From positions 1 to 61,611 of the forward strand of contig JAFYNK010000093.1 of the NCBI GenBank assembly GCA_017548125.1: a stretch of 61,611 bases of DNA. The letters run 5' to 3'. The translations under genes and the position numbers were made by a program. The notes under the pieces were generated by a model that worked only from the letters and a program-made list of their open reading frames with translations, did not search any database and was not told the origin of the DNA. The DNA is from Bacteroidales bacterium (GTDB taxonomy: Bacteria; Bacteroidota; Bacteroidia; Bacteroidales; F082). Positions 1 through 61,611 of this stretch are shown here, piece after piece; within the stretch, counting starts at the first letter, position 1, and each line of letters opens with the position of its first letter.

Positions 1-1
1 G

Positions 2-98
2 GTAGGACGTGTGTTCCTTTTGATCTCGTTCCCAGCACAAATGACCACATGGCCATTAGCGAAAGGCTTTGAGACAAGTTATCTGGATGTAACCAATC
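2..98 (+). pseudogene. rnfD-like fragment, broken at both ends
   Basis: Reading from base 2 gives VGRVFLLISFPAQMTTWP, which matches the intact RnfD in this window (VGRVFMLISFPVAMTSWP, coded near 6668) at 14 of 18 residues. Family knowledge: this is the conserved stretch just after the NPFNPA motif of RnfD/NqrB-type ion pump subunits. After about 32 codons the similarity stops and the frame runs into the palindrome that begins at 99, then reaches a stop near 155. No FMN-attachment region or later membrane helices follow. It is a fragment of a second rnfD-like gene, a decayed duplicate, or an assembly artefact at the window edge. The identity of the motif is fairly clear; its biological status is not. 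Confidence 0.6.
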
Positions 99-147
99 GT
101 AGAGACGTATCAAAATTTGCAGAATTTTGCTGCGTCTCTTTTTTTAT
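99..147. repeat. GTAGAGACG palindrome with T-tract
   Basis: The left arm AGAGACGTATCAAAATT pairs with the right arm AATTTTGCTGCGTCTCT (15 of 17 positions) around a 5-nt loop, followed by a run of seven T. The first 14 bases, GTAGAGACGTATCA, are identical to the start of the palindrome at 29377-29460, so both belong to one dispersed family. The structure would act as a rho-independent terminator on the plus strand. Bases 148-337 hold no convincing gene and are very AT rich. Confidence 0.7.
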
Positions 148-337
148 TCATTGATGCTTATCTCTTTTATTCACATCACAGCTCTCTCTTTTTATATCTT
201 TTTTTCGTAAAAAATATTGGCAAATATGCTAATATAAGCACACCGCCAACCATTCTACAACATAACACATTGAATTATAAAGAAATAAATATTATTATTT
301 TTTTTTAGAAAATGTTTTTTCTTTAAGAAAATTTTAC

Positions 338-345
338 TACTTTTG
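338..345 (+). promoter_or_regulatory. Bacteroidota -7 box upstream of rpmH
   Basis: TACTTTTG matches the TAnnTTTG consensus of the Bacteroidota primary sigma factor and is followed by GCA, as is typical. It lies 46 nt upstream of the rpmH start. Confidence 0.6.
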
Positions 346-391
346 CAACTCAAAATAAAGGGAAAATTAAGAAGAAAAAATACATAAGACA

Positions 392-538
392 ATGAAACGC
401 ACATTTCAACCATCAAACAGAAAACGTAGAAACAAACACGGCTTCAGATCAAGAATGTCAACAGCCAATGGTCGTAAAGTTTTAAAAGCACGCCGTGCTA
501 AAGGCAGAAAGAAACTTACAGTTTCTGACGAATATTAA
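392..538 (+). CDS. rpmH: 50S ribosomal protein L34
   Basis: The 48-residue product starts [20 protein letters not shown] and contains the [22 protein letters not shown] core of L34. It is a small, highly basic protein of the large ribosomal subunit. The length is usual for the family. It has a matching promoter at 338-345 and a terminator at 581-610, so it is probably transcribed alone. In many bacteria rpmH lies beside rnpA and dnaA; neither is present here. Confidence 0.97.
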
Positions 539-580
539 TTCTGTTACGCCGTACCTAATAACATTATTTAAGGTTTAAAA

Positions 581-610
581 AAATCCGGTCTTTTAAGATC
601 GGATTTTTTT
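581..610 (+). terminator. Rho-independent terminator after rpmH
   Basis: The stem AATCCGGTC / GATCGGATT (one G-U pair) encloses a TTTTAA loop and is followed by a T run. It lies 43 nt past the rpmH stop. Confidence 0.85.
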
Positions 611-619
611 ATTTTTTCC

Positions 620-627
620 TATTTTTG
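620..627 (+). promoter_or_regulatory. -7 box for the small lipoprotein gene
   Basis: TATTTTTG followed by CA matches TAnnTTTG. It sits just after the rpmH terminator and 40-64 nt before the possible start codons of the next gene. Confidence 0.55.
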
Positions 628-666
628 CATCTTTGAATTATAGTTCTGACACGAAAATTAAAATCC

Positions 667-1155
667 ATGGTAAATATAAAACCTATAATGATGGCGAAAA
701 GAAATATATCATTATCAATTAGTCTGATTCTAATGCTAATTTTTACAAGCTGTTCAACAAGTAATGCTATTCAAAAAGAAATTAGGAACATTATGGAATC
801 CAATGATTATACTTTCGTATATATTGGGACTCATTGGTGTCAAGCTAGCATTAACAATTTCTTAAATAATTATTCTAACATCAACAAATATGATGACAAA
901 ATGGGAGTTCTTATCATTTTCTTTGATAAAAACAACAAGATTGCATCCAACGAAAAAATAATGGAGTATTCTCCTATGTTATTTAAATCAAAAGGTCCGA
1001 TGCTTGACAAAATACGAATGAACAACATATGCGACAATCTACTTAAAGACTACAATCGCGAGTTTAAATCTCCAATATACTTTCTTTGCGACAAAGATGG
1101 TGTTATTATAAAGGATAATAGTTTTAGAAAAATCAAAGAATTAATGAATGAATAA
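667..1155 (+). CDS. Small lipoprotein, possibly thioredoxin-fold related
   Basis: The product has up to 162 residues. The hydrophobic stretch ISLSISLILMLIFTSC ends in a lipobox with Cys29, so it should be a lipid-anchored envelope protein. In-frame ATGs at 688 and 691 give a shorter, more typical signal peptide (MAKRN...) and may be the real start. A segment FVYIGTHWCQAS resembles the beta strand and active-site loop of thioredoxin-like proteins but has only one Cys of the usual CxxC. Near the C-terminus, PIYFLCDKDGVII also resembles thioredoxin-fold strands. I do not recognise a specific family, and a redox role is only a guess. Its promoter is at 620-627 and I see no partner gene. Confidence 0.6.
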   Translation: MVNIKPIMMAKRNISLSISLILMLIFTSCSTSNAIQKEIRNIMESNDYTFVYIGTHWCQASINNFLNNYSNINKYDDKMGVLIIFFDKNNKIASNEKIMEYSPMLFKSKGPMLDKIRMNNICDNLLKDYNREFKSPIYFLCDKDGVIIKDNSFRKIKELMNE

Positions 1156-1194
1156 AAACGACGATACCCAGAATCCTTAACCAAAAGCCAAAGT

Positions 1195-2175
1195 TCAACA
1201 ATCAACAGATTTTTTCTTATCTTCAATCTGTTTTACATCAGGGAACGTAAAAACTATGTCTTGCGCCTTAGCTATGCTCTTGTTCAATTCATACCCTATC
1301 AATATCAAAATACAATTAAAATAAATCCATACGACAAAAATTATCAAACCTCCGATGGAGCCGTATAAAAGGTTGTATGTAGAAATATTCGATATATAAT
1401 AATTAAACAACATAGTACCAACGATAAACATTCCTGCGAACAAAAGCGAACCTGGAGTAAACAGCTTGAACTTCTTGCTTCGCGGATTGCCGAAATAATA
1501 CAGCAGCGACATCGCTATTATCAAGGCAAATATAACGACCAGCCATCTGACCACATTTATCAACAGAACCACGAAATCGTTATAGAAATGTATCTTGGTA
1601 AAGAAAATAGGCAATATCCTCTGACCAAATGTAATCAACGCTATTGACACGACAAGCAACAACACAAACATTAGCATCACTAAAATGGAATACACTTGTG
1701 TCTTAATGAACGAGACCTGTCCAAATTCTTTGTCGCCCATATTAAAACCTCTGAAGAAAGAACTCACCGCGCTGGTACTGAAATAGAACGCAAGCAAAAG
1801 ACCTATCGACATAAGTCCGCCGTGTTCTATCGACATAATCTGATTTATCGTTGACGCAGCACTTTCAAACGTTCCAGGAGGCAAAATAGATTGCAATGCT
1901 TCAAGAACGTTCTGCGTTATGCCCTGCAATGGAAAATATGGCAGCAAGGTAAAGAGGAACAAAATTGTCGGAAAGATAGCGAGAAACACATAAAAAGCCA
2001 CTGCCGCAGCTCTATCAATAAGATTGACTTGCGTAAAACCTCTTACAAAATAAACAAGCACATCGTATAATGGCACGCCTCCAAATCCAGGAAACTTAAC
2101 CAAACGAAGCACCGACTCCAATCGTTTCTTTAAAACTATAAAACGTCCCTTAATATCAGAAAATTTAGTCTTCAT
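1195..2175 (-). CDS. YihY/virulence factor BrkB family membrane protein
   Basis: The product has about 326 residues with six predicted membrane helices. The family signature is visible as IDRAAAVAFYVFLAIFPTILFLF near the N-terminus and GSIGGLIIFVVWIYFNCILILIGYELN near the C-terminus. This inner-membrane family was once mislabelled ribonuclease BN; its true role is unsettled. The first possible start is GTG at 2181, overlapping the upstream gene's TGA as GTGA. ATG at 2175 gives MKTKFSDIKG and is my choice. The gene is translationally close to the DUF819 gene and probably shares its transcript. Confidence 0.9.
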   Translation of the reverse strand: MKTKFSDIKGRFIVLKKRLESVLRLVKFPGFGGVPLYDVLVYFVRGFTQVNLIDRAAAVAFYVFLAIFPTILFLFTLLPYFPLQGITQNVLEALQSILPPGTFESAASTINQIMSIEHGGLMSIGLLLAFYFSTSAVSSFFRGFNMGDKEFGQVSFIKTQVYSILVMLMFVLLLVVSIALITFGQRILPIFFTKIHFYNDFVVLLINVVRWLVVIFALIIAMSLLYYFGNPRSKKFKLFTPGSLLFAGMFIVGTMLFNYYISNISTYNLLYGSIGGLIIFVVWIYFNCILILIGYELNKSIAKAQDIVFTFPDVKQIEDKKKSVDC

Positions 2176-2177
2176 TT

Positions 2178-3359
2178 TCACAAAACTTGATAAACCAATA
2201 TTCCAAGATAATTGCCCACAGCATAACCGATGACGCCAACAGCAATACCGGTAATGATAACTTTTTTGTTCTTCATGTTCTCAGCTATCATCGGGACAAA
2301 CAAAGGCGAATTGATAAGAGCCACAGACGTAATCACCATGGTGTCAGAATCAATTCTGAAAGCCTTAGCCAAAATCATCGACAATATCAAAGAACAGAAA
2401 ATAACAAAAGCAATATACACTATTATATTAAAGCCAGCTTTGTAATCTATGGAAGTAACATCAACCATCGTTGCAACAACGAGACTGAATATCAAAACGA
2501 GATACATTCCAGCATCGTAGCTCTTCTCCATCTTTCTTACAAAAGGCAAAAACGAAGCTGCAATAGACAATGTCGTCATCGTCAAGATAAGAACCAACAT
2601 GTTATCCACCTTTCCTGAAATGAGAAAACTAATTCCCATGCCTACACCTACTATTAATATAGCAAGTCCCAATGCGCCTAATGTCTTAGGAAAATGCTTT
2701 TTAGTAAAAATACCAAAATATGACGACTCTGAACTTTGAACTTTAAACTCTGAACTTTCTTGTTGTCTTGTTGTCTTGTTGTCTTGTTGTCTTGTTGTCT
2801 TGTTGTCTTGTTGTCTTAAAAAAAGTCGAAAGAGTTTTATTCCGAACGACATCAGAAAGACTAGATAAACGAAACTTATAATCATATCGAAAGTATGGAC
2901 GAAAATGTAAGTTTCGGCATCCACATTTAATGCGATTTTAAGGCTTGCAAGGTTAGGCGTTCCACCTGTATATACACCAACGAGCAGACCAGCTATCTTG
3001 CTAAAGCCGCTCTGTTCATCATTAAAAATATAATATCCAGCAATATCAACGACCAGTACCGATACGAGACCTATACACAAAGCCACGATAGCATTTTTCA
3101 GTTTCCAATTCTTAAAATCACAACCAAAGAGAATCATCGGGAAAGCAAGTAAAATCATCACGCTGGTAAGAGTATCCTGAATGCCTTTCAGCGATTCTCC
3201 TAGGCCAAGAGGAAAGATAATTATATTTGAGACTAGAATACCTACGACATATAACAGCAATATCTCCCCTATCTTATTCATAGCAGCATATTTACGGCAT
3301 AAAACTATCACCAGATAAGGCACGAGAAAATAAAATAAAAGCGACAAAATCTGAACCAT
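2178..3359 (-). CDS. DUF819 family membrane protein with repeat-coded loop
   Basis: The 393-residue product has about ten hydrophobic segments and the DUF819 (YjcL-like) signature GVYTGGTPNLASLKIAL near residues 129-145. The family is an uncharacterised transporter-like group of the inner membrane. Residues about 182-212, between two hydrophobic segments, are coded by seven perfect 8-nt units and five degenerate 7-nt units. They read as TTRQQDNKTT-type and SSEFKVQSSESS text, which is unlike the rest of the protein and looks inserted. Loss or gain of one 8-nt unit would shift the frame. The gene precedes the BrkB-family gene with a 4-nt overlap (using its GTG), and a -7-like box lies at 3376-3383. 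Confidence 0.88.
   Translation of the reverse strand: MVQILSLLFYFLVPYLVIVLCRKYAAMNKIGEILLLYVVGILVSNIIIFPLGLGESLKGIQDTLTSVMILLAFPMILFGCDFKNWKLKNAIVALCIGLVSVLVVDIAGYYIFNDEQSGFSKIAGLLVGVYTGGTPNLASLKIALNVDAETYIFVHTFDMIISFVYLVFLMSFGIKLFRLFLRQQDNKTTRQQDNKTTRQQESSEFKVQSSESSYFGIFTKKHFPKTLGALGLAILIVGVGMGISFLISGKVDNMLVLILTMTTLSIAASFLPFVRKMEKSYDAGMYLVLIFSLVVATMVDVTSIDYKAGFNIIVYIAFVIFCSLILSMILAKAFRIDSDTMVITSVALINSPLFVPMIAENMKNKKVIITGIAVGVIGYAVGNYLGILVYQVL
2726..2816. repeat. Tandem 7-nt and 8-nt repeats inside DUF819 gene
   Basis: 2726-2760 holds five degenerate heptads (ACTCTGA, ACTTTGA, ACTTTAA, ACTCTGA, ACTTTCT). 2761-2816 holds seven perfect copies of the octamer TGTTGTCT. The tract is wholly coding on the minus strand and in frame. 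Confidence 0.97.
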
Positions 3360-3375
3360 AAAAATATTTTTTTTG

Positions 3376-3383
3376 CGAAGATA
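3376..3383 (-). promoter_or_regulatory. Probable -7 box for the DUF819-BrkB pair
   Basis: On the minus strand TATCTTCG followed by CA is one base from TAnnTTTG, the same variant as at 18096-18103 before porU. It lies 17 nt upstream of the DUF819 start. TTG triplets that could serve as the -33 element fall within the adjacent octamer repeat at 3392-3415. Confidence 0.45.
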
Positions 3384-3391
3384 AAAAAAAA

Positions 3392-3415
3392 GTCAACAAG
3401 ACAACACGACTACAA
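3392..3415. repeat. Three degenerate 8-nt units upstream of DUF819 gene
   Basis: GTCAACAA, GACAACAC and GACTACAA follow each other with an exact 8-nt period. The wording matches the octamers at 2761, 28843 and 31983. Confidence 0.75.
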
Positions 3416-3484
3416 TACAATAAGTTTTTTTGAAACAACAAATTAATCATCATATTCATTAAACAAACTTTCAAAAAAAAACAT

Positions 3485-3492
3485 TATATTTG
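3485..3492 (+). promoter_or_regulatory. -7 box upstream of rseC-like gene
   Basis: TATATTTG matches TAnnTTTG exactly and lies 40 nt upstream of the ATG at 3533. Confidence 0.55.
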
Positions 3493-3532
3493 TTGATAAA
3501 ATTTTAACGAATTATATTAAAAGAACTCACAA

Positions 3533-3943
3533 ATGAATCAACGCATATCACACGAAGGCATTGTTACCAGCATTGACAACGACAGCGTACAAATAAAGAT
3601 ATTATCGAAAAGTGCGTGTGCGTCATGCAACATCAAAGGAGCCTGCAACATGTCGGAGATGAAGGAGAAAATCATCAGCATACCTCGTCCTGAAGACAAG
3701 AACTTATCCATAGGTCAAGAGGTAAATATAAGCATGGAATTGAGCCAGGCCAACAGAGCCGTCATATTCGCATATCTCATACCTGTCATAATATTGGTAA
3801 GCATGATATTTATTCTCAATGCATTAAAATTTGACGAAGGCATCAACGCACTTCTCTCCATTGGATCTTTAATACCATATTACCTTATTATATTTCTTTT
3901 CAGGGATAAGTTAAAGCGTAAATTCGAATATGAAATTCATTAA
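3533..3943 (+). CDS. rseC: SoxR-reducing/RseC family protein
   Basis: The 136-residue product has an N-terminal cysteine motif (CASCNIKGAC, near residues 24-33) and two hydrophobic helices (about 77-97 and 106-122). This is the RseC/MucC layout. The family sits in the inner membrane and is tied to Rnf-type systems. In E. coli RseC affects both SoxR reduction and the sigma-E pathway. It stands directly before rnfB, the usual place in Bacteroidota. It has its own promoter-like box, and a second box lies between it and rnfB. The role here is inferred from the family and position. Confidence 0.85.
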   Translation: MNQRISHEGIVTSIDNDSVQIKILSKSACASCNIKGACNMSEMKEKIISIPRPEDKNLSIGQEVNISMELSQANRAVIFAYLIPVIILVSMIFILNALKFDEGINALLSIGSLIPYYLIIFLFRDKLKRKFEYEIH

Positions 3944-3972
3944 AAAAAATGTATTTCTTTTAAATTAATTGT

Positions 3973-3980
3973 TATTTTTG
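3973..3980 (+). promoter_or_regulatory. -7 box upstream of the rnf operon
   Basis: TATTTTTG followed by CG fits TAnnTTTG. It lies 75 nt before the rnfB GTG start, so the rnf operon can probably be transcribed independently of rseC. Confidence 0.5.
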
Positions 3981-3983
3981 CGA

Positions 3984-4025
3984 TAGCTATTAGCTGCAAG
4001 CATAAGGCTACCAACTGACAGCATA
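3984..4025. repeat. Degenerate heptad tract in rnf leader
   Basis: Six consecutive 7-nt words (TAGCTAT, TAGCTGC, AAGCATA, AGGCTAC, CAACTGA, CAGCATA) lie between the promoter box and rnfB. The vocabulary overlaps that of the heptads inside the helicase gene at 28551-28585. Confidence 0.55.
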
Positions 4026-4055
4026 ATTGAATATTAAACATTAAAAACTATTATT

Positions 4056-4931
4056 GTGAACGACATTTTACTCTATTCTCTCATTGTACTCGGAGTCTTG
4101 GGAGGCATTTTAGCGGTTATTCTTTACATAGTCGCGCAGAAGTTCAAAGTAGAAGAAAATCCATTGATTGACGAAGTTGAATCCAATTTATCCGGAGCCA
4201 ACTGCGGAGGATGCGGTTTTGCCGGCTGTCGAGCTTTTGCCGAGGCCTGCGTCAAATCAGCTGCCGACAAGAACAGTCTCGCCGGATTGAATTGTACAAG
4301 TTCCGACATGTCGAAGGTAGCTGCTGTTTTAGGTTTGACAGTCACGGCTGAAGAGCCTAAGATTGCCGTGGTCCGTTGTAGCGGAACCTGCGAGAACGCT
4401 CCTAAGAAGACACACTATGAAGGCGCCGACATCTGCGCTTTTGCCCACACTCTGTTCGCTGGAGGCAGCGGCTGTCCTAACGCCTGTCTTGGCTTAGGCG
4501 ACTGCGTCAAGAAATGCGCCTTCGACGCCATCCACGTCGATCCTGTCTTGGGCATCGCTGTCGTTGACGAAGACAAGTGCGTCGGCTGCGGCACATGTAC
4601 AAAGGCTTGTCCTAGAGGCATCATCGAGATACGTCCTAAAGGCAAGAATAACCGCCGTATTTATGTCAGCTGCGTCAACGTCGAGAAAGGCGCCATAACC
4701 ATGAAAAACTGTAAAGTAGGTTGCATCGGCTGCCAGAAATGTCTCAAGGAATGCCCATTCGAGGCCATCGAGATGCGCGGCACATTAGCATACATCAACC
4801 CTGACAAGTGCAAGCAATGCCGCAAATGCGTCGATGTTTGCCCAAGAGGCAGCATCTTGGCGGTCAACTTCCCTCCTCGCAAACCTAAAGTTGAAGTAAA
4901 AGAAGAAGTTAATAACGAAAGTAAAGAATAA
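4056..4931 (+). CDS. rnfB: Rnf complex subunit B (iron-sulfur protein)
   Basis: The 291-residue product starts with GTG. Residues 5-27 form a membrane anchor. A CxxCxxxxC group (C50, C53, C58) with later C80 forms the N-terminal 4Fe-4S site. Several ferredoxin-type CxxCxxCxxxCP motifs follow, such as CVGCGTCTKACPRG, CIGCQKCLKECPF and CKQCRKCVDVCPRG. RnfB takes electrons from ferredoxin and passes them into the Rnf pump at the inner membrane. It is the first gene of rnfBCDGEA, the order used by Bacteroidota, and ends 5 nt before rnfC. The residues expected for cluster binding are present. Confidence 0.97.
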   Translation: MNDILLYSLIVLGVLGGILAVILYIVAQKFKVEENPLIDEVESNLSGANCGGCGFAGCRAFAEACVKSAADKNSLAGLNCTSSDMSKVAAVLGLTVTAEEPKIAVVRCSGTCENAPKKTHYEGADICAFAHTLFAGGSGCPNACLGLGDCVKKCAFDAIHVDPVLGIAVVDEDKCVGCGTCTKACPRGIIEIRPKGKNNRRIYVSCVNVEKGAITMKNCKVGCIGCQKCLKECPFEAIEMRGTLAYINPDKCKQCRKCVDVCPRGSILAVNFPPRKPKVEVKEEVNNESKE

Positions 4932-4936
4932 AGCGT

Positions 4937-6286
4937 ATGAATCCAAAGAAAACATTTCCTAAAGGCGGTGTTCATCCTGAAGAAAATAAACTTTCGTCAG
5001 ACAAACCCATTATAACATTTCCTATTCCAAAACAAGTAATCATTCCGTTGGGACAATGTCTCGGCGCGCCAGCAGAAGCCATCGTCAAAAAAGGCGACGA
5101 GGTGAAAGTGGGACAGCTCATCGGAACAGCAAAAGGCTTCATCTCTGCCAACGTCCACTCCTCGGTGAGCGGAAAAGTCTCAAAAGTAGACGAGGTGATG
5201 GACCACACCGGTTACCGCAAACCTGCTATCTTCATCGATGTTGAAGGCGACGAATGGCTCGAAGGAATAGACACCAGCGACAAATTAGTCGGAGAAATAA
5301 CATTATCACGCGAAGAGATAATCGAAAGAGTGAGAAGCCACGGCATCGTCGGTATGGGCGGCGCCACCTTCCCAACAAGCGTGAAATTATCTATACCTAA
5401 AGACAAGAAAGCCGAGTTCGTCATCATCAACGCAGCAGAATGCGAGCCTTATCTCACCTGCGACAACAGACTCCTTCTTGAGAAACCTCACGAATTTCTT
5501 GTTGGCGTCAAGATTCTGATGAAAGCCGTCGATGCTCCTAAAGCTATCGTTGGCATTGAAACCAACAAGATTGAAGCAGCGAAATTATTGGATAATATAG
5601 TTAAAGGCGACGAATATTATCACGGAATAGAAATACAGCCATTGCAGACCAAATATCCTCAAGGCGGTGAGAAACAACTCATCAAGGCTTGCACTGGAAG
5701 AGAAATCCCATCAGGAAAACTGCCTATAGAGACAGGCTGCGTCGTCGTCAACGTCGCATCCACTTTCGCCATTTATGAAGCCGTACAAAAAAACAAGCCT
5801 CTCATCTCAAGAGTGGTGACCGTCACAGGCAAGTCGGTAAAGAATCCATCCAACTTCTTGGTAAGAATAGGAACTCCATCAACAGAACTCATCGAAGCTG
5901 TTGGCGGACTCCCAGAAAACACCACCAATATCATCAACGGCGGTCCTATGATGGGCAAATCCGTTTCTGTCAACGACTTCCCTGTCATCAAAGGAACGTC
6001 AGGAATCTTGCTCATGACCGACAAAGAAGCTCAGCCTCGTAAAGTGGGCAACTGTCTCCGCTGCGGCAAATGCATCAACGCCTGCCCTATGGGACTGGAA
6101 CCATTCTTACTATGCCGTCTGTCGAAGAACAACTTCTTCGAAGAGACAGAAGCCGAACGTATCATGGACTGTATCGAATGTGGATCATGCGAGTTCACCT
6201 GCCCTGCAAATATCCCTTTGCTCGACTACATCCGTTACGGCAAGAATAAGACAGGTCAAATAATTCGTTCACGTAATCAGAAATAA
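4937..6286 (+). CDS. rnfC: Rnf complex subunit C (NADH/FMN, iron-sulfur)
   Basis: The 449-residue product contains the nucleotide/FMN-binding glycine stretch SHGIVGMGGATFPTSVKL near residues 134-151. Two 4Fe-4S motifs follow, beginning at C373 (CLRCGKCINACP) and C412 (CIECGSCEFTCP). RnfC is the peripheral subunit that exchanges electrons with NAD(H). It lacks the long C-terminal alanine-rich extension of the E. coli form, as is usual outside gammaproteobacteria. It lies between rnfB and rnfD with gaps of 5 and 7 nt, so the genes are co-transcribed. Confidence 0.97.
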   Translation: MNPKKTFPKGGVHPEENKLSSDKPIITFPIPKQVIIPLGQCLGAPAEAIVKKGDEVKVGQLIGTAKGFISANVHSSVSGKVSKVDEVMDHTGYRKPAIFIDVEGDEWLEGIDTSDKLVGEITLSREEIIERVRSHGIVGMGGATFPTSVKLSIPKDKKAEFVIINAAECEPYLTCDNRLLLEKPHEFLVGVKILMKAVDAPKAIVGIETNKIEAAKLLDNIVKGDEYYHGIEIQPLQTKYPQGGEKQLIKACTGREIPSGKLPIETGCVVVNVASTFAIYEAVQKNKPLISRVVTVTGKSVKNPSNFLVRIGTPSTELIEAVGGLPENTTNIINGGPMMGKSVSVNDFPVIKGTSGILLMTDKEAQPRKVGNCLRCGKCINACPMGLEPFLLCRLSKNNFFEETEAERIMDCIECGSCEFTCPANIPLLDYIRYGKNKTGQIIRSRNQK

Positions 6287-6293
6287 TTAAGAG

Positions 6294-7277
6294 ATGAATA
6301 ATTACACAATATCAGGCTCACCTCACGTTCACGGAGGCGAAAGCACAAAGAAAATAATGTACAGCGTCATCATCGCTCTGATGCCTGCGTTCTTATTTTC
6401 CATTTATTACTTCGGTTTCAACGCAGTGCGCGTCACTTTAATATCAGTGGCAGCATGCGTCTTAGTCGAATGGCTGATTCAGAAATTCCTCATCAAAGGT
6501 CCATGCACCATCGCTGACGGTTCTGCGATAATCACTGGTATCTTGTTGGCGTTCAACTTACCATCCAACATTCCAGCATGGATGATCATCGTCGGTTCTA
6601 TCGTAGCCATCGGCATCGGCAAGATGTCGTTCGGCGGATTGGGCAACAACCCATTCAACCCAGCATTGGTAGGACGCGTCTTCATGCTCATCTCCTTCCC
6701 TGTCGCAATGACATCATGGCCAACGCCACAGCCTTTGTTCAGCGGCGCTGCCATCGACGCCTTGACAGGTCCTACACTCTTAGGATATGTAAAAGAAGGC
6801 CTCTCACAAGGCATTGCAGCTCAAGACTTAATCATCTACGACAACATCAAAGGATTCATCTATAGCGGTTCATTAGGTGAGATAGGCTCCATCGCCATCA
6901 TCATCAGCGGTCTCTTCTTGATAATAAGAAAAGTCATCGACTGGCAGACACCTGTCATCATCATCGCTACTGTTGCTATCGTATCAACAATATGCTGGCT
7001 CATCGACCCAGTTCAATACGTCAATCCTTTGATACATATCTTCGGCGGCGGTTTGATGCTCGGCGCATTCTTCATGGCGACAGACATGGCGACATCACCG
7101 ATGACCATGAAAGGAAAGTTCATCTTCTCAATAGGCGTCGGCGCTTTGACAATCATCATCCGTCTTTGGGGCGCTTACCCAGAAGGCATGTCATTCGCCA
7201 TCTTAATCATGAATGCTTTTGTTCCTTTGATCAACAAAGCATGCAAACCAACTCGTTTCGGTAACCTCGTAAAATAA
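6294..7277 (+). CDS. rnfD: Rnf complex subunit D (membrane, FMN-binding)
   Basis: The 327-residue product has eight to ten hydrophobic helices and the RnfD/NqrB signature GLGNNPFNPALVGRVFMLIS around residues 116-135. The sequence DALTGPTLLG near residues 158-167 holds the expected covalent FMN threonine region (compare SGAT in other RnfD). It is a core ion-translocating subunit. The fragment at 2-98 is a homologue of the stretch coded near 6668. The gene is 7 nt from both neighbours. Confidence 0.97.
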   Translation: MNNYTISGSPHVHGGESTKKIMYSVIIALMPAFLFSIYYFGFNAVRVTLISVAACVLVEWLIQKFLIKGPCTIADGSAIITGILLAFNLPSNIPAWMIIVGSIVAIGIGKMSFGGLGNNPFNPALVGRVFMLISFPVAMTSWPTPQPLFSGAAIDALTGPTLLGYVKEGLSQGIAAQDLIIYDNIKGFIYSGSLGEIGSIAIIISGLFLIIRKVIDWQTPVIIIATVAIVSTICWLIDPVQYVNPLIHIFGGGLMLGAFFMATDMATSPMTMKGKFIFSIGVGALTIIIRLWGAYPEGMSFAILIMNAFVPLINKACKPTRFGNLVK

Positions 7278-7284
7278 TAAGATC

Positions 7285-7860
7285 ATGGCAGCAAAAAAAG
7301 ACACATTAATAAATATGTTTGTAGCCTTATTCGTGATATGCATAGTATCAGGCGGAGTGTTAGGCGTTGTTTATAATGCAACAAAAGAACCTATCGCTGC
7401 AGCAGAGACAGCAAAAAAAACAGAGGCTATCAAGAACGTACTTCCTGAATTCAACGAACTTAAGGAGACTATGGTGATGTCGGCTTTAGAAGACACAGAG
7501 ATTCCATTCTACCTCGCATACGACGCCGACAACAACTTCATCGGAGCTGCTGTTGAGACATTCACCAACAAAGGATTCAGCGGCAACATCAGTCTTATGG
7601 TTGGCATCTTGGCTGACGGCACCTTAAAGAACATCTCCGTATTGCAACACGCCGAGACTCCAGGTTTAGGTTCAAAGATGACAGAACCTACTTTCAAAGA
7701 TCAGTTCAACGACAAGAAAGCAGATTCTTTCAATATCAAGGTAAAGAAAGACGGCGGCGATGTCGATGCTATCACAGCAGCGACAATCAGCTCAAGAGCA
7801 TTCTGCGATGCTGTAAACCGCGCATTATTAACATTTGAAAACAACAAAGGAGGATTTTAA
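7285..7860 (+). CDS. rnfG: Rnf complex subunit G (covalent FMN protein)
   Basis: The 191-residue product has one N-terminal membrane helix (about residues 9-30) and an FMN-binding domain outside the membrane. The flavin attachment segment reads VDAITAATISSRAF near residues 159-172. The second Thr of TAAT is the expected attachment site, although most families have SGAT or TGAT. RnfG relays electrons between membrane subunits. Maturation needs an ApbE flavin transferase, which is not in this window. It lies 7 nt after rnfD and 2 nt before rnfE. Confidence 0.95.
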   Translation: MAAKKDTLINMFVALFVICIVSGGVLGVVYNATKEPIAAAETAKKTEAIKNVLPEFNELKETMVMSALEDTEIPFYLAYDADNNFIGAAVETFTNKGFSGNISLMVGILADGTLKNISVLQHAETPGLGSKMTEPTFKDQFNDKKADSFNIKVKKDGGDVDAITAATISSRAFCDAVNRALLTFENNKGGF

Positions 7861-7862
7861 TC

Positions 7863-8450
7863 ATGGCAAACTGGAACAACTTAACAAAAGGATTCTTCAA
7901 GGAAAATCCGGTATTCGTCCTTCTCCTCGGATGCTGTCCGACATTGGCAACCACAACCAGCGCCATCAACGGACTCTCAATGGGTTTGGCAACGACTTTC
8001 GTTTTGATATTGTCTAACATGTGCATATCATTGTTAAAGAACTTCATCCCTAACAAAGTACACATCCCTTGTTATATCGTCGTCATCGCATCATTCGTGA
8101 CTGTGTTACAACTTTTGATGCAAGCATATCTCCCAAGCATTTACGAGACACTCGGTCTCTTCATCCCGCTCATCGTTGTCAACTGCATCGTTTTAGGTCG
8201 TGCTGAAGCATTCGCTTCAAAGAACGGCATCGGCGCATCTGCCATCGACGGCATCAGCATGGGTTTAGGTTATTCCATGGCGCTCACCATCTTAGGATCG
8301 ATACGTGAGATCTTAGGCAGCGGTTCCATCTTCGGATGGAAGTTCATCGGCGGCGACGCCATCTTGGTATTCGTCCTCGCTCCTGGCGCTTTCATCGCTA
8401 TGGGTTACCTCATCGCCATCATGAACAGACTTTTAAAGAAATCAAAATAA
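7863..8450 (+). CDS. rnfE: Rnf complex subunit E (membrane)
   Basis: The 195-residue product has six hydrophobic helices and the RnfE/NqrD pattern: an early LLGCCPTLATTTSAING with the Cys pair and a central VNCIVLGRAEAFASKNG. RnfE and RnfA are paired, inverted membrane subunits that share an iron-sulfur site through these cysteines. The spacing from rnfG is 2 nt, pointing to translational coupling. Confidence 0.96.
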   Translation: MANWNNLTKGFFKENPVFVLLLGCCPTLATTTSAINGLSMGLATTFVLILSNMCISLLKNFIPNKVHIPCYIVVIASFVTVLQLLMQAYLPSIYETLGLFIPLIVVNCIVLGRAEAFASKNGIGASAIDGISMGLGYSMALTILGSIREILGSGSIFGWKFIGGDAILVFVLAPGAFIAMGYLIAIMNRLLKKSK

Positions 8451-8477
8451 GTTATTGACAATTAAAGATATCAAGAC

Positions 8478-9050
8478 ATGGAATACTTACTTATATTTAT
8501 CTCGGCAATATTCGTCAACAATATCGTTTTGACACAGTTCCTTGGCATCTGCCCTTTCCTCGGCGTCTCCAAGAAAATATCCACCTCTTTAGGTATGGGC
8601 GCTGCCGTTATCTTCGTCATAACTTTAGCGACAATAGTAACTTGGCTTATCCAGCACTATCTGTTAAATCCTTTTAACTTAGGATTCTTGCAGACCATAG
8701 CATTCATCTTGGTCATCGCAGCATTGGTACAGATGGTAGAAATCATATTGAAAAAGATAAGTCCTTCATTATACGCAGCGTTAGGCGTATTCTTACCGCT
8801 CATAACAACAAACTGCTGCGTTCTCGGCGTTGCCATCTTAGTTATACAAAAAGACTTCGGATTGATAGAAGGCACGATGTACGCTTTAGCTAACGGCGTC
8901 GGTTTCACCTTGGCGTTGGTTGTCTTCGCAGGCTTGCGCGAGCAACTCACACTGTCAGACGTTCCAAAAGGAATGAAAGGCGTGCCTATCGCACTCGTCA
9001 CTGCCGGCATCCTAGCATTGGCATTCATGGGATTCGCTGGACTTGTTTAA
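8478..9050 (+). CDS. rnfA: Rnf complex subunit A (membrane)
   Basis: The 190-residue product has six helices and the family signature IFVNNIVLTQFLGICPFLG at the N-terminus, with LPLITTNCCVLGVAIL in the centre. It pairs with RnfE in the membrane core. It is the last gene of the operon, followed by an octamer repeat at 9054 and a terminator at 9093. All six Rnf subunits are intact, so the complex is probably functional. Confidence 0.97.
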   Translation: MEYLLIFISAIFVNNIVLTQFLGICPFLGVSKKISTSLGMGAAVIFVITLATIVTWLIQHYLLNPFNLGFLQTIAFILVIAALVQMVEIILKKISPSLYAALGVFLPLITTNCCVLGVAILVIQKDFGLIEGTMYALANGVGFTLALVVFAGLREQLTLSDVPKGMKGVPIALVTAGILALAFMGFAGLV

Positions 9051-9053
9051 AAA

Positions 9054-9077
9054 TTTAGAATTTTAGAACTTTAGAAG
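9054..9077. repeat. Three 8-nt units after rnfA
   Basis: TTTAGAAT, TTTAGAAC and TTTAGAAG follow one another exactly, three bases after the rnfA stop. Confidence 0.85.
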
Positions 9078-9092
9078 AAGAACTAAAAAACA

Positions 9093-9127
9093 CAGAACCT
9101 CAGATTTTTTTCTGGGGTTCTTTTTTT
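9093..9127 (+). terminator. Terminator of the rnf operon
   Basis: The arms AGAACCTCAGA and TCTGGGGTTCT pair (one G-U) and are followed by seven T. Confidence 0.85.
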
Positions 9128-9260
9128 AAAGTCGCACGACGCACGACTCTACGTGAGATTGACATACCATGATAGTGTTACAGGGCTGTAAGAAATATTT
9201 TTAAAAAAGTTTGGAAATCAGAAATAAAAATATAAGCTTTGTGGAACTAAAATTAAAGGT

Positions 9261-9329
9261 ATGGAGAATGTTAAAAACGACATACAAATTCTTGGGAAAA
9301 ACAAGTTCATAGAATGCTTGTCTCGATAA
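9261..9329 (+). CDS. Possible 22-residue peptide ORF
   Basis: ATG at 9261 opens a short frame coding a peptide that begins MENVKNDIQILGKNK and ends ECLSR. A promoter-like AAGCTTTG lies 20-30 nt upstream, and a strong hairpin terminator begins inside its last codons (9321). It could equally be a small RNA with that terminator, or a remnant. No family is recognised. The rest of the 9128-9479 interval holds a repeated GCACGAC heptad pair (about 9134-9147) and the inverted repeat listed next. Confidence 0.25.
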   Translation: MENVKNDIQILGKNKFIECLSR

Positions 9330-9367
9330 ATTGTTCGATTGACGAATTTATCGAGAGATTTTTTTTA
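9321..9367 (+). terminator. Strong 12-bp hairpin terminator
   Basis: TCTCGATAAATT and AATTTATCGAGA are perfect 12-bp arms around a 12-nt loop, followed by a T run. The transcript it ends must begin after 9127, so a small RNA or small gene probably lies in 9180-9320. Confidence 0.8.
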
Positions 9368-9385
9368 AGAAATAAATCAAACTAC

Positions 9386-9444
9386 TGATGTGGAAAAATG
9401 GGTTCTATCCATTGATGTAGGAAAATTGATAATAAATAGAACCC
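9386..9444. promoter_or_regulatory. Direct plus inverted repeat upstream of secreted protein gene
   Basis: The near-identical words TGATGTGGAAAAAT (9386) and TGATGTAGGAAAAT (9413) are 27 nt apart. GGGTTCTAT (9400-9408) and ATAGAACCC (9436-9444) form a perfect 9-bp inverted repeat. The element ends 35 nt before the ATG at 9480 and could be an operator or an mRNA hairpin. Confidence 0.4.
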
Positions 9445-9479
9445 ACCTTAAATATTTATAAACTTTAACGCTATTTCCT

Positions 9480-10964
9480 ATGAAAAATATAGTCATTACA
9501 TTATTATTCATATTGCACTTCACAAGTGTTTTCTCTCAGGATTTTATTACGATAGATGTAGAAATGCCAGAAGAATTTCAACTTGTTCAATGTGCGCCAT
9601 ATGCTTATTATGCTCTGGCATTGGATGATGGTGATTTTGTATTTACACAAAGTATATTTGACTTTGATAAGCAAAAAGACTGTGGAGTTAGATTTGTCAA
9701 AATGTCGCCACAAGGAAATATAACAAAAAGCATCTTTTACGAATTTAAGATTGAAGGTTCTTATGATTATCCGCACAATTGCTTGATTAAGAATCCACAT
9801 AATGAAAATGAGTTTATTTACACATATTTTTCCTATGGAGAACCATTTTATTATAATGCGGTCTTCTTTGATAAAGATCTGAACATTATTAAAGAAATCA
9901 GCGAACCATTCCTTGTGGATGATTTCAAACTGGTTCACATATCATTCCTCAATTTGGATAATAATTTCATATATATATGGAATGCCGAATCTAAATGCCA
10001 AATTGCAGAAGTTGACATATATGGGAAGGTTATAAAATCATCGGTACTTAAGGAAAACAACAATCCGCACTACCTATATAGATATTCGTTTTTTGTATAT
10101 GACAAAGAAAAGAAACAATATGGATTCATTGATGATAGCAATGGAAAGGAACATATATTTAATATATTCGACAAAGACCTTAACTTTATTAAGAGTTATA
10201 CCTTATCTGGTTATGATGGATATAAATTATTTGGAGCAGCATATGGGTATGGATGTGTGGCAAGTTTGAATGATGGAACTTTCGCTTTTACTGAAAGGTT
10301 TTATAATCCGAATGATTATAACGACAGATTTTTGCAGATGTGCAGATTGGATAAGAACTTTAATATTATAGATAAAAACATAATAGGCTACGAAGATGAA
10401 GATGGACTTAAATATTCAATTAATAAAGAGTGGAATGATATTGTAAAGTGTAAAGACGGGAGTTTATATTGTATATGGTATAAAAATTATAATGCTACAG
10501 CCACCGATTTGTATGTTGGGTATTACGATAAGGATTTAAATCTTTTGTGGGAACGATGCTGCAAAAAAGACATGGCTTGTGCTGGAAATTTCTTAGGCAT
10601 TGATGTCCTTGAAGATGGCGGTCTAGTATTAGCTGGAAACAATACTGGAGATTGGGGCGTTGCTGGTGCTTATTCATCAGTTATCATCTTTAAAAACGAC
10701 GGCGCAGTCATTTCTGAAAATCTTAACGACATCCGTCCATATAGTTTCTATCCTAACCCAGCAAGCGATGTCGTCAACATTCGTTTCTCACCAGACGTCA
10801 ATGTTGAAAAAGTAGAGATTTACGGCATGGACGGCAAACTCTATCACGAACAGAACTTCAATATGGAATCCATCAATGTTAACGGTTTGTCGAGCGGAAT
10901 CTATATGATGAAGGTGCTTCTTGATAACGGAGAAACATTTACTGAGAAAATTGTAATCAGATAA
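9480..10964 (+). CDS. Secreted protein with type IX sorting domain
   Basis: The 494-residue product begins with a signal peptide (MKNIVITLLFILHFTSVFSQ). It continues with repeated segments of the form DDGDFVFT, LNDGTFAFT, CKDGSLYCIWY and EDGGLVLAG, which suggest a beta-propeller. The last 80 or so residues are a type A C-terminal sorting domain: SFYPNPASDVVNIRF, then VEIYGMDGKL, then GLSSGIYMMKV and a final KIVIR. Such domains direct export by the type IX system and are cut by PorU. The function of the propeller part is unknown. porV and porU lie 2-4 kb downstream. Confidence 0.85.
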   Translation: MKNIVITLLFILHFTSVFSQDFITIDVEMPEEFQLVQCAPYAYYALALDDGDFVFTQSIFDFDKQKDCGVRFVKMSPQGNITKSIFYEFKIEGSYDYPHNCLIKNPHNENEFIYTYFSYGEPFYYNAVFFDKDLNIIKEISEPFLVDDFKLVHISFLNLDNNFIYIWNAESKCQIAEVDIYGKVIKSSVLKENNNPHYLYRYSFFVYDKEKKQYGFIDDSNGKEHIFNIFDKDLNFIKSYTLSGYDGYKLFGAAYGYGCVASLNDGTFAFTERFYNPNDYNDRFLQMCRLDKNFNIIDKNIIGYEDEDGLKYSINKEWNDIVKCKDGSLYCIWYKNYNATATDLYVGYYDKDLNLLWERCCKKDMACAGNFLGIDVLEDGGLVLAGNNTGDWGVAGAYSSVIIFKNDGAVISENLNDIRPYSFYPNPASDVVNIRFSPDVNVEKVEIYGMDGKLYHEQNFNMESINVNGLSSGIYMMKVLLDNGETFTEKIVIR

Positions 10965-11030
10965 TGAAGTATTGACCGTCTTGCGTGAATAAGGTTGTTG
11001 TGAAATAAGATTTAAAAGAACTTTAATAAG

Positions 11031-11066
11031 GGCGCCAGGTCACATGTTGACTTGGCGTCTTTTTTT
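11031..11066 (+). terminator. Terminator after secreted protein gene
   Basis: GGCGCCAGGTCA pairs with TGACTTGGCGTC (two G-U pairs) and is followed by seven T. The T run merges with the promoter box of the next gene. Confidence 0.85.
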
Positions 11067-11067
11067 A

Positions 11068-11075
11068 TATCTTTG
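11068..11075 (+). promoter_or_regulatory. -7 box only 5 nt before the C25 peptidase ATG
   Basis: TATCTTTG followed by CA is a perfect TAnnTTTG box. With the usual distance of several bases to the transcription start, the mRNA would begin at or next to the ATG at 11081, giving an almost leaderless message. Confidence 0.55.
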
Positions 11076-11080
11076 CATCT

Positions 11081-12922
11081 ATGAGAATATTTGTAGCTTT
11101 TATATTATCCCTTTTGGTTAAAGTCACCGAGACACCTAGTCACCAAGTCACCGAGGTCGTTTGGGGAGAAGACACCGACAAGTTCTTGGAGACTTGGAGA
11201 CTTGGAGACTCGATGTCTCATTACGACTCTCTCCTAAAAAACATCCTCGACAACAATCTCGAAGGCTGCCTCTACCTCATCGTCACTCCCAACAACAGCG
11301 GCATCGCTCAATGGGCTGACACTCTCGCCAGATTCCGCAACGAACAAGGCATCTACACTAAAGTCGTCAATATCGATGACATCTGCGAGAACAAACCTAT
11401 TCCTCTTAGAGATTATTTCAAATATATTTATGAAAACTGGGACCCTGCGCCTTCTGCCATCCTACTCTTCGGAGACTATTCCACCGACGCCACCCAGGGC
11501 ATAGCTTCTTTCTATCAGATAAATTACCACGAGAACAATATCAAATATCTCGCCGACAACAAACTCGTTGACTTCGACAACGACAATCTCCCAGAACTTG
11601 TGATTGCTCGTTTGCCTGCTGCCAACGCTCAACAGGCAGAACTCATGGTAAAGAAAACCATTCGTTATGAAACTCATCCTTCTACAAATCCCGATTATTA
11701 CAACCACCCTGTGACGGCGATGGGATTCGAAGAGGCACGATGGTTCCAACTTTGTTCTGAAGTCATCGCTGGTTATTTCGAAAAAATAGGTAAAGAGCCT
11801 AAGCGTCTTAATTCCATCAACACTGGTCTCCCCGACTCAGTCTGGTCAACAGGCAAAAACACGGATTTGATTATAGATTATTTTGGAGAAAATGGATTGA
11901 ACTATATTCCAGACAATTTAAAGCATCTCACCGAATGGAATGCCAATCAAGATGATTTGAGCCGCGCCATCAACGAAGGAACGTTCATAGTACAGCATCG
12001 CGACCATGGCGTATTCCAAAACTGGAGCAACCCTTATTTTTCAAACAATGAAATAAACAAACTGAAAAACGAAGACCTCACTTTCATAATGTCTGCCAAC
12101 TGTCAGACTGGAGATTTCAATTACGGCGAAGGCGATAACGACTGTTTTGCTGAGAGATTCTTAAGAACGGAAAACGGCTGCGTCGCTATAGTCGCTGCCT
12201 CTCAAATATCATATTCTTTCACTAACGACACATACGTCTGGGGATTCTACGACTATCTCTGGAACGACTTCATGCCTCAGTATGGCGACAACACAACAAA
12301 ATTCAAATACCCTGCTTTCGCTAACGTTTATGGCAAATATTTCCTTCAACAATCTTCTTGGGCTAATTTGCTCCACAAAGAAATCACTTACAATCTATTT
12401 CATTATTTCGGCGACGCATATCTGCAACTCAACACTGAAATGCCAAAAGAAATAAATATATATTACCCAAAAGAAATCGCCACTGATTGCAATTCGTTCT
12501 TAATTAGAAAAGATGCTGACACACGAGTCGCATTTTCTATTGATGGAGAAATAATAGCAACTTCATTCAACAACGACAGCATAATAGAAATAAAGCCTTT
12601 TTATAAAGAGAATAGAATCAAGGTTGTTGCGACAAAACAAGATCATTTCCGTCACGAAGGATATATTGATATAAAAAGCAAATTGAACAAAAACGACATA
12701 AACATCTACCCTAATCCTGTAAAAGACATTTTATTTGTTGAAGGAAAGGACATCAAGCTGATAGAAGTTTATAACACTTTAGGACAAATGTTAATGAAAA
12801 TTAACAATGCTGAATCAAAAGAAAGAATTGAGATTGATTGCAACATATTAAAAAAAGGACTCTTTCATCTTCATATCATCTACGAAGACAAAAGAGTCGG
12901 CAAATCTTTTATAGTTAATTAA
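11081..12922 (+). CDS. C25 (gingipain/PorU-like) peptidase with sorting domain
   Basis: The 613-residue product has a short hydrophobic N-terminus (MRIFVAFILSLLV), then about 30 residues coded by octamer repeats. A C25 peptidase domain follows: SAILLFGDYSTD, an HRDHGVFQNW motif with probable catalytic His309, and SANCQTGDF with probable catalytic Cys341. The C-terminus (INIYPNPVKDILFVEG ... GLFHLHIIYEDKRVGKSFIVN) is a type A sorting domain, so it should be a type IX secreted enzyme. It resembles the PorU catalytic region in this window but lacks the long N-terminal part. It ends 1 nt from the convergent porV stop. Substrate unknown. Confidence 0.85.
   Translation: MRIFVAFILSLLVKVTETPSHQVTEVVWGEDTDKFLETWRLGDSMSHYDSLLKNILDNNLEGCLYLIVTPNNSGIAQWADTLARFRNEQGIYTKVVNIDDICENKPIPLRDYFKYIYENWDPAPSAILLFGDYSTDATQGIASFYQINYHENNIKYLADNKLVDFDNDNLPELVIARLPAANAQQAELMVKKTIRYETHPSTNPDYYNHPVTAMGFEEARWFQLCSEVIAGYFEKIGKEPKRLNSINTGLPDSVWSTGKNTDLIIDYFGENGLNYIPDNLKHLTEWNANQDDLSRAINEGTFIVQHRDHGVFQNWSNPYFSNNEINKLKNEDLTFIMSANCQTGDFNYGEGDNDCFAERFLRTENGCVAIVAASQISYSFTNDTYVWGFYDYLWNDFMPQYGDNTTKFKYPAFANVYGKYFLQQSSWANLLHKEITYNLFHYFGDAYLQLNTEMPKEINIYYPKEIATDCNSFLIRKDADTRVAFSIDGEIIATSFNNDSIIEIKPFYKENRIKVVATKQDHFRHEGYIDIKSKLNKNDINIYPNPVKDILFVEGKDIKLIEVYNTLGQMLMKINNAESKERIEIDCNILKKGLFHLHIIYEDKRVGKSFIVN
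11123..11208. repeat. Octamer repeats just after the C25 signal peptide
   Basis: 11123-11154 holds GTCACCGA, GACACCTA, GTCACCAA and GTCACCGA. 11185-11208 holds three copies of CTTGGAGA. Both keep an exact 8-nt period and are read in frame as residues about 15-43. Confidence 0.93.
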
Positions 12923-12923
12923 A

Positions 12924-14159
12924 CTATTTTATTTTTTCTAATTTTGTATTATCAGCCCATTTATCGATATTGAAAGTCAAGCTGAAACGGAGTGTGTTTT
13001 CAAGAGGATTTTGTCCTGATGTAGCTGTGTTGTTAACAGGAACTAAGTAAGAGACATCAAGAGAGAAAACATTGTAACGGAGACCAGCGCCGAGAGTTAC
13101 ATAACGACGGTTACCTTTCATCTGAGCTTCGTGGAAGAAACCAGCACGAACTGTAAACACTTGATTGTACCAATATTCAGCACCGAGGCCAATAGTGATT
13201 TCTTTAAGTTCTTCTTTGAATCCACCTGGAGCATCGTAGAATGATTGAATCATACCTTGAACCAAACCTACTTCATTATCCCTACCTGATGCGATAACAG
13301 GTTTTCCATCAGAGCCTATTGAATCTGGATAATAGATAGGAGCTGTAGGAACGAGGAGCTTATTCAAATCAAATGAAAATGCCAAAGAGTTATAATCGTC
13401 GATGTCGAGTTTCAATGTTGGACCTAAACGAAGGTTTGTTGGGATGAAGTCTTTATCAAGTGTTGATTCATCATAATTCATCTTAGAACCGATATTTGTA
13501 ATAGCGACACCCCATGAGATATTAGCGCCGATATTGCTGAACCATTCTACGTCTCTTGTATAATAAACAGCGACGTCAGCAGCAACTGAAACAGCTGGTT
13601 TTGAATATGTATCAATACCTTGTGTAAGATTTGAATAAATGAAACGACCTGCAACAGAACCTGAGATATATTTGCCTAATTTACGTGAATAAGCAACATC
13701 AACTGCCCATTCGTTTGGTGAATATGTTCCTAAATCGTCGTTGTTTTGACCTCTGTAGTTAATGTCACCAAGTGTAAAATAACGCATTGTTGCAGCAACT
13801 GTTGATTTTGGACTAACACGTTTTGCCACTCCTAAATATGCAATATTCATATCATTGACAAGTGTTCTAAGCCAAGGGCTGTAAGCGAGACCTACTGAGA
13901 AATCCTCTTGTATAAAAGCGTACTTAGCAGGGTTCCAGTGCATTGAATAAACATCTGGAGATGTTGAAACACCTATATCACCCATAGCGGATGATCTTGC
14001 ATCAGGGGCGATGCTCATAAATGGAACTGCTGTTGAAATAACATTGTACTCTAAATTTTGTCCTAAGACCTCACCAATATTTGCATCTGACTGCGCATTC
14101 AATTTAATGCCTGCAAAAATCATCACAAATAACAATGTAAAAACTTTAATTCTTTTCAT
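12924..14159 (-). CDS. porV: Type IX secretion outer-membrane protein PorV
   Basis: The 411-residue product has a signal peptide ending NAQ, then the typical PorV (LptO) start TAVPFMSIAPDARSSAMGDIG with SMHWNPAKYAF. The rest is a FadL-like beta-barrel rich in alternating aromatic strands, ending LRFSLTFNIDKW. PorV shuttles sorting-domain proteins from the translocon to the PorU sortase and is needed for secretion of most cargo. It lies downstream of porU with a 106-nt gap that contains its own promoter box. The stop codon is one base from the convergent peptidase stop. Confidence 0.95.
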   Translation of the reverse strand: MKRIKVFTLLFVMIFAGIKLNAQSDANIGEVLGQNLEYNVISTAVPFMSIAPDARSSAMGDIGVSTSPDVYSMHWNPAKYAFIQEDFSVGLAYSPWLRTLVNDMNIAYLGVAKRVSPKSTVAATMRYFTLGDINYRGQNNDDLGTYSPNEWAVDVAYSRKLGKYISGSVAGRFIYSNLTQGIDTYSKPAVSVAADVAVYYTRDVEWFSNIGANISWGVAITNIGSKMNYDESTLDKDFIPTNLRLGPTLKLDIDDYNSLAFSFDLNKLLVPTAPIYYPDSIGSDGKPVIASGRDNEVGLVQGMIQSFYDAPGGFKEELKEITIGLGAEYWYNQVFTVRAGFFHEAQMKGNRRYVTLGAGLRYNVFSLDVSYLVPVNNTATSGQNPLENTLRFSLTFNIDKWADNTKLEKIK

Positions 14160-14253
14160 ATTTTATCTTATAATTTAGTTACTAACGGAGATTGAATTTT
14201 ATTATTGCATTTTAATTATTTTTCATTAAAAAAAATGTAAAAAATTCAATTTG

Positions 14254-14261
14254 CAAATATA
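14254..14261 (-). promoter_or_regulatory. -7 box for porV
   Basis: On the minus strand TATATTTG followed by CA matches TAnnTTTG exactly. It lies immediately after the porU stop codon and 95 nt before the porV ATG, so porV can be transcribed apart from porU. Confidence 0.55.
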
Positions 14262-14265
14262 ATAA

Positions 14266-17200
14266 TTATTTAATAATCAATTTAGAATATCCTGATGTTT
14301 TTTCATTTTGGGAATTGGTCACAGTAACATTGTAAATATACATGCCTGCAGGAAGCCTATCTCCTCCATCTGACGTTCCGTCCCAACTTATAGGATTTAT
14401 TCTTGCCGTAGTTCCGTAGCTTATAGTTTCTATTATCTTAACCAACTGTCCTACAACATCATAAATTCTAATCTTAATATTTATTTCATTATCTTTTTGA
14501 TTATGTTCAAAAGTAAAATTAGTGTTATCAGACATTGGATTAGGGTAATTCGCTATGTTTTCTATATCAATAATTTTTCCTTTTACCACATTAAAACGAA
14601 TTGTAGCCAAACTTGAATTATTGTAAATATCCCATGCCCTGAAAGTGAGAAGATGTTCACCTTCGTTCAAATTATATAATTTATATGATAATGTTCCGAA
14701 CTCATCTTCCGAAATTGGAGCCTCATAAAACTGATTGAGGGAATATGTCTTATTGGTAGCGCCCGACAATGTAGCGGATATATCATGACCGATTCCAGCC
14801 GCCGAAGTGTTAATACCGTTTTCATCTTTGATATAAGCTATCAAAAGAGGATTTTCATTTGTAATTGATCCGTCAACAAATTTTTCATCATCAATATATA
14901 TCTTTATCTCCGGACCAAATTCGTCAGGCTGCGCATTTTGATTCAAGCCACCGATGATGAAATCAGAATAAGAGCCTTGCGCTTCCGCATCGTCGCTGTA
15001 AGCATAAAAGCTCATCAAGCCACCGCCGAAGCTGTAATTTATGTCTTTGGGCAATGTGAAATCAACATCAAAAGCTCCGCCAGCGACTGGCATTTTTCCT
15101 GTAAATATCACATTATCACGCAAATTAAACGTATAAGGCTGATCTTGATTTCCGTATGTAGTATAAGTATTTTCCTTATCATAAACATTTATATGAATCA
15201 TTCCGTTAAAGTCATTCATCGGATTGCCGAAAACATCTTTCACAACACCTTTAATATTAACTTTTTGCAAGGCTTTCAATGTATCAATCTCAGCAACATC
15301 ATGATTATTAATGGATGTCAGTTCTATTTTATTTTTAGGAAAATTGAGACGAAGAGCAGGGTCGCCGAAGAAGATATAATCGCGGCTGTTGTCGTCGCCT
15401 ATCTGTTTAGCCGCCATGCACACATCGCCCATCGTGACAAACTCGCCACCTTCAACATCAAACAAACGCTCATAGAACTTCTTCATCATAGACTGATTAT
15501 TAGGATTATATGTCACGCGAGCAGCGGTGTACATCGCCACAGCGCCTCCGTTTTCATTGAGGAAAACATATTCACCTGCCGAAGTTCTTGTATGGTCATC
15601 ATAACGACTGAACTCGCACGAAGCCGCAATCATGAAATTGAGTCTTGGCGAGTTTCTCCATGAGAAAATATCGTCATTGGTAAGAATCCTTTCTTCCGAC
15701 CATCCCAGTTCGCCGGCATGTCCTATATAATTGACAATCAACGAACCGAGTTCTACCCTATTAGTTATGGCAGCGTTACATTCAGGAGAGCGCTGCCCAC
15801 TCGATGTCGCAATCTGAGGATAAGCATCAAGATATATTTTGTCAAAATTCACATCATCGCCCATATTATCTTTAACGATTTTCTCCAGCTGTTCCGCATG
15901 CGTCATATAATAGTTATGGTCATCGTCAGCAACGAAAGTTATCAGCTTACGCCAATGTCCCATAGCATCTTCATCATTGCTAATATATCTTTCAATTTTA
16001 TCAACAACAACGGTTGCCTCTCCAATAGTATTGACCGGCATTCTTCCAATCGCTACATCCGGCGCAGAAAATTCCGACGTCATATTACCTTCGTTTTCAT
16101 CCAGACTGACAAAAAAATCATCGAAAACATTAGACGACGTTGTAACAGAATGCACCGATTGGAAAGAAGGAATGAAACATACGTTTCCACTTTTGTTTTT
16201 GAAGTCATAAGAACAGTCTCCAAAAAGAAGAACGTACTTCAACCTTTTGTCTGATTTGTCATATATCATTCTTATATAGTCACGAATGGCTGCCACATCC
16301 AAAGCGCCGCATGAGAACTCATTATATATCTGTTCTGGCGTCACTATTTCTATCTCCAAATCATCAATAACGGAGTGCAATTCCTTAAGACGCTGCGCCT
16401 GTGACATAAAATCAGGATGAGTAACAATAAGATAATCAACATCGTATTTTGAATGAAGATTTTGATTTTCAACAACAGAAACGAACGCAACACTTTTAAA
16501 GCCATCGTTGCCAAAAGCGACAAACTCGTTATTGCTTGCTCCATTGACAATGAAAGAAGCTACATTTGACGCAAACTGAAGATTTATATTTTCAGGTGCG
16601 ACAGGATTTGTCACATCCCACACCTGCAATGCGCTGCCAGCATTCTTAATCTCATAACGATATTTCTTTGACACATCATCGCACTCCGGATTTCTGAAAC
16701 TCATAACGTCGCCAACCATCGACAATTCTCTCCATGCGTTTATCGTTATATAATCAAGCCAACCCGATGATGAAGACGCGTTTTTAGTATAATCAACGTT
16801 TATGACAATTTCATCATTTGACGCATTGAATTTAACGTTACTTGTCATTGCCTCTTTAGCGTATGCATTCGACGATGAGATTTTGCTGAAGTTAACCAAT
16901 GACAATCTATTTCCATTTGTGCTAAATTCAAAAGAGGCAGATGAGATAGTATTACGAGATGCCATTTCAGCCTTCATGTTGCAATACTTGCTTTTAATAA
17001 TATTAGGGAATTTAAAAGTGTACGACATTGATGTAACTGCATCATATTTATCGCCATACCACGTTGCACCCATATTATTAAGATTATATAAATCATCTTC
17101 TTTATGTTTATAATCAAGAAATTGACCGACAATCTCATCAGCTGCTCCAACAACTGGCTCTGCATCACCTATTCTTTTTCCTTCTCCAGAATCAACTGTC

Positions 17201-18054
17201 ATAAAAACGTATGAGAAATCTGAGTAAGGGTTGAGTTCTCTCGAATAAACACCATTTTCACACTTCCACACGACTGGACCTCTTGCATAAAAAAGAATGT
17301 AATCATTCTCATTGAAAACACCGTCATTCTCCCCATGAACATAAATTGGAATCTCAACCAAATCCTCTTTGCGCTGCGTTTTATTAAGAAGAGGCAAAAC
17401 GCCACCACCGTTATGATATATTTTAATGTTTTTAGGATTGATTGAAGCGACTGGAACTCCCATTGACGAAAGCTCCGAATAAGTAATTTTATACATACCA
17501 GTGGATGTCAATGACATTTTATACCACTTTCCCGTAGCAAGCACTGAATTTTCAACATAAGTCTTTCTTGATTTTCTTTCTGATTGTTTCAAGACATACG
17601 ACACATCACATGACACGATTCGCATTACGGTGTCATTATTTTTGTAAAACGGCAAAAGTGAAAAATAAATATTTGAATTTTCACGAGAATTTAAAATGCA
17701 ATATGTATAATAAGGTATATCATAAATTTCACCAGAAATCAAATCCATTTCGTTTTGCGGGACAGGTTCTGACTCTAAAATTTCAACCATAAAATCAGCC
17801 TCAATGTTATCGTCCCAAACAGGAATCATCTTAAAAAAATATGGGTTCTGATTATCCCACTCATTCTTATAAAACGCATCATCAAACGAGAGTCGAAACA
17901 AGCTTTCATCATTGACATTATATTTTTCTATTTCATTCCATTTAAAAACAACCGAAAACGAGTCTTTGGTTTGCGCTTTTAATGTATTACTAGAAAATGA
18001 CAAAAAAGCAATCAGTATATATATCAATGTATTACAAGTGTTTACGTTTAACAT
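14266..18054 (-). CDS. porU: Type IX secretion sortase PorU
   Basis: The 1262-residue product has a signal peptide and a long beta-rich N-terminal part. The C25 peptidase domain follows: YVLLFGDCSYDFKN, IGHAGELGW with probable catalytic His779, and AASCEF with probable catalytic Cys813. The C-terminal immunoglobulin-like and sorting-type domain reads IANYPNPMSDNTNF ... GDRLPAGMYIYNVTV. PorU removes the C-terminal sorting signal of cargo at the cell surface and joins the protein to A-LPS. The length fits the family. It is upstream of porV and divergent from gldJ, a linkage familiar from flavobacteria. Confidence 0.95.
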   Translation of the reverse strand: MLNVNTCNTLIYILIAFLSFSSNTLKAQTKDSFSVVFKWNEIEKYNVNDESLFRLSFDDAFYKNEWDNQNPYFFKMIPVWDDNIEADFMVEILESEPVPQNEMDLISGEIYDIPYYTYCILNSRENSNIYFSLLPFYKNNDTVMRIVSCDVSYVLKQSERKSRKTYVENSVLATGKWYKMSLTSTGMYKITYSELSSMGVPVASINPKNIKIYHNGGGVLPLLNKTQRKEDLVEIPIYVHGENDGVFNENDYILFYARGPVVWKCENGVYSRELNPYSDFSYVFMTVDSGEGKRIGDAEPVVGAADEIVGQFLDYKHKEDDLYNLNNMGATWYGDKYDAVTSMSYTFKFPNIIKSKYCNMKAEMASRNTISSASFEFSTNGNRLSLVNFSKISSSNAYAKEAMTSNVKFNASNDEIVINVDYTKNASSSSGWLDYITINAWRELSMVGDVMSFRNPECDDVSKKYRYEIKNAGSALQVWDVTNPVAPENINLQFASNVASFIVNGASNNEFVAFGNDGFKSVAFVSVVENQNLHSKYDVDYLIVTHPDFMSQAQRLKELHSVIDDLEIEIVTPEQIYNEFSCGALDVAAIRDYIRMIYDKSDKRLKYVLLFGDCSYDFKNKSGNVCFIPSFQSVHSVTTSSNVFDDFFVSLDENEGNMTSEFSAPDVAIGRMPVNTIGEATVVVDKIERYISNDEDAMGHWRKLITFVADDDHNYYMTHAEQLEKIVKDNMGDDVNFDKIYLDAYPQIATSSGQRSPECNAAITNRVELGSLIVNYIGHAGELGWSEERILTNDDIFSWRNSPRLNFMIAASCEFSRYDDHTRTSAGEYVFLNENGGAVAMYTAARVTYNPNNQSMMKKFYERLFDVEGGEFVTMGDVCMAAKQIGDDNSRDYIFFGDPALRLNFPKNKIELTSINNHDVAEIDTLKALQKVNIKGVVKDVFGNPMNDFNGMIHINVYDKENTYTTYGNQDQPYTFNLRDNVIFTGKMPVAGGAFDVDFTLPKDINYSFGGGLMSFYAYSDDAEAQGSYSDFIIGGLNQNAQPDEFGPEIKIYIDDEKFVDGSITNENPLLIAYIKDENGINTSAAGIGHDISATLSGATNKTYSLNQFYEAPISEDEFGTLSYKLYNLNEGEHLLTFRAWDIYNNSSLATIRFNVVKGKIIDIENIANYPNPMSDNTNFTFEHNQKDNEINIKIRIYDVVGQLVKIIETISYGTTARINPISWDGTSDGGDRLPAGMYIYNVTVTNSQNEKTSGYSKLIIK

Positions 18055-18095
18055 AAATTATATATTAATTAAAAAAACAAAAACTAAATTTTTAA

Positions 18096-18103
18096 CGAAG
18101 ATA
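18096..18103 (-). promoter_or_regulatory. Probable -7 box for porU
   Basis: On the minus strand TATCTTCG is one base from TAnnTTTG and lies 42 nt upstream of the porU ATG. Confidence 0.4.
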
Positions 18104-18174
18104 AGCATTTTTTATTGTCGGAAAACATTAAAAAAAAAAATAATATTTTTTCAGTTTTATTCAAAAAAAATTCG

Positions 18175-18182
18175 TAAAATTG
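18175..18182 (+). promoter_or_regulatory. Probable -7 box for gldJ
   Basis: TAAAATTG followed by CA is one base from TAnnTTTG. It lies 91 nt before the gldJ ATG at 18273. With the box at 18096 it makes a divergent promoter region for porU and gldJ. Confidence 0.4.
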
Positions 18183-18272
18183 CACTTTAAATTGTGTAAT
18201 GAATTTTATATTACCTTTTTAACAATAAAGCGATATAATTCATAGTTATTGAATAAGTTAAAAATCATAATA

Positions 18273-19769
18273 ATGCGTAGAAAAAATTGTTTTAAATCAT
18301 TACTTGCAGCTTTTTGTGTGAGTTTATTGTTAGTTTCTTGTAACTTTTTTAAAGAATCTAGTGCATCACGCACTACAGGTTGGAATTACAATGACCCAGA
18401 AAATGGTGGTTTCTATGTTGTTGATGCTCCATCACAAATCACAGGTCCAGGTCTTGTTGCTATTGAAGGCGGCACCTTTACCATGGGTGCAACAACAGAA
18501 AACCCATATTACGAATGGAACAACAATTCAAGACAAGTTACAGTATCATCATTCTATATGGACCAAACAGAAGTTAGCAACTTGGATTATCTCGAATATA
18601 TCCATTGGTTGAAGAGAGTTTATGGTTCAGATTATCCAGAAATGGTAAGCAGAGCTCTTCCTGATACATTAGTATGGCGTACATCATTGACATACAACGA
18701 GCCTATGGTTGAAATCTATTTCCGTCACCCTGCTTATAGAGATTATCCTGTTGTTGGTGTTACATGGTTACAAGCTAACGAATATGCTTTATGGCGTTCT
18801 GACCGCGTTAACGAAAAATTATTAGTTGATGCAGGCGCTTTGTCATACAACAACAGCCAAAATAAAGACAACTACTTCAGCACTGACGCTTATTTAGCAG
18901 GTTCTTACGTAAACACTATAAATAATGCAGCTGACATGACAGGTATAATGTCAGAAGAAACCAGCAACGGCATCGCTGCTGACAGCACTGTTGTAAATTA
19001 CGTTAACCAATCTGAAAACTTAAAGATGGAAGACGGAATCATCCTTCCAAAATACAGACTCCCAACAGAAGCAGAATGGGAATATGCAGCTTTAGGTCTC
19101 ATCGGTAATACTCAGAACGAAGTCATCATGGAACGTAAAGTATATCCATGGAACACAGACGGTTTAAGATCAAACATCTACTCATTCCAAGGCAGCTTCA
19201 TTGCTAACTTCAAAAGAGGTAAAGGTGACTACATGGGTGTCGCAGGTAGCTTGAACGACGGTTCTGTATTCCCAGCTCCAGTTGCAACATACTGGCCAAA
19301 CGATTACGGCTTGTTCAACATGGCTGGCAACGTTTCTGAATGGGTACTCGACGTATATCGTCCTCTTTCATACGAAGACTTCAACGACTATAACCCATAC
19401 CGCGGCGATTTCTTCGCAATCAACAATATCCCTGATTCATTGTTGACAGATGAATACATGAACGACTCAATCAAGAAGATACTTCATAAAACATACAACC
19501 TCAATTACAAAGATGGTGACTATATGTCAACTATCGATAATTGGACTGATGCATCACAAGCATCAGAAAAATACACACACAGCATGTATGAATATGGTGT
19601 AACAACATTGATTTCTGATAAATCACGCGTTTACAAAGGCGGTTCATGGGCAGACGGTCCTTACTACTTGAGCCCATCTATACGTCGTTTCATGAACGAA
19701 GATGAAAGCTCATCAACAGTTGGTTTCAGATGCGCCATGAATAAAATTGGCAACGCATTAGCAAGATAA
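18273..19769 (+). CDS. gldJ: Gliding/type IX secretion lipoprotein GldJ
   Basis: The product has 498 residues from the ATG at 18273; an in-frame TTG at 18249 is less likely. The signal peptide MRRKNCFKSLLAAFCVSLLLVSC ends in a lipobox Cys. The body is a SUMF1/formylglycine-enzyme-like fold: LVAIEGGTFTMGATTENP, YRLPTEAEWEYAA, GLFNMAGNVSEWVLDVY and VYKGGSWADGP. The wording NLDYLEYIHWLKRVYG, ALPDTLVW and WRSDRVNE follows GldJ rather than GldK. GldJ is an outer-membrane lipoprotein that stabilises GldK and the secretion machine. No gldL, gldM or gldN follows. A terminator overlaps the start of murF. Confidence 0.88.
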   Translation: MRRKNCFKSLLAAFCVSLLLVSCNFFKESSASRTTGWNYNDPENGGFYVVDAPSQITGPGLVAIEGGTFTMGATTENPYYEWNNNSRQVTVSSFYMDQTEVSNLDYLEYIHWLKRVYGSDYPEMVSRALPDTLVWRTSLTYNEPMVEIYFRHPAYRDYPVVGVTWLQANEYALWRSDRVNEKLLVDAGALSYNNSQNKDNYFSTDAYLAGSYVNTINNAADMTGIMSEETSNGIAADSTVVNYVNQSENLKMEDGIILPKYRLPTEAEWEYAALGLIGNTQNEVIMERKVYPWNTDGLRSNIYSFQGSFIANFKRGKGDYMGVAGSLNDGSVFPAPVATYWPNDYGLFNMAGNVSEWVLDVYRPLSYEDFNDYNPYRGDFFAINNIPDSLLTDEYMNDSIKKILHKTYNLNYKDGDYMSTIDNWTDASQASEKYTHSMYEYGVTTLISDKSRVYKGGSWADGPYYLSPSIRRFMNEDESSSTVGFRCAMNKIGNALAR

Positions 19770-19791
19770 ATAATTCATTTATAATAATGTA

Positions 19792-19820
19792 AGCCGTCTC
19801 TTTTTTGACGGCTTTTTTTT
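19792..19820 (+). terminator. Terminator after gldJ, abutting murF
   Basis: AGCCGTC and GACGGCT form a 7-bp stem with an all-pyrimidine loop, followed by nine T. The murF ATG begins 6 nt after the T run, which leaves little room for a leader. Confidence 0.85.
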
Positions 19821-19825
19821 TGACA

Positions 19826-21106
19826 ATGAAAACATTAGATAAAATCTATCAATATTATTCTGAAAAATATCTTGTATCAACAGATAGTCGCAAGATTGAA
19901 GAAGGCTGCGTTTTTGTAGCTCTTAAAGGAGAACACTTCGACGGCAACGACTTCGCTTACCAAGTCGCTGAAGAGAATATCGCCGCATGCGTCATCGCTG
20001 ATAGAAAAGACCTACCACACCATGAACGTCTGTTTATTGTGGAAGACAGCTTGACAACTCTTCAAGAATTGGCAAAACTACATAGAGAAAAATGCAACAT
20101 CCCTATTATTGGAATTACTGGAACTAACGGAAAAACAACAACTAAAGAACTAGTTGCCACTGTACTTTCCAAGAAATTCAAACTCATATATACACAAGGT
20201 AATTTTAATAATCATCTCGGCCTTCCTCTTACAATATTACGCATCAAACCTGATACGGAAATGGCTGTAGTTGAGATGGGTGCTAATCACCAGAATGAAA
20301 TAGCAAAATTATGCACAATAGCAAAACCTGACTTCGGCATAATAACAAACATTGGGAAAGCTCATCTCGAAGGATTTGGCAGTTTCGAAGGAGTCGTTAA
20401 AACAAAAAACGAATTATACGATTTTATCAGAAGCATAAACGGTAAACTGTTCGTCAATTTCGATAACGAACTATTGATGAATCTCTCTAAAAACATTGAT
20501 TCTCATACTTATGGAAAAGATAACAACGCCGACATCAAAGCTGATATTATTTCATCCAATCCTTACCTATGCATTAAATGGGAAGATGAGGAAATAAAAA
20601 CAAACTTGGTAGGTGACTATAACTTTGAAAATATAATGGCTGCCATTTCTGTGGGCCGCTATTTTAACATCGAAAAAAATATCATCATAGAAGCTTTAGA
20701 AAACTACTCCCCTACCAACAACCGCTCCCAATTCATAAAAAGCGAACTTAATGAAATAGTGATGGACGCATACAACGCTAATCCGGTAAGTATGCATCAT
20801 GCTATTAAAAACTTTAGAAATATCAGCTCTCAAAACTCCTTATTAATATTAGGTGACATGAGAGAACTCGGCAACGATTCCGAAAAAGAACACAAAACTA
20901 TCATCAATCTTATCAATGAACTTAATTTTGATAATGTTATGCTCGTCGGTCAAGAATTTAAAAAGGCTGCCGACAACAATTTCATGAGTTTTGTTGACGT
21001 TGACGACCTAATCAACTACATAAACAAAAATAAAATCTCAGGAAAGAAAATATTAATCAAAGGTTCAAACGGCATACATTTAGAAAAAATAATTAATGTT
21101 TTGTAG
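19826..21106 (+). CDS. murF: UDP-MurNAc-tripeptide--D-Ala-D-Ala ligase
   Basis: The product has 426 residues from ATG 19826 (MKTLDKIYQ); an earlier in-frame TTG at 19805 lies inside the gldJ terminator and is unlikely. The Mur ligase ATP site reads GITGTNGKTTTKEL near residues 98-111, with VVEMGANHQNEI and MDAYNANPVSM as further family motifs. The cytoplasmic enzyme adds D-Ala-D-Ala to the peptidoglycan precursor. It is followed by anmK after 2 nt, so the two are translated together. A murF-gldJ linkage is common in the phylum. Confidence 0.95.
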   Translation: MKTLDKIYQYYSEKYLVSTDSRKIEEGCVFVALKGEHFDGNDFAYQVAEENIAACVIADRKDLPHHERLFIVEDSLTTLQELAKLHREKCNIPIIGITGTNGKTTTKELVATVLSKKFKLIYTQGNFNNHLGLPLTILRIKPDTEMAVVEMGANHQNEIAKLCTIAKPDFGIITNIGKAHLEGFGSFEGVVKTKNELYDFIRSINGKLFVNFDNELLMNLSKNIDSHTYGKDNNADIKADIISSNPYLCIKWEDEEIKTNLVGDYNFENIMAAISVGRYFNIEKNIIIEALENYSPTNNRSQFIKSELNEIVMDAYNANPVSMHHAIKNFRNISSQNSLLILGDMRELGNDSEKEHKTIINLINELNFDNVMLVGQEFKKAADNNFMSFVDVDDLINYINKNKISGKKILIKGSNGIHLEKIINVL

Positions 21107-21108
21107 CT

Positions 21109-22170
21109 ATGAGAGATTTTAAAGTAATAGGATTGATGTCTGGAAGTTCGCTCGATGGCGTCGATATTGCGTACGTCAACTTCAGCCACGATAACAAAAA
21201 ATGGTTCTTCCAAATAGTAGAAGCCGGTAACGTACCTTATTCCGAATATTGGAAAGAACAATTAATATCTGCTTTTAATAAAGACAAAGAAGAGCTTAAA
21301 GAACTTGACAAAGAATACGGCAAATATTTAGGCACCATAACAAAAAAATTCATCATGAAATATGATATGGAACCTAAACTGATTGCCTCTCACGGCCATA
21401 CTATTTTCCATCGTCCAGAAGAAGGCTTCACGCTTCAGATTGGCGACGGCCAAGAAATAGCTAACGCCACAGGTATCATGACTATTAACGACTTCCGTAC
21501 AGAAGACGTCGAAAAAGGCGGACAAGGCGCGCCTCTCGTCCCTATCGGCGACCGACATCTTTTCGCAGAATATCCAATATGTCTTAACATAGGCGGAATA
21601 GCAAACGTTTCTTACGAAGCTGACAACCAACGTATTGCTTACGATATTTGCATAGCTAACCAGTTGCTCAACTATCTCGCTGGAAAATTAGGATACGACT
21701 ACGATAACAATGGAAATTTTGCAAAACAAGGCAAAATAAACCAAGAACTATTAAATATTTTAAACGAAAATCCTTATTACAATCAAGAAGCGCCTAAATC
21801 ATTAGGAAGAGAGTTTTTTGAGAACGTACAGCATAAAATCATAGACAACTCTATTTTATCTGTAAACGACTTATTGGCAACAGCAACAGAACATATTGTT
21901 TTTCAAATAGTTAATGCCACAAATAATTTAGAGGCAACAAAAATGCTTATTACAGGCGGAGGCGCTAAAAATCAATACCTTATTGAAAGAATAAGAGATT
22001 TGAGCAAGCATGAAATCATTATTCCTGAAACAATGATTATCGATTACAAAGAAGCTTTGATATTTGCGTTTCTTGCAGCATTGAAACTGGAAGGCAAAAT
22101 AAACGTTCTTTCTTCAGTGACAGGTGCTTCATCAGATAGTTCTAGCGGAAAAATTTGGAATCCAAAATAA
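21109..22170 (+). CDS. anmK: Anhydro-N-acetylmuramic acid kinase
   Basis: The 353-residue product begins with the ATP-binding motif IGLMSGSSLDGVDIAYV and has SHGHTIFHRP, CLNIGGIANVSY and LITGGGAKNQYLIERI, all characteristic of AnmK in the ASKHA fold. AnmK phosphorylates and opens 1,6-anhydro-MurNAc released from turned-over cell wall, yielding MurNAc-6-phosphate. It lies 2 nt after murF, joining recycling with synthesis. Length is normal for the family. Confidence 0.94.
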   Translation: MRDFKVIGLMSGSSLDGVDIAYVNFSHDNKKWFFQIVEAGNVPYSEYWKEQLISAFNKDKEELKELDKEYGKYLGTITKKFIMKYDMEPKLIASHGHTIFHRPEEGFTLQIGDGQEIANATGIMTINDFRTEDVEKGGQGAPLVPIGDRHLFAEYPICLNIGGIANVSYEADNQRIAYDICIANQLLNYLAGKLGYDYDNNGNFAKQGKINQELLNILNENPYYNQEAPKSLGREFFENVQHKIIDNSILSVNDLLATATEHIVFQIVNATNNLEATKMLITGGGAKNQYLIERIRDLSKHEIIIPETMIIDYKEALIFAFLAALKLEGKINVLSSVTGASSDSSSGKIWNPK

Positions 22171-22215
22171 TATTACAATTAAAAAAAAGTTAAATAATAA
22201 TAAAAAAATAAAACT

Positions 22216-22902
22216 ATGAATTTATTAAGCATTATTCTTCAGGTCACAACAGACCTTATCAACTCTCCTGAAGCAGAAGAGATTAAATTGTCATTATGGG
22301 AATTAGCAAAAGAAGGTGGTGTGATTATGCTAGTGCTGGCTATCTTTTCAATAGTAGCAATTTATATTTTCACCGAAAGATTCATAACTATTAATAAGGC
22401 TTCTAAAAAAGATGACAACTTCATGGATAATATTCGTAACTTCATGATTGAAGGCAAATTAGAAGAAGCTAAAATATTATGTAAAGAAAAAGACACTCCA
22501 ATCTCAAGAATGATTGAAAAAGGTATTTCTCGTATTGGAAAACCTCTCAACGACATTCAAACAGCAATAGAAAACGTTGGCAACCTCGAAGTTAGCAAAC
22601 TTGAAAAAGGCGTAGCATTGATTGGTATGATTTCTGGTGCAGCACCTATGCTCGGTTTCCTCGGTACAGTAACAGGCATGATTCGCGCTTTCTACGATAT
22701 GTCAATGGCTGGAAATAATATTGACATCGAACTTCTTTCAGCAGGTATATACGAAGCAATGGTTACAACTGTAGGCGGTCTCATCGTCGGTATCATCGCT
22801 TTCATCCTTTACAACATCATCGTTTCTAGAATAGATAATGTTGTCAACTTATTGGAAAGCAAGAGCATCGAATTCATGGACGTATTGAACGAACCAGCGT
22901 AA
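22216..22902 (+). CDS. exbB: MotA/TolQ/ExbB proton channel protein
   Basis: The 228-residue product has three hydrophobic helices (about 33-53, 128-150 and 175-197). It carries the ExbB/TolQ signature GAAPMLGFLGTVTGMIRAFYDMS and then YEAMVTTVGGLIVGIIAF. It forms the inner-membrane proton channel with the ExbD-like partner coded next. Together with the TonB-like gene downstream it should energise outer-membrane receptors. It could instead be a Tol-type channel, but the adjacent TonB-like gene favours ExbB. The gap to exbD is filled by heptad repeats. Confidence 0.9.
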   Translation: MNLLSIILQVTTDLINSPEAEEIKLSLWELAKEGGVIMLVLAIFSIVAIYIFTERFITINKASKKDDNFMDNIRNFMIEGKLEEAKILCKEKDTPISRMIEKGISRIGKPLNDIQTAIENVGNLEVSKLEKGVALIGMISGAAPMLGFLGTVTGMIRAFYDMSMAGNNIDIELLSAGIYEAMVTTVGGLIVGIIAFILYNIIVSRIDNVVNLLESKSIEFMDVLNEPA

Positions 22903-22908
22903 ATCAAT

Positions 22909-22971
22909 TCATAATGTATAATGCATAATGCACAATTTAAACTATGAATTATGAATTGTGAATTATGAATT
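22909..22971. repeat. Nine heptads between exbB and exbD
   Basis: Words of exactly 7 nt run from TCATAAT, GTATAAT, GCATAAT and GCACAAT through TTAAACT to ATGAATT, ATGAATT, GTGAATT and ATGAATT. The first half is roughly the inverse complement of the second, so the tract can also fold. Confidence 0.92.
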
Positions 22972-22988
22972 AAATCAAAAAAGATACT

Positions 22989-23402
22989 ATGGCTATAAAA
23001 TCAAGAAATAAAAGAAAAATAGACTACAATTCGTCATCTATGTCGGATTTGGTTTTTCTCTTGTTGATTTTCTTCATGTTGACTTCCACATTGGTCGCAC
23101 CTAATGCAATCAAGTTATTACTTCCATCTAGCAATAGTAAAACAATGTCGAAGCAGACAATAACAATTTATGTTGATGATAAAAATCAATATTATCTTGA
23201 AGAAAGACCTATCAGCGAAAGCAAGTTACAATCTGAAATACACGCTGCATTGGCAGGACAGATTGAAGGAACTGTGGTGATTCGTTCCGACAAAACCGTT
23301 GCTGTTCAACATATTGTCAACATCATAGACGCTGTAAACGAGATAAACAAAGACACTGATAATAAACATAAAGTTTTGTTAGCAACATCAAATAAAAAAT
23401 GA
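22989..23402 (+). CDS. exbD: Biopolymer transporter ExbD/TolR
   Basis: The 137-residue product has a single N-terminal membrane helix (about 21-37) with the conserved proton-pathway Asp20 in MSDLVFLLLIFFMLTS. A periplasmic domain follows (TITIYVDDKNQYYLEERPI ... VVIRSDKTV). It partners the ExbB channel. Its stop overlaps the next gene's start as ATGA, so it is translationally coupled to the TonB-like gene. Confidence 0.93.
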   Translation: MAIKSRNKRKIDYNSSSMSDLVFLLLIFFMLTSTLVAPNAIKLLLPSSNSKTMSKQTITIYVDDKNQYYLEERPISESKLQSEIHAALAGQIEGTVVIRSDKTVAVQHIVNIIDAVNEINKDTDNKHKVLLATSNKK

Positions 23403-24226
23403 CAAACAAAAACAAGAATAAAATATACGGTATAATCGGCACTGTTGTTTTTCATGCAATAGTTCTTGTTTTGCTGTTCACTTTTTGTTTCAGGACTCCA
23501 CTCCCACTTCCAGGAGAAGCTGGCGTAGAAGTCAACTTGGGAATGTATGCTCAAGGATTAGGCCACCAAAGCAGTCAGCCGAAAGTGACTGAATCTGTAA
23601 AAGAAACACCTAAAGTTGAAGAACAAAAGTCTGAATCTAAGGAAGTTGTTGAGGAAGAAATAGTAAGTGAAGACGAGGAAGCGCCAGCTCTTGAACAACC
23701 ACAAGAAGAGATAGAAGAAAAAGAAGAAGAGCCTGAGATACAAGAAGAAATCATCGAAGAACCTCAGGAAGAGAAACAAGACGAGATTGTTCCTGAAGAA
23801 AAGCCTGTCGTCAACCAAAGAGCGATGTTCCAAGCACCTAAAAACAATAACACGACGACATCAGAAGGCGACACTAAAGGCGAAGGCATCAAAGGAAACC
23901 CTAACGGCTTGAAAGACATAGAAAGATATGAAGGCAACGGTGGCAGTGGCGGAGGCCCAGCCTACGACCTCGGCGGACGCGGTGCAAAAAGCATCGCATC
24001 TCCTAGCAAAGAATTCAGCGAACAAGGTACGATCGTCGTTGACATAAAAGTCGATAGAGACGGAAGAGTAGTAGAAGCTTCTATCGGAAAAGGAACCGAC
24101 ATCGTTGACAGCTCAATGCGTGAATCTGCTTTACGTGCAGCAAAAAACTCTATATTCAACAAAGACGAAAACGCTCCAGAAATACAAAGCGGAACAATAA
24201 CTTATACTTATATCATCAGACAATAA
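23399..24226 (+). CDS. TonB-like energy transducer
   Basis: The 275-residue product has one membrane helix (about 10-30). A long acidic, glutamate-rich stretch (about 65-130) spans the periplasm, and a glycine-rich linker follows. The C-terminal TonB-type domain (GTIVVDIKVDRDGRVVEASI ... SALRAAKNSIF ... YTYIIRQ) completes it. TonB proteins carry energy from ExbBD to outer-membrane receptors. The linker is Glu/Lys rather than Pro/Lys rich. It overlaps exbD by 4 nt and is followed by folC after 12 nt. Confidence 0.87.
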   Translation: MTNKNKNKIYGIIGTVVFHAIVLVLLFTFCFRTPLPLPGEAGVEVNLGMYAQGLGHQSSQPKVTESVKETPKVEEQKSESKEVVEEEIVSEDEEAPALEQPQEEIEEKEEEPEIQEEIIEEPQEEKQDEIVPEEKPVVNQRAMFQAPKNNNTTTSEGDTKGEGIKGNPNGLKDIERYEGNGGSGGGPAYDLGGRGAKSIASPSKEFSEQGTIVVDIKVDRDGRVVEASIGKGTDIVDSSMRESALRAAKNSIFNKDENAPEIQSGTITYTYIIRQ

Positions 24227-24238
24227 AATAAAAACAAT

Positions 24239-25525
24239 ATGAATTACAACGAGACTTTAAATTGGATGTTTAACAAATTGCCAATGTATCAACGTATTGG
24301 CGCAGCCGCTTATAAAGCCGACCTTAATACTACTATTCAAATATTAAAATATTTAAACAATCCTCAAGACAATTTTAAGTCTGTACATATTGCAGGAACT
24401 AATGGGAAAGGCAGCACTTCTCACTCCTTGGCTTCTGTCTTCCAGTCCGCTGGATATAAAACCGGCCTTTACACATCTCCTCACCTACGCGACTTCAGAG
24501 AAAGAATCCGCATCAACGGCGAAATGATTCCTGAAGATAATGTAGTAACATTCATCGAACAACACAAAAATAAATTGGAAGAACTAGAACTTTCATTCTT
24601 TGAAATGACTGTCGCTATGGCTTTCGATTATTTTAGCAAAGAAAAAGTCGATATCGCAATAATTGAAGTGGGAATGGGCGGACGACTTGATTCAACAAAT
24701 ATTATTAAACCTGAACTAAGCCTCATTACTAATATTTCTCTAGACCACGTCAAATTCTTAGGCGACTGCGAAGAAAAAATTGCCGTAGAAAAAGCTGGAA
24801 TAATCAAAAAAGAAACTCCTATAGTAATTGGCGAAACTCAAGAAAAAAGCAAAGATGTCTTTGTAAATAAGGCAAATGAAAAAAATAGTCCAATATATTT
24901 CGCAGACCAAATCTTCGACTGCCAAAAGAAAGACAGCCTTGCTCTTGAATTTCATTCCTACGATATTTTCAAAAATAACAACATATATATCAAAGACTTA
25001 AAATTCCCTTTATTAGGTAATTATCAAAAGAAAAACCTCGCAACCGTAATATGCGCCTTAGATATTTTAAAAAATAAATTTAACATCAATGAAAACAATA
25101 TCTGCGATGGTTTGTTAAATGTTGTAAAGAATACCGGTTTGATGGGCAGATGGCAGGTAATTAATAGAAATCCTTTAGCCATAGCCGACACAGGACATAA
25201 CGTCGCTGGAATCAATGAGGTTAAAAGTCAATTAGCTGAGACAAAATTTGAGAAACTGCATTTCGTTCTAAGCGTTGTCAACGATAAAGATATTGATGGC
25301 ATTTTGGAACTTCTTCCAAAAAACGCTGAATATTATTATTGTAAAGCTGACATTCCTAGAGGTTTGGACGCTAATATATTGGCAGAAAAAGCAACAAATT
25401 GCGGATTAAACGGAAAAGTTTACAATTCTGTGAAAGAAGCTTACGCATCTGCATGCGCAAACTCTAAAGAAGGCGATTTAGTCTTCGTTGGAGGTAGCAA
25501 TTTCACTGTAGCTGAAGTGGTTTGA
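24239..25525 (+). CDS. folC: Folylpolyglutamate/dihydrofolate synthase
   Basis: The 428-residue Mur-ligase-fold enzyme carries HIAGTNGKGSTSHSLASVFQ (P-loop near residues 53-60), YTSPHLRDFRERIRING and IIEVGMGGRLDSTN, all signatures of FolC. It adds glutamates to folates, and in many bacteria also joins dihydropteroate to glutamate. The family is split between mono- and bifunctional enzymes, which I cannot resolve here. It sits in the plus-strand chain between the TonB-like gene and tamL with short gaps, likely co-transcribed but functionally unrelated. Confidence 0.94.
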   Translation: MNYNETLNWMFNKLPMYQRIGAAAYKADLNTTIQILKYLNNPQDNFKSVHIAGTNGKGSTSHSLASVFQSAGYKTGLYTSPHLRDFRERIRINGEMIPEDNVVTFIEQHKNKLEELELSFFEMTVAMAFDYFSKEKVDIAIIEVGMGGRLDSTNIIKPELSLITNISLDHVKFLGDCEEKIAVEKAGIIKKETPIVIGETQEKSKDVFVNKANEKNSPIYFADQIFDCQKKDSLALEFHSYDIFKNNNIYIKDLKFPLLGNYQKKNLATVICALDILKNKFNINENNICDGLLNVVKNTGLMGRWQVINRNPLAIADTGHNVAGINEVKSQLAETKFEKLHFVLSVVNDKDIDGILELLPKNAEYYYCKADIPRGLDANILAEKATNCGLNGKVYNSVKEAYASACANSKEGDLVFVGGSNFTVAEVV

Positions 25526-25559
25526 TTTTAAAGAGATTTTCTATCTTTTAAATAAAGTC

Positions 25560-27872
25560 GTGAAAAAAATTGGAAATGTCATATTATTCTGCATTATGCT
25601 GTATTTCTTGGCATCTTGTTCCATGAGGAAACACATTCCTGATGACAAGATGATATTGAAACACAATGTAATAGAAATAAAATCAAAAGACGTTGATTTC
25701 TCTAAATCTGACATTTCTCCTTACATCTCGCAATCTGCAAATCCAAAATTCCTGGGTTTGATGCCTTTAACTTGGATTTATTATAAAACAGAAAACAAGA
25801 CAGATAAAAAGTTCTTTAACTGGATAAACAAAACCATTGGAAAACAACCTGTCTATTTCAGCAATGAATTGAAAGACAAATCAAAATCTCAAATAGAGAA
25901 ATATCTCAACGACATAGGTTATTTCAATTCTAAAATATATACTCAGATTAAAAACAATAGAGGCATAGGAAGTGTAACTTACGACATTTATCCGACTACA
26001 CCTTATATAGTTGATGAAATATCTTATAACATCAAAGACTCTTCAATATATAATTATGTAAAAAAAATTAAAGATGAATTACCCGTTCAAAAAGGAAACA
26101 TATACAATGTATTCGATTTGGACGATGAACGTGATATTATTAGCGAATATCTCAAAAACAACGGCTATTATTATTTCAGTAAAGACTATATCTTTATGGA
26201 AATAGACACCAATTTCTCAGATTACAAAGCCAATATCAATATCAGAATTGACAACGCCGTTGACCCTATAACGCTAAAAACTGAAAATCATAAAAGATAT
26301 TATATCAACGACATCTATATTTACCCTAAAGGAACTTCATTAAACGGTCTCGATGTTGACACTGTCAAATATTCTTTCAATTTAGGAAAACGCTATGGCG
26401 ATGAGTCTTTTAATTTCATTTTCAGCGGCAACCCTAAAATACGATTCAAGACTTTCGACAACCTGATTCAAATCCATAGCGGACAGCCTTACAATCTTCA
26501 TTCTGTAACACAGACATACAAGTCACTCAACAACTTAAAGATTTATAATCTAACAAACATTGATTTTGAGCCTGTTGAAAGTGAAAACGATAGCATAAAT
26601 CTTTTGAATTGCAATATTGCTTTAAACCGTACAAAAGTAAATTATTACAGCATTCAGTTAGAAGGCACCAATTCAAGCGGTGATCTAGGAATTCTTGGAA
26701 GCTTCACTTATCGTAACAGAAACATTTTCAAAGGTTCTGAAATTTTCAATGTAAGTGTCAAAGCTGGTACTCAAGCACAATCTGTCCTTGATGACGAAGG
26801 CAACACAAGTCTTTTCAACACAAAAGAATTTGGTATTGACGGAAGCATTTACTTCCCTAAATTTTTCAGCCCAATAAAACTTAACAATTTCGCTAAAGAA
26901 TTTCAGCCAAGAACAACGATAACAATAGGTTACAACTTCCAGTCAAGACCTATTTACGAACGCAAGATCACAACGCTGACTTACGGCTACAATTGGATGA
27001 GCAATGAACATGAACAGCATATTCTGACTCCAGTCACTCTTAATAGTGTTAAAGTTGACCCTACTCCTTCTTTTGAAGAAATTTTAGAACAAGAAACAAA
27101 CCAACGTATCAAAGATCAATATACAAGCCACTTGATTTTTGGCATGGACTACACTTATATCTTTAGCAACCAAAATGTTAGATTCTTAAAAGACTTCTTC
27201 TATTTCAAAGCCAACATACAATCTAGCGGCAACATTTTATCTGCTTTCAACAACACAGGACTGATAAAAACTGTTGACAATTATCATGAAATATTCGGTA
27301 TAAGATATGCACAATACGTTCGTTTTGCCCTTGACTTCAGATATTATCATTACACACTAGGTGAAAATCAAATCGCTACTCGTTTCATGTTAGGTGCAGG
27401 CGTCCCTTATGGCAATTCCAACGACATGCCTTTTGAAAAGAGTTTCTATGCCGGTGGCACTAACGGCATGAGAGGTTGGCAGTTCCGTGAATTAGGTCCA
27501 GGTACTTTCAACAATCCTGACAAACTAAATATTGAAAGAATTGGTGATATTCAGTTGGAATTCAATCTTGAATATCGTTTTCCAATCTATAGCATTCTTA
27601 AAGGAGCCATCTTCACCGACATAGGCAACATCTGGACGATGAAAGAAAGTGAAACATTTGTCGGCGGCGAATTTCACTTCAATACATTCTACAAACAACT
27701 TGCTGCTGACGCAGGTTTTGGTCTAAGACTCGACATCTCTTTCTTGCTGTTCCGTTTAGACGTAGCCGCTCCTATGGTAAATCCTGCATACCCAGAAGGT
27801 CAACGTTGGAGAATAAGTAAGTTGCAATTCAACGACTTCATCCTTAATTTTGGTATAGGTTATCCATTCTAA
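25560..27872 (+). CDS. tamL: BamA/TamA-family outer-membrane lipoprotein (TamL)
   Basis: The 770-residue product starts with GTG. A lipoprotein signal ends in LASC with Cys20, unlike ordinary BamA. POTRA-like segments cover about residues 100-400. A 16-strand barrel follows, with FYAGGTNGMRGWQFRELGPG near residue 630, which corresponds to the conserved loop motif of the Omp85 family, and the sequence ends in an aromatic residue (Phe). In Bacteroidota such lipidated TamA-like proteins are called TamL and act with TamB in envelope biogenesis. No tamB gene is in this window. Confidence 0.85.
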   Translation: MKKIGNVILFCIMLYFLASCSMRKHIPDDKMILKHNVIEIKSKDVDFSKSDISPYISQSANPKFLGLMPLTWIYYKTENKTDKKFFNWINKTIGKQPVYFSNELKDKSKSQIEKYLNDIGYFNSKIYTQIKNNRGIGSVTYDIYPTTPYIVDEISYNIKDSSIYNYVKKIKDELPVQKGNIYNVFDLDDERDIISEYLKNNGYYYFSKDYIFMEIDTNFSDYKANINIRIDNAVDPITLKTENHKRYYINDIYIYPKGTSLNGLDVDTVKYSFNLGKRYGDESFNFIFSGNPKIRFKTFDNLIQIHSGQPYNLHSVTQTYKSLNNLKIYNLTNIDFEPVESENDSINLLNCNIALNRTKVNYYSIQLEGTNSSGDLGILGSFTYRNRNIFKGSEIFNVSVKAGTQAQSVLDDEGNTSLFNTKEFGIDGSIYFPKFFSPIKLNNFAKEFQPRTTITIGYNFQSRPIYERKITTLTYGYNWMSNEHEQHILTPVTLNSVKVDPTPSFEEILEQETNQRIKDQYTSHLIFGMDYTYIFSNQNVRFLKDFFYFKANIQSSGNILSAFNNTGLIKTVDNYHEIFGIRYAQYVRFALDFRYYHYTLGENQIATRFMLGAGVPYGNSNDMPFEKSFYAGGTNGMRGWQFRELGPGTFNNPDKLNIERIGDIQLEFNLEYRFPIYSILKGAIFTDIGNIWTMKESETFVGGEFHFNTFYKQLAADAGFGLRLDISFLLFRLDVAAPMVNPAYPEGQRWRISKLQFNDFILNFGIGYPF

Positions 27873-27883
27873 TATTTATTATT

Positions 27884-29380
27884 ATGGATAGAAACACTTT
27901 ATTTAACGTATTGCTAAACAACTTCGGATTCACACCTACCGAAGGACAAGCCAAGGTATTATACCATCTTTCAGCATTTATTTTAAGCGAAAAAGAAAAA
28001 CCAGTATATTTATTGAGAGGTTATGCAGGAACAGGAAAAACGACTCTAGTTTCAACATTAGTAAAGACATTGCCGAGCATTGGAAAACGCTACCAGTTGC
28101 TAGCGCCAACAGGAAGAGCAGCAAAGGTAATGAGTACATATACAGGAAAACCTGCATCCACATTACATAGAAAATTATACAGATTTCAAGTCAATGCCAA
28201 CGGAGAATTTCGTATGGCACGAGCCGAGAACAAAGCAAAAGATACAATTTTTATTGTTGACGAATGTTCTATGATTTCAGACCAAGGCGACGGCTATTCT
28301 TGGTCGCGTTCTCTTCTTGACGATTTAATAGAATACGTATTTAGCGGCAGCTGTTGTAAACTGCTGCTTATCGGAGATTCGGCACAGCTGCCGCCAGTAG
28401 GTCTCGACATCTCCCCTGCAATGGATTTCAACATATTGAAAAACAGCTTCTCACTCACACTCGCCACTTACGAAATGAAAGAAGTAATGCGACAAGCATT
28501 AGATTCAGGTGTGTTATATAATGCAACGAAAATCCGTAACTTAATGGCTTCAGCCAACAGCCAACAGCTATTAACATACAGCCAATACGAACTACCATTA
28601 TTAGAAATCAAGGACTTCACTGATATTGAAAAAATCAACCCGATGTCGTTCGAAGAGTTGTTGTGGAAATGTTTCGGTGATAAGAGAAACAACAATGATG
28701 CTGTTGTAATTTGTCGTTCCAACAAAAGAGCCAATATGTTCAACCAAGCCATAAGAAGCAGAGTGCTTCAAGAAGAAGGCGAACTCTCAACTGGAGATAA
28801 ACTCATGGTGGTGAAGAATAATTACTATTGGGCCAAGGAAGAGACTACAAGACTACAAGACTACAAGACTACAAGCAATAACCCGAACTCGTCCCCAATC
28901 TCCTTCATCGCCAATGGCGACATGATTGAAATCACGAGAATCAACAAATTCGAAGAAATGTATGGCTTTCATTTCGCCGATGTTGACATACAGATGACAG
29001 ATTATGAGGATGCGCCTACTCTTTCTGTAAAGATAATAATGGAGACTTTATACAGCGACTCCCCTGCCCTCACAAATGAAGAAGCCAAGAAATTTTATCA
29101 AGCTGTTGAAGAAGATTACATGGATATTCCACGAGCTTCCGACCGTCGTAAGGCCATGAAAGAAAATCCTTATTACAACGCATTACAAGTAAAATTCGGC
29201 TATGCCCTCACCTGTCACAAGACGCAAGGTGGGCAATGGAACAATATATTTATTGAAGCCCCATATCTACCAGAAGAAACAATATTAGAATTAGGAGATT
29301 TACGTTGGCTCTACACAGCCATCACACGCGCTAAAGAAAAAATATATTTAGTTAATTTTAAAGATGAATGGTTTATGTAG
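27884..29380 (+). CDS. RecD-like ATP-dependent DNA helicase
   Basis: The 498-residue SF1B helicase has Walker A GYAGTGKTT (Lys52) and Walker B IFIVDECSMI. Further motifs are LLIGDSAQLPPVG, GYALTCHKTQGGQWNNIFIE and LYTAITRAKEKIYLV. It is shorter than RecD2 and belongs to the stand-alone RecD-like helicases common in Bacteroidota, probably serving repair or recombination. Two stretches look inserted in frame: residues about 223-234 coded by heptads and about 320-331 coded by four GACTACAA octamers, both between core motifs. Its TAG stop lies inside the palindrome at 29377. Confidence 0.9.
   Translation: MDRNTLFNVLLNNFGFTPTEGQAKVLYHLSAFILSEKEKPVYLLRGYAGTGKTTLVSTLVKTLPSIGKRYQLLAPTGRAAKVMSTYTGKPASTLHRKLYRFQVNANGEFRMARAENKAKDTIFIVDECSMISDQGDGYSWSRSLLDDLIEYVFSGSCCKLLLIGDSAQLPPVGLDISPAMDFNILKNSFSLTLATYEMKEVMRQALDSGVLYNATKIRNLMASANSQQLLTYSQYELPLLEIKDFTDIEKINPMSFEELLWKCFGDKRNNNDAVVICRSNKRANMFNQAIRSRVLQEEGELSTGDKLMVVKNNYYWAKEETTRLQDYKTTSNNPNSSPISFIANGDMIEITRINKFEEMYGFHFADVDIQMTDYEDAPTLSVKIIMETLYSDSPALTNEEAKKFYQAVEEDYMDIPRASDRRKAMKENPYYNALQVKFGYALTCHKTQGGQWNNIFIEAPYLPEETILELGDLRWLYTAITRAKEKIYLVNFKDEWFM
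28551..28585. repeat. Five heptads inside helicase gene
   Basis: CAGCCAA, CAGCCAA, CAGCTAT, TAACATA and CAGCCAA run with a 7-nt period and are translated in frame. Confidence 0.8.
28843..28874. repeat. Four perfect GACTACAA octamers inside helicase gene
   Basis: Four identical 8-nt units give the text TTRLQDYKTT in the protein, nearly the same as TTRQQDNKTT in the DUF819 protein. Thirty-two bases is not a multiple of three, so the flanks hold the frame. Confidence 0.96.
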
Positions 29381-29460
29381 AGACGTATCACGAATATGGT
29401 TTGAGAATCATTGTTTAAAAAACGCAACACTTTCTAAACCATATTCTGATGCGTCTCTAC
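29377..29460. repeat. 84-nt GTAGAGACG palindrome between convergent genes
   Basis: The arms GTAGAGACGTATCACGAATA... and ...CTGATGCGTCTCTAC pair over about 28 bases with few mismatches, leaving a loop of roughly 25 nt. The left end contains the helicase stop codon. The right end is one base from the last codon of the GIY-YIG gene. It probably serves as a two-way terminator and is the same family as 99-147. Confidence 0.85.
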
Positions 29461-29461
29461 T

Positions 29462-30256
29462 TTATAATGGCATATCATCATTCTTTATAGTATATGTAAT
29501 AGGATTAGCTTGTCCTTGTTTCTTCTTGTGAGCTATTGATTTATTAATGTATAATTCACGAATATCTTGTGAAGCCTTATGACCATTAAATCCCCAGCCA
29601 TTATACTTTTGTCCTTTCTTTTTTCCACTTGTATATTGACGTTCTTTTTTATACCATTCCTCCACCTCAAACACATCTATTATCAAACCTCTATATTCGC
29701 TTAGTACATATTTGATCATTTTTCCATTTCTTTTTGGATTCATACGCCAAATCTCTTTAGTAGCTTCGTATATGGCATCAGAACCCATACTGCGATTATA
29801 CCGTCCGTTAATATTGATAATAACACAATCTGCACCCATTGTATCAAGAGGTAATGCGTCATACATCCGCTTGATTTCGTCTGTTGTCATAACCCCCTTT
29901 TCATTAGCATGATGTCCCACAACGGCATTAGTCAAATTATGTCCTAAATAATTAAGTGTGTCAATTAATACGCTTTCAAGCAATAAAGCTTCTTTTTCTG
30001 TTTCCAATCCATGCCAAAGTATCACATGTTTAACAGTAGCTCCCGAGTTTATGATTTCACGAATCATGTCACATTTATCGGTAGTTTTATTGGAATTGAT
30101 AGCCTCTTCTATATGGTCAAAAACTCTATTGCCTTTACCTTTACCAATATAAAAAGGTCTATTATCCTCCGAAGACATCAGCATATATACATAATTTCCT
30201 AATGCTAAAATTGTTTTTTGGTCAAATTTTTCATTTTTAATTATTTGTTCTTTCAT
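29462..30256 (-). CDS. GIY-YIG (LEM-3-like) nuclease domain protein
   Basis: The 264-residue product has an N-terminal GIY-YIG-type domain. YVYML (residues 22-26) and FYIGKGKGNRVFDH (35-48) replace the canonical GIY and YIG, the form seen in LEM-3-like domains. LLLESVLIDTLNYLGHNLTNAV supplies the expected later Glu and Asn. Residues 120-264 are unassigned, basic, and end in a flexible tail. A DNA-cutting role is likely from the fold, but the biological job (repair, defence or mobile-element function) is unknown. It is a lone gene between a palindrome and a terminator in the repeat-rich accessory patch. Confidence 0.8.
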   Translation of the reverse strand: MKEQIIKNEKFDQKTILALGNYVYMLMSSEDNRPFYIGKGKGNRVFDHIEEAINSNKTTDKCDMIREIINSGATVKHVILWHGLETEKEALLLESVLIDTLNYLGHNLTNAVVGHHANEKGVMTTDEIKRMYDALPLDTMGADCVIININGRYNRSMGSDAIYEATKEIWRMNPKRNGKMIKYVLSEYRGLIIDVFEVEEWYKKERQYTSGKKKGQKYNGWGFNGHKASQDIRELYINKSIAHKKKQGQANPITYTIKNDDMPL

Positions 30257-30274
30257 AATTTTATATTTTAGTAT

Positions 30275-30310
30275 TTTAAAAAGAGTCCACCATTACAGAA
30301 TGGACCCTTT
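30275..30310 (-). terminator. Terminator after FISUMP lipoprotein gene
   Basis: On the minus strand GGGTCCA pairs with TGGACTC around a short loop and is followed by five T. It lies 22 nt past the stop at 30332. Confidence 0.7.
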
Positions 30311-30331
30311 CGTTTGATTTATTCTTAGCTT

Positions 30332-31771
30332 TTATTTTAATACAGGACGAACCCGCAGACCATTGTAACGAGGTTTGACTGTTGTTTTGATGGTATTATT
30401 ACTACTTGAATAATAAAGGAGTTCAGATTCTATAGTAGCAGTGGAAGGAATCGAAGAAGGAGTTGAACTCCAATAGAAACCGTAGCCTGAGGAGACAGAA
30501 GGCCCTGAGCCTCCTGCTCTAGGAAGAAAGATACTGTTGCCGTTTGGTCCTGTAACTTTATAGCCGACAACACCATTCTGTGTTGTCAATGTCCAGGTAC
30601 AGTTGTTTATTAATTCTTTCAACTCCTTTGTTGTTGGCATTCTCCAGTCGCTACCCCAGTTCGCTGTAGCTGCATCGTGCTGAGCTGTAAGATTGCCTTC
30701 GCTGTCTATATAGCCCTGAGATTGTAACTGAGAGTAAGCAAGTCCGTAGGTTGGGCAGTTTGAATTACTATAATTTGACTTTGTTGTTGTCTCTCCCCAT
30801 GCATAATAATTGCCATATTCTTCTGGTGAAGTAGCGCCAACATTACAAGCCGCCCATTTTAAACCAGATGGCAAACCAAGATCAACACTTTGGTATCTAG
30901 AATAATCATCTTGCCAGGTTAAATTTGTCATTTTTCCATCAGTATCTATTTTATGATATATTTTATTTTCCATAATACCATTATAGAATGTATATTTAAC
31001 ATTAAATCCATATTGAACACCTTCCAAAACTATCTTATTATTTTCATTTGGTAACAATGCAAGATACGATATTCCAGATAAAGCATTTTCTATTTCTATT
31101 GCTGCATTTGCATCTTCAACAATATTAAACTCATATTTACCTGTTTCTGAATTATATTCCAAGGCATAGTCTGTATTTACAGCAGTACCTTTCAATTCTG
31201 TCACAGTGTATAAATCCACCAATGCTATCGCCATTCTGTTTTTCAATTTTCCAACCAATGGTAATTTAACTTCTCCGTTTTCCATTACGGCTGTAACCGT
31301 TGTACTTGCAATGTGCGAATAACCTAAGTCTTTAAGTCTGCCAGTCTGCTTCGAAATGCTACCTTCTATCTTGTTACCATCAACCAAACTTACATAAGGC
31401 TCATCCAATTGCTGTGAATGTCCGAAATACCATATATCATAAGACTGCCCTGCTGTTAAAAGATGCTCGTCAACGTAGGCAATAAATTCTATCGTTGGTT
31501 TGTAACCGTCACAATATCCTTCTAATTCAACAATTTTAGGTTCATCGCCTGGTATCGCTAAATAAACACATTCTCTACCGTCACTCCAGTTGATAACACC
31601 GTCTTCAAAAAGATCTGTGAAGTCAGAACGGTTTTCATTGTTAATTGGAATAGAACAGCTAATTCTAACCTTTTTACCTTCTCCATTGTCACTGTTTTCT
31701 TCTTGTTTTGGCTTGCATTGGGTGAAACATAAAACCATCAATGCAAATAAGATTGTGAATGTCTTTTTCAT
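30332..31771 (-). CDS. FISUMP-domain lipoprotein
   Basis: The 479-residue product has a lipoprotein signal (MKKTFTILFALMVLCFTQC, Cys19). A middle region of about 260 residues resembles Bacteroidota surface adhesin or fimbrillin-type modules. The C-terminal FISUMP (Fibrobacter succinogenes major paralogous) domain reads VDLGLPSGLKWAACNVGA, NYYAWGET, WRMPTTKELKELINN and a final YNGLRVRPVLK. Such proteins are exposed lipoproteins of unknown function, often in many paralogous copies. It has its own terminator and no clear promoter box. Nonamer repeats lie about 70-120 nt upstream. Confidence 0.85.
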   Translation of the reverse strand: MKKTFTILFALMVLCFTQCKPKQEENSDNGEGKKVRISCSIPINNENRSDFTDLFEDGVINWSDGRECVYLAIPGDEPKIVELEGYCDGYKPTIEFIAYVDEHLLTAGQSYDIWYFGHSQQLDEPYVSLVDGNKIEGSISKQTGRLKDLGYSHIASTTVTAVMENGEVKLPLVGKLKNRMAIALVDLYTVTELKGTAVNTDYALEYNSETGKYEFNIVEDANAAIEIENALSGISYLALLPNENNKIVLEGVQYGFNVKYTFYNGIMENKIYHKIDTDGKMTNLTWQDDYSRYQSVDLGLPSGLKWAACNVGATSPEEYGNYYAWGETTTKSNYSNSNCPTYGLAYSQLQSQGYIDSEGNLTAQHDAATANWGSDWRMPTTKELKELINNCTWTLTTQNGVVGYKVTGPNGNSIFLPRAGGSGPSVSSGYGFYWSSTPSSIPSTATIESELLYYSSSNNTIKTTVKPRYNGLRVRPVLK

Positions 31772-31839
31772 AGTTCTAATTTTTTAATATTTATTTTATT
31801 TAATTTTCTCTAATTGTTAATTTAACTCTTAATTGTAAC

Positions 31840-31893
31840 CACAGATTTCACAGATTACTCAGATTTCACAGATTTCGCAGATTACCCAGATTT
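31840..31893. repeat. Six nonamers in intergenic region
   Basis: CACAGATTT, CACAGATTA, CTCAGATTT, CACAGATTT, CGCAGATTA and CCCAGATTT follow each other with an exact 9-nt period. A small inverted repeat AGCCT-TTC-AGGCT follows at 31957-31969. Confidence 0.95.
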
Positions 31894-31962
31894 GATTGTA
31901 GTCTTTTGAATTCCTCATCAAGTCCGTAAGGCGATGCCATACGTTATATCTGTGTCAGCCTT

Positions 31963-32382
31963 TCAGGCTATTATTAAACACTCTTGTTGTCTTGTAGTCT
32001 CGTTGTCTTGTAGTCTTGTAGTCTTCAAAAAAACCAAGGCGAAGCCTAACAGCAGAAGATGTCCGCCGTTCAACGGAACATCATCGGCAAACATATCAAA
32101 GCCGCTGAATTCAAGGCTGTTGTAGTTAAGCTCATTGCCGAAGTTGTCGAACTCGAAGCCGTTGCCTATGCTCTCATCAAACAAATCGAAGGTGAAGCCG
32201 TAGCCTCCTGTAGGTGCAAGCTCGTCAAAGCCGAGGCCAACGACATCTTCTGGAGAACGAAGCTCATGACTGCTCTCGTCTTGGAAATAAGCATCGTTGT
32301 GTGTATTCTGAGCCCATAGTTCATTAGAAATAAAAGGCAGAAAACACAGAATGAAGATTAATACTTTTACTTTTGTTTTCAT
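31963..32382 (-). CDS. Small secreted protein with PID-CTERM-like tail
   Basis: The product has 139 residues from the ATG at 32382; an upstream in-frame start at 32454 would bury the signal peptide. MKTKVKVLIFILCFLPFISNELWAQ is a signal peptide. The acidic, aromatic body has no family I know. Near the end, DDVPLNGGHLLLLGFALVFLK resembles the short hydrophobic C-terminal tails (PID/VPxDGG type) of Bacteroidota sorting signals. These normally stop after one or two basic residues. Here the frame continues into octamer repeats, adding TTRLQDNETTRQQECLIIA, so the original stop may have been lost. Confidence 0.6.
   Translation of the reverse strand: MKTKVKVLIFILCFLPFISNELWAQNTHNDAYFQDESSHELRSPEDVVGLGFDELAPTGGYGFTFDLFDESIGNGFEFDNFGNELNYNSLEFSGFDMFADDVPLNGGHLLLLGFALVFLKTTRLQDNETTRQQECLIIA
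31983..32022. repeat. Five octamers at the 3' end of the small secreted gene
   Basis: CTTGTTGT, CTTGTAGT, CTCGTTGT, CTTGTAGT and CTTGTAGT keep an exact 8-nt period. The minus-strand wording, ACTACAAG/ACAACAAG, is the same as in the DUF819 and helicase genes. Confidence 0.95.
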
Positions 32383-32715
32383 CTTTGTTAATTTTTTTAT
32401 TGATTTTTTTGATTTTTCATTAATGCAATACAATATCGCAAAGCATGACGGCATACCTTGTGAAAATTTGTTAAATAAATGTTTTGGAAATTAAATTTTC
32501 GGCTTATCTCAAATCGCCAACGGGGGGGGTAATAGCATTGCTTGTCAATACGTTACAGAAGCAACGCTTGCTTAGAACTTCTTCTTTTATATTTAAAACA
32601 ATGCTTGACATTAAGGCTTATTATCAGCAGCAAAGTTAAGATTTTTTTTGTAACCTTTGAACTTTAAGCTAAGACTATTGAACTTTTTTTTACAAAAGCT
32701 CAATGGCTCTTAGTT
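32383..32715. other. Gene-free AT-rich interval with poly-G run
   Basis: No reading frame here looks real. It holds a run of eight G at about 32522-32529, which is rare in this AT-rich DNA, and a weak heptad tract (ACCTTTG, AACTTTA, AGCTAAG, ACTATTG, AACTTTT) at 32653-32687. The promoter of the small secreted gene should lie in its first 80 bases, but I see no clean TAnnTTTG box. Confidence 0.6.
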
Positions 32716-32752
32716 CAAAAAAAAAACCGCCCAACACGTGAGCGGTTGAAAA
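32716..32752 (-). terminator. Terminator after eno
   Basis: AACCGC and GCGGTT pair around an 11-nt loop, with a T run on the minus strand (the A run at about 32719-32728). It lies 47 nt beyond the eno stop. Confidence 0.85.
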
Positions 32753-32798
32753 AAATGAGAATGTAGTAATATAATAATAATTTATATTATTTACAAAA

Positions 32799-34100
<1,302 letters not shown>

Positions 34101-34107
34101 TTATCTT

Positions 34108-34141
34108 AAAAAAAAGACCCGACCGAATGTCAGGTCTTTTT
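34108..34141 (-). terminator. Terminator of the ribosomal block after rplQ
   Basis: On the minus strand AAGACCTGAC pairs with GGTCGGGTCTT around a 4-nt loop, followed by eight T. Confidence 0.9.
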
Positions 34142-34147
34142 AATTAT

Positions 34148-34630
34148 TTATTCTGCTGAAGCTTCTGTTGCTGGTGTTTCTACAGCTGGTGTTTCAGTTT
34201 TTTTCTTACCACCTCTTCTGCGTGTAGCTTTAGCAACTTTAGCAGCTTTCTTATCGTTGCCAGTATAGATTTCGTTATAGTCAACGAGTTCCATCATACA
34301 CATCTCAGCGCTGTCACCAAGACGAGTACCTAATTTAATGATACGTGTGTAACCGCCTGGACGATTTTCAACTTTTTGGCTGATTTCGCGGAACAATTCT
34401 GTAACAGCTTCTTTATTTTGAAGCATAGCGAAAACTGTACGGCGTGATACTGTTGAATCATCTTTGGAACGAGTAATCATTGGTTCTACATAGATACGTA
34501 AAGCTTTAGCTTTAGCAACTGTAGTAACGATACGTTTATTAAGAATAAGCGAACTTGCCATATTTGATAACATAGCATTGCGGTGAGCGCTTTTTCTTCC
34601 TAAGTGATTAAATTTCTTATTGTGTCTCAT
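34148..34630 (-). CDS. rplQ: 50S ribosomal protein L17
   Basis: The 160-residue product starts [20 protein letters not shown] and has the L17 core to about residue 118. A Lys/Ala/Glu-rich tail with a repeated ETPA motif then ends the protein, longer than the E. coli protein and typical of Bacteroidota. L17 lies near the peptide exit tunnel of the large subunit. It is the last gene of the minus-strand ribosomal block, 5 nt after rpoA. Confidence 0.97.
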
Positions 34631-34635
34631 CTTTA

Positions 34636-35628
34636 TTATTCCTTATCTAATTTATATTTGCTGATATTCATTCCAAATTCTAATCCTTTAGTTCTGACTA
34701 ACTCTTCTAATTCTGTAAGAGATTTTTTACCGAAATTACGGAATTTAAGAAGGTCGTGTCTGTTAAGAGAAACTAAATCTCCTATTGTCTCTACTTCAGC
34801 TGCTTTCAAGCAATTTAATGCACGAACAGAAAGATCCATTTCGACTAATTTTGTCTTGAGAAGTTGACGAATGTGTAATGAATTTTCGTCAAGATCATCT
34901 GATGCAGATTTCTTTTCATCCATCATTGTAATTCTTTCATCTGAGAATAACATGAAATGATAGATAAGGATTTTAGCTGCTTCTTCCAATGCATCCTTTG
35001 GATTAATTGATCCGTCAGTTTCAATGTCAAAAATAAGCTTTTCGTAGTCTGTCTTTTGTTCAACACGATAATTTTCGCGCTTAAAGCTGACATTTCTGAT
35101 TGGAGTATGGATTGAATCTATGGCGATAGTGTCAATAGGTGCATTCAACACTTTGTTTTCGTCAGCATTCACATATCCTCTACCCTTACTGATTGTCAAT
35201 TCAATTGACAATTTTACTGAAGGGTCCATGTGGCAGATGACGAGTTCTGGGTTCAACACTTGAAACACTGAGAGGAATTTATTGATGTCACCAGCTAAGA
35301 ATTTATCTTGACCACCGACAACAACAGTAACTTTCTCAAATGTTTCGCCCGGAATTTGTTGTTTAAAGCGAACCTGTTTGAAACTTTGAACCATATCGGC
35401 TACATCTTCTATAACACCATGAATTGGTGCAAGCTCGTGTTGAACACCTTCAATACGAATAGAAGTAATAGCATAACCTTCTAATGAAGAGAGTAATACT
35501 CTTCTGAGGGCATTACCGATTGTTGTTGCAAAGCCTGGTTCGAGTGGGCGAAATTCGAAGACACCATGTTTGTCTGTCGATTCTACCATTATAACCTTAT
35601 CAGGTTTTTGAAATGCTAAGATTGCCAT
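34636..35628 (-). CDS. rpoA: RNA polymerase subunit alpha
   Basis: The 330-residue product has the assembly domain ([20 protein letters not shown], residues about 32-51). A C-terminal DNA- and activator-binding domain follows, with [19 protein letters not shown] and [13 protein letters not shown]. Alpha nucleates core RNA polymerase assembly. It lies between rpsD and rplQ, the standard alpha-operon order, so polymerase and ribosome genes are co-expressed. Confidence 0.98.
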
Positions 35629-35647
35629 AATATCAGTTTATATTCGA

Positions 35648-36253
35648 TTATTTAGAATACAACTCAACGATAAGTTGTTCATTGATGGTTTCAGGAATGT
35701 CTTCACGGTTTGGATAGCCCATGAACTTACCGCAAAGTTTATCTGAATCCCATTCTAACCATGGATAGCGGTTTGTGTGACCTTCCACTGAATTAGTAAC
35801 GACTTCCAAGCTCTTGGATTTCTCACGTACTGCGATGATGTCGCCAACTTTTACGAGATAAGAAGGAATGTTGACAACTTTACCATTGACTGTAATATGA
35901 CGGTGGCTTACCATTTGACGTGCAGCTGCACGTGTTGGTGCTATACCGAAACGATAAACTAAGTTATCTAAACGTGATTCAATAAGTTGAAGTAAAATTT
36001 CACCTGTGATACCTTTTTTCTTATTTGCTTTTTCAAATAAGTTTCTGAACTGACGTTCTAAAATACCATAAGTGTATTTTGCTTTTTGTTTCTCCATCAA
36101 CTGTACACCATATTCAGAAACTTTCTTTCTTCTTTTTGCTGCACCATGTTGTCCTGGAGGATAATTTCTTTTTTCGTAATTTTTGTCAGCACCGTAGATT
36201 GGTTCACCAAATTTACGTGCAATTTTTGTTTTAGGACCTGTATATCTTGCCAT
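35648..36253 (-). CDS. rpsD: 30S ribosomal protein S4
   Basis: The 201-residue product starts [20 protein letters not shown]. Its S4 RNA-binding domain ([29 protein letters not shown]) lies near residues 91-119. The N-terminal region lacks the cysteine cluster of zinc-binding S4. S4 is an early 16S-binding assembly protein and in many bacteria the translational repressor of this operon. It lies between rpsK and rpoA. Confidence 0.97.
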
Positions 36254-36283
36254 AACTCTTAATTTTTAAAATTTTAATAAAAA

Positions 36284-36673
36284 TTACACTCTTCTACGTT
36301 TAGGTGGACGGCAACCATTGTGTGGCAATGGAGTAACGTCAACGATTTCTGTTACTTCAATACCAGAAGCATTGATTGAACGAATAGCTGATTCACGTCC
36401 TGAACCTGGTCCTTTTACAAATACTTTTACTTTACGTAATCCCAAGTCATACGCTGTTTTAGAGCAATCTTCGGCTGCCATTTGAGCTGCGTATGGAGTG
36501 TTCTTTTTTGAACCTTTGAAGCCCATTTTTCCGGCTGATGCCCAAGAAATGACTTGTCCTTCATTGTTTGTCAAGGAAATGATGATGTTATTGAATGAAG
36601 CTTTAATAAATGCTTTTCCAACTGCTTCAATCTTAACAACACGTTTCTTAACGACTTTTGTGTTTTTTGCCAT
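36284..36673 (-). CDS. rpsK: 30S ribosomal protein S11
   Basis: The 129-residue product has the family core ([21 protein letters not shown], then [20 protein letters not shown]) and ends in the conserved [13 protein letters not shown]. It binds 16S rRNA at the platform, next to the mRNA exit path. The N-terminus is lysine rich. It is 53 nt after rpsM, the largest gap in the alpha cluster. Confidence 0.97.
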
Positions 36674-36726
36674 TTTTTAAATTGTGTTTTTAATGGTTTT
36701 TTATGATCCAACCAATAAGCTATTTA

Positions 36727-37104
36727 TTACTTAGTGGCTTTCTTTTTATTAGCAACAGTTTTCTTACGTCCCTTACGAGTACGTGCATTATTTTTAGTAC
36801 TTTGACCACGCAAAGGTAATCCAGCACGATGACGGATTCCTCTGTAACAACCAATATCCATTAAACGTTTGATATTGATTTGAATTTCACTACGAAGTTC
36901 ACCTTCTACTTTGTATTGGTCACCGATGATTGTACGGATAACATTTTGTTCATCATCGTTCCAATCTTGAACTTTCTTCTCTGGATCTACACCTGCTTTT
37001 GCAAGGATTTCTTTTGCAAGTGAACGTCCAATACCGTAAATGTAGGTTAAAGATATTTGACCTTGTTTGTTGTTAGGGATATCTACACCAGCGATTCTTG
37101 CCAT
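36727..37104 (-). CDS. rpsM: 30S ribosomal protein S13
   Basis: The 125-residue product starts [26 protein letters not shown], a perfect S13 beginning. It contains [22 protein letters not shown] and a basic C-terminal tail that reaches the P-site tRNA. It sits at the head of the subunit and contacts the large subunit. It lies 23 nt after rpmJ. Confidence 0.97.
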
Positions 37105-37127
37105 AATTTTACTGTTTTACTTTGTTA

Positions 37128-37244
37128 TTAACCCTGACGTTGTTTTTCTTTAGGGTTCTTTTTGTTAATTACATACAATTTACCTTTACGACGCACAATT
37201 TTGCAATCGTCTGATCTCTTCTTGATTGATGCTCTGACTTTCAT
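37128..37244 (-). CDS. rpmJ: 50S ribosomal protein L36, zinc-free form
   Basis: The 38-residue product begins [20 protein letters not shown] and ends [11 protein letters not shown]. This is L36, but only one of the zinc-binding Cys/His residues (Cys14) remains, so it is the C-minus type that does not bind zinc. L36 supports 23S rRNA folding in the large subunit. It lies between infA and rpsM, the standard place. It is a short gene that is easily missed. Confidence 0.95.
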
Positions 37245-37321
37245 ATTACTTTTATTATCTTTATTTCTTTAAAGTCATTTTTAATTTATTCCTAATTTGC
37301 GGCTGCAAAGATAAGAAAAAT

Positions 37322-37540
37322 TTATTTATATCTGAATGTTATACGTCCTTTTGTTAAATCATAAGGTGACATTTCTAATCTTACTCTATCTCCAGGCAAT
37401 ATTTTTATGTAATGCATACGCATTTTTCCAGAAATATGAGCAATAATTTGAAGTCCGTTTTCCAATTCAACTCTGAACATTGCGTTACCTAATGATTCTA
37501 CAACTGTTCCGTCTTGTTCTATCGACAATTGTTTTGCCAT
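37322..37540 (-). CDS. infA: Translation initiation factor IF-1
   Basis: The 72-residue OB-fold protein contains [39 protein letters not shown], the usual IF-1 core. It blocks the A site during initiation and assists IF-2 and IF-3. The start lies 10 nt after the map stop, so the pair is co-transcribed. Length equals the family norm. Confidence 0.97.
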
Positions 37541-37550
37541 ATAATATTCT

Positions 37551-38321
37551 TTATTTATTGATTTCTTCTATCCATTCAAAACTTGATAAAATTTCTGCTT
37601 TTCCATTACGTATTGCAACGTCATGTTCAAAGTGTGCGGCTGGCATTCTATCTTTAGTCTTTATTGTCCAACCATCTCTTTCTTGAATTATGTCGCGTTT
37701 TCCAAAAGTTACCATTGGCTCAATAGCTATGACGATGCCTTCTGACAACTTCGTTCCTGTTCCACGTTTACCGTAGTTAGGAACTTGTGGATCTTCGTGC
37801 AATTTTCGACCTACACCATGTCCAACCAACTCTCGAACTACTCCATAACCAAACTGTTCAACATAACTTTGAATAGCATAACCAATATCTCCGATACGAT
37901 TACCTGCTACTGCTTGCTCGATACCTTTATATAAAGATTCATTAGATCTTTGCAGAAATAATTTAATTTCCTCGGATACCTCACCTACTGTAAATGTATA
38001 AGCTGAATCGCCGACGTAACCATCCAAAATCGTGCCACAATCAACAGAAACTATATCTCCGTCACGAAGTTCGTAATTACCTGGTATTCCATGTACTACA
38101 GCATCATTTACGGAGATGCATAGACTTCCGGGAAATCCACCATACCCCTTGAAGGCTGGTATTGCACCATTATCTCTGATAAATTCTTCAGCGATTCTAT
38201 CAAGTTCGATAGTACGGATACCCGGACGTATATGCTTGCCTACTTCACCGAGAGTCTTGCCCACGAGTAAAGCAGCTTTTCTTAGCAATTCAATTTCTTT
38301 ATCTGTTCTATAATGAATCAT
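37551..38321 (-). CDS. map: Methionine aminopeptidase, type I
   Basis: The 256-residue product has the metal-binding residues of MetAP in [22 protein letters not shown] (two Asp), [20 protein letters not shown] (His) and [11 protein letters not shown] (Glu), with a last Glu near the C-terminus. It removes the initiator methionine from new proteins. It has no N-terminal zinc-finger extension. It lies between secY and infA, the usual order in this phylum. Confidence 0.97.
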
Positions 38322-38332
38322 ATTAAGAAATC

Positions 38333-39685
38333 TTACATTCTTCCTGAACGTCCTTTAATACGACCAGTTTTTGTTAAACCATCATAGTGACGCATTAAAA
38401 GATGACTTTCTATTTGTTGTAAAGTATCTAACACAACACCGACAAGAATCAACAATGATGTACCACCGTAGAATTGTGAGAACTGTTGATTTACGCCGAG
38501 AATTGATACTATAGCTGGCATAATAGCTACAACACCTAAGAACAATGAACCTGGTAATGTAATTCTTGAAATAATATCATCAAAGAATTCTTGTGTCTTC
38601 TTACCTGGTTTAACACCTGGAATAAAACCACCGTTTTTCTTAATATCTTCTGCCATTTGTGCTGGATTGATTGTAACAGCTGTGTAGAAGTATGTGAAAG
38701 CGATGATAAAAATGAAGAATACAAAGTTATACCAGAAACCATTCATATTTGTGAATGCTGTCATGAAACCTGACATTTGTTCTGTTTGAGTAAAACCTGC
38801 TATAGTAATAGGTACAAACATGATTGCCTGAGCAAAGATGATTGGCATAACACCAGCTGCATTCACTTTTAAAGGAATATATTGACGTACGCCACCATAT
38901 TGTTTGTTACCAACAACACGTTTAGCATACTGTACTGGTATTTTACGAGTACCTTGTACTAACAAAATAGTCATTATTATTACAAGTACAAGAACAACGA
39001 TCTCAATCAAGAAGAAGATTGGACCACCGTGACCTTGTGTAAAACGAGATGCAACTTCAGCAAACAAAGCAAATGGTAAACGAGCAATGATACCAATCAT
39101 AATAATCATAGAAATACCATTACCAATACCTTTATCTGTAATACGTTCACCGAGCCACATTACGAACAATGTACCTGCTATAAGGATAACTACTGATGAA
39201 ATCCAGAAGAATAATGTTGGTGAGCCGCCTGCTACAAATGGATATATAGCTTCTGCTGGAAGTTGTGCACGCAAGTTAGCAATATAACCTGGAGCTTGAG
39301 CAGCAACTATGAGAACTGTTAAGTAGCGTGTAATTTGGTTAATTTTACGACGTCCGCTTTCACCTTCTTTTTGTAAACGTTGGAAATAAGGTATTGCCAT
39401 ACCCAACAGCTGAACTATAATAGAAGCTGTGATATATGGCATAATACCTAATGCGAATACTGAAGCGTTAGCGAAAGCACCACCTGAGAACATATTCAAC
39501 AAACCGAGAAGGCCACTACTGCTTTGGTTTTGCAGTTGAGTGAGTTGTTCTGGGTCGATTCCCGGGAGAACCACGTAAGAACCGAAACGATAAATTAAGA
39601 TAATTAATATCGTATAGGTGATACGCTTACGGAGTTCCTCAATTTTAAAGATATTTCGTATGTTTTCTCTGAGACGTTTGTTCAT
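38333..39685 (-). CDS. secY: Preprotein translocase subunit SecY
   Basis: The product has 450 residues from ATG 39685 (MNKRLRENIRNIFKIEELRKRI), which aligns with the usual SecY start. Ten membrane helices are visible, and LGIMPYITASIIVQLLG and FYTAVTINPAQMAEDIKKNGGFIPG are family signatures. SecY is the protein-conducting channel of the inner membrane. An in-frame ATG at 39742 would add 19 hydrophobic residues and a possible eleventh helix. A promoter-like TATTTTTG (minus, 39715-39722) lies in that stretch, so I prefer the shorter form. It follows rplO. Confidence 0.95.
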   Translation of the reverse strand: MNKRLRENIRNIFKIEELRKRITYTILIILIYRFGSYVVLPGIDPEQLTQLQNQSSSGLLGLLNMFSGGAFANASVFALGIMPYITASIIVQLLGMAIPYFQRLQKEGESGRRKINQITRYLTVLIVAAQAPGYIANLRAQLPAEAIYPFVAGGSPTLFFWISSVVILIAGTLFVMWLGERITDKGIGNGISMIIMIGIIARLPFALFAEVASRFTQGHGGPIFFLIEIVVLVLVIIMTILLVQGTRKIPVQYAKRVVGNKQYGGVRQYIPLKVNAAGVMPIIFAQAIMFVPITIAGFTQTEQMSGFMTAFTNMNGFWYNFVFFIFIIAFTYFYTAVTINPAQMAEDIKKNGGFIPGVKPGKKTQEFFDDIISRITLPGSLFLGVVAIMPAIVSILGVNQQFSQFYGGTSLLILVGVVLDTLQQIESHLLMRHYDGLTKTGRIKGRSGRM

Positions 39686-39761
39686 CCAAAGAATAGCTGC
39701 AATTACAACACATACAAAAATAACTATTAATAACTCCTTCATATCTCTTCAGTTTTATTTA

Positions 39762-40205
39762 TTATATTTTCTCAATTGTTCCACCAGCATTTGTAATAGC
39801 TGTTTCAGCGCTCTTTGAGAAAGCATGTGCTTTAACAGTCATTTTTGCCTGTAATTCTCCGTTACCAAGAATCTTAACGAGTTCATTCTTACCTACGAAG
39901 CCATTTTCCATTAATAATTCAGGAGTAATGTCCATGATGCCGCAGTCAGCGAAGTCTTGAAGAACTTCAATATTAACTGCACGGAAGAATTTACGGTTGA
40001 TATTCTTGAATCCGAATTTAGGGACAAGACGTGCCAATGGCATTTGACCGCCTTCATAACCGATTTTGTGTGAAGTACCAGAGCGTGAGCCTGCACCTTT
40101 GTGACCACGTGTTGATGTGCCACCTCTACCAGAACCTTGTCCACGACCGATTCTTTTGCGTGCCTTGACTGAGCCTTTTGCTGGTTTAAGATTACTAAGA
40201 TCCAT
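39762..40205 (-). CDS. rplO: 50S ribosomal protein L15
   Basis: The 147-residue product has the glycine- and arginine-rich N-terminus of L15 (GSVKARKRIGRGQGSGRGG, then STRGHKGAGSRSG) and a globular C-terminus ending GGTIEKI. L15 is a late-assembling large-subunit protein. It lies between rpmD and secY, as in most spc operons. Confidence 0.97.
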   Translation of the reverse strand: MDLSNLKPAKGSVKARKRIGRGQGSGRGGTSTRGHKGAGSRSGTSHKIGYEGGQMPLARLVPKFGFKNINRKFFRAVNIEVLQDFADCGIMDITPELLMENGFVGKNELVKILGNGELQAKMTVKAHAFSKSAETAITNAGGTIEKI

Positions 40206-40233
40206 ACTTATTATTTATTTCTTAGTTCAACAA

Positions 40234-40416
40234 TTAAATTTCTTCTATTTTGAGAAGGTGTTTTACCTTTTCAACCATACCGGCGATACATGGATTTTCC
40301 ATATCGACCTCTACAGATTGGTTCATCTTTCTAAGACGTAAAGCTACTAATGTATCTTTTTGGTCTTGTGGTCTGCCGATGCCACTTCTAACCTGAGTAA
40401 TTCTAACTTTTTTCAT
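40234..40416 (-). CDS. rpmD: 50S ribosomal protein L30
   Basis: The product has 60 residues from ATG 40416 (MKKVRITQVRSGIGRPQDQK). A longer in-frame start at 40458 reaches back into rpsE and gives a non-homologous N-terminus. LRKMNQSVEVDMENPCIAGMV covers the rest of the L30 fold. It is 10 nt after rpsE. Confidence 0.95.
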   Translation of the reverse strand: MKKVRITQVRSGIGRPQDQKDTLVALRLRKMNQSVEVDMENPCIAGMVEKVKHLLKIEEI

Positions 40417-40426
40417 TGCTTTAAGA

Positions 40427-40945
40427 TTATCCGTTAAACACCACATCCATATCAACACCTCTCATTTCAGCTACCATACGAGCATCACGCATTTGGCTTA
40501 ATGCAGCAAAAGTAGCTTTCACAACTGAGTGAGGGTTTGAAGAACCTTTTGACTTAGCCAAGACGTTTTTAACGCCGACGCTTTCCAATACAGCACGCAT
40601 AGCACCACCTGCAATAACACCAGTACCTGGAGTTGCTGGTTGAACGTAAACGTATGCTCCGCAATATTTACCATATTGTTCGTGAGGAAGGGTTCCGTTG
40701 ATAATTGGAACTTTAATTAAGTTTTTCTTTGCATCATCAACACCTTTTGCAACAGCGGCTTGAACTTCCTTGGCTTTACCAAGTCCGTAACCTACCACGC
40801 CATTTTCGTTGCCGACAACAACTATAGCTGAGAAGCTAAAAGTACGTCCGCCTTTGGTAACCTTGGTGACGCGTTGAACGCTTACCAAACGTTCTTTAAA
40901 CTCGATTTCCGAAGTTTTTACTCTTTTTACGTTGACTTCTGACAT
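40427..40945 (-). CDS. rpsE: 30S ribosomal protein S5
   Basis: The 172-residue product has the S5 double-stranded-RNA-binding fold ([19 protein letters not shown], then [16 protein letters not shown]) and the C-terminal [17 protein letters not shown]5 takes part in decoding accuracy. The loop and glycine residues appear normal. It sits 4 nt after rplR. Confidence 0.97.
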
Positions 40946-40949
40946 AGCT

Positions 40950-41309
40950 TTAGAATTTTAATCCACCATTACGAGCTCCATCTGCTAAAGATTTTACTCT
41001 ACCATGATACAAATAACCATTACGATCGAAAACAACAGTTTCAATACCAGCTGCTTTAGCTTTTTCAGCGATTAATGCACCAACTTTAGCTGCTTTTTCA
41101 ATCTTTGTAATTTTTTCATCTTCGATTCCGTTCTCACGTGAACTTGCAGCGAGTAATGTTTTACCTGCAAGGTCATCAATTAATTGAACGTAAATTTGTT
41201 TATTGCTTCTGAAGACAGACAATCTTGGACGTTCAGCTGTACCGTTAACGATCTTTCTGACGCGTCTTTTAATATTCAATCTTCTTCTAATCTTTTTAAC
41301 TTTAACCAT
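40950..41309 (-). CDS. rplR: 50S ribosomal protein L18
   Basis: The product has 119 residues from ATG 41309 ([19 protein letters not shown]). An upstream in-frame TTG at 41327 would add six residues and is unlikely. [20 protein letters not shown] and [22 protein letters not shown] are L18 signatures. It binds 5S rRNA together with L5. Confidence 0.96.
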
Positions 41310-41340
41310 CTTAATTGCGTTTTTCAATTATCGATTAACA

Positions 41341-41895
41341 TTATTTACCTGCTGCTTTACCTTGTTTACGTCTCAAGACTTCGCCAACAAACTTAATACC
41401 TTTACCCTTGTAAGGTTCTGGTTTACGGAATGAACGAATCTTAGCTGCAACTTGACCGAGCAACTGTTTATCGTAAGAACGCAACTTGATGATAGGGTTC
41501 TTACCTCTTTCGTTTACTGTTTCTACTTTAATTTCTTCTGGGAATACCATAAGAATTGTATGTGAGAAACCGAGTGATAATTCTAATTGTTGACCTTTAG
41601 CTTCAGCTTTATAACCAACACCAACAAGTTCTTGTACTGTTTCAAAGCCTTCTGATACGCCTTTTACCATGTTGAAGAACAATGCGCGGTAGAGACCATG
41701 TTTAGCACCTGCTTTAGGAATGTTAGCTGGTTCAACAATAACAAAACCGTCTTCAATTTTTACATTAACATCACCGTGAAAATCTTGTGACAATTGTCCC
41801 AATTTTCCTTTAGCTGTAAAAACGTTATCGTTTACTGATACTTCGACACCTGCTGGGATAGCGATAGGCATCTTTCCAATTCTTGATAATGACAT
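41341..41895 (-). CDS. rplF: 50S ribosomal protein L6
   Basis: The 184-residue product is a two-domain L6 with MSLSRIGKMPIAIPAGVEV at the start and the signature PEPYKGKGIKFVGEVLRRKQGKA near the end. It lies near the factor-binding centre of the large subunit. It is between rpsH and rplR. Confidence 0.97.
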   Translation of the reverse strand: MSLSRIGKMPIAIPAGVEVSVNDNVFTAKGKLGQLSQDFHGDVNVKIEDGFVIVEPANIPKAGAKHGLYRALFFNMVKGVSEGFETVQELVGVGYKAEAKGQQLELSLGFSHTILMVFPEEIKVETVNERGKNPIIKLRSYDKQLLGQVAAKIRSFRKPEPYKGKGIKFVGEVLRRKQGKAAGK

Positions 41896-41911
41896 TGCTA
41901 TTCTCCTTTCA

Positions 41912-42310
41912 TTAACTTACGTAACATAAAACTTCGCCACCGATATGAAGTTGACGTGCTTCTTTATCAGTCATAATACCTCTTGATGTTGAGATGATAG
42001 CGATACCTAAACCGTTCATCACTCTAGGGAGGTTTTCAGAATCAGCATATTTACGCAAACCTGGAGTTGAAACTCTTTGAATTGACATAATAGCTGGTTG
42101 TTTTGTTACAGGATGATATTTCAAAGCGATTTTAATAACACCTTGTGGTCCTTCTTCTTCAAATTTATAGTTAAGAATATAACCTTTTTCGAAAAGAATT
42201 TGGGTAATAGCTTTCTTCACATTTGAAGCAGGGACTTCAACTATTCTATGTTTAGCGTTGACAGCATTACGGATGCGTGTCAAGAAATCTGCTATAGGAT
42301 CTGTAATCAT
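41912..42310 (-). CDS. rpsH: 30S ribosomal protein S8
   Basis: The 132-residue product starts [21 protein letters not shown] and has the RNA-binding C-terminal core [21 protein letters not shown]8 binds helix 21 of 16S rRNA and in E. coli represses the spc operon; whether it does so here is not shown. It lies 18 nt after rpsN. Confidence 0.97.
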
Positions 42311-42328
42311 TGTCTTAATTTTTAATGT

Positions 42329-42598
42329 TTACCAACTTGCTTTTTTAACACCTGGAATTAAACCTTTCAGTGCCATTTCACGGAAGTTGATACGTGAAAT
42401 GCCGAACTGACGCATGTAACCTTTTGGACGTCCGGTAAGCTGACAGCGATTATGCAGACGAATAGGAGAAGAGTTTTTAGGAAGTTTTTGAAGGCCGATA
42501 TAATCGCCAGCTTCCTTAAGAGCAGCACGTTTAGCTGCATATTTTTCAACCATTTGTGCTCTTTTACGCTCACGAGCTTTCATTGACTCTTTTGCCAT
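42329..42598 (-). CDS. rpsN: 30S ribosomal protein S14, zinc-free long form
   Basis: The 89-residue product is the longer C-minus S14. It carries [24 protein letters not shown] and lacks the CxxC...CxxC zinc site of the short form. It binds 16S rRNA in the head of the small subunit. It is 3 nt after rplE, so translation is probably coupled. Confidence 0.96.
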
Positions 42599-42601
42599 AC
42601 C

Positions 42602-43162
42602 TTACTGTTTTTTCTGATTTTTAAATGGAAGACCAAATTGTTTCAACAAGGCCATTGCTTCCTTGTCGGTTTTTGCTGAAGTTACAAAGGTTATATCCAT
42701 ACCATTGATACGACTTACTTTGTCCATATCGATTTCTGGGAAAATGATTTGCTCAGTAACGCCGAAGCTGTAGTTTCCGCGTCCGTCGAAACCTTTGTCG
42801 TTAATACCTCTGAAGTCGCGTACACGTGGTAAAGCAACAGCGACAAGGCGTTCGAGAAATTCGTACATTCTGTCACCACGCAAAGTTACACGTACACCGA
42901 TCGGGTTTCCGCGACGTAACTTAAAGTTAGAAACGTCACATTTAGAAATAGTCGGAACGGCTTTTTGTCCGGTAATAGCAGACATTTCTTCTACACCATA
43001 GTCAATCAGTTTTTTGTCAGCTAAAGCTGCGCCAATACCCTGATTGAGTGAAATTTTCAAAAGCCGTGGAACCTGCATCACAGTTTTGTATTGAAATTCC
43101 TTCATTAATGCAGGCACGATTTCACTCTTATACTGTTCTCTGAGTTTAGGTTGATAATTCAT
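42602..43162 (-). CDS. rplE: 50S ribosomal protein L5
   Basis: The 186-residue product has [16 protein letters not shown] and the family stretch [21 protein letters not shown], ending [12 protein letters not shown]5 binds 5S rRNA and contacts P-site tRNA. Its ATG overlaps the rplX stop by one base. Confidence 0.97.
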
Positions 43163-43479
43163 TATTTTATAACCTCCCCTGATTTTTTAGAATAACGGAT
43201 TGATTTACCATTTTCATCTTGTTTACGACCGATGCGGCCTGGCTTGCCGTTTTTATCACATACCATAAGGTTTGAGATATGAACTCCAGCCTCTTTTTTA
43301 ACGATACCACCTTTAGGATTCTCTGTGCTTGGACGAGCATGCTTAGAGACTAAATTGACACCATCAACAATAGCTCTTTGTTTTTCAACATCAACGCTAA
43401 GAACTGTGCCTTTTTTTCCTTTTTGGGTTCCGGAGATAACTAAAACGTTATCACCTTTCTTTAAATGTAATTTACTCAT
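43162..43479 (-). CDS. rplX: 50S ribosomal protein L24
   Basis: The 105-residue product has an N-terminal KOW motif ([20 protein letters not shown]) and [15 protein letters not shown]24 starts large-subunit assembly near the tunnel exit. It lies between rplN and rplE. Confidence 0.97.
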
Positions 43480-43498
43480 AACTTGTCCCTTTCTTTAA

Positions 43499-43867
43499 TT
43501 AAAGTACCTCAGGTGCAAGAGATACGATCTTCATATATTGTTTCTCACGCAACTCTCTGGCTACTGGTCCAAAGATACGAGTTCCTACCATTTCGCCTGC
43601 GTTATTTAACAAAACGCATGCGTTATCGTCGAAACGAATGTATGAGCCGTCAGCACGGCGGATTTCTTTCTTAGTACGAACTACGACAGCTTTAACAACA
43701 GCACCTTTTTTCACGTTACCACCTGGGGTAGCGTCTTTTACTGTTACTACTATCACGTCGCCTATGCCGGCATAACGTTTTTTTGTACCGCCTAAAACTC
43801 TGATGCAGAGAACTTCTCTTGCGCCACTGTTATCGGCAACTGCAAGTCTTGATTCTTGTTGTAACAT
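43499..43867 (-). CDS. rplN: 50S ribosomal protein L14
   Basis: The 122-residue product starts [20 protein letters not shown] and contains the L14 signature around [19 protein letters not shown] and [13 protein letters not shown]. It forms an intersubunit bridge. Its start overlaps the rpsQ stop by one base. Confidence 0.98.
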
Positions 43868-44121
43868 TACTTAGCCCTTTCTATTATTTCAACGAGTCTC
43901 CAACGTTTGTTCTTACTTAACGGACGAGTTTCCATGATACGTACTGTGTCACCAATATTGCATTCATTTTTCTCGTCATGTGCCATAAAACGTGTAGAAT
44001 TCTTAACGAATTTACCGTAAATAGGGTGTTTGGTACGACGTTCAATAACAACGACTATGGTTTTATCCATTTTGTTGCTAGCAACAACGCCTATTCTCTC
44101 TTTTCTAAGATTTCTTTCCAT
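43867..44121 (-). CDS. rpsQ: 30S ribosomal protein S17
   Basis: The 84-residue OB-fold protein contains [20 protein letters not shown] and [20 protein letters not shown], both S17 signatures. It is a primary 16S-binding protein. It lies between rpmC and rplN. Confidence 0.97.
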
Positions 44122-44142
44122 GATAATTCCTTATTGTCGTTA

Positions 44143-44355
44143 TTATTTATTGTCTTTTTTACCTTCAATGATCTGACGTTTTCTAAGTTCAGTCATCATT
44201 CTTGCGATTTCTTTGCGACAAGCGCCTAATTTATGTGGATTATCCAGCGGAGAAACTGCATGGTTGAGCTTCATTTTTACGTATTGTGTACGTTGCTCTT
44301 CGATGCGTTCCATCAAATCAGCTGTACTTAATTCATTGATAGCTTCTTTTTTCAT
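44143..44355 (-). CDS. rpmC: 50S ribosomal protein L29
   Basis: The 70-residue two-helix protein includes ELSTADLMERIEEQRTQYVK and KLGACRKEIARMMTELRKR. L29 sits at the tunnel exit and contributes to the binding site of trigger factor and SRP. It is 18 nt after rplP. Confidence 0.96.
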   Translation of the reverse strand: MKKEAINELSTADLMERIEEQRTQYVKMKLNHAVSPLDNPHKLGACRKEIARMMTELRKRQIIEGKKDNK

Positions 44356-44373
44356 AGTGCTTGTTCCTTCTTA

Positions 44374-44793
44374 TTATTCAACATAATCTCTTCTTACAAC
44401 AAACTTTGTTGTAACTGGTAACTTTTGAGCGGCTAAACGCATAGCTTCTTTAGCAATTGCTAATGGCACGCCTTCAGCTTCGAAAAGCATATGGCCAGGA
44501 TATACGCGAGCTGCAAAGTATTCAACATCTCCTTTACCTTTACCCATACGAACGTCTTGAGGCTTCTTGGTGATAGGTTTATCAGGGAATATTCTAATCC
44601 AGATTTGTCCCTCACGTTTCATATAACGAGTAACAGCTTGACGAGCAGCTTCAATTTGACGAGCTGTGATCAATGCGTCCTCCATTGATTTTATTCCAAA
44701 AGTTCCGAATGCAAGTTCATGTCCGCGGTGAGCGATACCTTTAATCTTGCTCTTCTGAGGTCTTCTGAATCTTGTTCTTTTAGGTTGTAACAT
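44374..44793 (-). CDS. rplP: 50S ribosomal protein L16
   Basis: The 139-residue product starts [20 protein letters not shown] and carries [22 protein letters not shown]. It helps position A-site tRNA in the peptidyl transferase centre. It lies between rpsC and rpmC. Confidence 0.98.
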
Positions 44794-44817
44794 CGTTTAT
44801 AGATTTTTTATTTACTC

Positions 44818-45552
44818 TTACTTATTGCTACTATTACGTTTATTACGACGTGGAGCTCCTCCGTTTTGCTTTGGTGCTGACTGTTTTTTAGTTGCACTTG
44901 CAATTGAGGTTGGTACTAATTCAGGTTTACCGTAGATCTCACCTTTGCAGATCCAAACTTTAATACCGATACGTCCGTAAGTTGTATGTGCTTCAACTAA
45001 TGAATAATCGATATCTGCTCTGAGTGTATGCAATGGAATACGACCTTCTTTGTATGTTTCTTGGCGAGCCATTTCAGCACCACCAACACGACCTGATGCA
45101 ATAACTTTGATACCTTCTGCTCCGATACGCATAGTTCCTGACACAGCTGTTTTGATAGCACGACGGAATGAAACGCGGCCTTCAATTTGTTTTGCAATTG
45201 TGCTAGCTACTATATAAGCATCGAGTTCAGGTCTCTTAATCTCACTGATATTAATTTGAACTTCTTTTCCAGTGAGTTTCTTTAATTCTTCTTTTAATTT
45301 ATCTACTTCTTGACCACCTCTACCTATAATCATACCTGGACGGGCTGTGAAGATAGTTACGGTCACGAGTTTAAGTGAACGTTCGATAGCAATTTTTGAG
45401 ATACCTGCTTTTCCGAGACGTGCGTTCAAATACTTACGGATTTGATCGTCTTCTACAAGTTTCTTTGAAAAATCTCTACCGCCATACCAATTGGAATCCC
45501 AACCTTTGATGATTCCTAATCTAAGACCTATTGGATTTGTTTTTTGTCCCAT
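44818..45552 (-). CDS. rpsC: 30S ribosomal protein S3
   Basis: The 244-residue product has a KH domain ([20 protein letters not shown] near residues 71-90) and the C-terminal signature [21 protein letters not shown] basic Asn/Lys/Arg-rich tail follows. S3 lines the mRNA entry channel and has helicase-related function. It lies 19 nt after rplV. Confidence 0.98.
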
Positions 45553-45571
45553 TGTAAACTCTTATTAATTT

Positions 45572-46000
45572 TTATTCTTCTACTTTTGCCTCGACATTAA
45601 CGTCAGCAATTCTACTATCGACAACTATAGTGATATGGTTTGAACGTTTGCGGATTCGGTGTGCACGACCTTGTGGAGCCGGTTGAATACGTTTCAATGT
45701 ACGACCTTCATCTACAAATACTTCTTTAACATATAAGTTAGCGTCTTCGATACGTTTTCCTTCATTTTTAGCTTCCCAGTTTGCTATTGCTGAACGAAGT
45801 AATTTATACATCGGTTTTGCAGCAGCTTTGGGTGAGTACATCAAGGCATGCAGTGCAAGTTCCACTTTCATTCCTCTAATCATGTCAGCAACTAAACGCA
45901 TCTTACGAGGCGATGTAGGCACGTCCATCAATTTTGCCATAGCAACATGTTTACGTGCTTCTTTTATAGCTTCTGCTCTATTATGTTTTCTTGCTCCCAT
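45572..46000 (-). CDS. rplV: 50S ribosomal protein L22
   Basis: The 142-residue product has [20 protein letters not shown] and the tunnel-reaching hairpin with [21 protein letters not shown]22 lines the exit tunnel, and changes in its loop affect macrolide sensitivity in other bacteria; the loop looks intact. An N-terminal extension of about 20 residues precedes the family core. Confidence 0.97.
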
Positions 46001-46015
46001 ACTATTCTTTATTTA

Positions 46016-46282
46016 TCATTTTTTATTTCCGGCATGGCCTCTGAAGATACGTGTTGGAGCAAATTCTCCTAACTTATGACCTACCATGTTTTCTGTTACG
46101 TAAACAGGGATGAATTTATTACCGTTATGTACAGCTATAGTTTGACCAACGAAATCTGGTGAAATCATTGAAGCTCTAGACCAGGTCTTAATGACGGTCT
46201 TCTTACCTGTTTCAACATTATCCAAAACTCTTTTTTCGAGTTTATAGTGGATATATGGTCCTTTTTTAAGTGAGCGACTCAT
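46016..46282 (-). CDS. rpsS: 30S ribosomal protein S19
   Basis: The 88-residue product begins [20 protein letters not shown] and has [20 protein letters not shown], both S19 signatures. It acts in the head of the small subunit with S13. It lies between rplB and rplV. Confidence 0.98.
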
Positions 46283-46305
46283 TTCTTTAATTTTTTACCT
46301 GGTTA

Positions 46306-47130
<825 letters not shown>

Positions 47131-47132
47131 CT

Positions 47133-47423
47133 TTAAATATTGCTAAAAAAGTCAATAGTTTCACCTTTTGCTAAAGTCACGATTGCTTTCTTGAAAGCAT
47201 CTCTTCTACCGCTGATAACGCCAGTTTTTGTATAACGTGACTTAAGCTTTCCTTCATAATTAATAGTGTTGACTGATTCCACTTGAACACCGTAAAGGTC
47301 TTGGACAGCCTGTTTGATTTGCAGTTTATTTGCACGTTTGTCAACAATAAATGCATAGCGATTAAATTTTTCAGTAATCGCGGTCATCTTCTCTGTTATT
47401 ACAGGTTTCTTAATGATAATCAT
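47133..47423 (-). CDS. rplW: 50S ribosomal protein L23
   Basis: The 96-residue product starts [20 protein letters not shown] and has [20 protein letters not shown], the L23 core. It is the tunnel-exit docking site for trigger factor and SRP. It lies between rplD and rplB. Confidence 0.97.
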
Positions 47424-47445
47424 CGTTTTTAATTTTTAAGGTTAA

Positions 47446-48072
47446 TTATCCAAGAATTTCTTCAATTTGTGGTAATGAGCTTTCCAAGATGAAAATTTTC
47501 TTGGCATTGAGAATATCATAAGTGTTGAGGTTACGAGCAAGTGTGACTTGAGTGCGTTGAATGTTTCTTGCTGACATAACTACATTAGTATCTGTAGCTG
47601 GGAATACAAACAAGTTCTTGCCACCATTCACTTTGAGGTTATTCAAAACTTCAACCATCTTCTTAGTTTTGATGCTATCAAAGGTGAAGTCTTCTAATAT
47701 AGCAATCTCTGCATCTCTCATTTTGTATGTCAATGCTGATCTACGGGCGAGAAGTCTAACTTTTTTATTTAACTTAAAGCCATAGTCACGTGGTTGTGGT
47801 CCAAATACACGGCCACCGCCTCTTAATACTGGTGAGTTGATATCACCACGACGTGCACCACCTGTTCCTTTTTGACGGATCAACTTACGTGTACTACCAG
47901 CAATTTCACTACGTGTTTTTGCTTTATGTGTACCTTGACGTTGATTAGCTCTGATCAAATTAACATCTAAATAAATGCAATGATCATTTGGCTCTATTCC
48001 GTAGATATTTTCGTTCAACTGAACTTTGCGTCCTGTTGATTCACCGGTTACCTTTAAAACTTCTAACTCCAT
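47446..48072 (-). CDS. rplD: 50S ribosomal protein L4
   Basis: The 208-residue product has [20 protein letters not shown] and the tunnel loop [20 protein letters not shown]. In E. coli L4 represses the S10 operon; no matching leader structure is evident here. Its ATG overlaps the end of rplC by 10 nt, suggesting translational coupling. Confidence 0.97.
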
Positions 48073-48692
48073 CTTTCTATTTTTAAATATCCGTTTTTAG
48101 ATCCCGGTACTGAACCTTTCACAACTAACAAATTCTTCTCGGGAACGACTTTCATGATTTGAAGGTTAATAGCCTTCACTGTACGGTTACCCATGTGGCC
48201 ACCCATTCTTAAACCTTTGAATACTCTTGAAGGGTAAGCACAAGCACCGATTGAACCCGGTTTTCTCATACGGTTATGTTGACCGTGAGTCGATTGTCCA
48301 ACGCCAGCAAAATTGTGACGTTTCACTACACCTTGGAAGCCCTTACCTTTGCTGATACCTGTTACGTCAACAAATTCGCCTTCCATAAATACATCGACGG
48401 TAACTGTTTCACCGAGTTGTTTTCTATGACCCTCTTCGAAACGTGAAAATTCGCGAACTATCTTCTTTGGTGTTGTGCCAGCTTTTTCAAAATGTTTTTG
48501 TAAAGCTTTTGGTGTGTTTTTCACCTTTCTTTCATCAAACGCCATTTGGATAGCATCGTAACCGTCCTTTTCTTTTGTCTTAACTTGGGTGACTACGCAA
48601 GGACCTGCTTCAACGACTGTTACAGGAATGTTTCTTCCGCTTTCGTCGTAAATGCTGGTCATCCCAATCTTTTTTCCTAGTATTCCTGACAT
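48063..48692 (-). CDS. rplC: 50S ribosomal protein L3
   Basis: The 209-residue product starts [20 protein letters not shown] and includes [20 protein letters not shown] and [21 protein letters not shown]3 is an early assembly protein whose loop reaches the peptidyl transferase centre. It lies between rpsJ and rplD. Confidence 0.98.
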
Positions 48693-48724
48693 GCTACGCT
48701 TTTAATTACTAGATAGTTTTACAA

Positions 48725-49030
48725 TTATAATTTAATTTCTACTTCTACACCGCTTGGTAATTCTAACTTCATCAAAGCATCGATAGTTTGTGATGTTGAG
48801 TTATAAATATCAAGCAAACGTTTGTATGATGATAACTCAAATTGTTCTCTCGATTTCTTGTGTACGAAGGTAGAACGCAAAACCGTGTAAATTTTCTTGT
48901 CTGTTGGTAACGGAATAGGACCGCTAACTACAGCACCAGTCAATTTGATGGTTTTCACGATCTTCTCAGCTGACTTGTCAACCAAGTTATGATCATGAGA
49001 TTTTAACTTAATTCTAATTCTTTGACTCAT
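48725..49030 (-). CDS. rpsJ: 30S ribosomal protein S10
   Basis: The 101-residue product begins [20 protein letters not shown] and has [20 protein letters not shown] and [17 protein letters not shown]. It acts in the small-subunit head and can also pair with NusB in antitermination. It follows fusA directly, with no tuf gene between, which is usual in Bacteroidota. Confidence 0.98.
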
Positions 49031-49088
49031 AAGAATTTGTTGTTAATTTTTTATTTTTATTCTAATTTTTTCTGTCAATACTTCTTAA

Positions 49089-51209
49089 TTAAAAGAAGAA
49101 ATATGTTCCTTTTGCTTTCTTTACGACTACATCAGCCAAGTCGTCAGCTAATCTTGCATAGTGACTAAACTTCATGCTATAATTAGCTCTTCCTTGTGTC
49201 AACGTTCTTAATGTTGTGATATATCCAAACATTTCTGACAACGGTACATTTGCTCTAATGATTTGTTGAGAAATGCCAGCTTCTACTTCGCGTAAAATAG
49301 ATCTTCTTCTATTAAGATCGCCTGATACATCACCCATATATTCTGATGGCACTCTTACTTCAACATCCATTATCGGTTCCATAACAACTGACTTTGCTTT
49401 TACACCGGCAGCTTTGAAACCTAAGTGTGCTGCAACTTCAAATGATAAGGCATCGCTATCTACTGGATGTGTTGAACCATCATATAAACGTACTTTTACA
49501 GAATCCATTGGGAAGCCTGCTAAGACGCCATTTGACAACGCACTCTTGAAACCTTTTTCTGCTGCGAGAATATATTCACGCGGAATATTACCGCCTTTAA
49601 CATCGTTGATAAATTGTAATCCCACAACACCTTCATCTGCTGGACCAATTTCAAACTCGATATCAGCAAATTTACCTTTACCGCCAGTTTGCTTTTTATA
49701 AACCTCGCGATGAGTTACTATTTGTGTAAATGACTCTTTATAAGCCACCTGTGGACTACCAACATTTATTTCAACACCAAATTCTCTTTTCAGTCTGTCT
49801 ATGATAATATCAAGGTGCAACTCTCCCATACCTGCGATAATTGTTTGACCTGAATTTTCGTCTGTGGTGACTTGGAATGTAGGATCTTCTTCGGCAAGTT
49901 TATCTAAGGAAGCTGATAACTTGTCCATCTCTGCTTGAGTTTTAGGTTCAACTGCGATTTGAACTACTGGTTGTGGGAATGAGATAGACTCAAGCAATAA
50001 AGGCATGTCTTCGCTGGTCAGGGTGTCACCTGTTCTTATTGTTTTAAATCCGACTGCTGCAGCTATATCACCAGCTTCAATTACATCAAGCGGTGTTTGC
50101 TTATTAGCGTTCATTTGCATGATACGTGATATACGTTCTTTCTTTCCAGTGGTTGCATTAAGCACGTATGAACCAGATTTTAACGAACCTGAATAAACAC
50201 GGAAGAAAGCAAGACGACCAACATAAGGATCTGTAGCAATTTTGAAAGCAAGTGCGCAGAACGGTTCATTTACGTCCGCTTTGCGTATTTCTTCTTTTTC
50301 GGTCTTTGGATTAACGCCTACAACATCGTCAATATCATCTGGACTTGGAAGATAATTAATGATAGCGTCGAGTAAAAGCTGAACGCCTTTATTCTTGAAA
50401 GAAGCACCGCATAATACAGGACAAGCACGTCTTGAAATAGTAGCTTTTCTAATTTCTGCGACAAGTTCTTCTTCAGTGATAGAATCAGGGTCCATCATAA
50501 ATTTCTCGAACAATTCTTCATTATCCTCTGCAGCACCTTCCAATAACATATTACGGTAATCTGCTGCTATTTCTCTTAAATCTTCAGGTATTTCTACTTC
50601 TGAGACTTGCATTCCAAGTTCATCTTCCCATACGTAAGCTGTGTTTTTAACTAAGTCAATAACACCGATGAAACTATCTTCGCTTCCGATTGGAATTTGC
50701 AATGGTATTGGATTAGCGCCAAGGCGTTCTTTAATTTGTTCAACGACCTTAAAGAAGTCAGCACCACAGCGATCCATTTTGTTAATAAAACAGATATGTG
50801 GCACTTTGTATTTATCGGATTGATGCCATACAGTTTCTGATTGAGGTTCAACACCACCAACTGCGCAGAATAAAGCTACAGCTCCATCGAGAACTCTAAG
50901 AGAGCGTTCAACTTCGACCGTAAAATCAACGTGGCCGGGAGTATCGATAATATTAATTTTATAAGGTGTATCATTAACATTCCAGAAAACTGTAGTAGCT
51001 GCTGAGGTAATAGTGATACCGCGTTCTTGCTCTTGGACCATCCAGTCCATTGTAGCAGCACCGTCATGTACCTCTCCGATTCGACGACTACGGCCTGTAT
51101 AATACAATATACGCTCAGTTGTAGTGGTTTTTCCAGCATCAATATGTGCCATGATGCCTATATTACGAGTGAACGCGAGTTTTGATATATTATTTTGACC
51201 GTTTTTCAT
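49089..51209 (-). CDS. fusA: Translation elongation factor G
   Basis: The 706-residue GTPase has the P-loop [19 protein letters not shown], switch region [31 protein letters not shown] and the [10 protein letters not shown] base-recognition motif. It drives translocation on the ribosome using GTP. Domains II-V are complete, ending [15 protein letters not shown]. It lies in the str order rpsL-rpsG-fusA. Confidence 0.98.
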
Positions 51210-51231
51210 CTTTATTTACACCTTTAATATA

Positions 51232-51699
51232 TTAGAATCTGAAGTGTGAGAAGGCTTTATTAGCGTCAGCCATTCTGTGGATTTCTTCTTTTTTCTTGAA
51301 AGCTGCACCTTCTTCTTTGTAAGCTTGCATGATTTCACCAGCTAATCTTTCGCCCATTGATTTTTCATGGCGTTTACGAGCATAACCGATGAGGTTTTTC
51401 ATACCGATACTTTGTTTACGAGAAGGACGAATCTCTGAAGGAATTTGGAAAGTTGCACCACCAATACGACGGCTTCTTACCTCAACCTGTGGAGTTACAT
51501 TTTCTAAAGCTTTCTTCCAAACACTGATAGGGTCTTCGTTTAATTTGTTACCTACGATATCCATAGCATTATAGAAAATTTCGTAAGCAAGATTTTTCTT
51601 ACCCTTCAACATGATGTTGTTAACGAATTTTGTTACCAATACATCACCGTATTTTGGATCTGGAAGGATGATTCTTTTCTTTGGTTTAGCTTTTCTCAT
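51232..51699 (-). CDS. rpsG: 30S ribosomal protein S7
   Basis: The 155-residue product has [20 protein letters not shown] and [20 protein letters not shown] and ends [10 protein letters not shown]7 starts assembly of the small-subunit head. It lies 33 nt after rpsL and 22 nt before fusA. Confidence 0.98.
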
Positions 51700-51732
51700 G
51701 TTCTAATTTCTAAACTGTTTACCGTTTAACAA

Positions 51733-52125
51733 TTATTTCTTCTTAGCGGCTTGTTTCTTAGGACGTTTAGCGCCGTATTTTGATCTACGTTGTGCACGAC
51801 CATCAACACCTGCAGTATCCAAAGCACCACGGATGATATGATAACGTACACCTGGAAGATCCTTAACACGACCACCTCTAATCATCACGATAGAGTGTTC
51901 CTGCAAGTTATGACCTTCACCTGGAATATAGGCATTAACTTCTTTTTGGTTGGTCAAACGAACCCTAGCAACTTTACGCATAGCTGAATTAGGCTTCTTA
52001 GGTGTTGTTGTGTAAACACGAACACAAACACCACGGCGTTGTGGGCACGAATCCAAGGCAGGAGATTTACTCTTGTCTTCCAATTTTTGACGTCCCTTGC
52101 GGACTAATTGTTGAATCGTTGGCAT
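51733..52125 (-). CDS. rpsL: 30S ribosomal protein S12
   Basis: The 130-residue product starts [20 protein letters not shown] and has [20 protein letters not shown] and [20 protein letters not shown]. The two decoding-centre lysine regions linked to streptomycin response carry the wild-type residues. It is the first gene of the whole ribosomal block, preceded by a leader of about 250 nt. Confidence 0.98.
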
Positions 52126-52380
52126 TTCTTTTTCTTTAAATTACTAATTTTTATCCATTCAATAGGAAAAATTCCTTTTATTTTCTCTCAAATAGCCAAA
52201 AATTTCACTCTTTAAACAACATAGTTTCGGGAGTTACAGCCACGACAGTGACTTATTTTGCTAAACCCACTGTAAGCCCATAGAACTGATTTTTAATTAC
52301 TTACAATGTAGAAACCTCTAACGTTTAACTTATCAGGTCCCTTAACTATCTCATTCACAAAGTTATTCTTTCTAACTTTT
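52126..52380 (-). promoter_or_regulatory. Long 5' leader of the ribosomal block
   Basis: About 250 nt separate the promoter box at 52389 from the rpsL ATG. The leader holds a 6-bp hairpin (ACAGTG 52245-52250 with CACTGT 52268-52273) and a short GTG-initiated frame of 21 codons (52357 to 52293, ending GFYIVSN). It could carry an autoregulatory element for a ribosomal protein. I recognise no known family. Confidence 0.4.
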
Positions 52381-52388
52381 TCCGTGTG

Positions 52389-52396
52389 CAAAGATA
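52389..52396 (-). promoter_or_regulatory. -7 box of the str-S10-spc-alpha block
   Basis: On the minus strand TATCTTTG followed by CA is an exact TAnnTTTG match, with TTG triplets in the usual upstream range. It is the only clear promoter for the 31 ribosomal-block genes. Confidence 0.7.
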
Positions 52397-52588
52397 CAAC
52401 TTTTTCTTTAATTACCAACACTTTGTGTATATTTTTTTTCATTTTTTTATATTTTGTTTTTTTATCATTTATTTCATACATTTTTTCACAACAGCAAACA
52501 TATATATAATATGTAACATGGTTTGTAATTAGACATCAATCAAATAAAAAAAATAAAATATTTGGCTACTATTTACCTCTTATTTTAT

Positions 52589-52596
52589 TAAATTTG
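52589..52596 (+). promoter_or_regulatory. -7 box for uvrD/pcrA
   Basis: TAAATTTG followed by CA matches TAnnTTTG and lies 19 nt before the GTG start. The interval 52440-52588 is AT rich and shows nothing else. Confidence 0.6.
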
Positions 52597-52615
52597 CAAA
52601 CAAATATTATTCACA

Positions 52616-54952
52616 GTGACAGATATTCTAAACGGTTTAAATGACCCTCAAAGAGAAGCAGTTACAACTATTGAGGGGCCTGTTATGGTTATAGCCGGTG
52701 CTGGTTCGGGAAAAACAAAAGCCCTTACCCACCGCATTGCATATATGATACAAGAAGGAGTAAATCCATTTTCAATAATGGCACTTACCTTTACCAACAA
52801 AGCTGCTAAGGAAATGAAAGATCGTATAATGAAGCTCGTCAATCCACATGCTGCTCGCAATGTATGGATGGGAACATTCCACTCGATCTTCGCACGCATT
52901 CTCAGAATAGAGGCACAACACCTTGGTTTCACACCTGACTTCACTATTTATGATACAGACGACTCCAAGCAATTAATAAATTCTATTTTAAAGGAAAGAG
53001 AATTAGACACAAAAGCATATCCTGCCAAACACATTCTTCACAGAATATCAATGGCGAAATCAGCCTTATATACAGCAGAAGATTATTGCAACAATTTCGA
53101 AATACAGCAACAAGACATCAGAGCAAACAAACCATTAATAGGTGAAATCTTCAAAAGTTATAACGCCAGATTACAACGCGCCAATGCAATGGACTTCGAC
53201 GATATATTATTTTATACTAATGTATTGCTTCGAGATTTTCCTGAAATTTTATATAAATACCAAAATCGTTTCGAATATATTTTGGTTGACGAGTATCAAG
53301 ACACGAATTATGCGCAGTATCTTATAATAAGGAGAATTGCAGCTATGCGCGAAAATATATGTGTTGTAGGAGATGATGCACAAAGCATTTACGGTTTCCG
53401 CGGTGCAAATATCCAGAACATTTTAAATTTCAAAACAGACTATCCTGGACAGAGACTGATTCGATTAGAACAGAATTACCGTTCAACAAAAACGATTGTT
53501 AACGCTGCCAATAGTGTAATCGACCATAACAAAGATCAAATTAAGAAAAAAGTTTGGTCTGATAATGAAGAAGGCGATTTAATAACAATTTTACGTGCCA
53601 CATCTGACGGCGAAGAAGGAACTCTTGTTGCCAATTCAATTTTTGGATACAAGATGTCACAACAACTCAACAATAAAGATTTCGCCATCTTATACAGAAC
53701 GAACTCACAATCTCGTTCTTTAGAAGAAGCTCTTAGAAAACAAAATATACCTTATAAAATATATGGCGGACTTTCATTTTACGACAGAAAGGAAGTCAAG
53801 GACCTCCTCGCCTATTTCCGTGTAGTCATAAACCCACATGATGAGCAAGCCTTGCTTCGTATCATCAACTATCCTGCAAGAGGTATTGGAAAAACCACGA
53901 TTGAACGTTTGATGGTTGTAGCAAACGATCGTCAAACTGGAATTTGGGATGTAATTGCTAATGACAACGAGCCAATGCCACAAGATTTCAACAGCGGTAC
54001 TGTTGGAAAGTTACGTAACTTTGCAACAATGATTAAGAGTTTTCAAACTCTTTTAAACAAGCAAAATGCGATAGAATTAGCAAAACATATTTGCAACACC
54101 ATCGGCATCATAAAAGATTTAAAAGAAGACGACACACCAGAAGGAGCTGCACGCGTTGAAAACGTAGAGGAACTTCTCAATGCCATCATGGAATTTTCAG
54201 ACAAACAAGTTGATGAAATTACTGGCGAACAAAATGAAGTCACTCTCAACAAATTCATGGAAGACGTCGCACTTCTCAGCGATCAAGACAAAAAAGACGA
54301 TGAAAATGCCGATTATGTAACCTTAATGACAATTCACAGCGCGAAGGGATTGGAGTTCCCATACGTTTATATTGTAGGTCTTGAAGAAAATCTTTTTCCA
54401 GGAATACAGTCATTAAGCACTAGAGAAGAATTAGAAGAAGAGCGACGTTTATTCTATGTCGCATTAACACGTGCAGAAAAGAAACTGGTTTTAAGTTACG
54501 CAGAGAGCCGCTACCGTTGGGGCAACATGACTTTAAGCGAACCGTCACGGTTCATTGACGAGATTGATGAAACATTGATAGAAAGGACAAAAAAAGCATC
54601 ATTTAGAGGAACTTCAAGCTTTAATGAAGGAATCAATTTCAGCAATCCATTTTCAAAAAATTTTCAATCAACAAGAGAATTTCAGAAAAAAAGCAATGCT
54701 ACATCTAATGCTCCAGTTACACCTTATATTAATAAGGCTACAACAAATACACAAAACAACTCATCAGAATTCACATCAGCATCACCAGATGAAATCATTG
54801 AAGGTATAAGAGTTCTGCATCAAAAATTCGGACAAGGCACAGTTGATAAAGTTGAAGGCGTTGGTCCAAACAAAAAAGCTATAGTTATTTTCGATGAATG
54901 CGGAAGTAAACAATTAATGCTTAAATTTGCAAAATTGAATATTTTAAAATAA
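52616..54952 (+). CDS. pcrA: UvrD/PcrA-type DNA helicase
   Basis: The 778-residue product starts with GTG. All SF1A motifs are present: IAGAGSGKTKALTHRIAYMI (Walker A near residue 28), LVDEYQDTNYAQY, GDDAQSIYGFRGANI, LEQNYRST, MTIHSAKGLEFPYVYIVGL and LFYVALTRAEKKLVLSYA. A flexible region of about 100 residues is followed by a C-terminal Tudor-like domain (GIRVLHQKFGQGTVDKVEG). It unwinds DNA in repair and replication-conflict resolution. It could be labelled uvrD or pcrA. Confidence 0.95.
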   Translation: MTDILNGLNDPQREAVTTIEGPVMVIAGAGSGKTKALTHRIAYMIQEGVNPFSIMALTFTNKAAKEMKDRIMKLVNPHAARNVWMGTFHSIFARILRIEAQHLGFTPDFTIYDTDDSKQLINSILKERELDTKAYPAKHILHRISMAKSALYTAEDYCNNFEIQQQDIRANKPLIGEIFKSYNARLQRANAMDFDDILFYTNVLLRDFPEILYKYQNRFEYILVDEYQDTNYAQYLIIRRIAAMRENICVVGDDAQSIYGFRGANIQNILNFKTDYPGQRLIRLEQNYRSTKTIVNAANSVIDHNKDQIKKKVWSDNEEGDLITILRATSDGEEGTLVANSIFGYKMSQQLNNKDFAILYRTNSQSRSLEEALRKQNIPYKIYGGLSFYDRKEVKDLLAYFRVVINPHDEQALLRIINYPARGIGKTTIERLMVVANDRQTGIWDVIANDNEPMPQDFNSGTVGKLRNFATMIKSFQTLLNKQNAIELAKHICNTIGIIKDLKEDDTPEGAARVENVEELLNAIMEFSDKQVDEITGEQNEVTLNKFMEDVALLSDQDKKDDENADYVTLMTIHSAKGLEFPYVYIVGLEENLFPGIQSLSTREELEEERRLFYVALTRAEKKLVLSYAESRYRWGNMTLSEPSRFIDEIDETLIERTKKASFRGTSSFNEGINFSNPFSKNFQSTREFQKKSNATSNAPVTPYINKATTNTQNNSSEFTSASPDEIIEGIRVLHQKFGQGTVDKVEGVGPNKKAIVIFDECGSKQLMLKFAKLNILK

Positions 54953-55000
54953 AAACATTTTATCTACATTTTACGTTACTATTTTTACAATACAAAACTA

Positions 55001-55669
55001 ATGGATAAAGAAGGCTTAAAATACAACACTGAACGTGAAAAATTAATTATCTCTGAATACGGACGTAACATTCAGATAATGATAAAACATCTTCTAGAAA
55101 TAGAAGATAGAGAAAAAAGGACAGAAGCTGCGCATTTCATTGTTAGCGTCATGGCACAGATGAATCCTCAAGTCAAGGAATCAAATGATTATATTCACAA
55201 ACTGTGGGATCATCTTTACATTATATCAGAATACAAATTGGATGTTGACGGACCTTTTGCCCCTCCACAACAAGAAGGTTTTGTTGCAAAGCCTGAACAT
55301 GTAGGCTATCAGAAAAGAGACATTAAACATGGACATTACGGACATTATGTAAAAGAATTTCTTAACAAAATCGATGAAATCGAAGATGGACCTAAGAAAG
55401 ATGCACTTTTACTTTCGATAGCCAACCAAATGAAGAGAGATTATCTTAACTGGAATCGTGAAACTGTTAATGATTTATTGATTCTTGATGATTTGTACAA
55501 ATTGTCTGGAGAAAAATTCGCCATGTCGATGGAAACAAAACTAACATCAACCAATGAGATTCTAAACAAAGTTCAGCCAATACAACCACAACAACTTCTT
55601 AAAAAGAAGAAAGTAAAGAAATTGCCGACAAAAAAGGCATCTAATCCAAACAGACCTAACAAGAAATAA
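55001..55669 (+). CDS. DUF4290 family protein
   Basis: The 222-residue soluble protein has LKYNTEREKLIISEYGRNIQ and the Trp-containing HKLWDHLYIISEYKLDVDGP, typical of DUF4290, a family limited to Bacteroidota. The last 30 residues are lysine rich. Its function is unknown. It lies 55 nt before murA; this neighbourhood is conserved in the phylum and suggests, without proof, a link to cell-wall growth. Confidence 0.88.
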   Translation: MDKEGLKYNTEREKLIISEYGRNIQIMIKHLLEIEDREKRTEAAHFIVSVMAQMNPQVKESNDYIHKLWDHLYIISEYKLDVDGPFAPPQQEGFVAKPEHVGYQKRDIKHGHYGHYVKEFLNKIDEIEDGPKKDALLLSIANQMKRDYLNWNRETVNDLLILDDLYKLSGEKFAMSMETKLTSTNEILNKVQPIQPQQLLKKKKVKKLPTKKASNPNRPNKK

Positions 55670-55724
55670 ACATAAAGTTGTCAACTCTTAGACATATTGA
55701 CAAACAATTATTTAGAGATATAAC

Positions 55725-57029
55725 ATGGGAAAATTCAAAATTGTTGGCGGTAATAAATTGCATGGAAGCATAATACCGCAAGGCGCCAAAAACGAAGCGA
55801 TGCAAGTTTTATGCGCATGTCTTTTAACAGAAGAAAAAGTAACCATTACCAATTTACCTGACATTTCAGACATAAACAATCTCATTGACATACTTGGAGA
55901 TATGGGTGTCAATGTCAACAGAATATCCCATGACACAGTTGAGCTTCAAGCAAAAGACATAGATTTTTCATACTTTGAATCCGATAAATTCACAGAGAAA
56001 GCCACTCGCCTACGCGGCAGCGTAATGATATTAGGGCCAATGTTGGCTCGTTTCGGCAGAGGCTTTTTGCCTAAGCCAGGTGGAGATAAGATTGGACGCC
56101 GTCGTCTTGACACACACATTATCGGACTTCAGAAATTAGGAGCCACATTTGAAGAAGCGAACAAATACCAAAAAGCAACGGCTCCAGAACACGGATTAAA
56201 AGGAACGTATATGCTTCTCAATGAAGCTTCTGTAACAGGAACCGCCAACATCATCATGGCAGCAGTCATGGCACAAGGCGAGACCACCATTTTCAACGCA
56301 GCATGCGAACCATACATCGTTCAATTATGCAGGATGCTCGTTTCTATGGGAGCAGAAATAAGCGGTATTGGCTCGAACCTATTAATTATAAAAGGTGTAA
56401 CAAAATTAAGCGGAACAACGCACCGTCTGCTCGCCGACATGATTGAAGTAGGCAGCTTTATCGGAATGGCAGCAATGACAGGTTCAGAGCTGACAATAAA
56501 AAATGCAGGAATCAAAGATCTCGGAATAATTCCGGATACATTCCGCAGTCTAGGAATCAAGATGGAATTTATTGATGACGACATTTACATACCTGCGCAA
56601 GAACACTATGAAGTAGAAACCTTTATCGACGGCAGCATTTTAACAATAGCCGACGCACCTTGGCCAGGATTCACGCCAGACTTAATTAGCATCATTTTAG
56701 TTGTTGCAACACAAGCTAAAGGAACCGTGCTAATACATCAGAAAATGTTTGAAAGCCGACTTTTCTTCGTCGATAAACTCATCGACATGGGTGCGCAGAT
56801 AATATTATGCGATCCACACAGAGCCAATGTGATTGGATTAGACCGCACACAACAACTTCATGCAGTAAACATGGCATCGCCTGACATCAGAGCTGGTGTA
56901 GCTCTTCTGATAGCTGCCATGTCAGCAAAGGGAACAAGCATAATAGAAAACATCGAACAAATAGACCGAGGATATCAAAACATTGACGGAAGACTTAGAG
57001 CTTTAGGCGTTGATATTGAAAGGTTATAA
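55725..57029 (+). CDS. murA: UDP-GlcNAc 1-carboxyvinyltransferase
   Basis: The 434-residue product has the substrate residues Lys22-Asn23 in IIPQGAKNEAMQ and the active loop PGGDKIGRRRLDTHI. Asp121 stands where most MurA have Cys (Cys115 in E. coli). From other bacteria, an Asp there keeps activity but blocks covalent attack by fosfomycin. The enzyme makes the first committed step of peptidoglycan synthesis. An inverted repeat TTGTCAA/TTGACAA (55678-55703) lies just upstream. Confidence 0.96.
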   Translation: MGKFKIVGGNKLHGSIIPQGAKNEAMQVLCACLLTEEKVTITNLPDISDINNLIDILGDMGVNVNRISHDTVELQAKDIDFSYFESDKFTEKATRLRGSVMILGPMLARFGRGFLPKPGGDKIGRRRLDTHIIGLQKLGATFEEANKYQKATAPEHGLKGTYMLLNEASVTGTANIIMAAVMAQGETTIFNAACEPYIVQLCRMLVSMGAEISGIGSNLLIIKGVTKLSGTTHRLLADMIEVGSFIGMAAMTGSELTIKNAGIKDLGIIPDTFRSLGIKMEFIDDDIYIPAQEHYEVETFIDGSILTIADAPWPGFTPDLISIILVVATQAKGTVLIHQKMFESRLFFVDKLIDMGAQIILCDPHRANVIGLDRTQQLHAVNMASPDIRAGVALLIAAMSAKGTSIIENIEQIDRGYQNIDGRLRALGVDIERL

Positions 57030-57065
57030 GGTTAGGTGTTTGTATTATATAATTCTTAACCAATC

Positions 57066-57078
57066 TGACATTTTGTCA
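57066..57078. promoter_or_regulatory. Palindrome TGACA-TTT-TGTCA upstream of grpE
   Basis: A perfect inverted repeat with a 3-nt spacer lies 84 nt before the grpE start. Its position before a chaperone operon suggests a regulator site or a heat-shock promoter element. The following 57090-57160 stretch also repeats the word TTGGCAAAT/CTGGCAAAT. Confidence 0.4.
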
Positions 57079-57161
57079 AACGTTTTTATCATTTAAAACT
57101 GGCAAATTATTTGATGAGGCCGGATTAAAATCCTATTTGGCAAATAATAATATTATATATC

Positions 57162-57722
57162 ATGGAAGAAAAAATGGAAGAAAAGAATGTTAACATCAAT
57201 GAAAATGAAGATGTTAATAAAAATGAAATTCATGAAGAATCAAAAGGCAAAAAATGCAAGAAGAATAAAAACGACAAGCAACTCGAAGAAATGAATGAAA
57301 AATATGACGAGTTGAATGACAAATATCTACGTTTATTCTCAGAATTTGACAACTATCGCAAGCGTACTGCCAAAGAAAAGATAGAATTATCAAAAACCGC
57401 AGCTGAAGGAATCATTGTTGACTTGCTTCCTATTTTAGACGATTTTGAACGTGCGCTTCAGACAATGGGAAACAAAGAAAACGATGCCAACTACGAAGGT
57501 GTCTTATTGATTTATAACAAATTAAAACGCACATTAGAGCAAAAAGGTCTCGAAGAAATAAACGCAAAAGACGCGACATTCGACACTGACGAACACGAAG
57601 CTCTTACAAACGTTCCTGTAACAGACGAAAGTCAAAAAGGAAAAGTTTTAGACGTAATTCAAAAAGGATACAAACTCAACGGTAAAGTCATTCGTTACGC
57701 ACGCGTTGTCGTTGGAGGTTAA
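57162..57722 (+). CDS. grpE: Nucleotide exchange factor GrpE
   Basis: The 186-residue product has a highly charged N-terminal coil (residues 1-60), then the long helix (KYLRLFSEFDNYRKRTAKEK). A C-terminal beta domain ends GKVIRYARVVVGG. GrpE releases ADP from DnaK. An internal ATG six codons in is also possible. It is 13 nt before dnaJ; dnaK is not nearby. Confidence 0.96.
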   Translation: MEEKMEEKNVNINENEDVNKNEIHEESKGKKCKKNKNDKQLEEMNEKYDELNDKYLRLFSEFDNYRKRTAKEKIELSKTAAEGIIVDLLPILDDFERALQTMGNKENDANYEGVLLIYNKLKRTLEQKGLEEINAKDATFDTDEHEALTNVPVTDESQKGKVLDVIQKGYKLNGKVIRYARVVVGG

Positions 57723-57735
57723 TTAGCAAAACACG

Positions 57736-58878
57736 ATGGAGAAAAGAGATTATTACGAAGTGCTTGAAGTATCTAAAAATGCTACAAGCGATGAGATAAA
57801 AAAAGCCTATCGCAAGATGGCGATCAAATACCACCCAGACAAAAACCCTGACAACAAGGAAGCCGAGGAAAAATTCAAGGAAGCAGCTGAAGCGTATGAA
57901 GTCTTGAGCAATCCCGACAAACGTTCTCGTTACGATCAATTCGGCCATGCTGGATTACACGGACAACAAGGATTCAGCGGAATGGACGATATATTCAGTC
58001 ATTTCGGCGATATTTTCGGCGACCTATTCGGCGGTAGCGGATTTGGATTCGGAGGATTTGGCGGCGGCGGAAGACAAGCCCAAAGGCACGTCAACAGAGG
58101 CAGCAATATTCGCATTAGAGTAAAACTCAATCTCAGCGAGATAAACGAAGGCGTCAGAAAAAAAGTAAAAGTCAACAAATACGTCCCATGTCAGCATTGC
58201 GGCGGAAGCGGCGCAAAGGACAACAGTTACGAGACATGTCCAAGCTGTAACGGCAGAGGTCAAACCGTAAAGATTCAAAACTCCATTTTCGGCCAAATGC
58301 AGACTGTGTCAACATGTCCTAACTGCGGCGGTGAAGGAAAAATCATCAAGAACAAATGTCCTGAATGCCAAGGAAATGGCATTGTAAAGAGTGAAGAAAT
58401 CATTGAACTCAACATTCCTGCAGGTGTTTCAGAAGGCTTAGAATTATCAGTAAGAGGCAAAGGTAACGCTGGTGCAAGAAACGGCATTGCTGGCGACCTC
58501 AGGATTCTCATTGAAGAAGAAAAAGACAAAGATCTTGAACGCGACGGAGATAACCTCATATACAACTTATTCATCAGCTTCCCACAAGCAGCTCTTGGAA
58601 CTACGGTAGAAATCCCACTCATAAACGGCAAGACAGAAGTCAAAATCCCAGCAGGAACACAGAGTGGCGAAGTCATAAAATTAAAAGGCAAAGGCCTTCC
58701 TGATTTTAACGGATACGGAAAAGGAGATTTACTCGTCAACGTAAGTGTATGGACACCGAAAAATCTAAATAAAGAAGAAGAGAAAATCATGAAATCGCTT
58801 TTAGAAAGCGAAAATATGGACCCTGCGTCAGACAAAGACAAAAGTCCATTTAAGAAATTCAAGAAATTCTTTAGCTAA
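57736..58878 (+). CDS. dnaJ: Chaperone DnaJ
   Basis: The 380-residue product has the J domain with HPDKN (residues 33-37) and a Gly/Phe-rich linker ([14 protein letters not shown]). Four zinc-binding repeats follow ([32 protein letters not shown]), then the substrate domains. It delivers unfolded proteins to DnaK and stimulates its ATPase. Co-transcribed with grpE. All zinc cysteines are present. Confidence 0.98.
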
Positions 58879-58887
58879 TAAACAAGT

Positions 58888-58949
58888 ATAAGGTTTAAGG
58901 CATAAAGTTTAAAGTAATTCACAATTACAAAAAAAGCCTTAAACCTTAT
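58888..58949. repeat. Heptad tract with perfect 14-bp inverted repeat
   Basis: ATAAGGTTTAAGGC (58888-58901) and GCCTTAAACCTTAT (58936-58949) are exact inverse complements, with a smaller GTAAT/ATTAC pair between them. The interval also divides into 7-nt words such as AGGTTTA, AGGCATA and AAGTTTA. It may end the dnaJ transcript. Confidence 0.8.
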
Positions 58950-58977
58950 GTTTTCTAATCATAAACTAAAACCAACT

Positions 58978-59916
58978 ATGAACAATTTTATAGAGATAAA
59001 AAACGTCAGCAAGACGTATGGAAATTATAAAGCATTAGACAATATAAGCATTTCTATTCCAAGACAAAGCATCTACGGACTTCTCGGTCCAAACGGTGCA
59101 GGCAAAACAACGCTCATAAGAATGCTTAACCAGATAACAGCTCCTGACGAAGGTTCCATCATATTCAACGGAGCAACATTAAATAGAAACCACATATCCC
59201 AAATCGGATATTTACCTGAAGAAAGAGGACTTTACAAGAGCATGAAAGTTGGCGAGCAGGCAATATATCTCGCACAGCTTAAAGGCGTCAGCCAAAAAGA
59301 CGCTGAAAAAAGACTTAAATCATGGTTCAACAAATTCGGAATCTTGAATTGGTGGGACAGAAAAGTAGAAGAACTAAGCAAGGGAATGCAACAAAAGATA
59401 CAGTTTATAGTAACTGTAATACATAATCCTCAACTACTTATATTCGACGAGCCTTTTTCAGGATTTGACCCTATCAACGTAAATATACTCAAAAACGAAA
59501 TACTTGAGCTTCGCGACAAAGGAGCAACGATAATTTTCTCTACTCACAACATGGCATCAGTAGAAGAATTGTGTGACAACATCATGCTTATTAATAAAGG
59601 CAAGAAAATACTCGAAGGCAGCGTTTATCAGATAAAACAAGATAATAAAGACAATAAGTTTGAAGTCAAACTCAGGAATTCTGGAATTCAGGAATTCAGG
59701 GATTCTGGTCACTGGGTATTACCAGATGGTTTTTCTATTATTTCTGCTGATGATAAAGACGTAAATTCTGAAACAACATTAGTCATTAGCGCGGAGAAAG
59801 AAATAAATCCTAATATTTTGATTAATCACTTATCAGAAAAAGGAACCATTGTTTCATATAGAGAACTTTTACCTTCAATGAATGACATTTTCATCAATAA
59901 AGTCAATAGTTTATAG
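58978..59916 (+). CDS. ABC exporter ATP-binding protein (NatA-like)
   Basis: The product has 312 residues from ATG 58978; an upstream ATG at 58948 lies in the repeat. It has Walker A GLLGPNGAGKTTLI, signature EELSKGMQQKIQF and Walker B LLIFDEPFSGFDP with the H-loop STHNMASVEEL. It should power the ABC-2 permease coded next, as in NatAB-type exporters. Substrate unknown. Residues about 233-243 (NSGIQEFRDSG) are coded by octamers and fall after the core domain, where tolerance is likely. Confidence 0.92.
   Translation: MNNFIEIKNVSKTYGNYKALDNISISIPRQSIYGLLGPNGAGKTTLIRMLNQITAPDEGSIIFNGATLNRNHISQIGYLPEERGLYKSMKVGEQAIYLAQLKGVSQKDAEKRLKSWFNKFGILNWWDRKVEELSKGMQQKIQFIVTVIHNPQLLIFDEPFSGFDPINVNILKNEILELRDKGATIIFSTHNMASVEELCDNIMLINKGKKILEGSVYQIKQDNKDNKFEVKLRNSGIQEFRDSGHWVLPDGFSIISADDKDVNSETTLVISAEKEINPNILINHLSEKGTIVSYRELLPSMNDIFINKVNSL
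59675..59706. repeat. Four octamers inside ABC ATPase gene
   Basis: GGAATTCT, GGAATTCA, GGAATTCA and GGGATTCT run with an exact 8-nt period and are translated in frame. Confidence 0.95.
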
Positions 59917-59969
59917 AAGGTTTAAGGTTTCATGGACAATGTTTGTTGACAAATTAAAAAAATAGAACA

Positions 59970-61292
59970 ATGAATAATTTAAGCATCATATTAAAGAGAG
60001 AATATCTCACTCGCGTAAAGAAACGCAGTTTCATCATAGCAACGTTATTAGGACCGATAATATTTGCAGCATTGATGATTGCCCCTTCCCTACTCATGAT
60101 TAATTCTGATAAGATGGAAAGCAAGAAAGCCATTGCTGTTTTAGATGAAACCTCTTGGTTTTATGGAAAATTTGAAAACACTGATGTAAATACCTTTGTA
60201 TATTATGATGAAAGCGAACATATCGACAGTTTAAAAAAGCTTGTATTTGATGGTGTTTACGACGCTGTTTTATACATTCCAATGACATCGCTTAATATCC
60301 CAGTAAATGCCAAGTTGTACAGCAACAAGCAGGTACCCATGACATTAAGCAGTCATATCAGGAATACAATGAAGCAGGAAATAGAACATAAAAAGCTCCT
60401 TGCTTCAGGCATCGACCCTAGCATAGTCAAATCTGTGCAGACAAACATCAACGTTTCTACCATAAGGATGGATTCTGAGACAGAAGAAAAGACAAGTTAC
60501 GCCGAGTTGGAATACATCATTGGATTATTGCTTGCTGGAGTGATTTATATTGTGATATTCATCTTCAGCAATCAGGTAATGCGCGGCGTTATAGAAGAAA
60601 AGACCAACAGAATCATAGAAGTCATAATCAGTTCAGTCAAGCCATTCGAATTGATGATGGGCAAAATATTAGGCATAGCGTTAGTTGTACTAACTCAAAT
60701 TTCAATATGGCTCATTTTGTCATCCGCGATATATTTTGTAGCAAGCGGCATCATATTAGGACCAGAGATATTATCACCATCAGGTACTGTAATGACAGAA
60801 CAGATAAGCCAGATAACAGAAATGAGTAAAAGCCAAGACATTATGCTTGAAGCGGTTAACATGATACAGTCCATCAACTTTTCAGCTATAATATTAGGAT
60901 TTTTATTCTATTTCATCTTTGGATATCTATTATATGCAGCTATCTTTGCAGCCATTGGTTCAATGGTTGACAACGAAACCGACAGTCAGCAATTCATCAG
61001 CATTATTTCATTGCCACTGATGTTGTCGCTTATATGTGCTTCAACAACAATCAACAATCCAGACAGCAGTCTAGTATTATGGTTATCGATGATACCATTC
61101 ACATCACCAGTTACAATGATGCTAAGAATTCCATTCGGCGTTCCTTATTGGCAAGTTGGACTATCGTTAATTATACTGATAAGCAGTTTCGTAGCAGTGA
61201 CATGGCTTGCTGCAAAGATATACAGAACAGGCATTTTGATGTACGGCAAGAAGCCTAGCTGGAAAGAAATCTGGAAGTGGCTGAGGTATTGA
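59970..61292 (+). CDS. ABC-2 type permease (NatB-like)
   Basis: The 440-residue product has one helix near the N-terminus (about 22-44) and a large extracytoplasmic domain (45-175). Five or six further helices include VIYIVIFIFSNQVMRGVIEEKTNRIIEVIISSVKPFELMMG, the ABC-2 permease signature spanning residues about 188-228. It should form an exporter with the ATPase 53 nt upstream; two heptads (AAGGTTT) lie in that gap. The exported compound is unknown. Confidence 0.92.
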   Translation: MNNLSIILKREYLTRVKKRSFIIATLLGPIIFAALMIAPSLLMINSDKMESKKAIAVLDETSWFYGKFENTDVNTFVYYDESEHIDSLKKLVFDGVYDAVLYIPMTSLNIPVNAKLYSNKQVPMTLSSHIRNTMKQEIEHKKLLASGIDPSIVKSVQTNINVSTIRMDSETEEKTSYAELEYIIGLLLAGVIYIVIFIFSNQVMRGVIEEKTNRIIEVIISSVKPFELMMGKILGIALVVLTQISIWLILSSAIYFVASGIILGPEILSPSGTVMTEQISQITEMSKSQDIMLEAVNMIQSINFSAIILGFLFYFIFGYLLYAAIFAAIGSMVDNETDSQQFISIISLPLMLSLICASTTINNPDSSLVLWLSMIPFTSPVTMMLRIPFGVPYWQVGLSLIILISSFVAVTWLAAKIYRTGILMYGKKPSWKEIWKWLRY

Positions 61293-61348
61293 CAATAAAT
61301 TAGCTTACAGATTTTAAAAAAACACTTGTATCTGAAATAAAAAAATCG

Positions 61349-61356
61349 TATTTTTG
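61349..61356 (+). promoter_or_regulatory. -7 box for secDF
   Basis: TATTTTTG followed by CA matches TAnnTTTG. It lies 54 nt before the ATG at 61411. Confidence 0.6.
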
Positions 61357-61410
61357 CACCCCAAAAATTGGATTTTAACGAAATTAATAATTATAAAAAA
61401 TAGATTTACA

Positions 61411-61611
61411 ATGCAAAACAAAGGAGTTATCAAACTTTTAGCTATTGTTTTAGCTGTATTTTCTTTGTATCAATTGTCTTTTTCATTCGTAACAAGACGC
61501 GTTGAAAAGAAAGCAGCTGAATATGCTACAAGTGCAGAGGCAGTAAAAATGGCAGAAGTCCTTGCCCAAGGTAATCAAAATGCTTACGATTACTATTTAG
61601 ATTCAATTCAA
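61411..61611 (+). CDS. secDF: Protein translocase SecDF, N-terminal part
   Basis: The first 67 residues are present and the gene runs off the window. MQNKGVIKLLAIVLAVFSLY is the first membrane helix of the fused SecDF of Bacteroidota, and QLSFSFVTRRVEKKAAEYA continues as in that family. SecDF uses the proton gradient to help pull proteins through SecYEG. Identity rests on this short start only. Confidence 0.8.
   Translation, partial: MQNKGVIKLLAIVLAVFSLYQLSFSFVTRRVEKKAAEYATSAEAVKMAEVLAQGNQNAYDYYLDSIQ

Follow-up and report, generated by a model that had tools for sequence, protein, structure and literature searches.

How do words of exactly 7, 8 or 9 nt come to be repeated head to tail at many separate places in one bacterial chromosome, and what kind of element are they? 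The question is raised by a 61,611-nt stretch of a Bacteroidales genome (hereafter the window), in which fourteen such tracts had been pointed out (Table 1). We scored each against 5,000 pieces of 60 nt drawn at random from the window, the tracts themselves being included in the draw. At 11 of the 14 coordinates the score was reached by no more than 1.1% of the pieces, and the tract at 3392 was marginal (2.3%); 12 of the 14 stand out from random pieces, but neither the heptads at 3984 nor those at 58891 rise above this background, with 21% and 10% of the pieces scoring alike, respectively. Each tract was also predicted to keep a fixed period, which holds for most listed tracts but not for composites such as 2726-2817, where a heptad block is joined to an octad block.

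Table 1. Tandem-repeat tracts of the window, with their counterparts in related genomes (G456, G449 and others)
Tract	Position	Strand	Method and location	Counterparts
Heptad block ACTTTGA/ACTCTGA	2726..2758	-	Tandem Repeats Finder, self-match scan; within DUF819-family ORF 2178-3359 (minus)	Same block in G456
Perfect octad block TCTTGTTG x7.5, CAACAAGA in ORF sense	2758..2817	-	Tandem Repeats Finder	G456 shorter by 24 nt (3 units)
Degenerate octads	3392..3424	+	Intergenic; marginal score	
Claimed heptads	3984..4010	+	Indistinguishable from background	Stretch absent from G456 and G449 (aligned gap)
Octads TTTAGAAx	9046..9076	+	Tandem Repeats Finder; begin at end of ORF 8478-9050	Equal length at same site in G456
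Octads AAGTCACC	11121..11152	+	Tandem Repeats Finder; near start of C25-protease ORF 11081-12922	Heptads of CAACAGA/CAACAGT type instead in G456
Octads CTTGGAGA	11185..11210	+	Tandem Repeats Finder; also in C25-protease ORF 11081-12922	
Heptads AATGCAT / GAATTAT	22906..22972	+	Intergenic; Tandem Repeats Finder lists 22906-22936 and 22943-22972	Heptads in four related genomes; at most 16 nt between same anchors in five outgroups
Heptads CAGCCAA/CAGCTAT	28551..28575	+	Within helicase ORF 27884-29380	Different sequences in four related genomes
Octads AGACTACA x4	28842..28875	+	Tandem Repeats Finder; within helicase ORF 27884-29380	Filled with other words in relatives; empty in five outgroups
Nonamers CACAGATTT x6	31840..31893	+	Intergenic; Tandem Repeats Finder	
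Octads TCTTGTAG/TCTTGTTG	31982..32025	-	Tandem Repeats Finder; 3' end of ORF 31963-32454 (minus), which matched no Pfam family	
Claimed heptads AAGTTTA/AAGGTTT	58891..58920	+	Weak, inside background range	
Octads TCAGGAAT	59672..59705	+	Tandem Repeats Finder; within ABC-transporter ATPase ORF 58948-59916	

The same kind of tract was expected elsewhere in the genome, and a count by period in 852,015 bases (31% of the genome, G000) confirmed this. Tracts were spread throughout the sample, 70 of them at period 7, 68 at period 8 and 12 at period 9, with only 1, 0 and 3 at periods 4, 5 and 6 and 2, 1, 7 and 6 at periods 10 to 13; unit length is thus concentrated at 7 and 8 nt, with some units of 9 nt. 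When the first 452,015 bases were replaced by a single order-2 Markov copy, no tract appeared at any period from 4 to 30, and none was found in 50 kb of E. coli K-12. Since the genomes are draft assemblies, chance, base composition or an assembly artefact might be invoked, but the two empty controls, the presence of the same sites in other assemblies and the preserved frame of in-gene inserts leave this explanation virtually no credence for the tracts as a class; 2 of the 14 cited tracts remain within the background.

The short tandemly repeated repetitive sequences (STRRs) of cyanobacteria are dispersed and intergenic. The original prediction likened the tracts to these, and the resemblance is supported here by tandem units of 5-11 nt in excess of chance, the property shared by STRRs and long simple sequence repeats (LSSRs), and by a dispersed, mostly intergenic distribution (209 of 349 tracts in three genomes lie between ORFs). 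Repeats of this kind are already known from bacteria; in this gut bacterium they take an unusually active form. Dominance of heptamers, which is usual for such repeats and not strictly defining, is not seen in G000 (7:8 = 70:68) and present in other members of the genus (29:4); in the clade containing G000 the overall ratio is 202:149. According to excerpts of the cited papers, the STRR of Calothrix PCC 7601 consists of three tandem heptanucleotides (as cited in PMC4692102), and the LSSRs have units of 5-11 nt, heptamers being commonest, and have been proposed to relate to the stretch of DNA that the polymerase grips (Mrazek 2007, as cited in PMC4679880 and PMC4692102). Our tracts share with the former the tandem heptamers within one genome, but units of 7 nt are about as common as units of 8 nt, the words are more diverse and some sites have exchanged words; unlike the LSSRs, they include an 8-nt class as large as the 7-nt one, concentrated in a single clade of the genus.

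Closer in taxonomy are the TAACTGA direct repeats, which excerpts of PMC4679880 place in Beggiatoaceae, cyanobacteria and five Bacteroidetes, with as many as 43 copies, other heptamers interspersed and some of the repeats in ORFs; relatives have shorter repeat-free spacers, and close cyanobacterial strains differ by indels in 7-nt steps. All of this resembles our heptads, including their occurrence in Bacteroidetes, but here octads are abundant, tracts show no preference for the position directly upstream of starts, and TAACTGA is absent, in any rotation, from the 45 main heptad words of the G000, G456 and G462 stretches. The GGGNATC heptamers of Xanthomonas and Nostoc (excerpts of PMC4692102) are likewise dispersed, intergenic, rarer between divergent ORFs and variable in length and sequence between the same genes; they are G-rich quadruplex formers with four units preferred, whereas our main words contain no run of three G. 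In Geobacter metallireducens, as here, sites with 3-5 units of 7 or 8 nt in tandem are scattered both inside genes and between them, but excerpts of PMC2700814 describe families that can be aligned and were interpreted as regulator sites or RNA elements; in our case it is mainly the word that recurs and not a longer sequence that could be aligned. The suggestion that such tracts are under-described in Bacteroidales thus fits the octads and the word exchange, but not the heptads, which were already published for Bacteroidetes in the excerpted text of PMC4679880.

A vocabulary common to different loci was the most specific feature predicted, and it is real within the genome. With non-primitive words and words of fewer than three letters left out, here as in the cross-phylum comparison below, the 70 heptad tracts draw on 23 words and give 151 coincident pairs against a null maximum of 13 in 300 draws, and 67 octad tracts draw on 22 words (370 pairs, null maximum 8). 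A small vocabulary is therefore reused at unrelated loci, for which slippage alone is an insufficient explanation. Sharing of the vocabulary across phyla was not demonstrated: in 80 kb of Calothrix, one of three heptad words matched exactly and none of the reversed words did, and in flanks from other phyla 1 of 15 words matched exactly against 0 reversed, with matches within one mismatch equal for real and reversed words (8/15 each).

We next turned to the same sites in relatives. Heptads were found throughout the genus, whereas among its 60 genomes the main octad family is characteristic of five related ones (G000, G456, G449, G436 and G462, no other having more than one octad match). A syntenic counterpart was identified for 104 of the 470 tract loci in six genomes. 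Among 104 unique orthologous pairs within the clade, 52 carried the same word, in one case on the opposite strand, 21 a single copy, 10 a tract of a different word, 7 a mixture and 14 no tract, a classification to be read against the fact that 277 of 4,000 random 60-nt pieces reach the weak tract score. A single copy in a relative may equally be a contracted tract, the two being indistinguishable, and by our estimate a single near-match to a 7-mer within about 50 nt is not far from what chance would give. The comparison for empty sites that had been proposed reveals turnover, as at 28842 (Table 1): shared sites vary in copy number, and in some of them one word replaces another between species. 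The different-word pairs fall at six sites and could alternatively reflect composite arrays that lost different blocks. Steps of 21 nt, or three heptads, occur at two loci (L282 8640 and L285 3336), but for most pairs with the same word the length difference is not a whole number of units; in 84 comparisons, reciprocal pairs included, 25 were equal and 12 others differed by whole units, a count blurred by the anchor ends. Heptad and octad blocks do occur side by side.

The distribution relative to genes was surveyed for the 349 tracts of three genomes, loci below 5 kb being dropped and 19 edge and 17 partial cases kept apart. Between ORFs, 209 tracts lay in 146 kb, and within ORFs 104 in about 1.56 Mb, a roughly 20-fold difference in density (the Y loci, fetched by their octads, were left out of density comparisons). 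The predicted entry into genes is thus confirmed, hosts in the window including helicase, DUF819, ABC ATPase and C25 protease genes. A role as regulatory binding sites, for instance in translational control as proposed for the Beggiatoaceae TAACTGA repeats, agrees with the enrichment between genes, with the lower density in divergent gaps (0.75/kb versus 1.6-1.7/kb) and with the proposal, in excerpts of PMC4679880, for heptads just 5' of starts. We nonetheless consider such a role improbable: related species differ in word and even in unit length at one site, octads in tandem gaps occur in both orientations (14 sense, 10 antisense), a good share of tracts lies in ORFs, and tracts sit closer to stops (median 42 nt) than to starts (median 71 nt), start distances being variable. 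Among 31 neighbouring same-period pairs within 80 nt, 7 were inverted and 2 direct; inverted pairs could form hairpins, but 22 of the 31 were unrelated and a hairpin role was rejected. No Rfam family matched within the window, and the specific non-coding role envisaged by the original prediction was not found.

Repeats of 7 or 8 nt inside genes would shift the frame upon a one-unit change and might thus act as contingency loci for phase variation, one host being a secreted C25 protease. This is very unlikely given that, in between-species comparisons with known gene context, length differences were divisible by 3 in 31 of 34 in-ORF pairs versus 5 of 28 between ORFs, and that other hosts are helicase, DUF819 and ABC ATPase genes; no variation within a single species was seen. 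Tracts do enter conserved genes and are exchanged in them with the frame preserved, which offers a route to new protein loops.

How, then, do the tracts arise? We lean, with some reserve, towards STRR/LSSR-type repeats produced by step-restricted duplication, homology-driven spread of words and a filter of selection. Slipped-strand duplication in replication or repair would make tracts grow and shrink, favouring a 7-8 nt step; homology-driven copying (ectopic gene conversion or template switching) would spread words to recipient sites holding about one unit; and selection would retain tracts between genes, away from divergent promoters, and in tolerant protein loops if the whole insert is in frame. 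Heptads would represent the background state of the genus, and octads would have been amplified in the clade containing G000. An active copying or slippage process had been suggested, and of its two forms copying is supported only indirectly, by word reuse far above chance and word exchange in 10 of 104 pairs, while slippage alone falls short of explaining reuse at unrelated loci. No copying event was itself observed. The preference for 7 and 8 over 6 or 10 nt also goes beyond what slippage in general explains. Loss of mismatch repair was rejected, since all 15 genomes examined for it have the MutS family. With end units included, none of 500 reversals reached the value for octad unit order in G000, and the result was borderline for two CAACAG sets (33 and 63 of 500); without end units, 133, 500 and 62 of 500 reversals reached the octad value in G000, G456 and G462, respectively, so no direction of growth is seen.

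That no direction of growth is seen also bears on a telomerase-like or defence reverse transcriptase of the DRT10 kind, which would copy a short RNA template whose product enters the chromosome. DRT10 yields tandem-repeat cDNA with a short unit, of 9 nt in one system (excerpts of PMC12632851, a preprint), similar in length to the units here, and RVT_1 genes were detected in G000 (one) and G449 (two). The DRT10 product is an RNA-templated, protein-primed product of a reverse transcriptase, whereas no RVT_1 match was obtained in three of the five octad-rich genomes, G456 (84% complete), G462 (79%) and G436 (91%), which carry the same octads. Over the 60 genus genomes RVT_1 is not linked to octads, as 32 have it, most of them without octads, and we give this source little chance. 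A mobile element with its own ends appears no more credible as a carrier, despite flanking pieces common to some octad tracts and other dispersed repeats nearby: among 40 listed of 85 flank-to-flank matches from 39 tracts, 30 were, by our reading, neighbouring heptad- or octad-like sequence, and flank profiles are A/T-rich with no common end.

A lead on the unit length itself comes from translesion polymerases. The clade may have swapped DinB (Pol IV) for UmuDC (Pol V), gaining 8-nt slippage, so that the polymerase would set both unit length and burst. A UmuC-type IMS gene was found only in G000, G456, G449 and G436 of the 60 genomes, none of which has a DinB-type gene (present in 46 of 60); together with G462 these are the five octad-rich genomes, and the 7:8 ratio differs between the clade and the rest of the genus. 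The idea is nevertheless unlikely, resting as it does on a single evolutionary event with non-independent tracts. G462 (79% complete) shows neither gene type, and outgroups hold a few octads. The octad pattern in reverse, used as a control, has matches in 25 of the 60 genomes, with a maximum of 23 in G009, and further octad-like words may therefore occur beyond the clade. G022, which bears a DinB-type gene, exceeds the clade in heptads per kb, making the swap unnecessary for abundance. In its full form, which we regard as a long shot, unit length would reflect a step physically taken by a polymerase complex of repair or translesion synthesis, 7 nt for DinB; the DinB-to-UmuDC clade would have added units of 8 nt, and homology-driven copying would have carried their words to other loci, where they replaced older tracts at the same sites.

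Related genomes of this genus form a natural series, from those with heptads for the most part, through those with both heptads and octads, to those with almost none, and they provide alignable sites, sites empty in outgroups and a candidate gene difference. Dispersed heptamers have been noted in several phyla, and the genus bears on their origin, on the preference for 7 nt and on the spread of words. An octad scan of a species-genome collection, run without a control word and hence claiming no excess, returned 83 stretches; of the 80 listed, three assemblies of ruminant-gut 'Bacteroidales bacterium' contributed 50, and the other 30 belonged to scattered taxa, other phyla included. Spread by viruses was among the readings rejected: in a viral collection, one stretch contained the octad tract.

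Tandem Repeats Finder recovered the majority of the tracts of 7-, 8- or 9-nt units (heptads, octads and nonamers) that the original prediction had placed in the window, which belongs to a draft genome of 2.73 Mb in 97 contigs (G000). With 5,000 random 60-nt segments cut from the window as the reference, 12 of the 14 tracts cited there stood above background, the one at 3392 marginally (2.3%), and those at 3984 and 58891 proved ordinary. The tract excess in the genome is above chance and period-specific. A first sample of 452,015 bases contained 41, 32 and 4 tracts of periods 7, 8 and 9, none of periods 4–6 and 8 of periods 10–13 (self-match score of at least 13), and one order-2 Markov copy of this sample gave no tract at that score for any period tried. 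Enlarging the sample to 852,015 bases yielded 70, 68 and 12 tracts of periods 7, 8 and 9, with 4 of periods 4–6 and 16 of periods 10–13. No tract was detected in 50 kb of E. coli K-12. Allowing two mismatches at most, TCTTGTTGTCTTGTTG occurs at 363 places in the genome and its reversed form at 11, with overlapping occurrences in one tract each being counted.

The vocabulary shared between loci, also predicted, was borne out: in G000, 70 heptad tracts built on 23 words formed 151 coincident pairs and 67 octad tracts built on 22 words formed 370, whereas seeds drawn from the flanks reached maxima of 13 and 8, respectively (300 draws each). The commonest words were AATTATG (13 tracts), AAGACTAC (20) and AACAAGAC (19). 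Comparison of the 100-nt flanks of 39 octad tracts gave 85 flank-to-flank matches; among the 40 listed, 30 were by reading adjoining heptad- or octad-like sequence, one was a different dispersed repeat and the remainder were A/T-rich or promoter-like. Because most listed matches are such adjoining sequence, it is chiefly the word that recurs. A second element of the dispersed kind, whose core is CTTCGACAAGCTCAG (see table), also occurs at the G456 helicase site and in G462; 852 kb of G000 contain one exact core (three with one ambiguous base), and more were seen in relatives. A longer dispersed repeat, which starts with GTTAGGGATTGAAGCGG and includes AGCCCGACGGCG (6 and 5 matches in 852 kb of G000), sits in gaps of G462, of loci fetched by their octads and of G000 where relatives have tracts.

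The octad pattern was found at 426 places in G000, 263 in G462, 185 in G456, 53 in G449 and 19 in G436; of the remaining genus genomes (60 in all, own included), two had one match each and 53 had none. In a phylum-wide set of 395 genomes, G000 among them, a single match turned up in one further genome. The reversed control matched in 25 of the 60 genus genomes, at up to 23 places (G009), so octad-like words other than the main pattern may exist elsewhere; 20 kb of G009 held no octad tract. Judged by a helicase protein, G462, G456, G449 and G436 are nearer to G000 than any other genus member compared (74–88% identity, against 59–69% for 31 others; the comparison covered 36 of the 60 genomes). 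Among the comparisons listed, tract flanks in 'Bacteroidales bacterium' loci from ruminant gut align to the genome at 70–95% identity.

Heptads are more widely spread than octads. GAATTAD repeats matched in 43 of the 60 genus members, with 204 matches versus 90 for the reversed control in G022, of which 40 kb held 10 heptad tracts and no octad tract. These tracts use their own words, which suggests a lineage-specific vocabulary; the G022 stretches L309 and L310 show heptads only (TTTCCGT, TTTTATC and GAGAACG). Neither heptad nor octad tracts were present in 40 kb of G457. De novo detection gave 202 heptad and 149 octad tracts in the five-genome octad-bearing clade versus 29 and 4 in other genus members, a split that represents one contrast and not hundreds because tracts share history.

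A syntenic counterpart was found for 104 of 470 tract loci in six genomes. Within the clade, counting each site pair once gave 104 pairs (147 with reciprocal pairs): 51 shared the word and one more shared it on opposite strands, 21 had one copy, 10 a tract of a different word (at six sites), 7 were mixed and 14 had no tract. At 28842, within the helicase ORF (27884–29380), five outgroups are empty; the window carries AGACTACA octads, G456 TCAGCAG/TCAACGG heptads, G462 CAAGAC octads plus heptads, G449 a weak CCCGTCT heptad (score 9) and G436 a 7-nt spacing visible by eye only and scored as no tract. At 28551, four relatives have other sequences and outgroups have shorter or non-repeat sequence. 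In the gap at 22906, all five genomes of the clade have heptads; the outgroups have no more than 16 nt between the corresponding anchors.

Slippage with a preferred step of 7–8 nt, which Mrazek proposed long ago according to PMC4679880 and PMC4692102, would most likely account for how tracts grow and are lost. Copying from tract to tract, driven by homology, could then produce both word reuse and word exchange at one site, and would be their simplest cause; exchange could alternatively arise by unequal loss out of composite arrays, which do exist. Related cases noted in the portions of the open literature consulted are cyanobacterial, Beggiatoaceae, Xanthomonas and Geobacter repeats; the passages seen of PMC2700814 read tandem heptamer and octamer sites in the Geobacter metallireducens genome as regulator sites or RNA elements, and those of PMC4060949 give no unit-7 detail. 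Titles and abstract openings searched in the open literature contain no description of the octad class or of word exchange at orthologous sites.

Of the candidate factors tested, MutS family proteins occur in all 15 genomes tested, and a reverse transcriptase (RVT_1) is present in G000, G449 and 30 other genus members, with no profile match in G456, G462 and G436 among the 60 genus genomes. A Y-family polymerase (IMS) gene was found in 54 of the 60 and in none of the other six, including G462 (79% complete). By score, 46 are of the DinB type (153–162 bits), four match only more weakly or in part, and G000, G456, G449 and G436 have a UmuC-type score and length (128–131 bits, 424–425 aa) and no DinB-type polymerase. 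NCBIfam naming, applied to four of the proteins, ranked UmuC top for G000 and G449 (398 and 396 bits, below the curated cut-off of 431) and placed G010 and G461 with DNA polymerase IV, for which they exceed one of the cut-offs. The ORF adjoining the UmuC-type gene of G000 matches UmuD above cut-off. We offer the UmuC/DinB difference as a test to run and not as a cause, because it reflects a single evolutionary event and because G022, which is DinB-type, is tract-rich.

Features located in the window and in related loci
Feature	Location	Basis or content
umuD-umuC pair	L237 (G000:C45) 5649-7369	UmuC-type score, UmuD match
C25-family protease region	window 9480-18054	two proteases with type IX secretion signals; third ORF sharing the sorting domain
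18-kb run	window 34200-52400	mostly small minus-strand ORFs; parts 77-90% identical in relatives
Octad tracts in ORFs	L260 (G462:C6) 9249-17926	AAGACTAC tracts every 2.1-2.3 kb on one contig
Second dispersed element	L215 (G456) ~16089-16118	core CTTCGACAAGCTCAG, beside or between tracts

Of 349 tracts of period 7–9 in three genomes (1.77 Mb, with loci below 5 kb dropped and ORFs called mechanically), 104 lay within ORFs, which make up 88% of the sequence, and 209 in the 146 kb between ORFs; 17 were partial and 19 at edges. Density per kb of gap was 1.7 in convergent, 1.6 in tandem and 0.75 in divergent gaps. Three-unit copy-number differences occur in several genes, namely 24 nt in the octad block of the DUF819-family ORF (2758–2817) and 21 nt at both L282 8640 and L285 3336, two loci with similar flanks. 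Length differences were divisible by 3 in 31 of 34 in-gene cases (39 of 42 with reciprocal pairs) and in 5 of 28 between ORFs (6 of 30). Since 31 of 34 in-gene differences are multiples of 3, the inserts are most likely translated and selected, and the differences do not resemble phase variation. Octads within ORFs carry CAAGAC in the sense direction in 27 of 28 cases. Antisense CAAGACTA has stops in every frame and antisense CAAGACAA does not; selection may disfavour the hydrophobic peptide encoded by the latter.

One C25-family protease of the window has tracts close to its start. The regular spacing in L260 suggests a tandem gene family, each copy with a tract. The repeat lists include no tract of period 7–9 in the 18-kb run of the window, which looks like a ribosomal-protein cluster.
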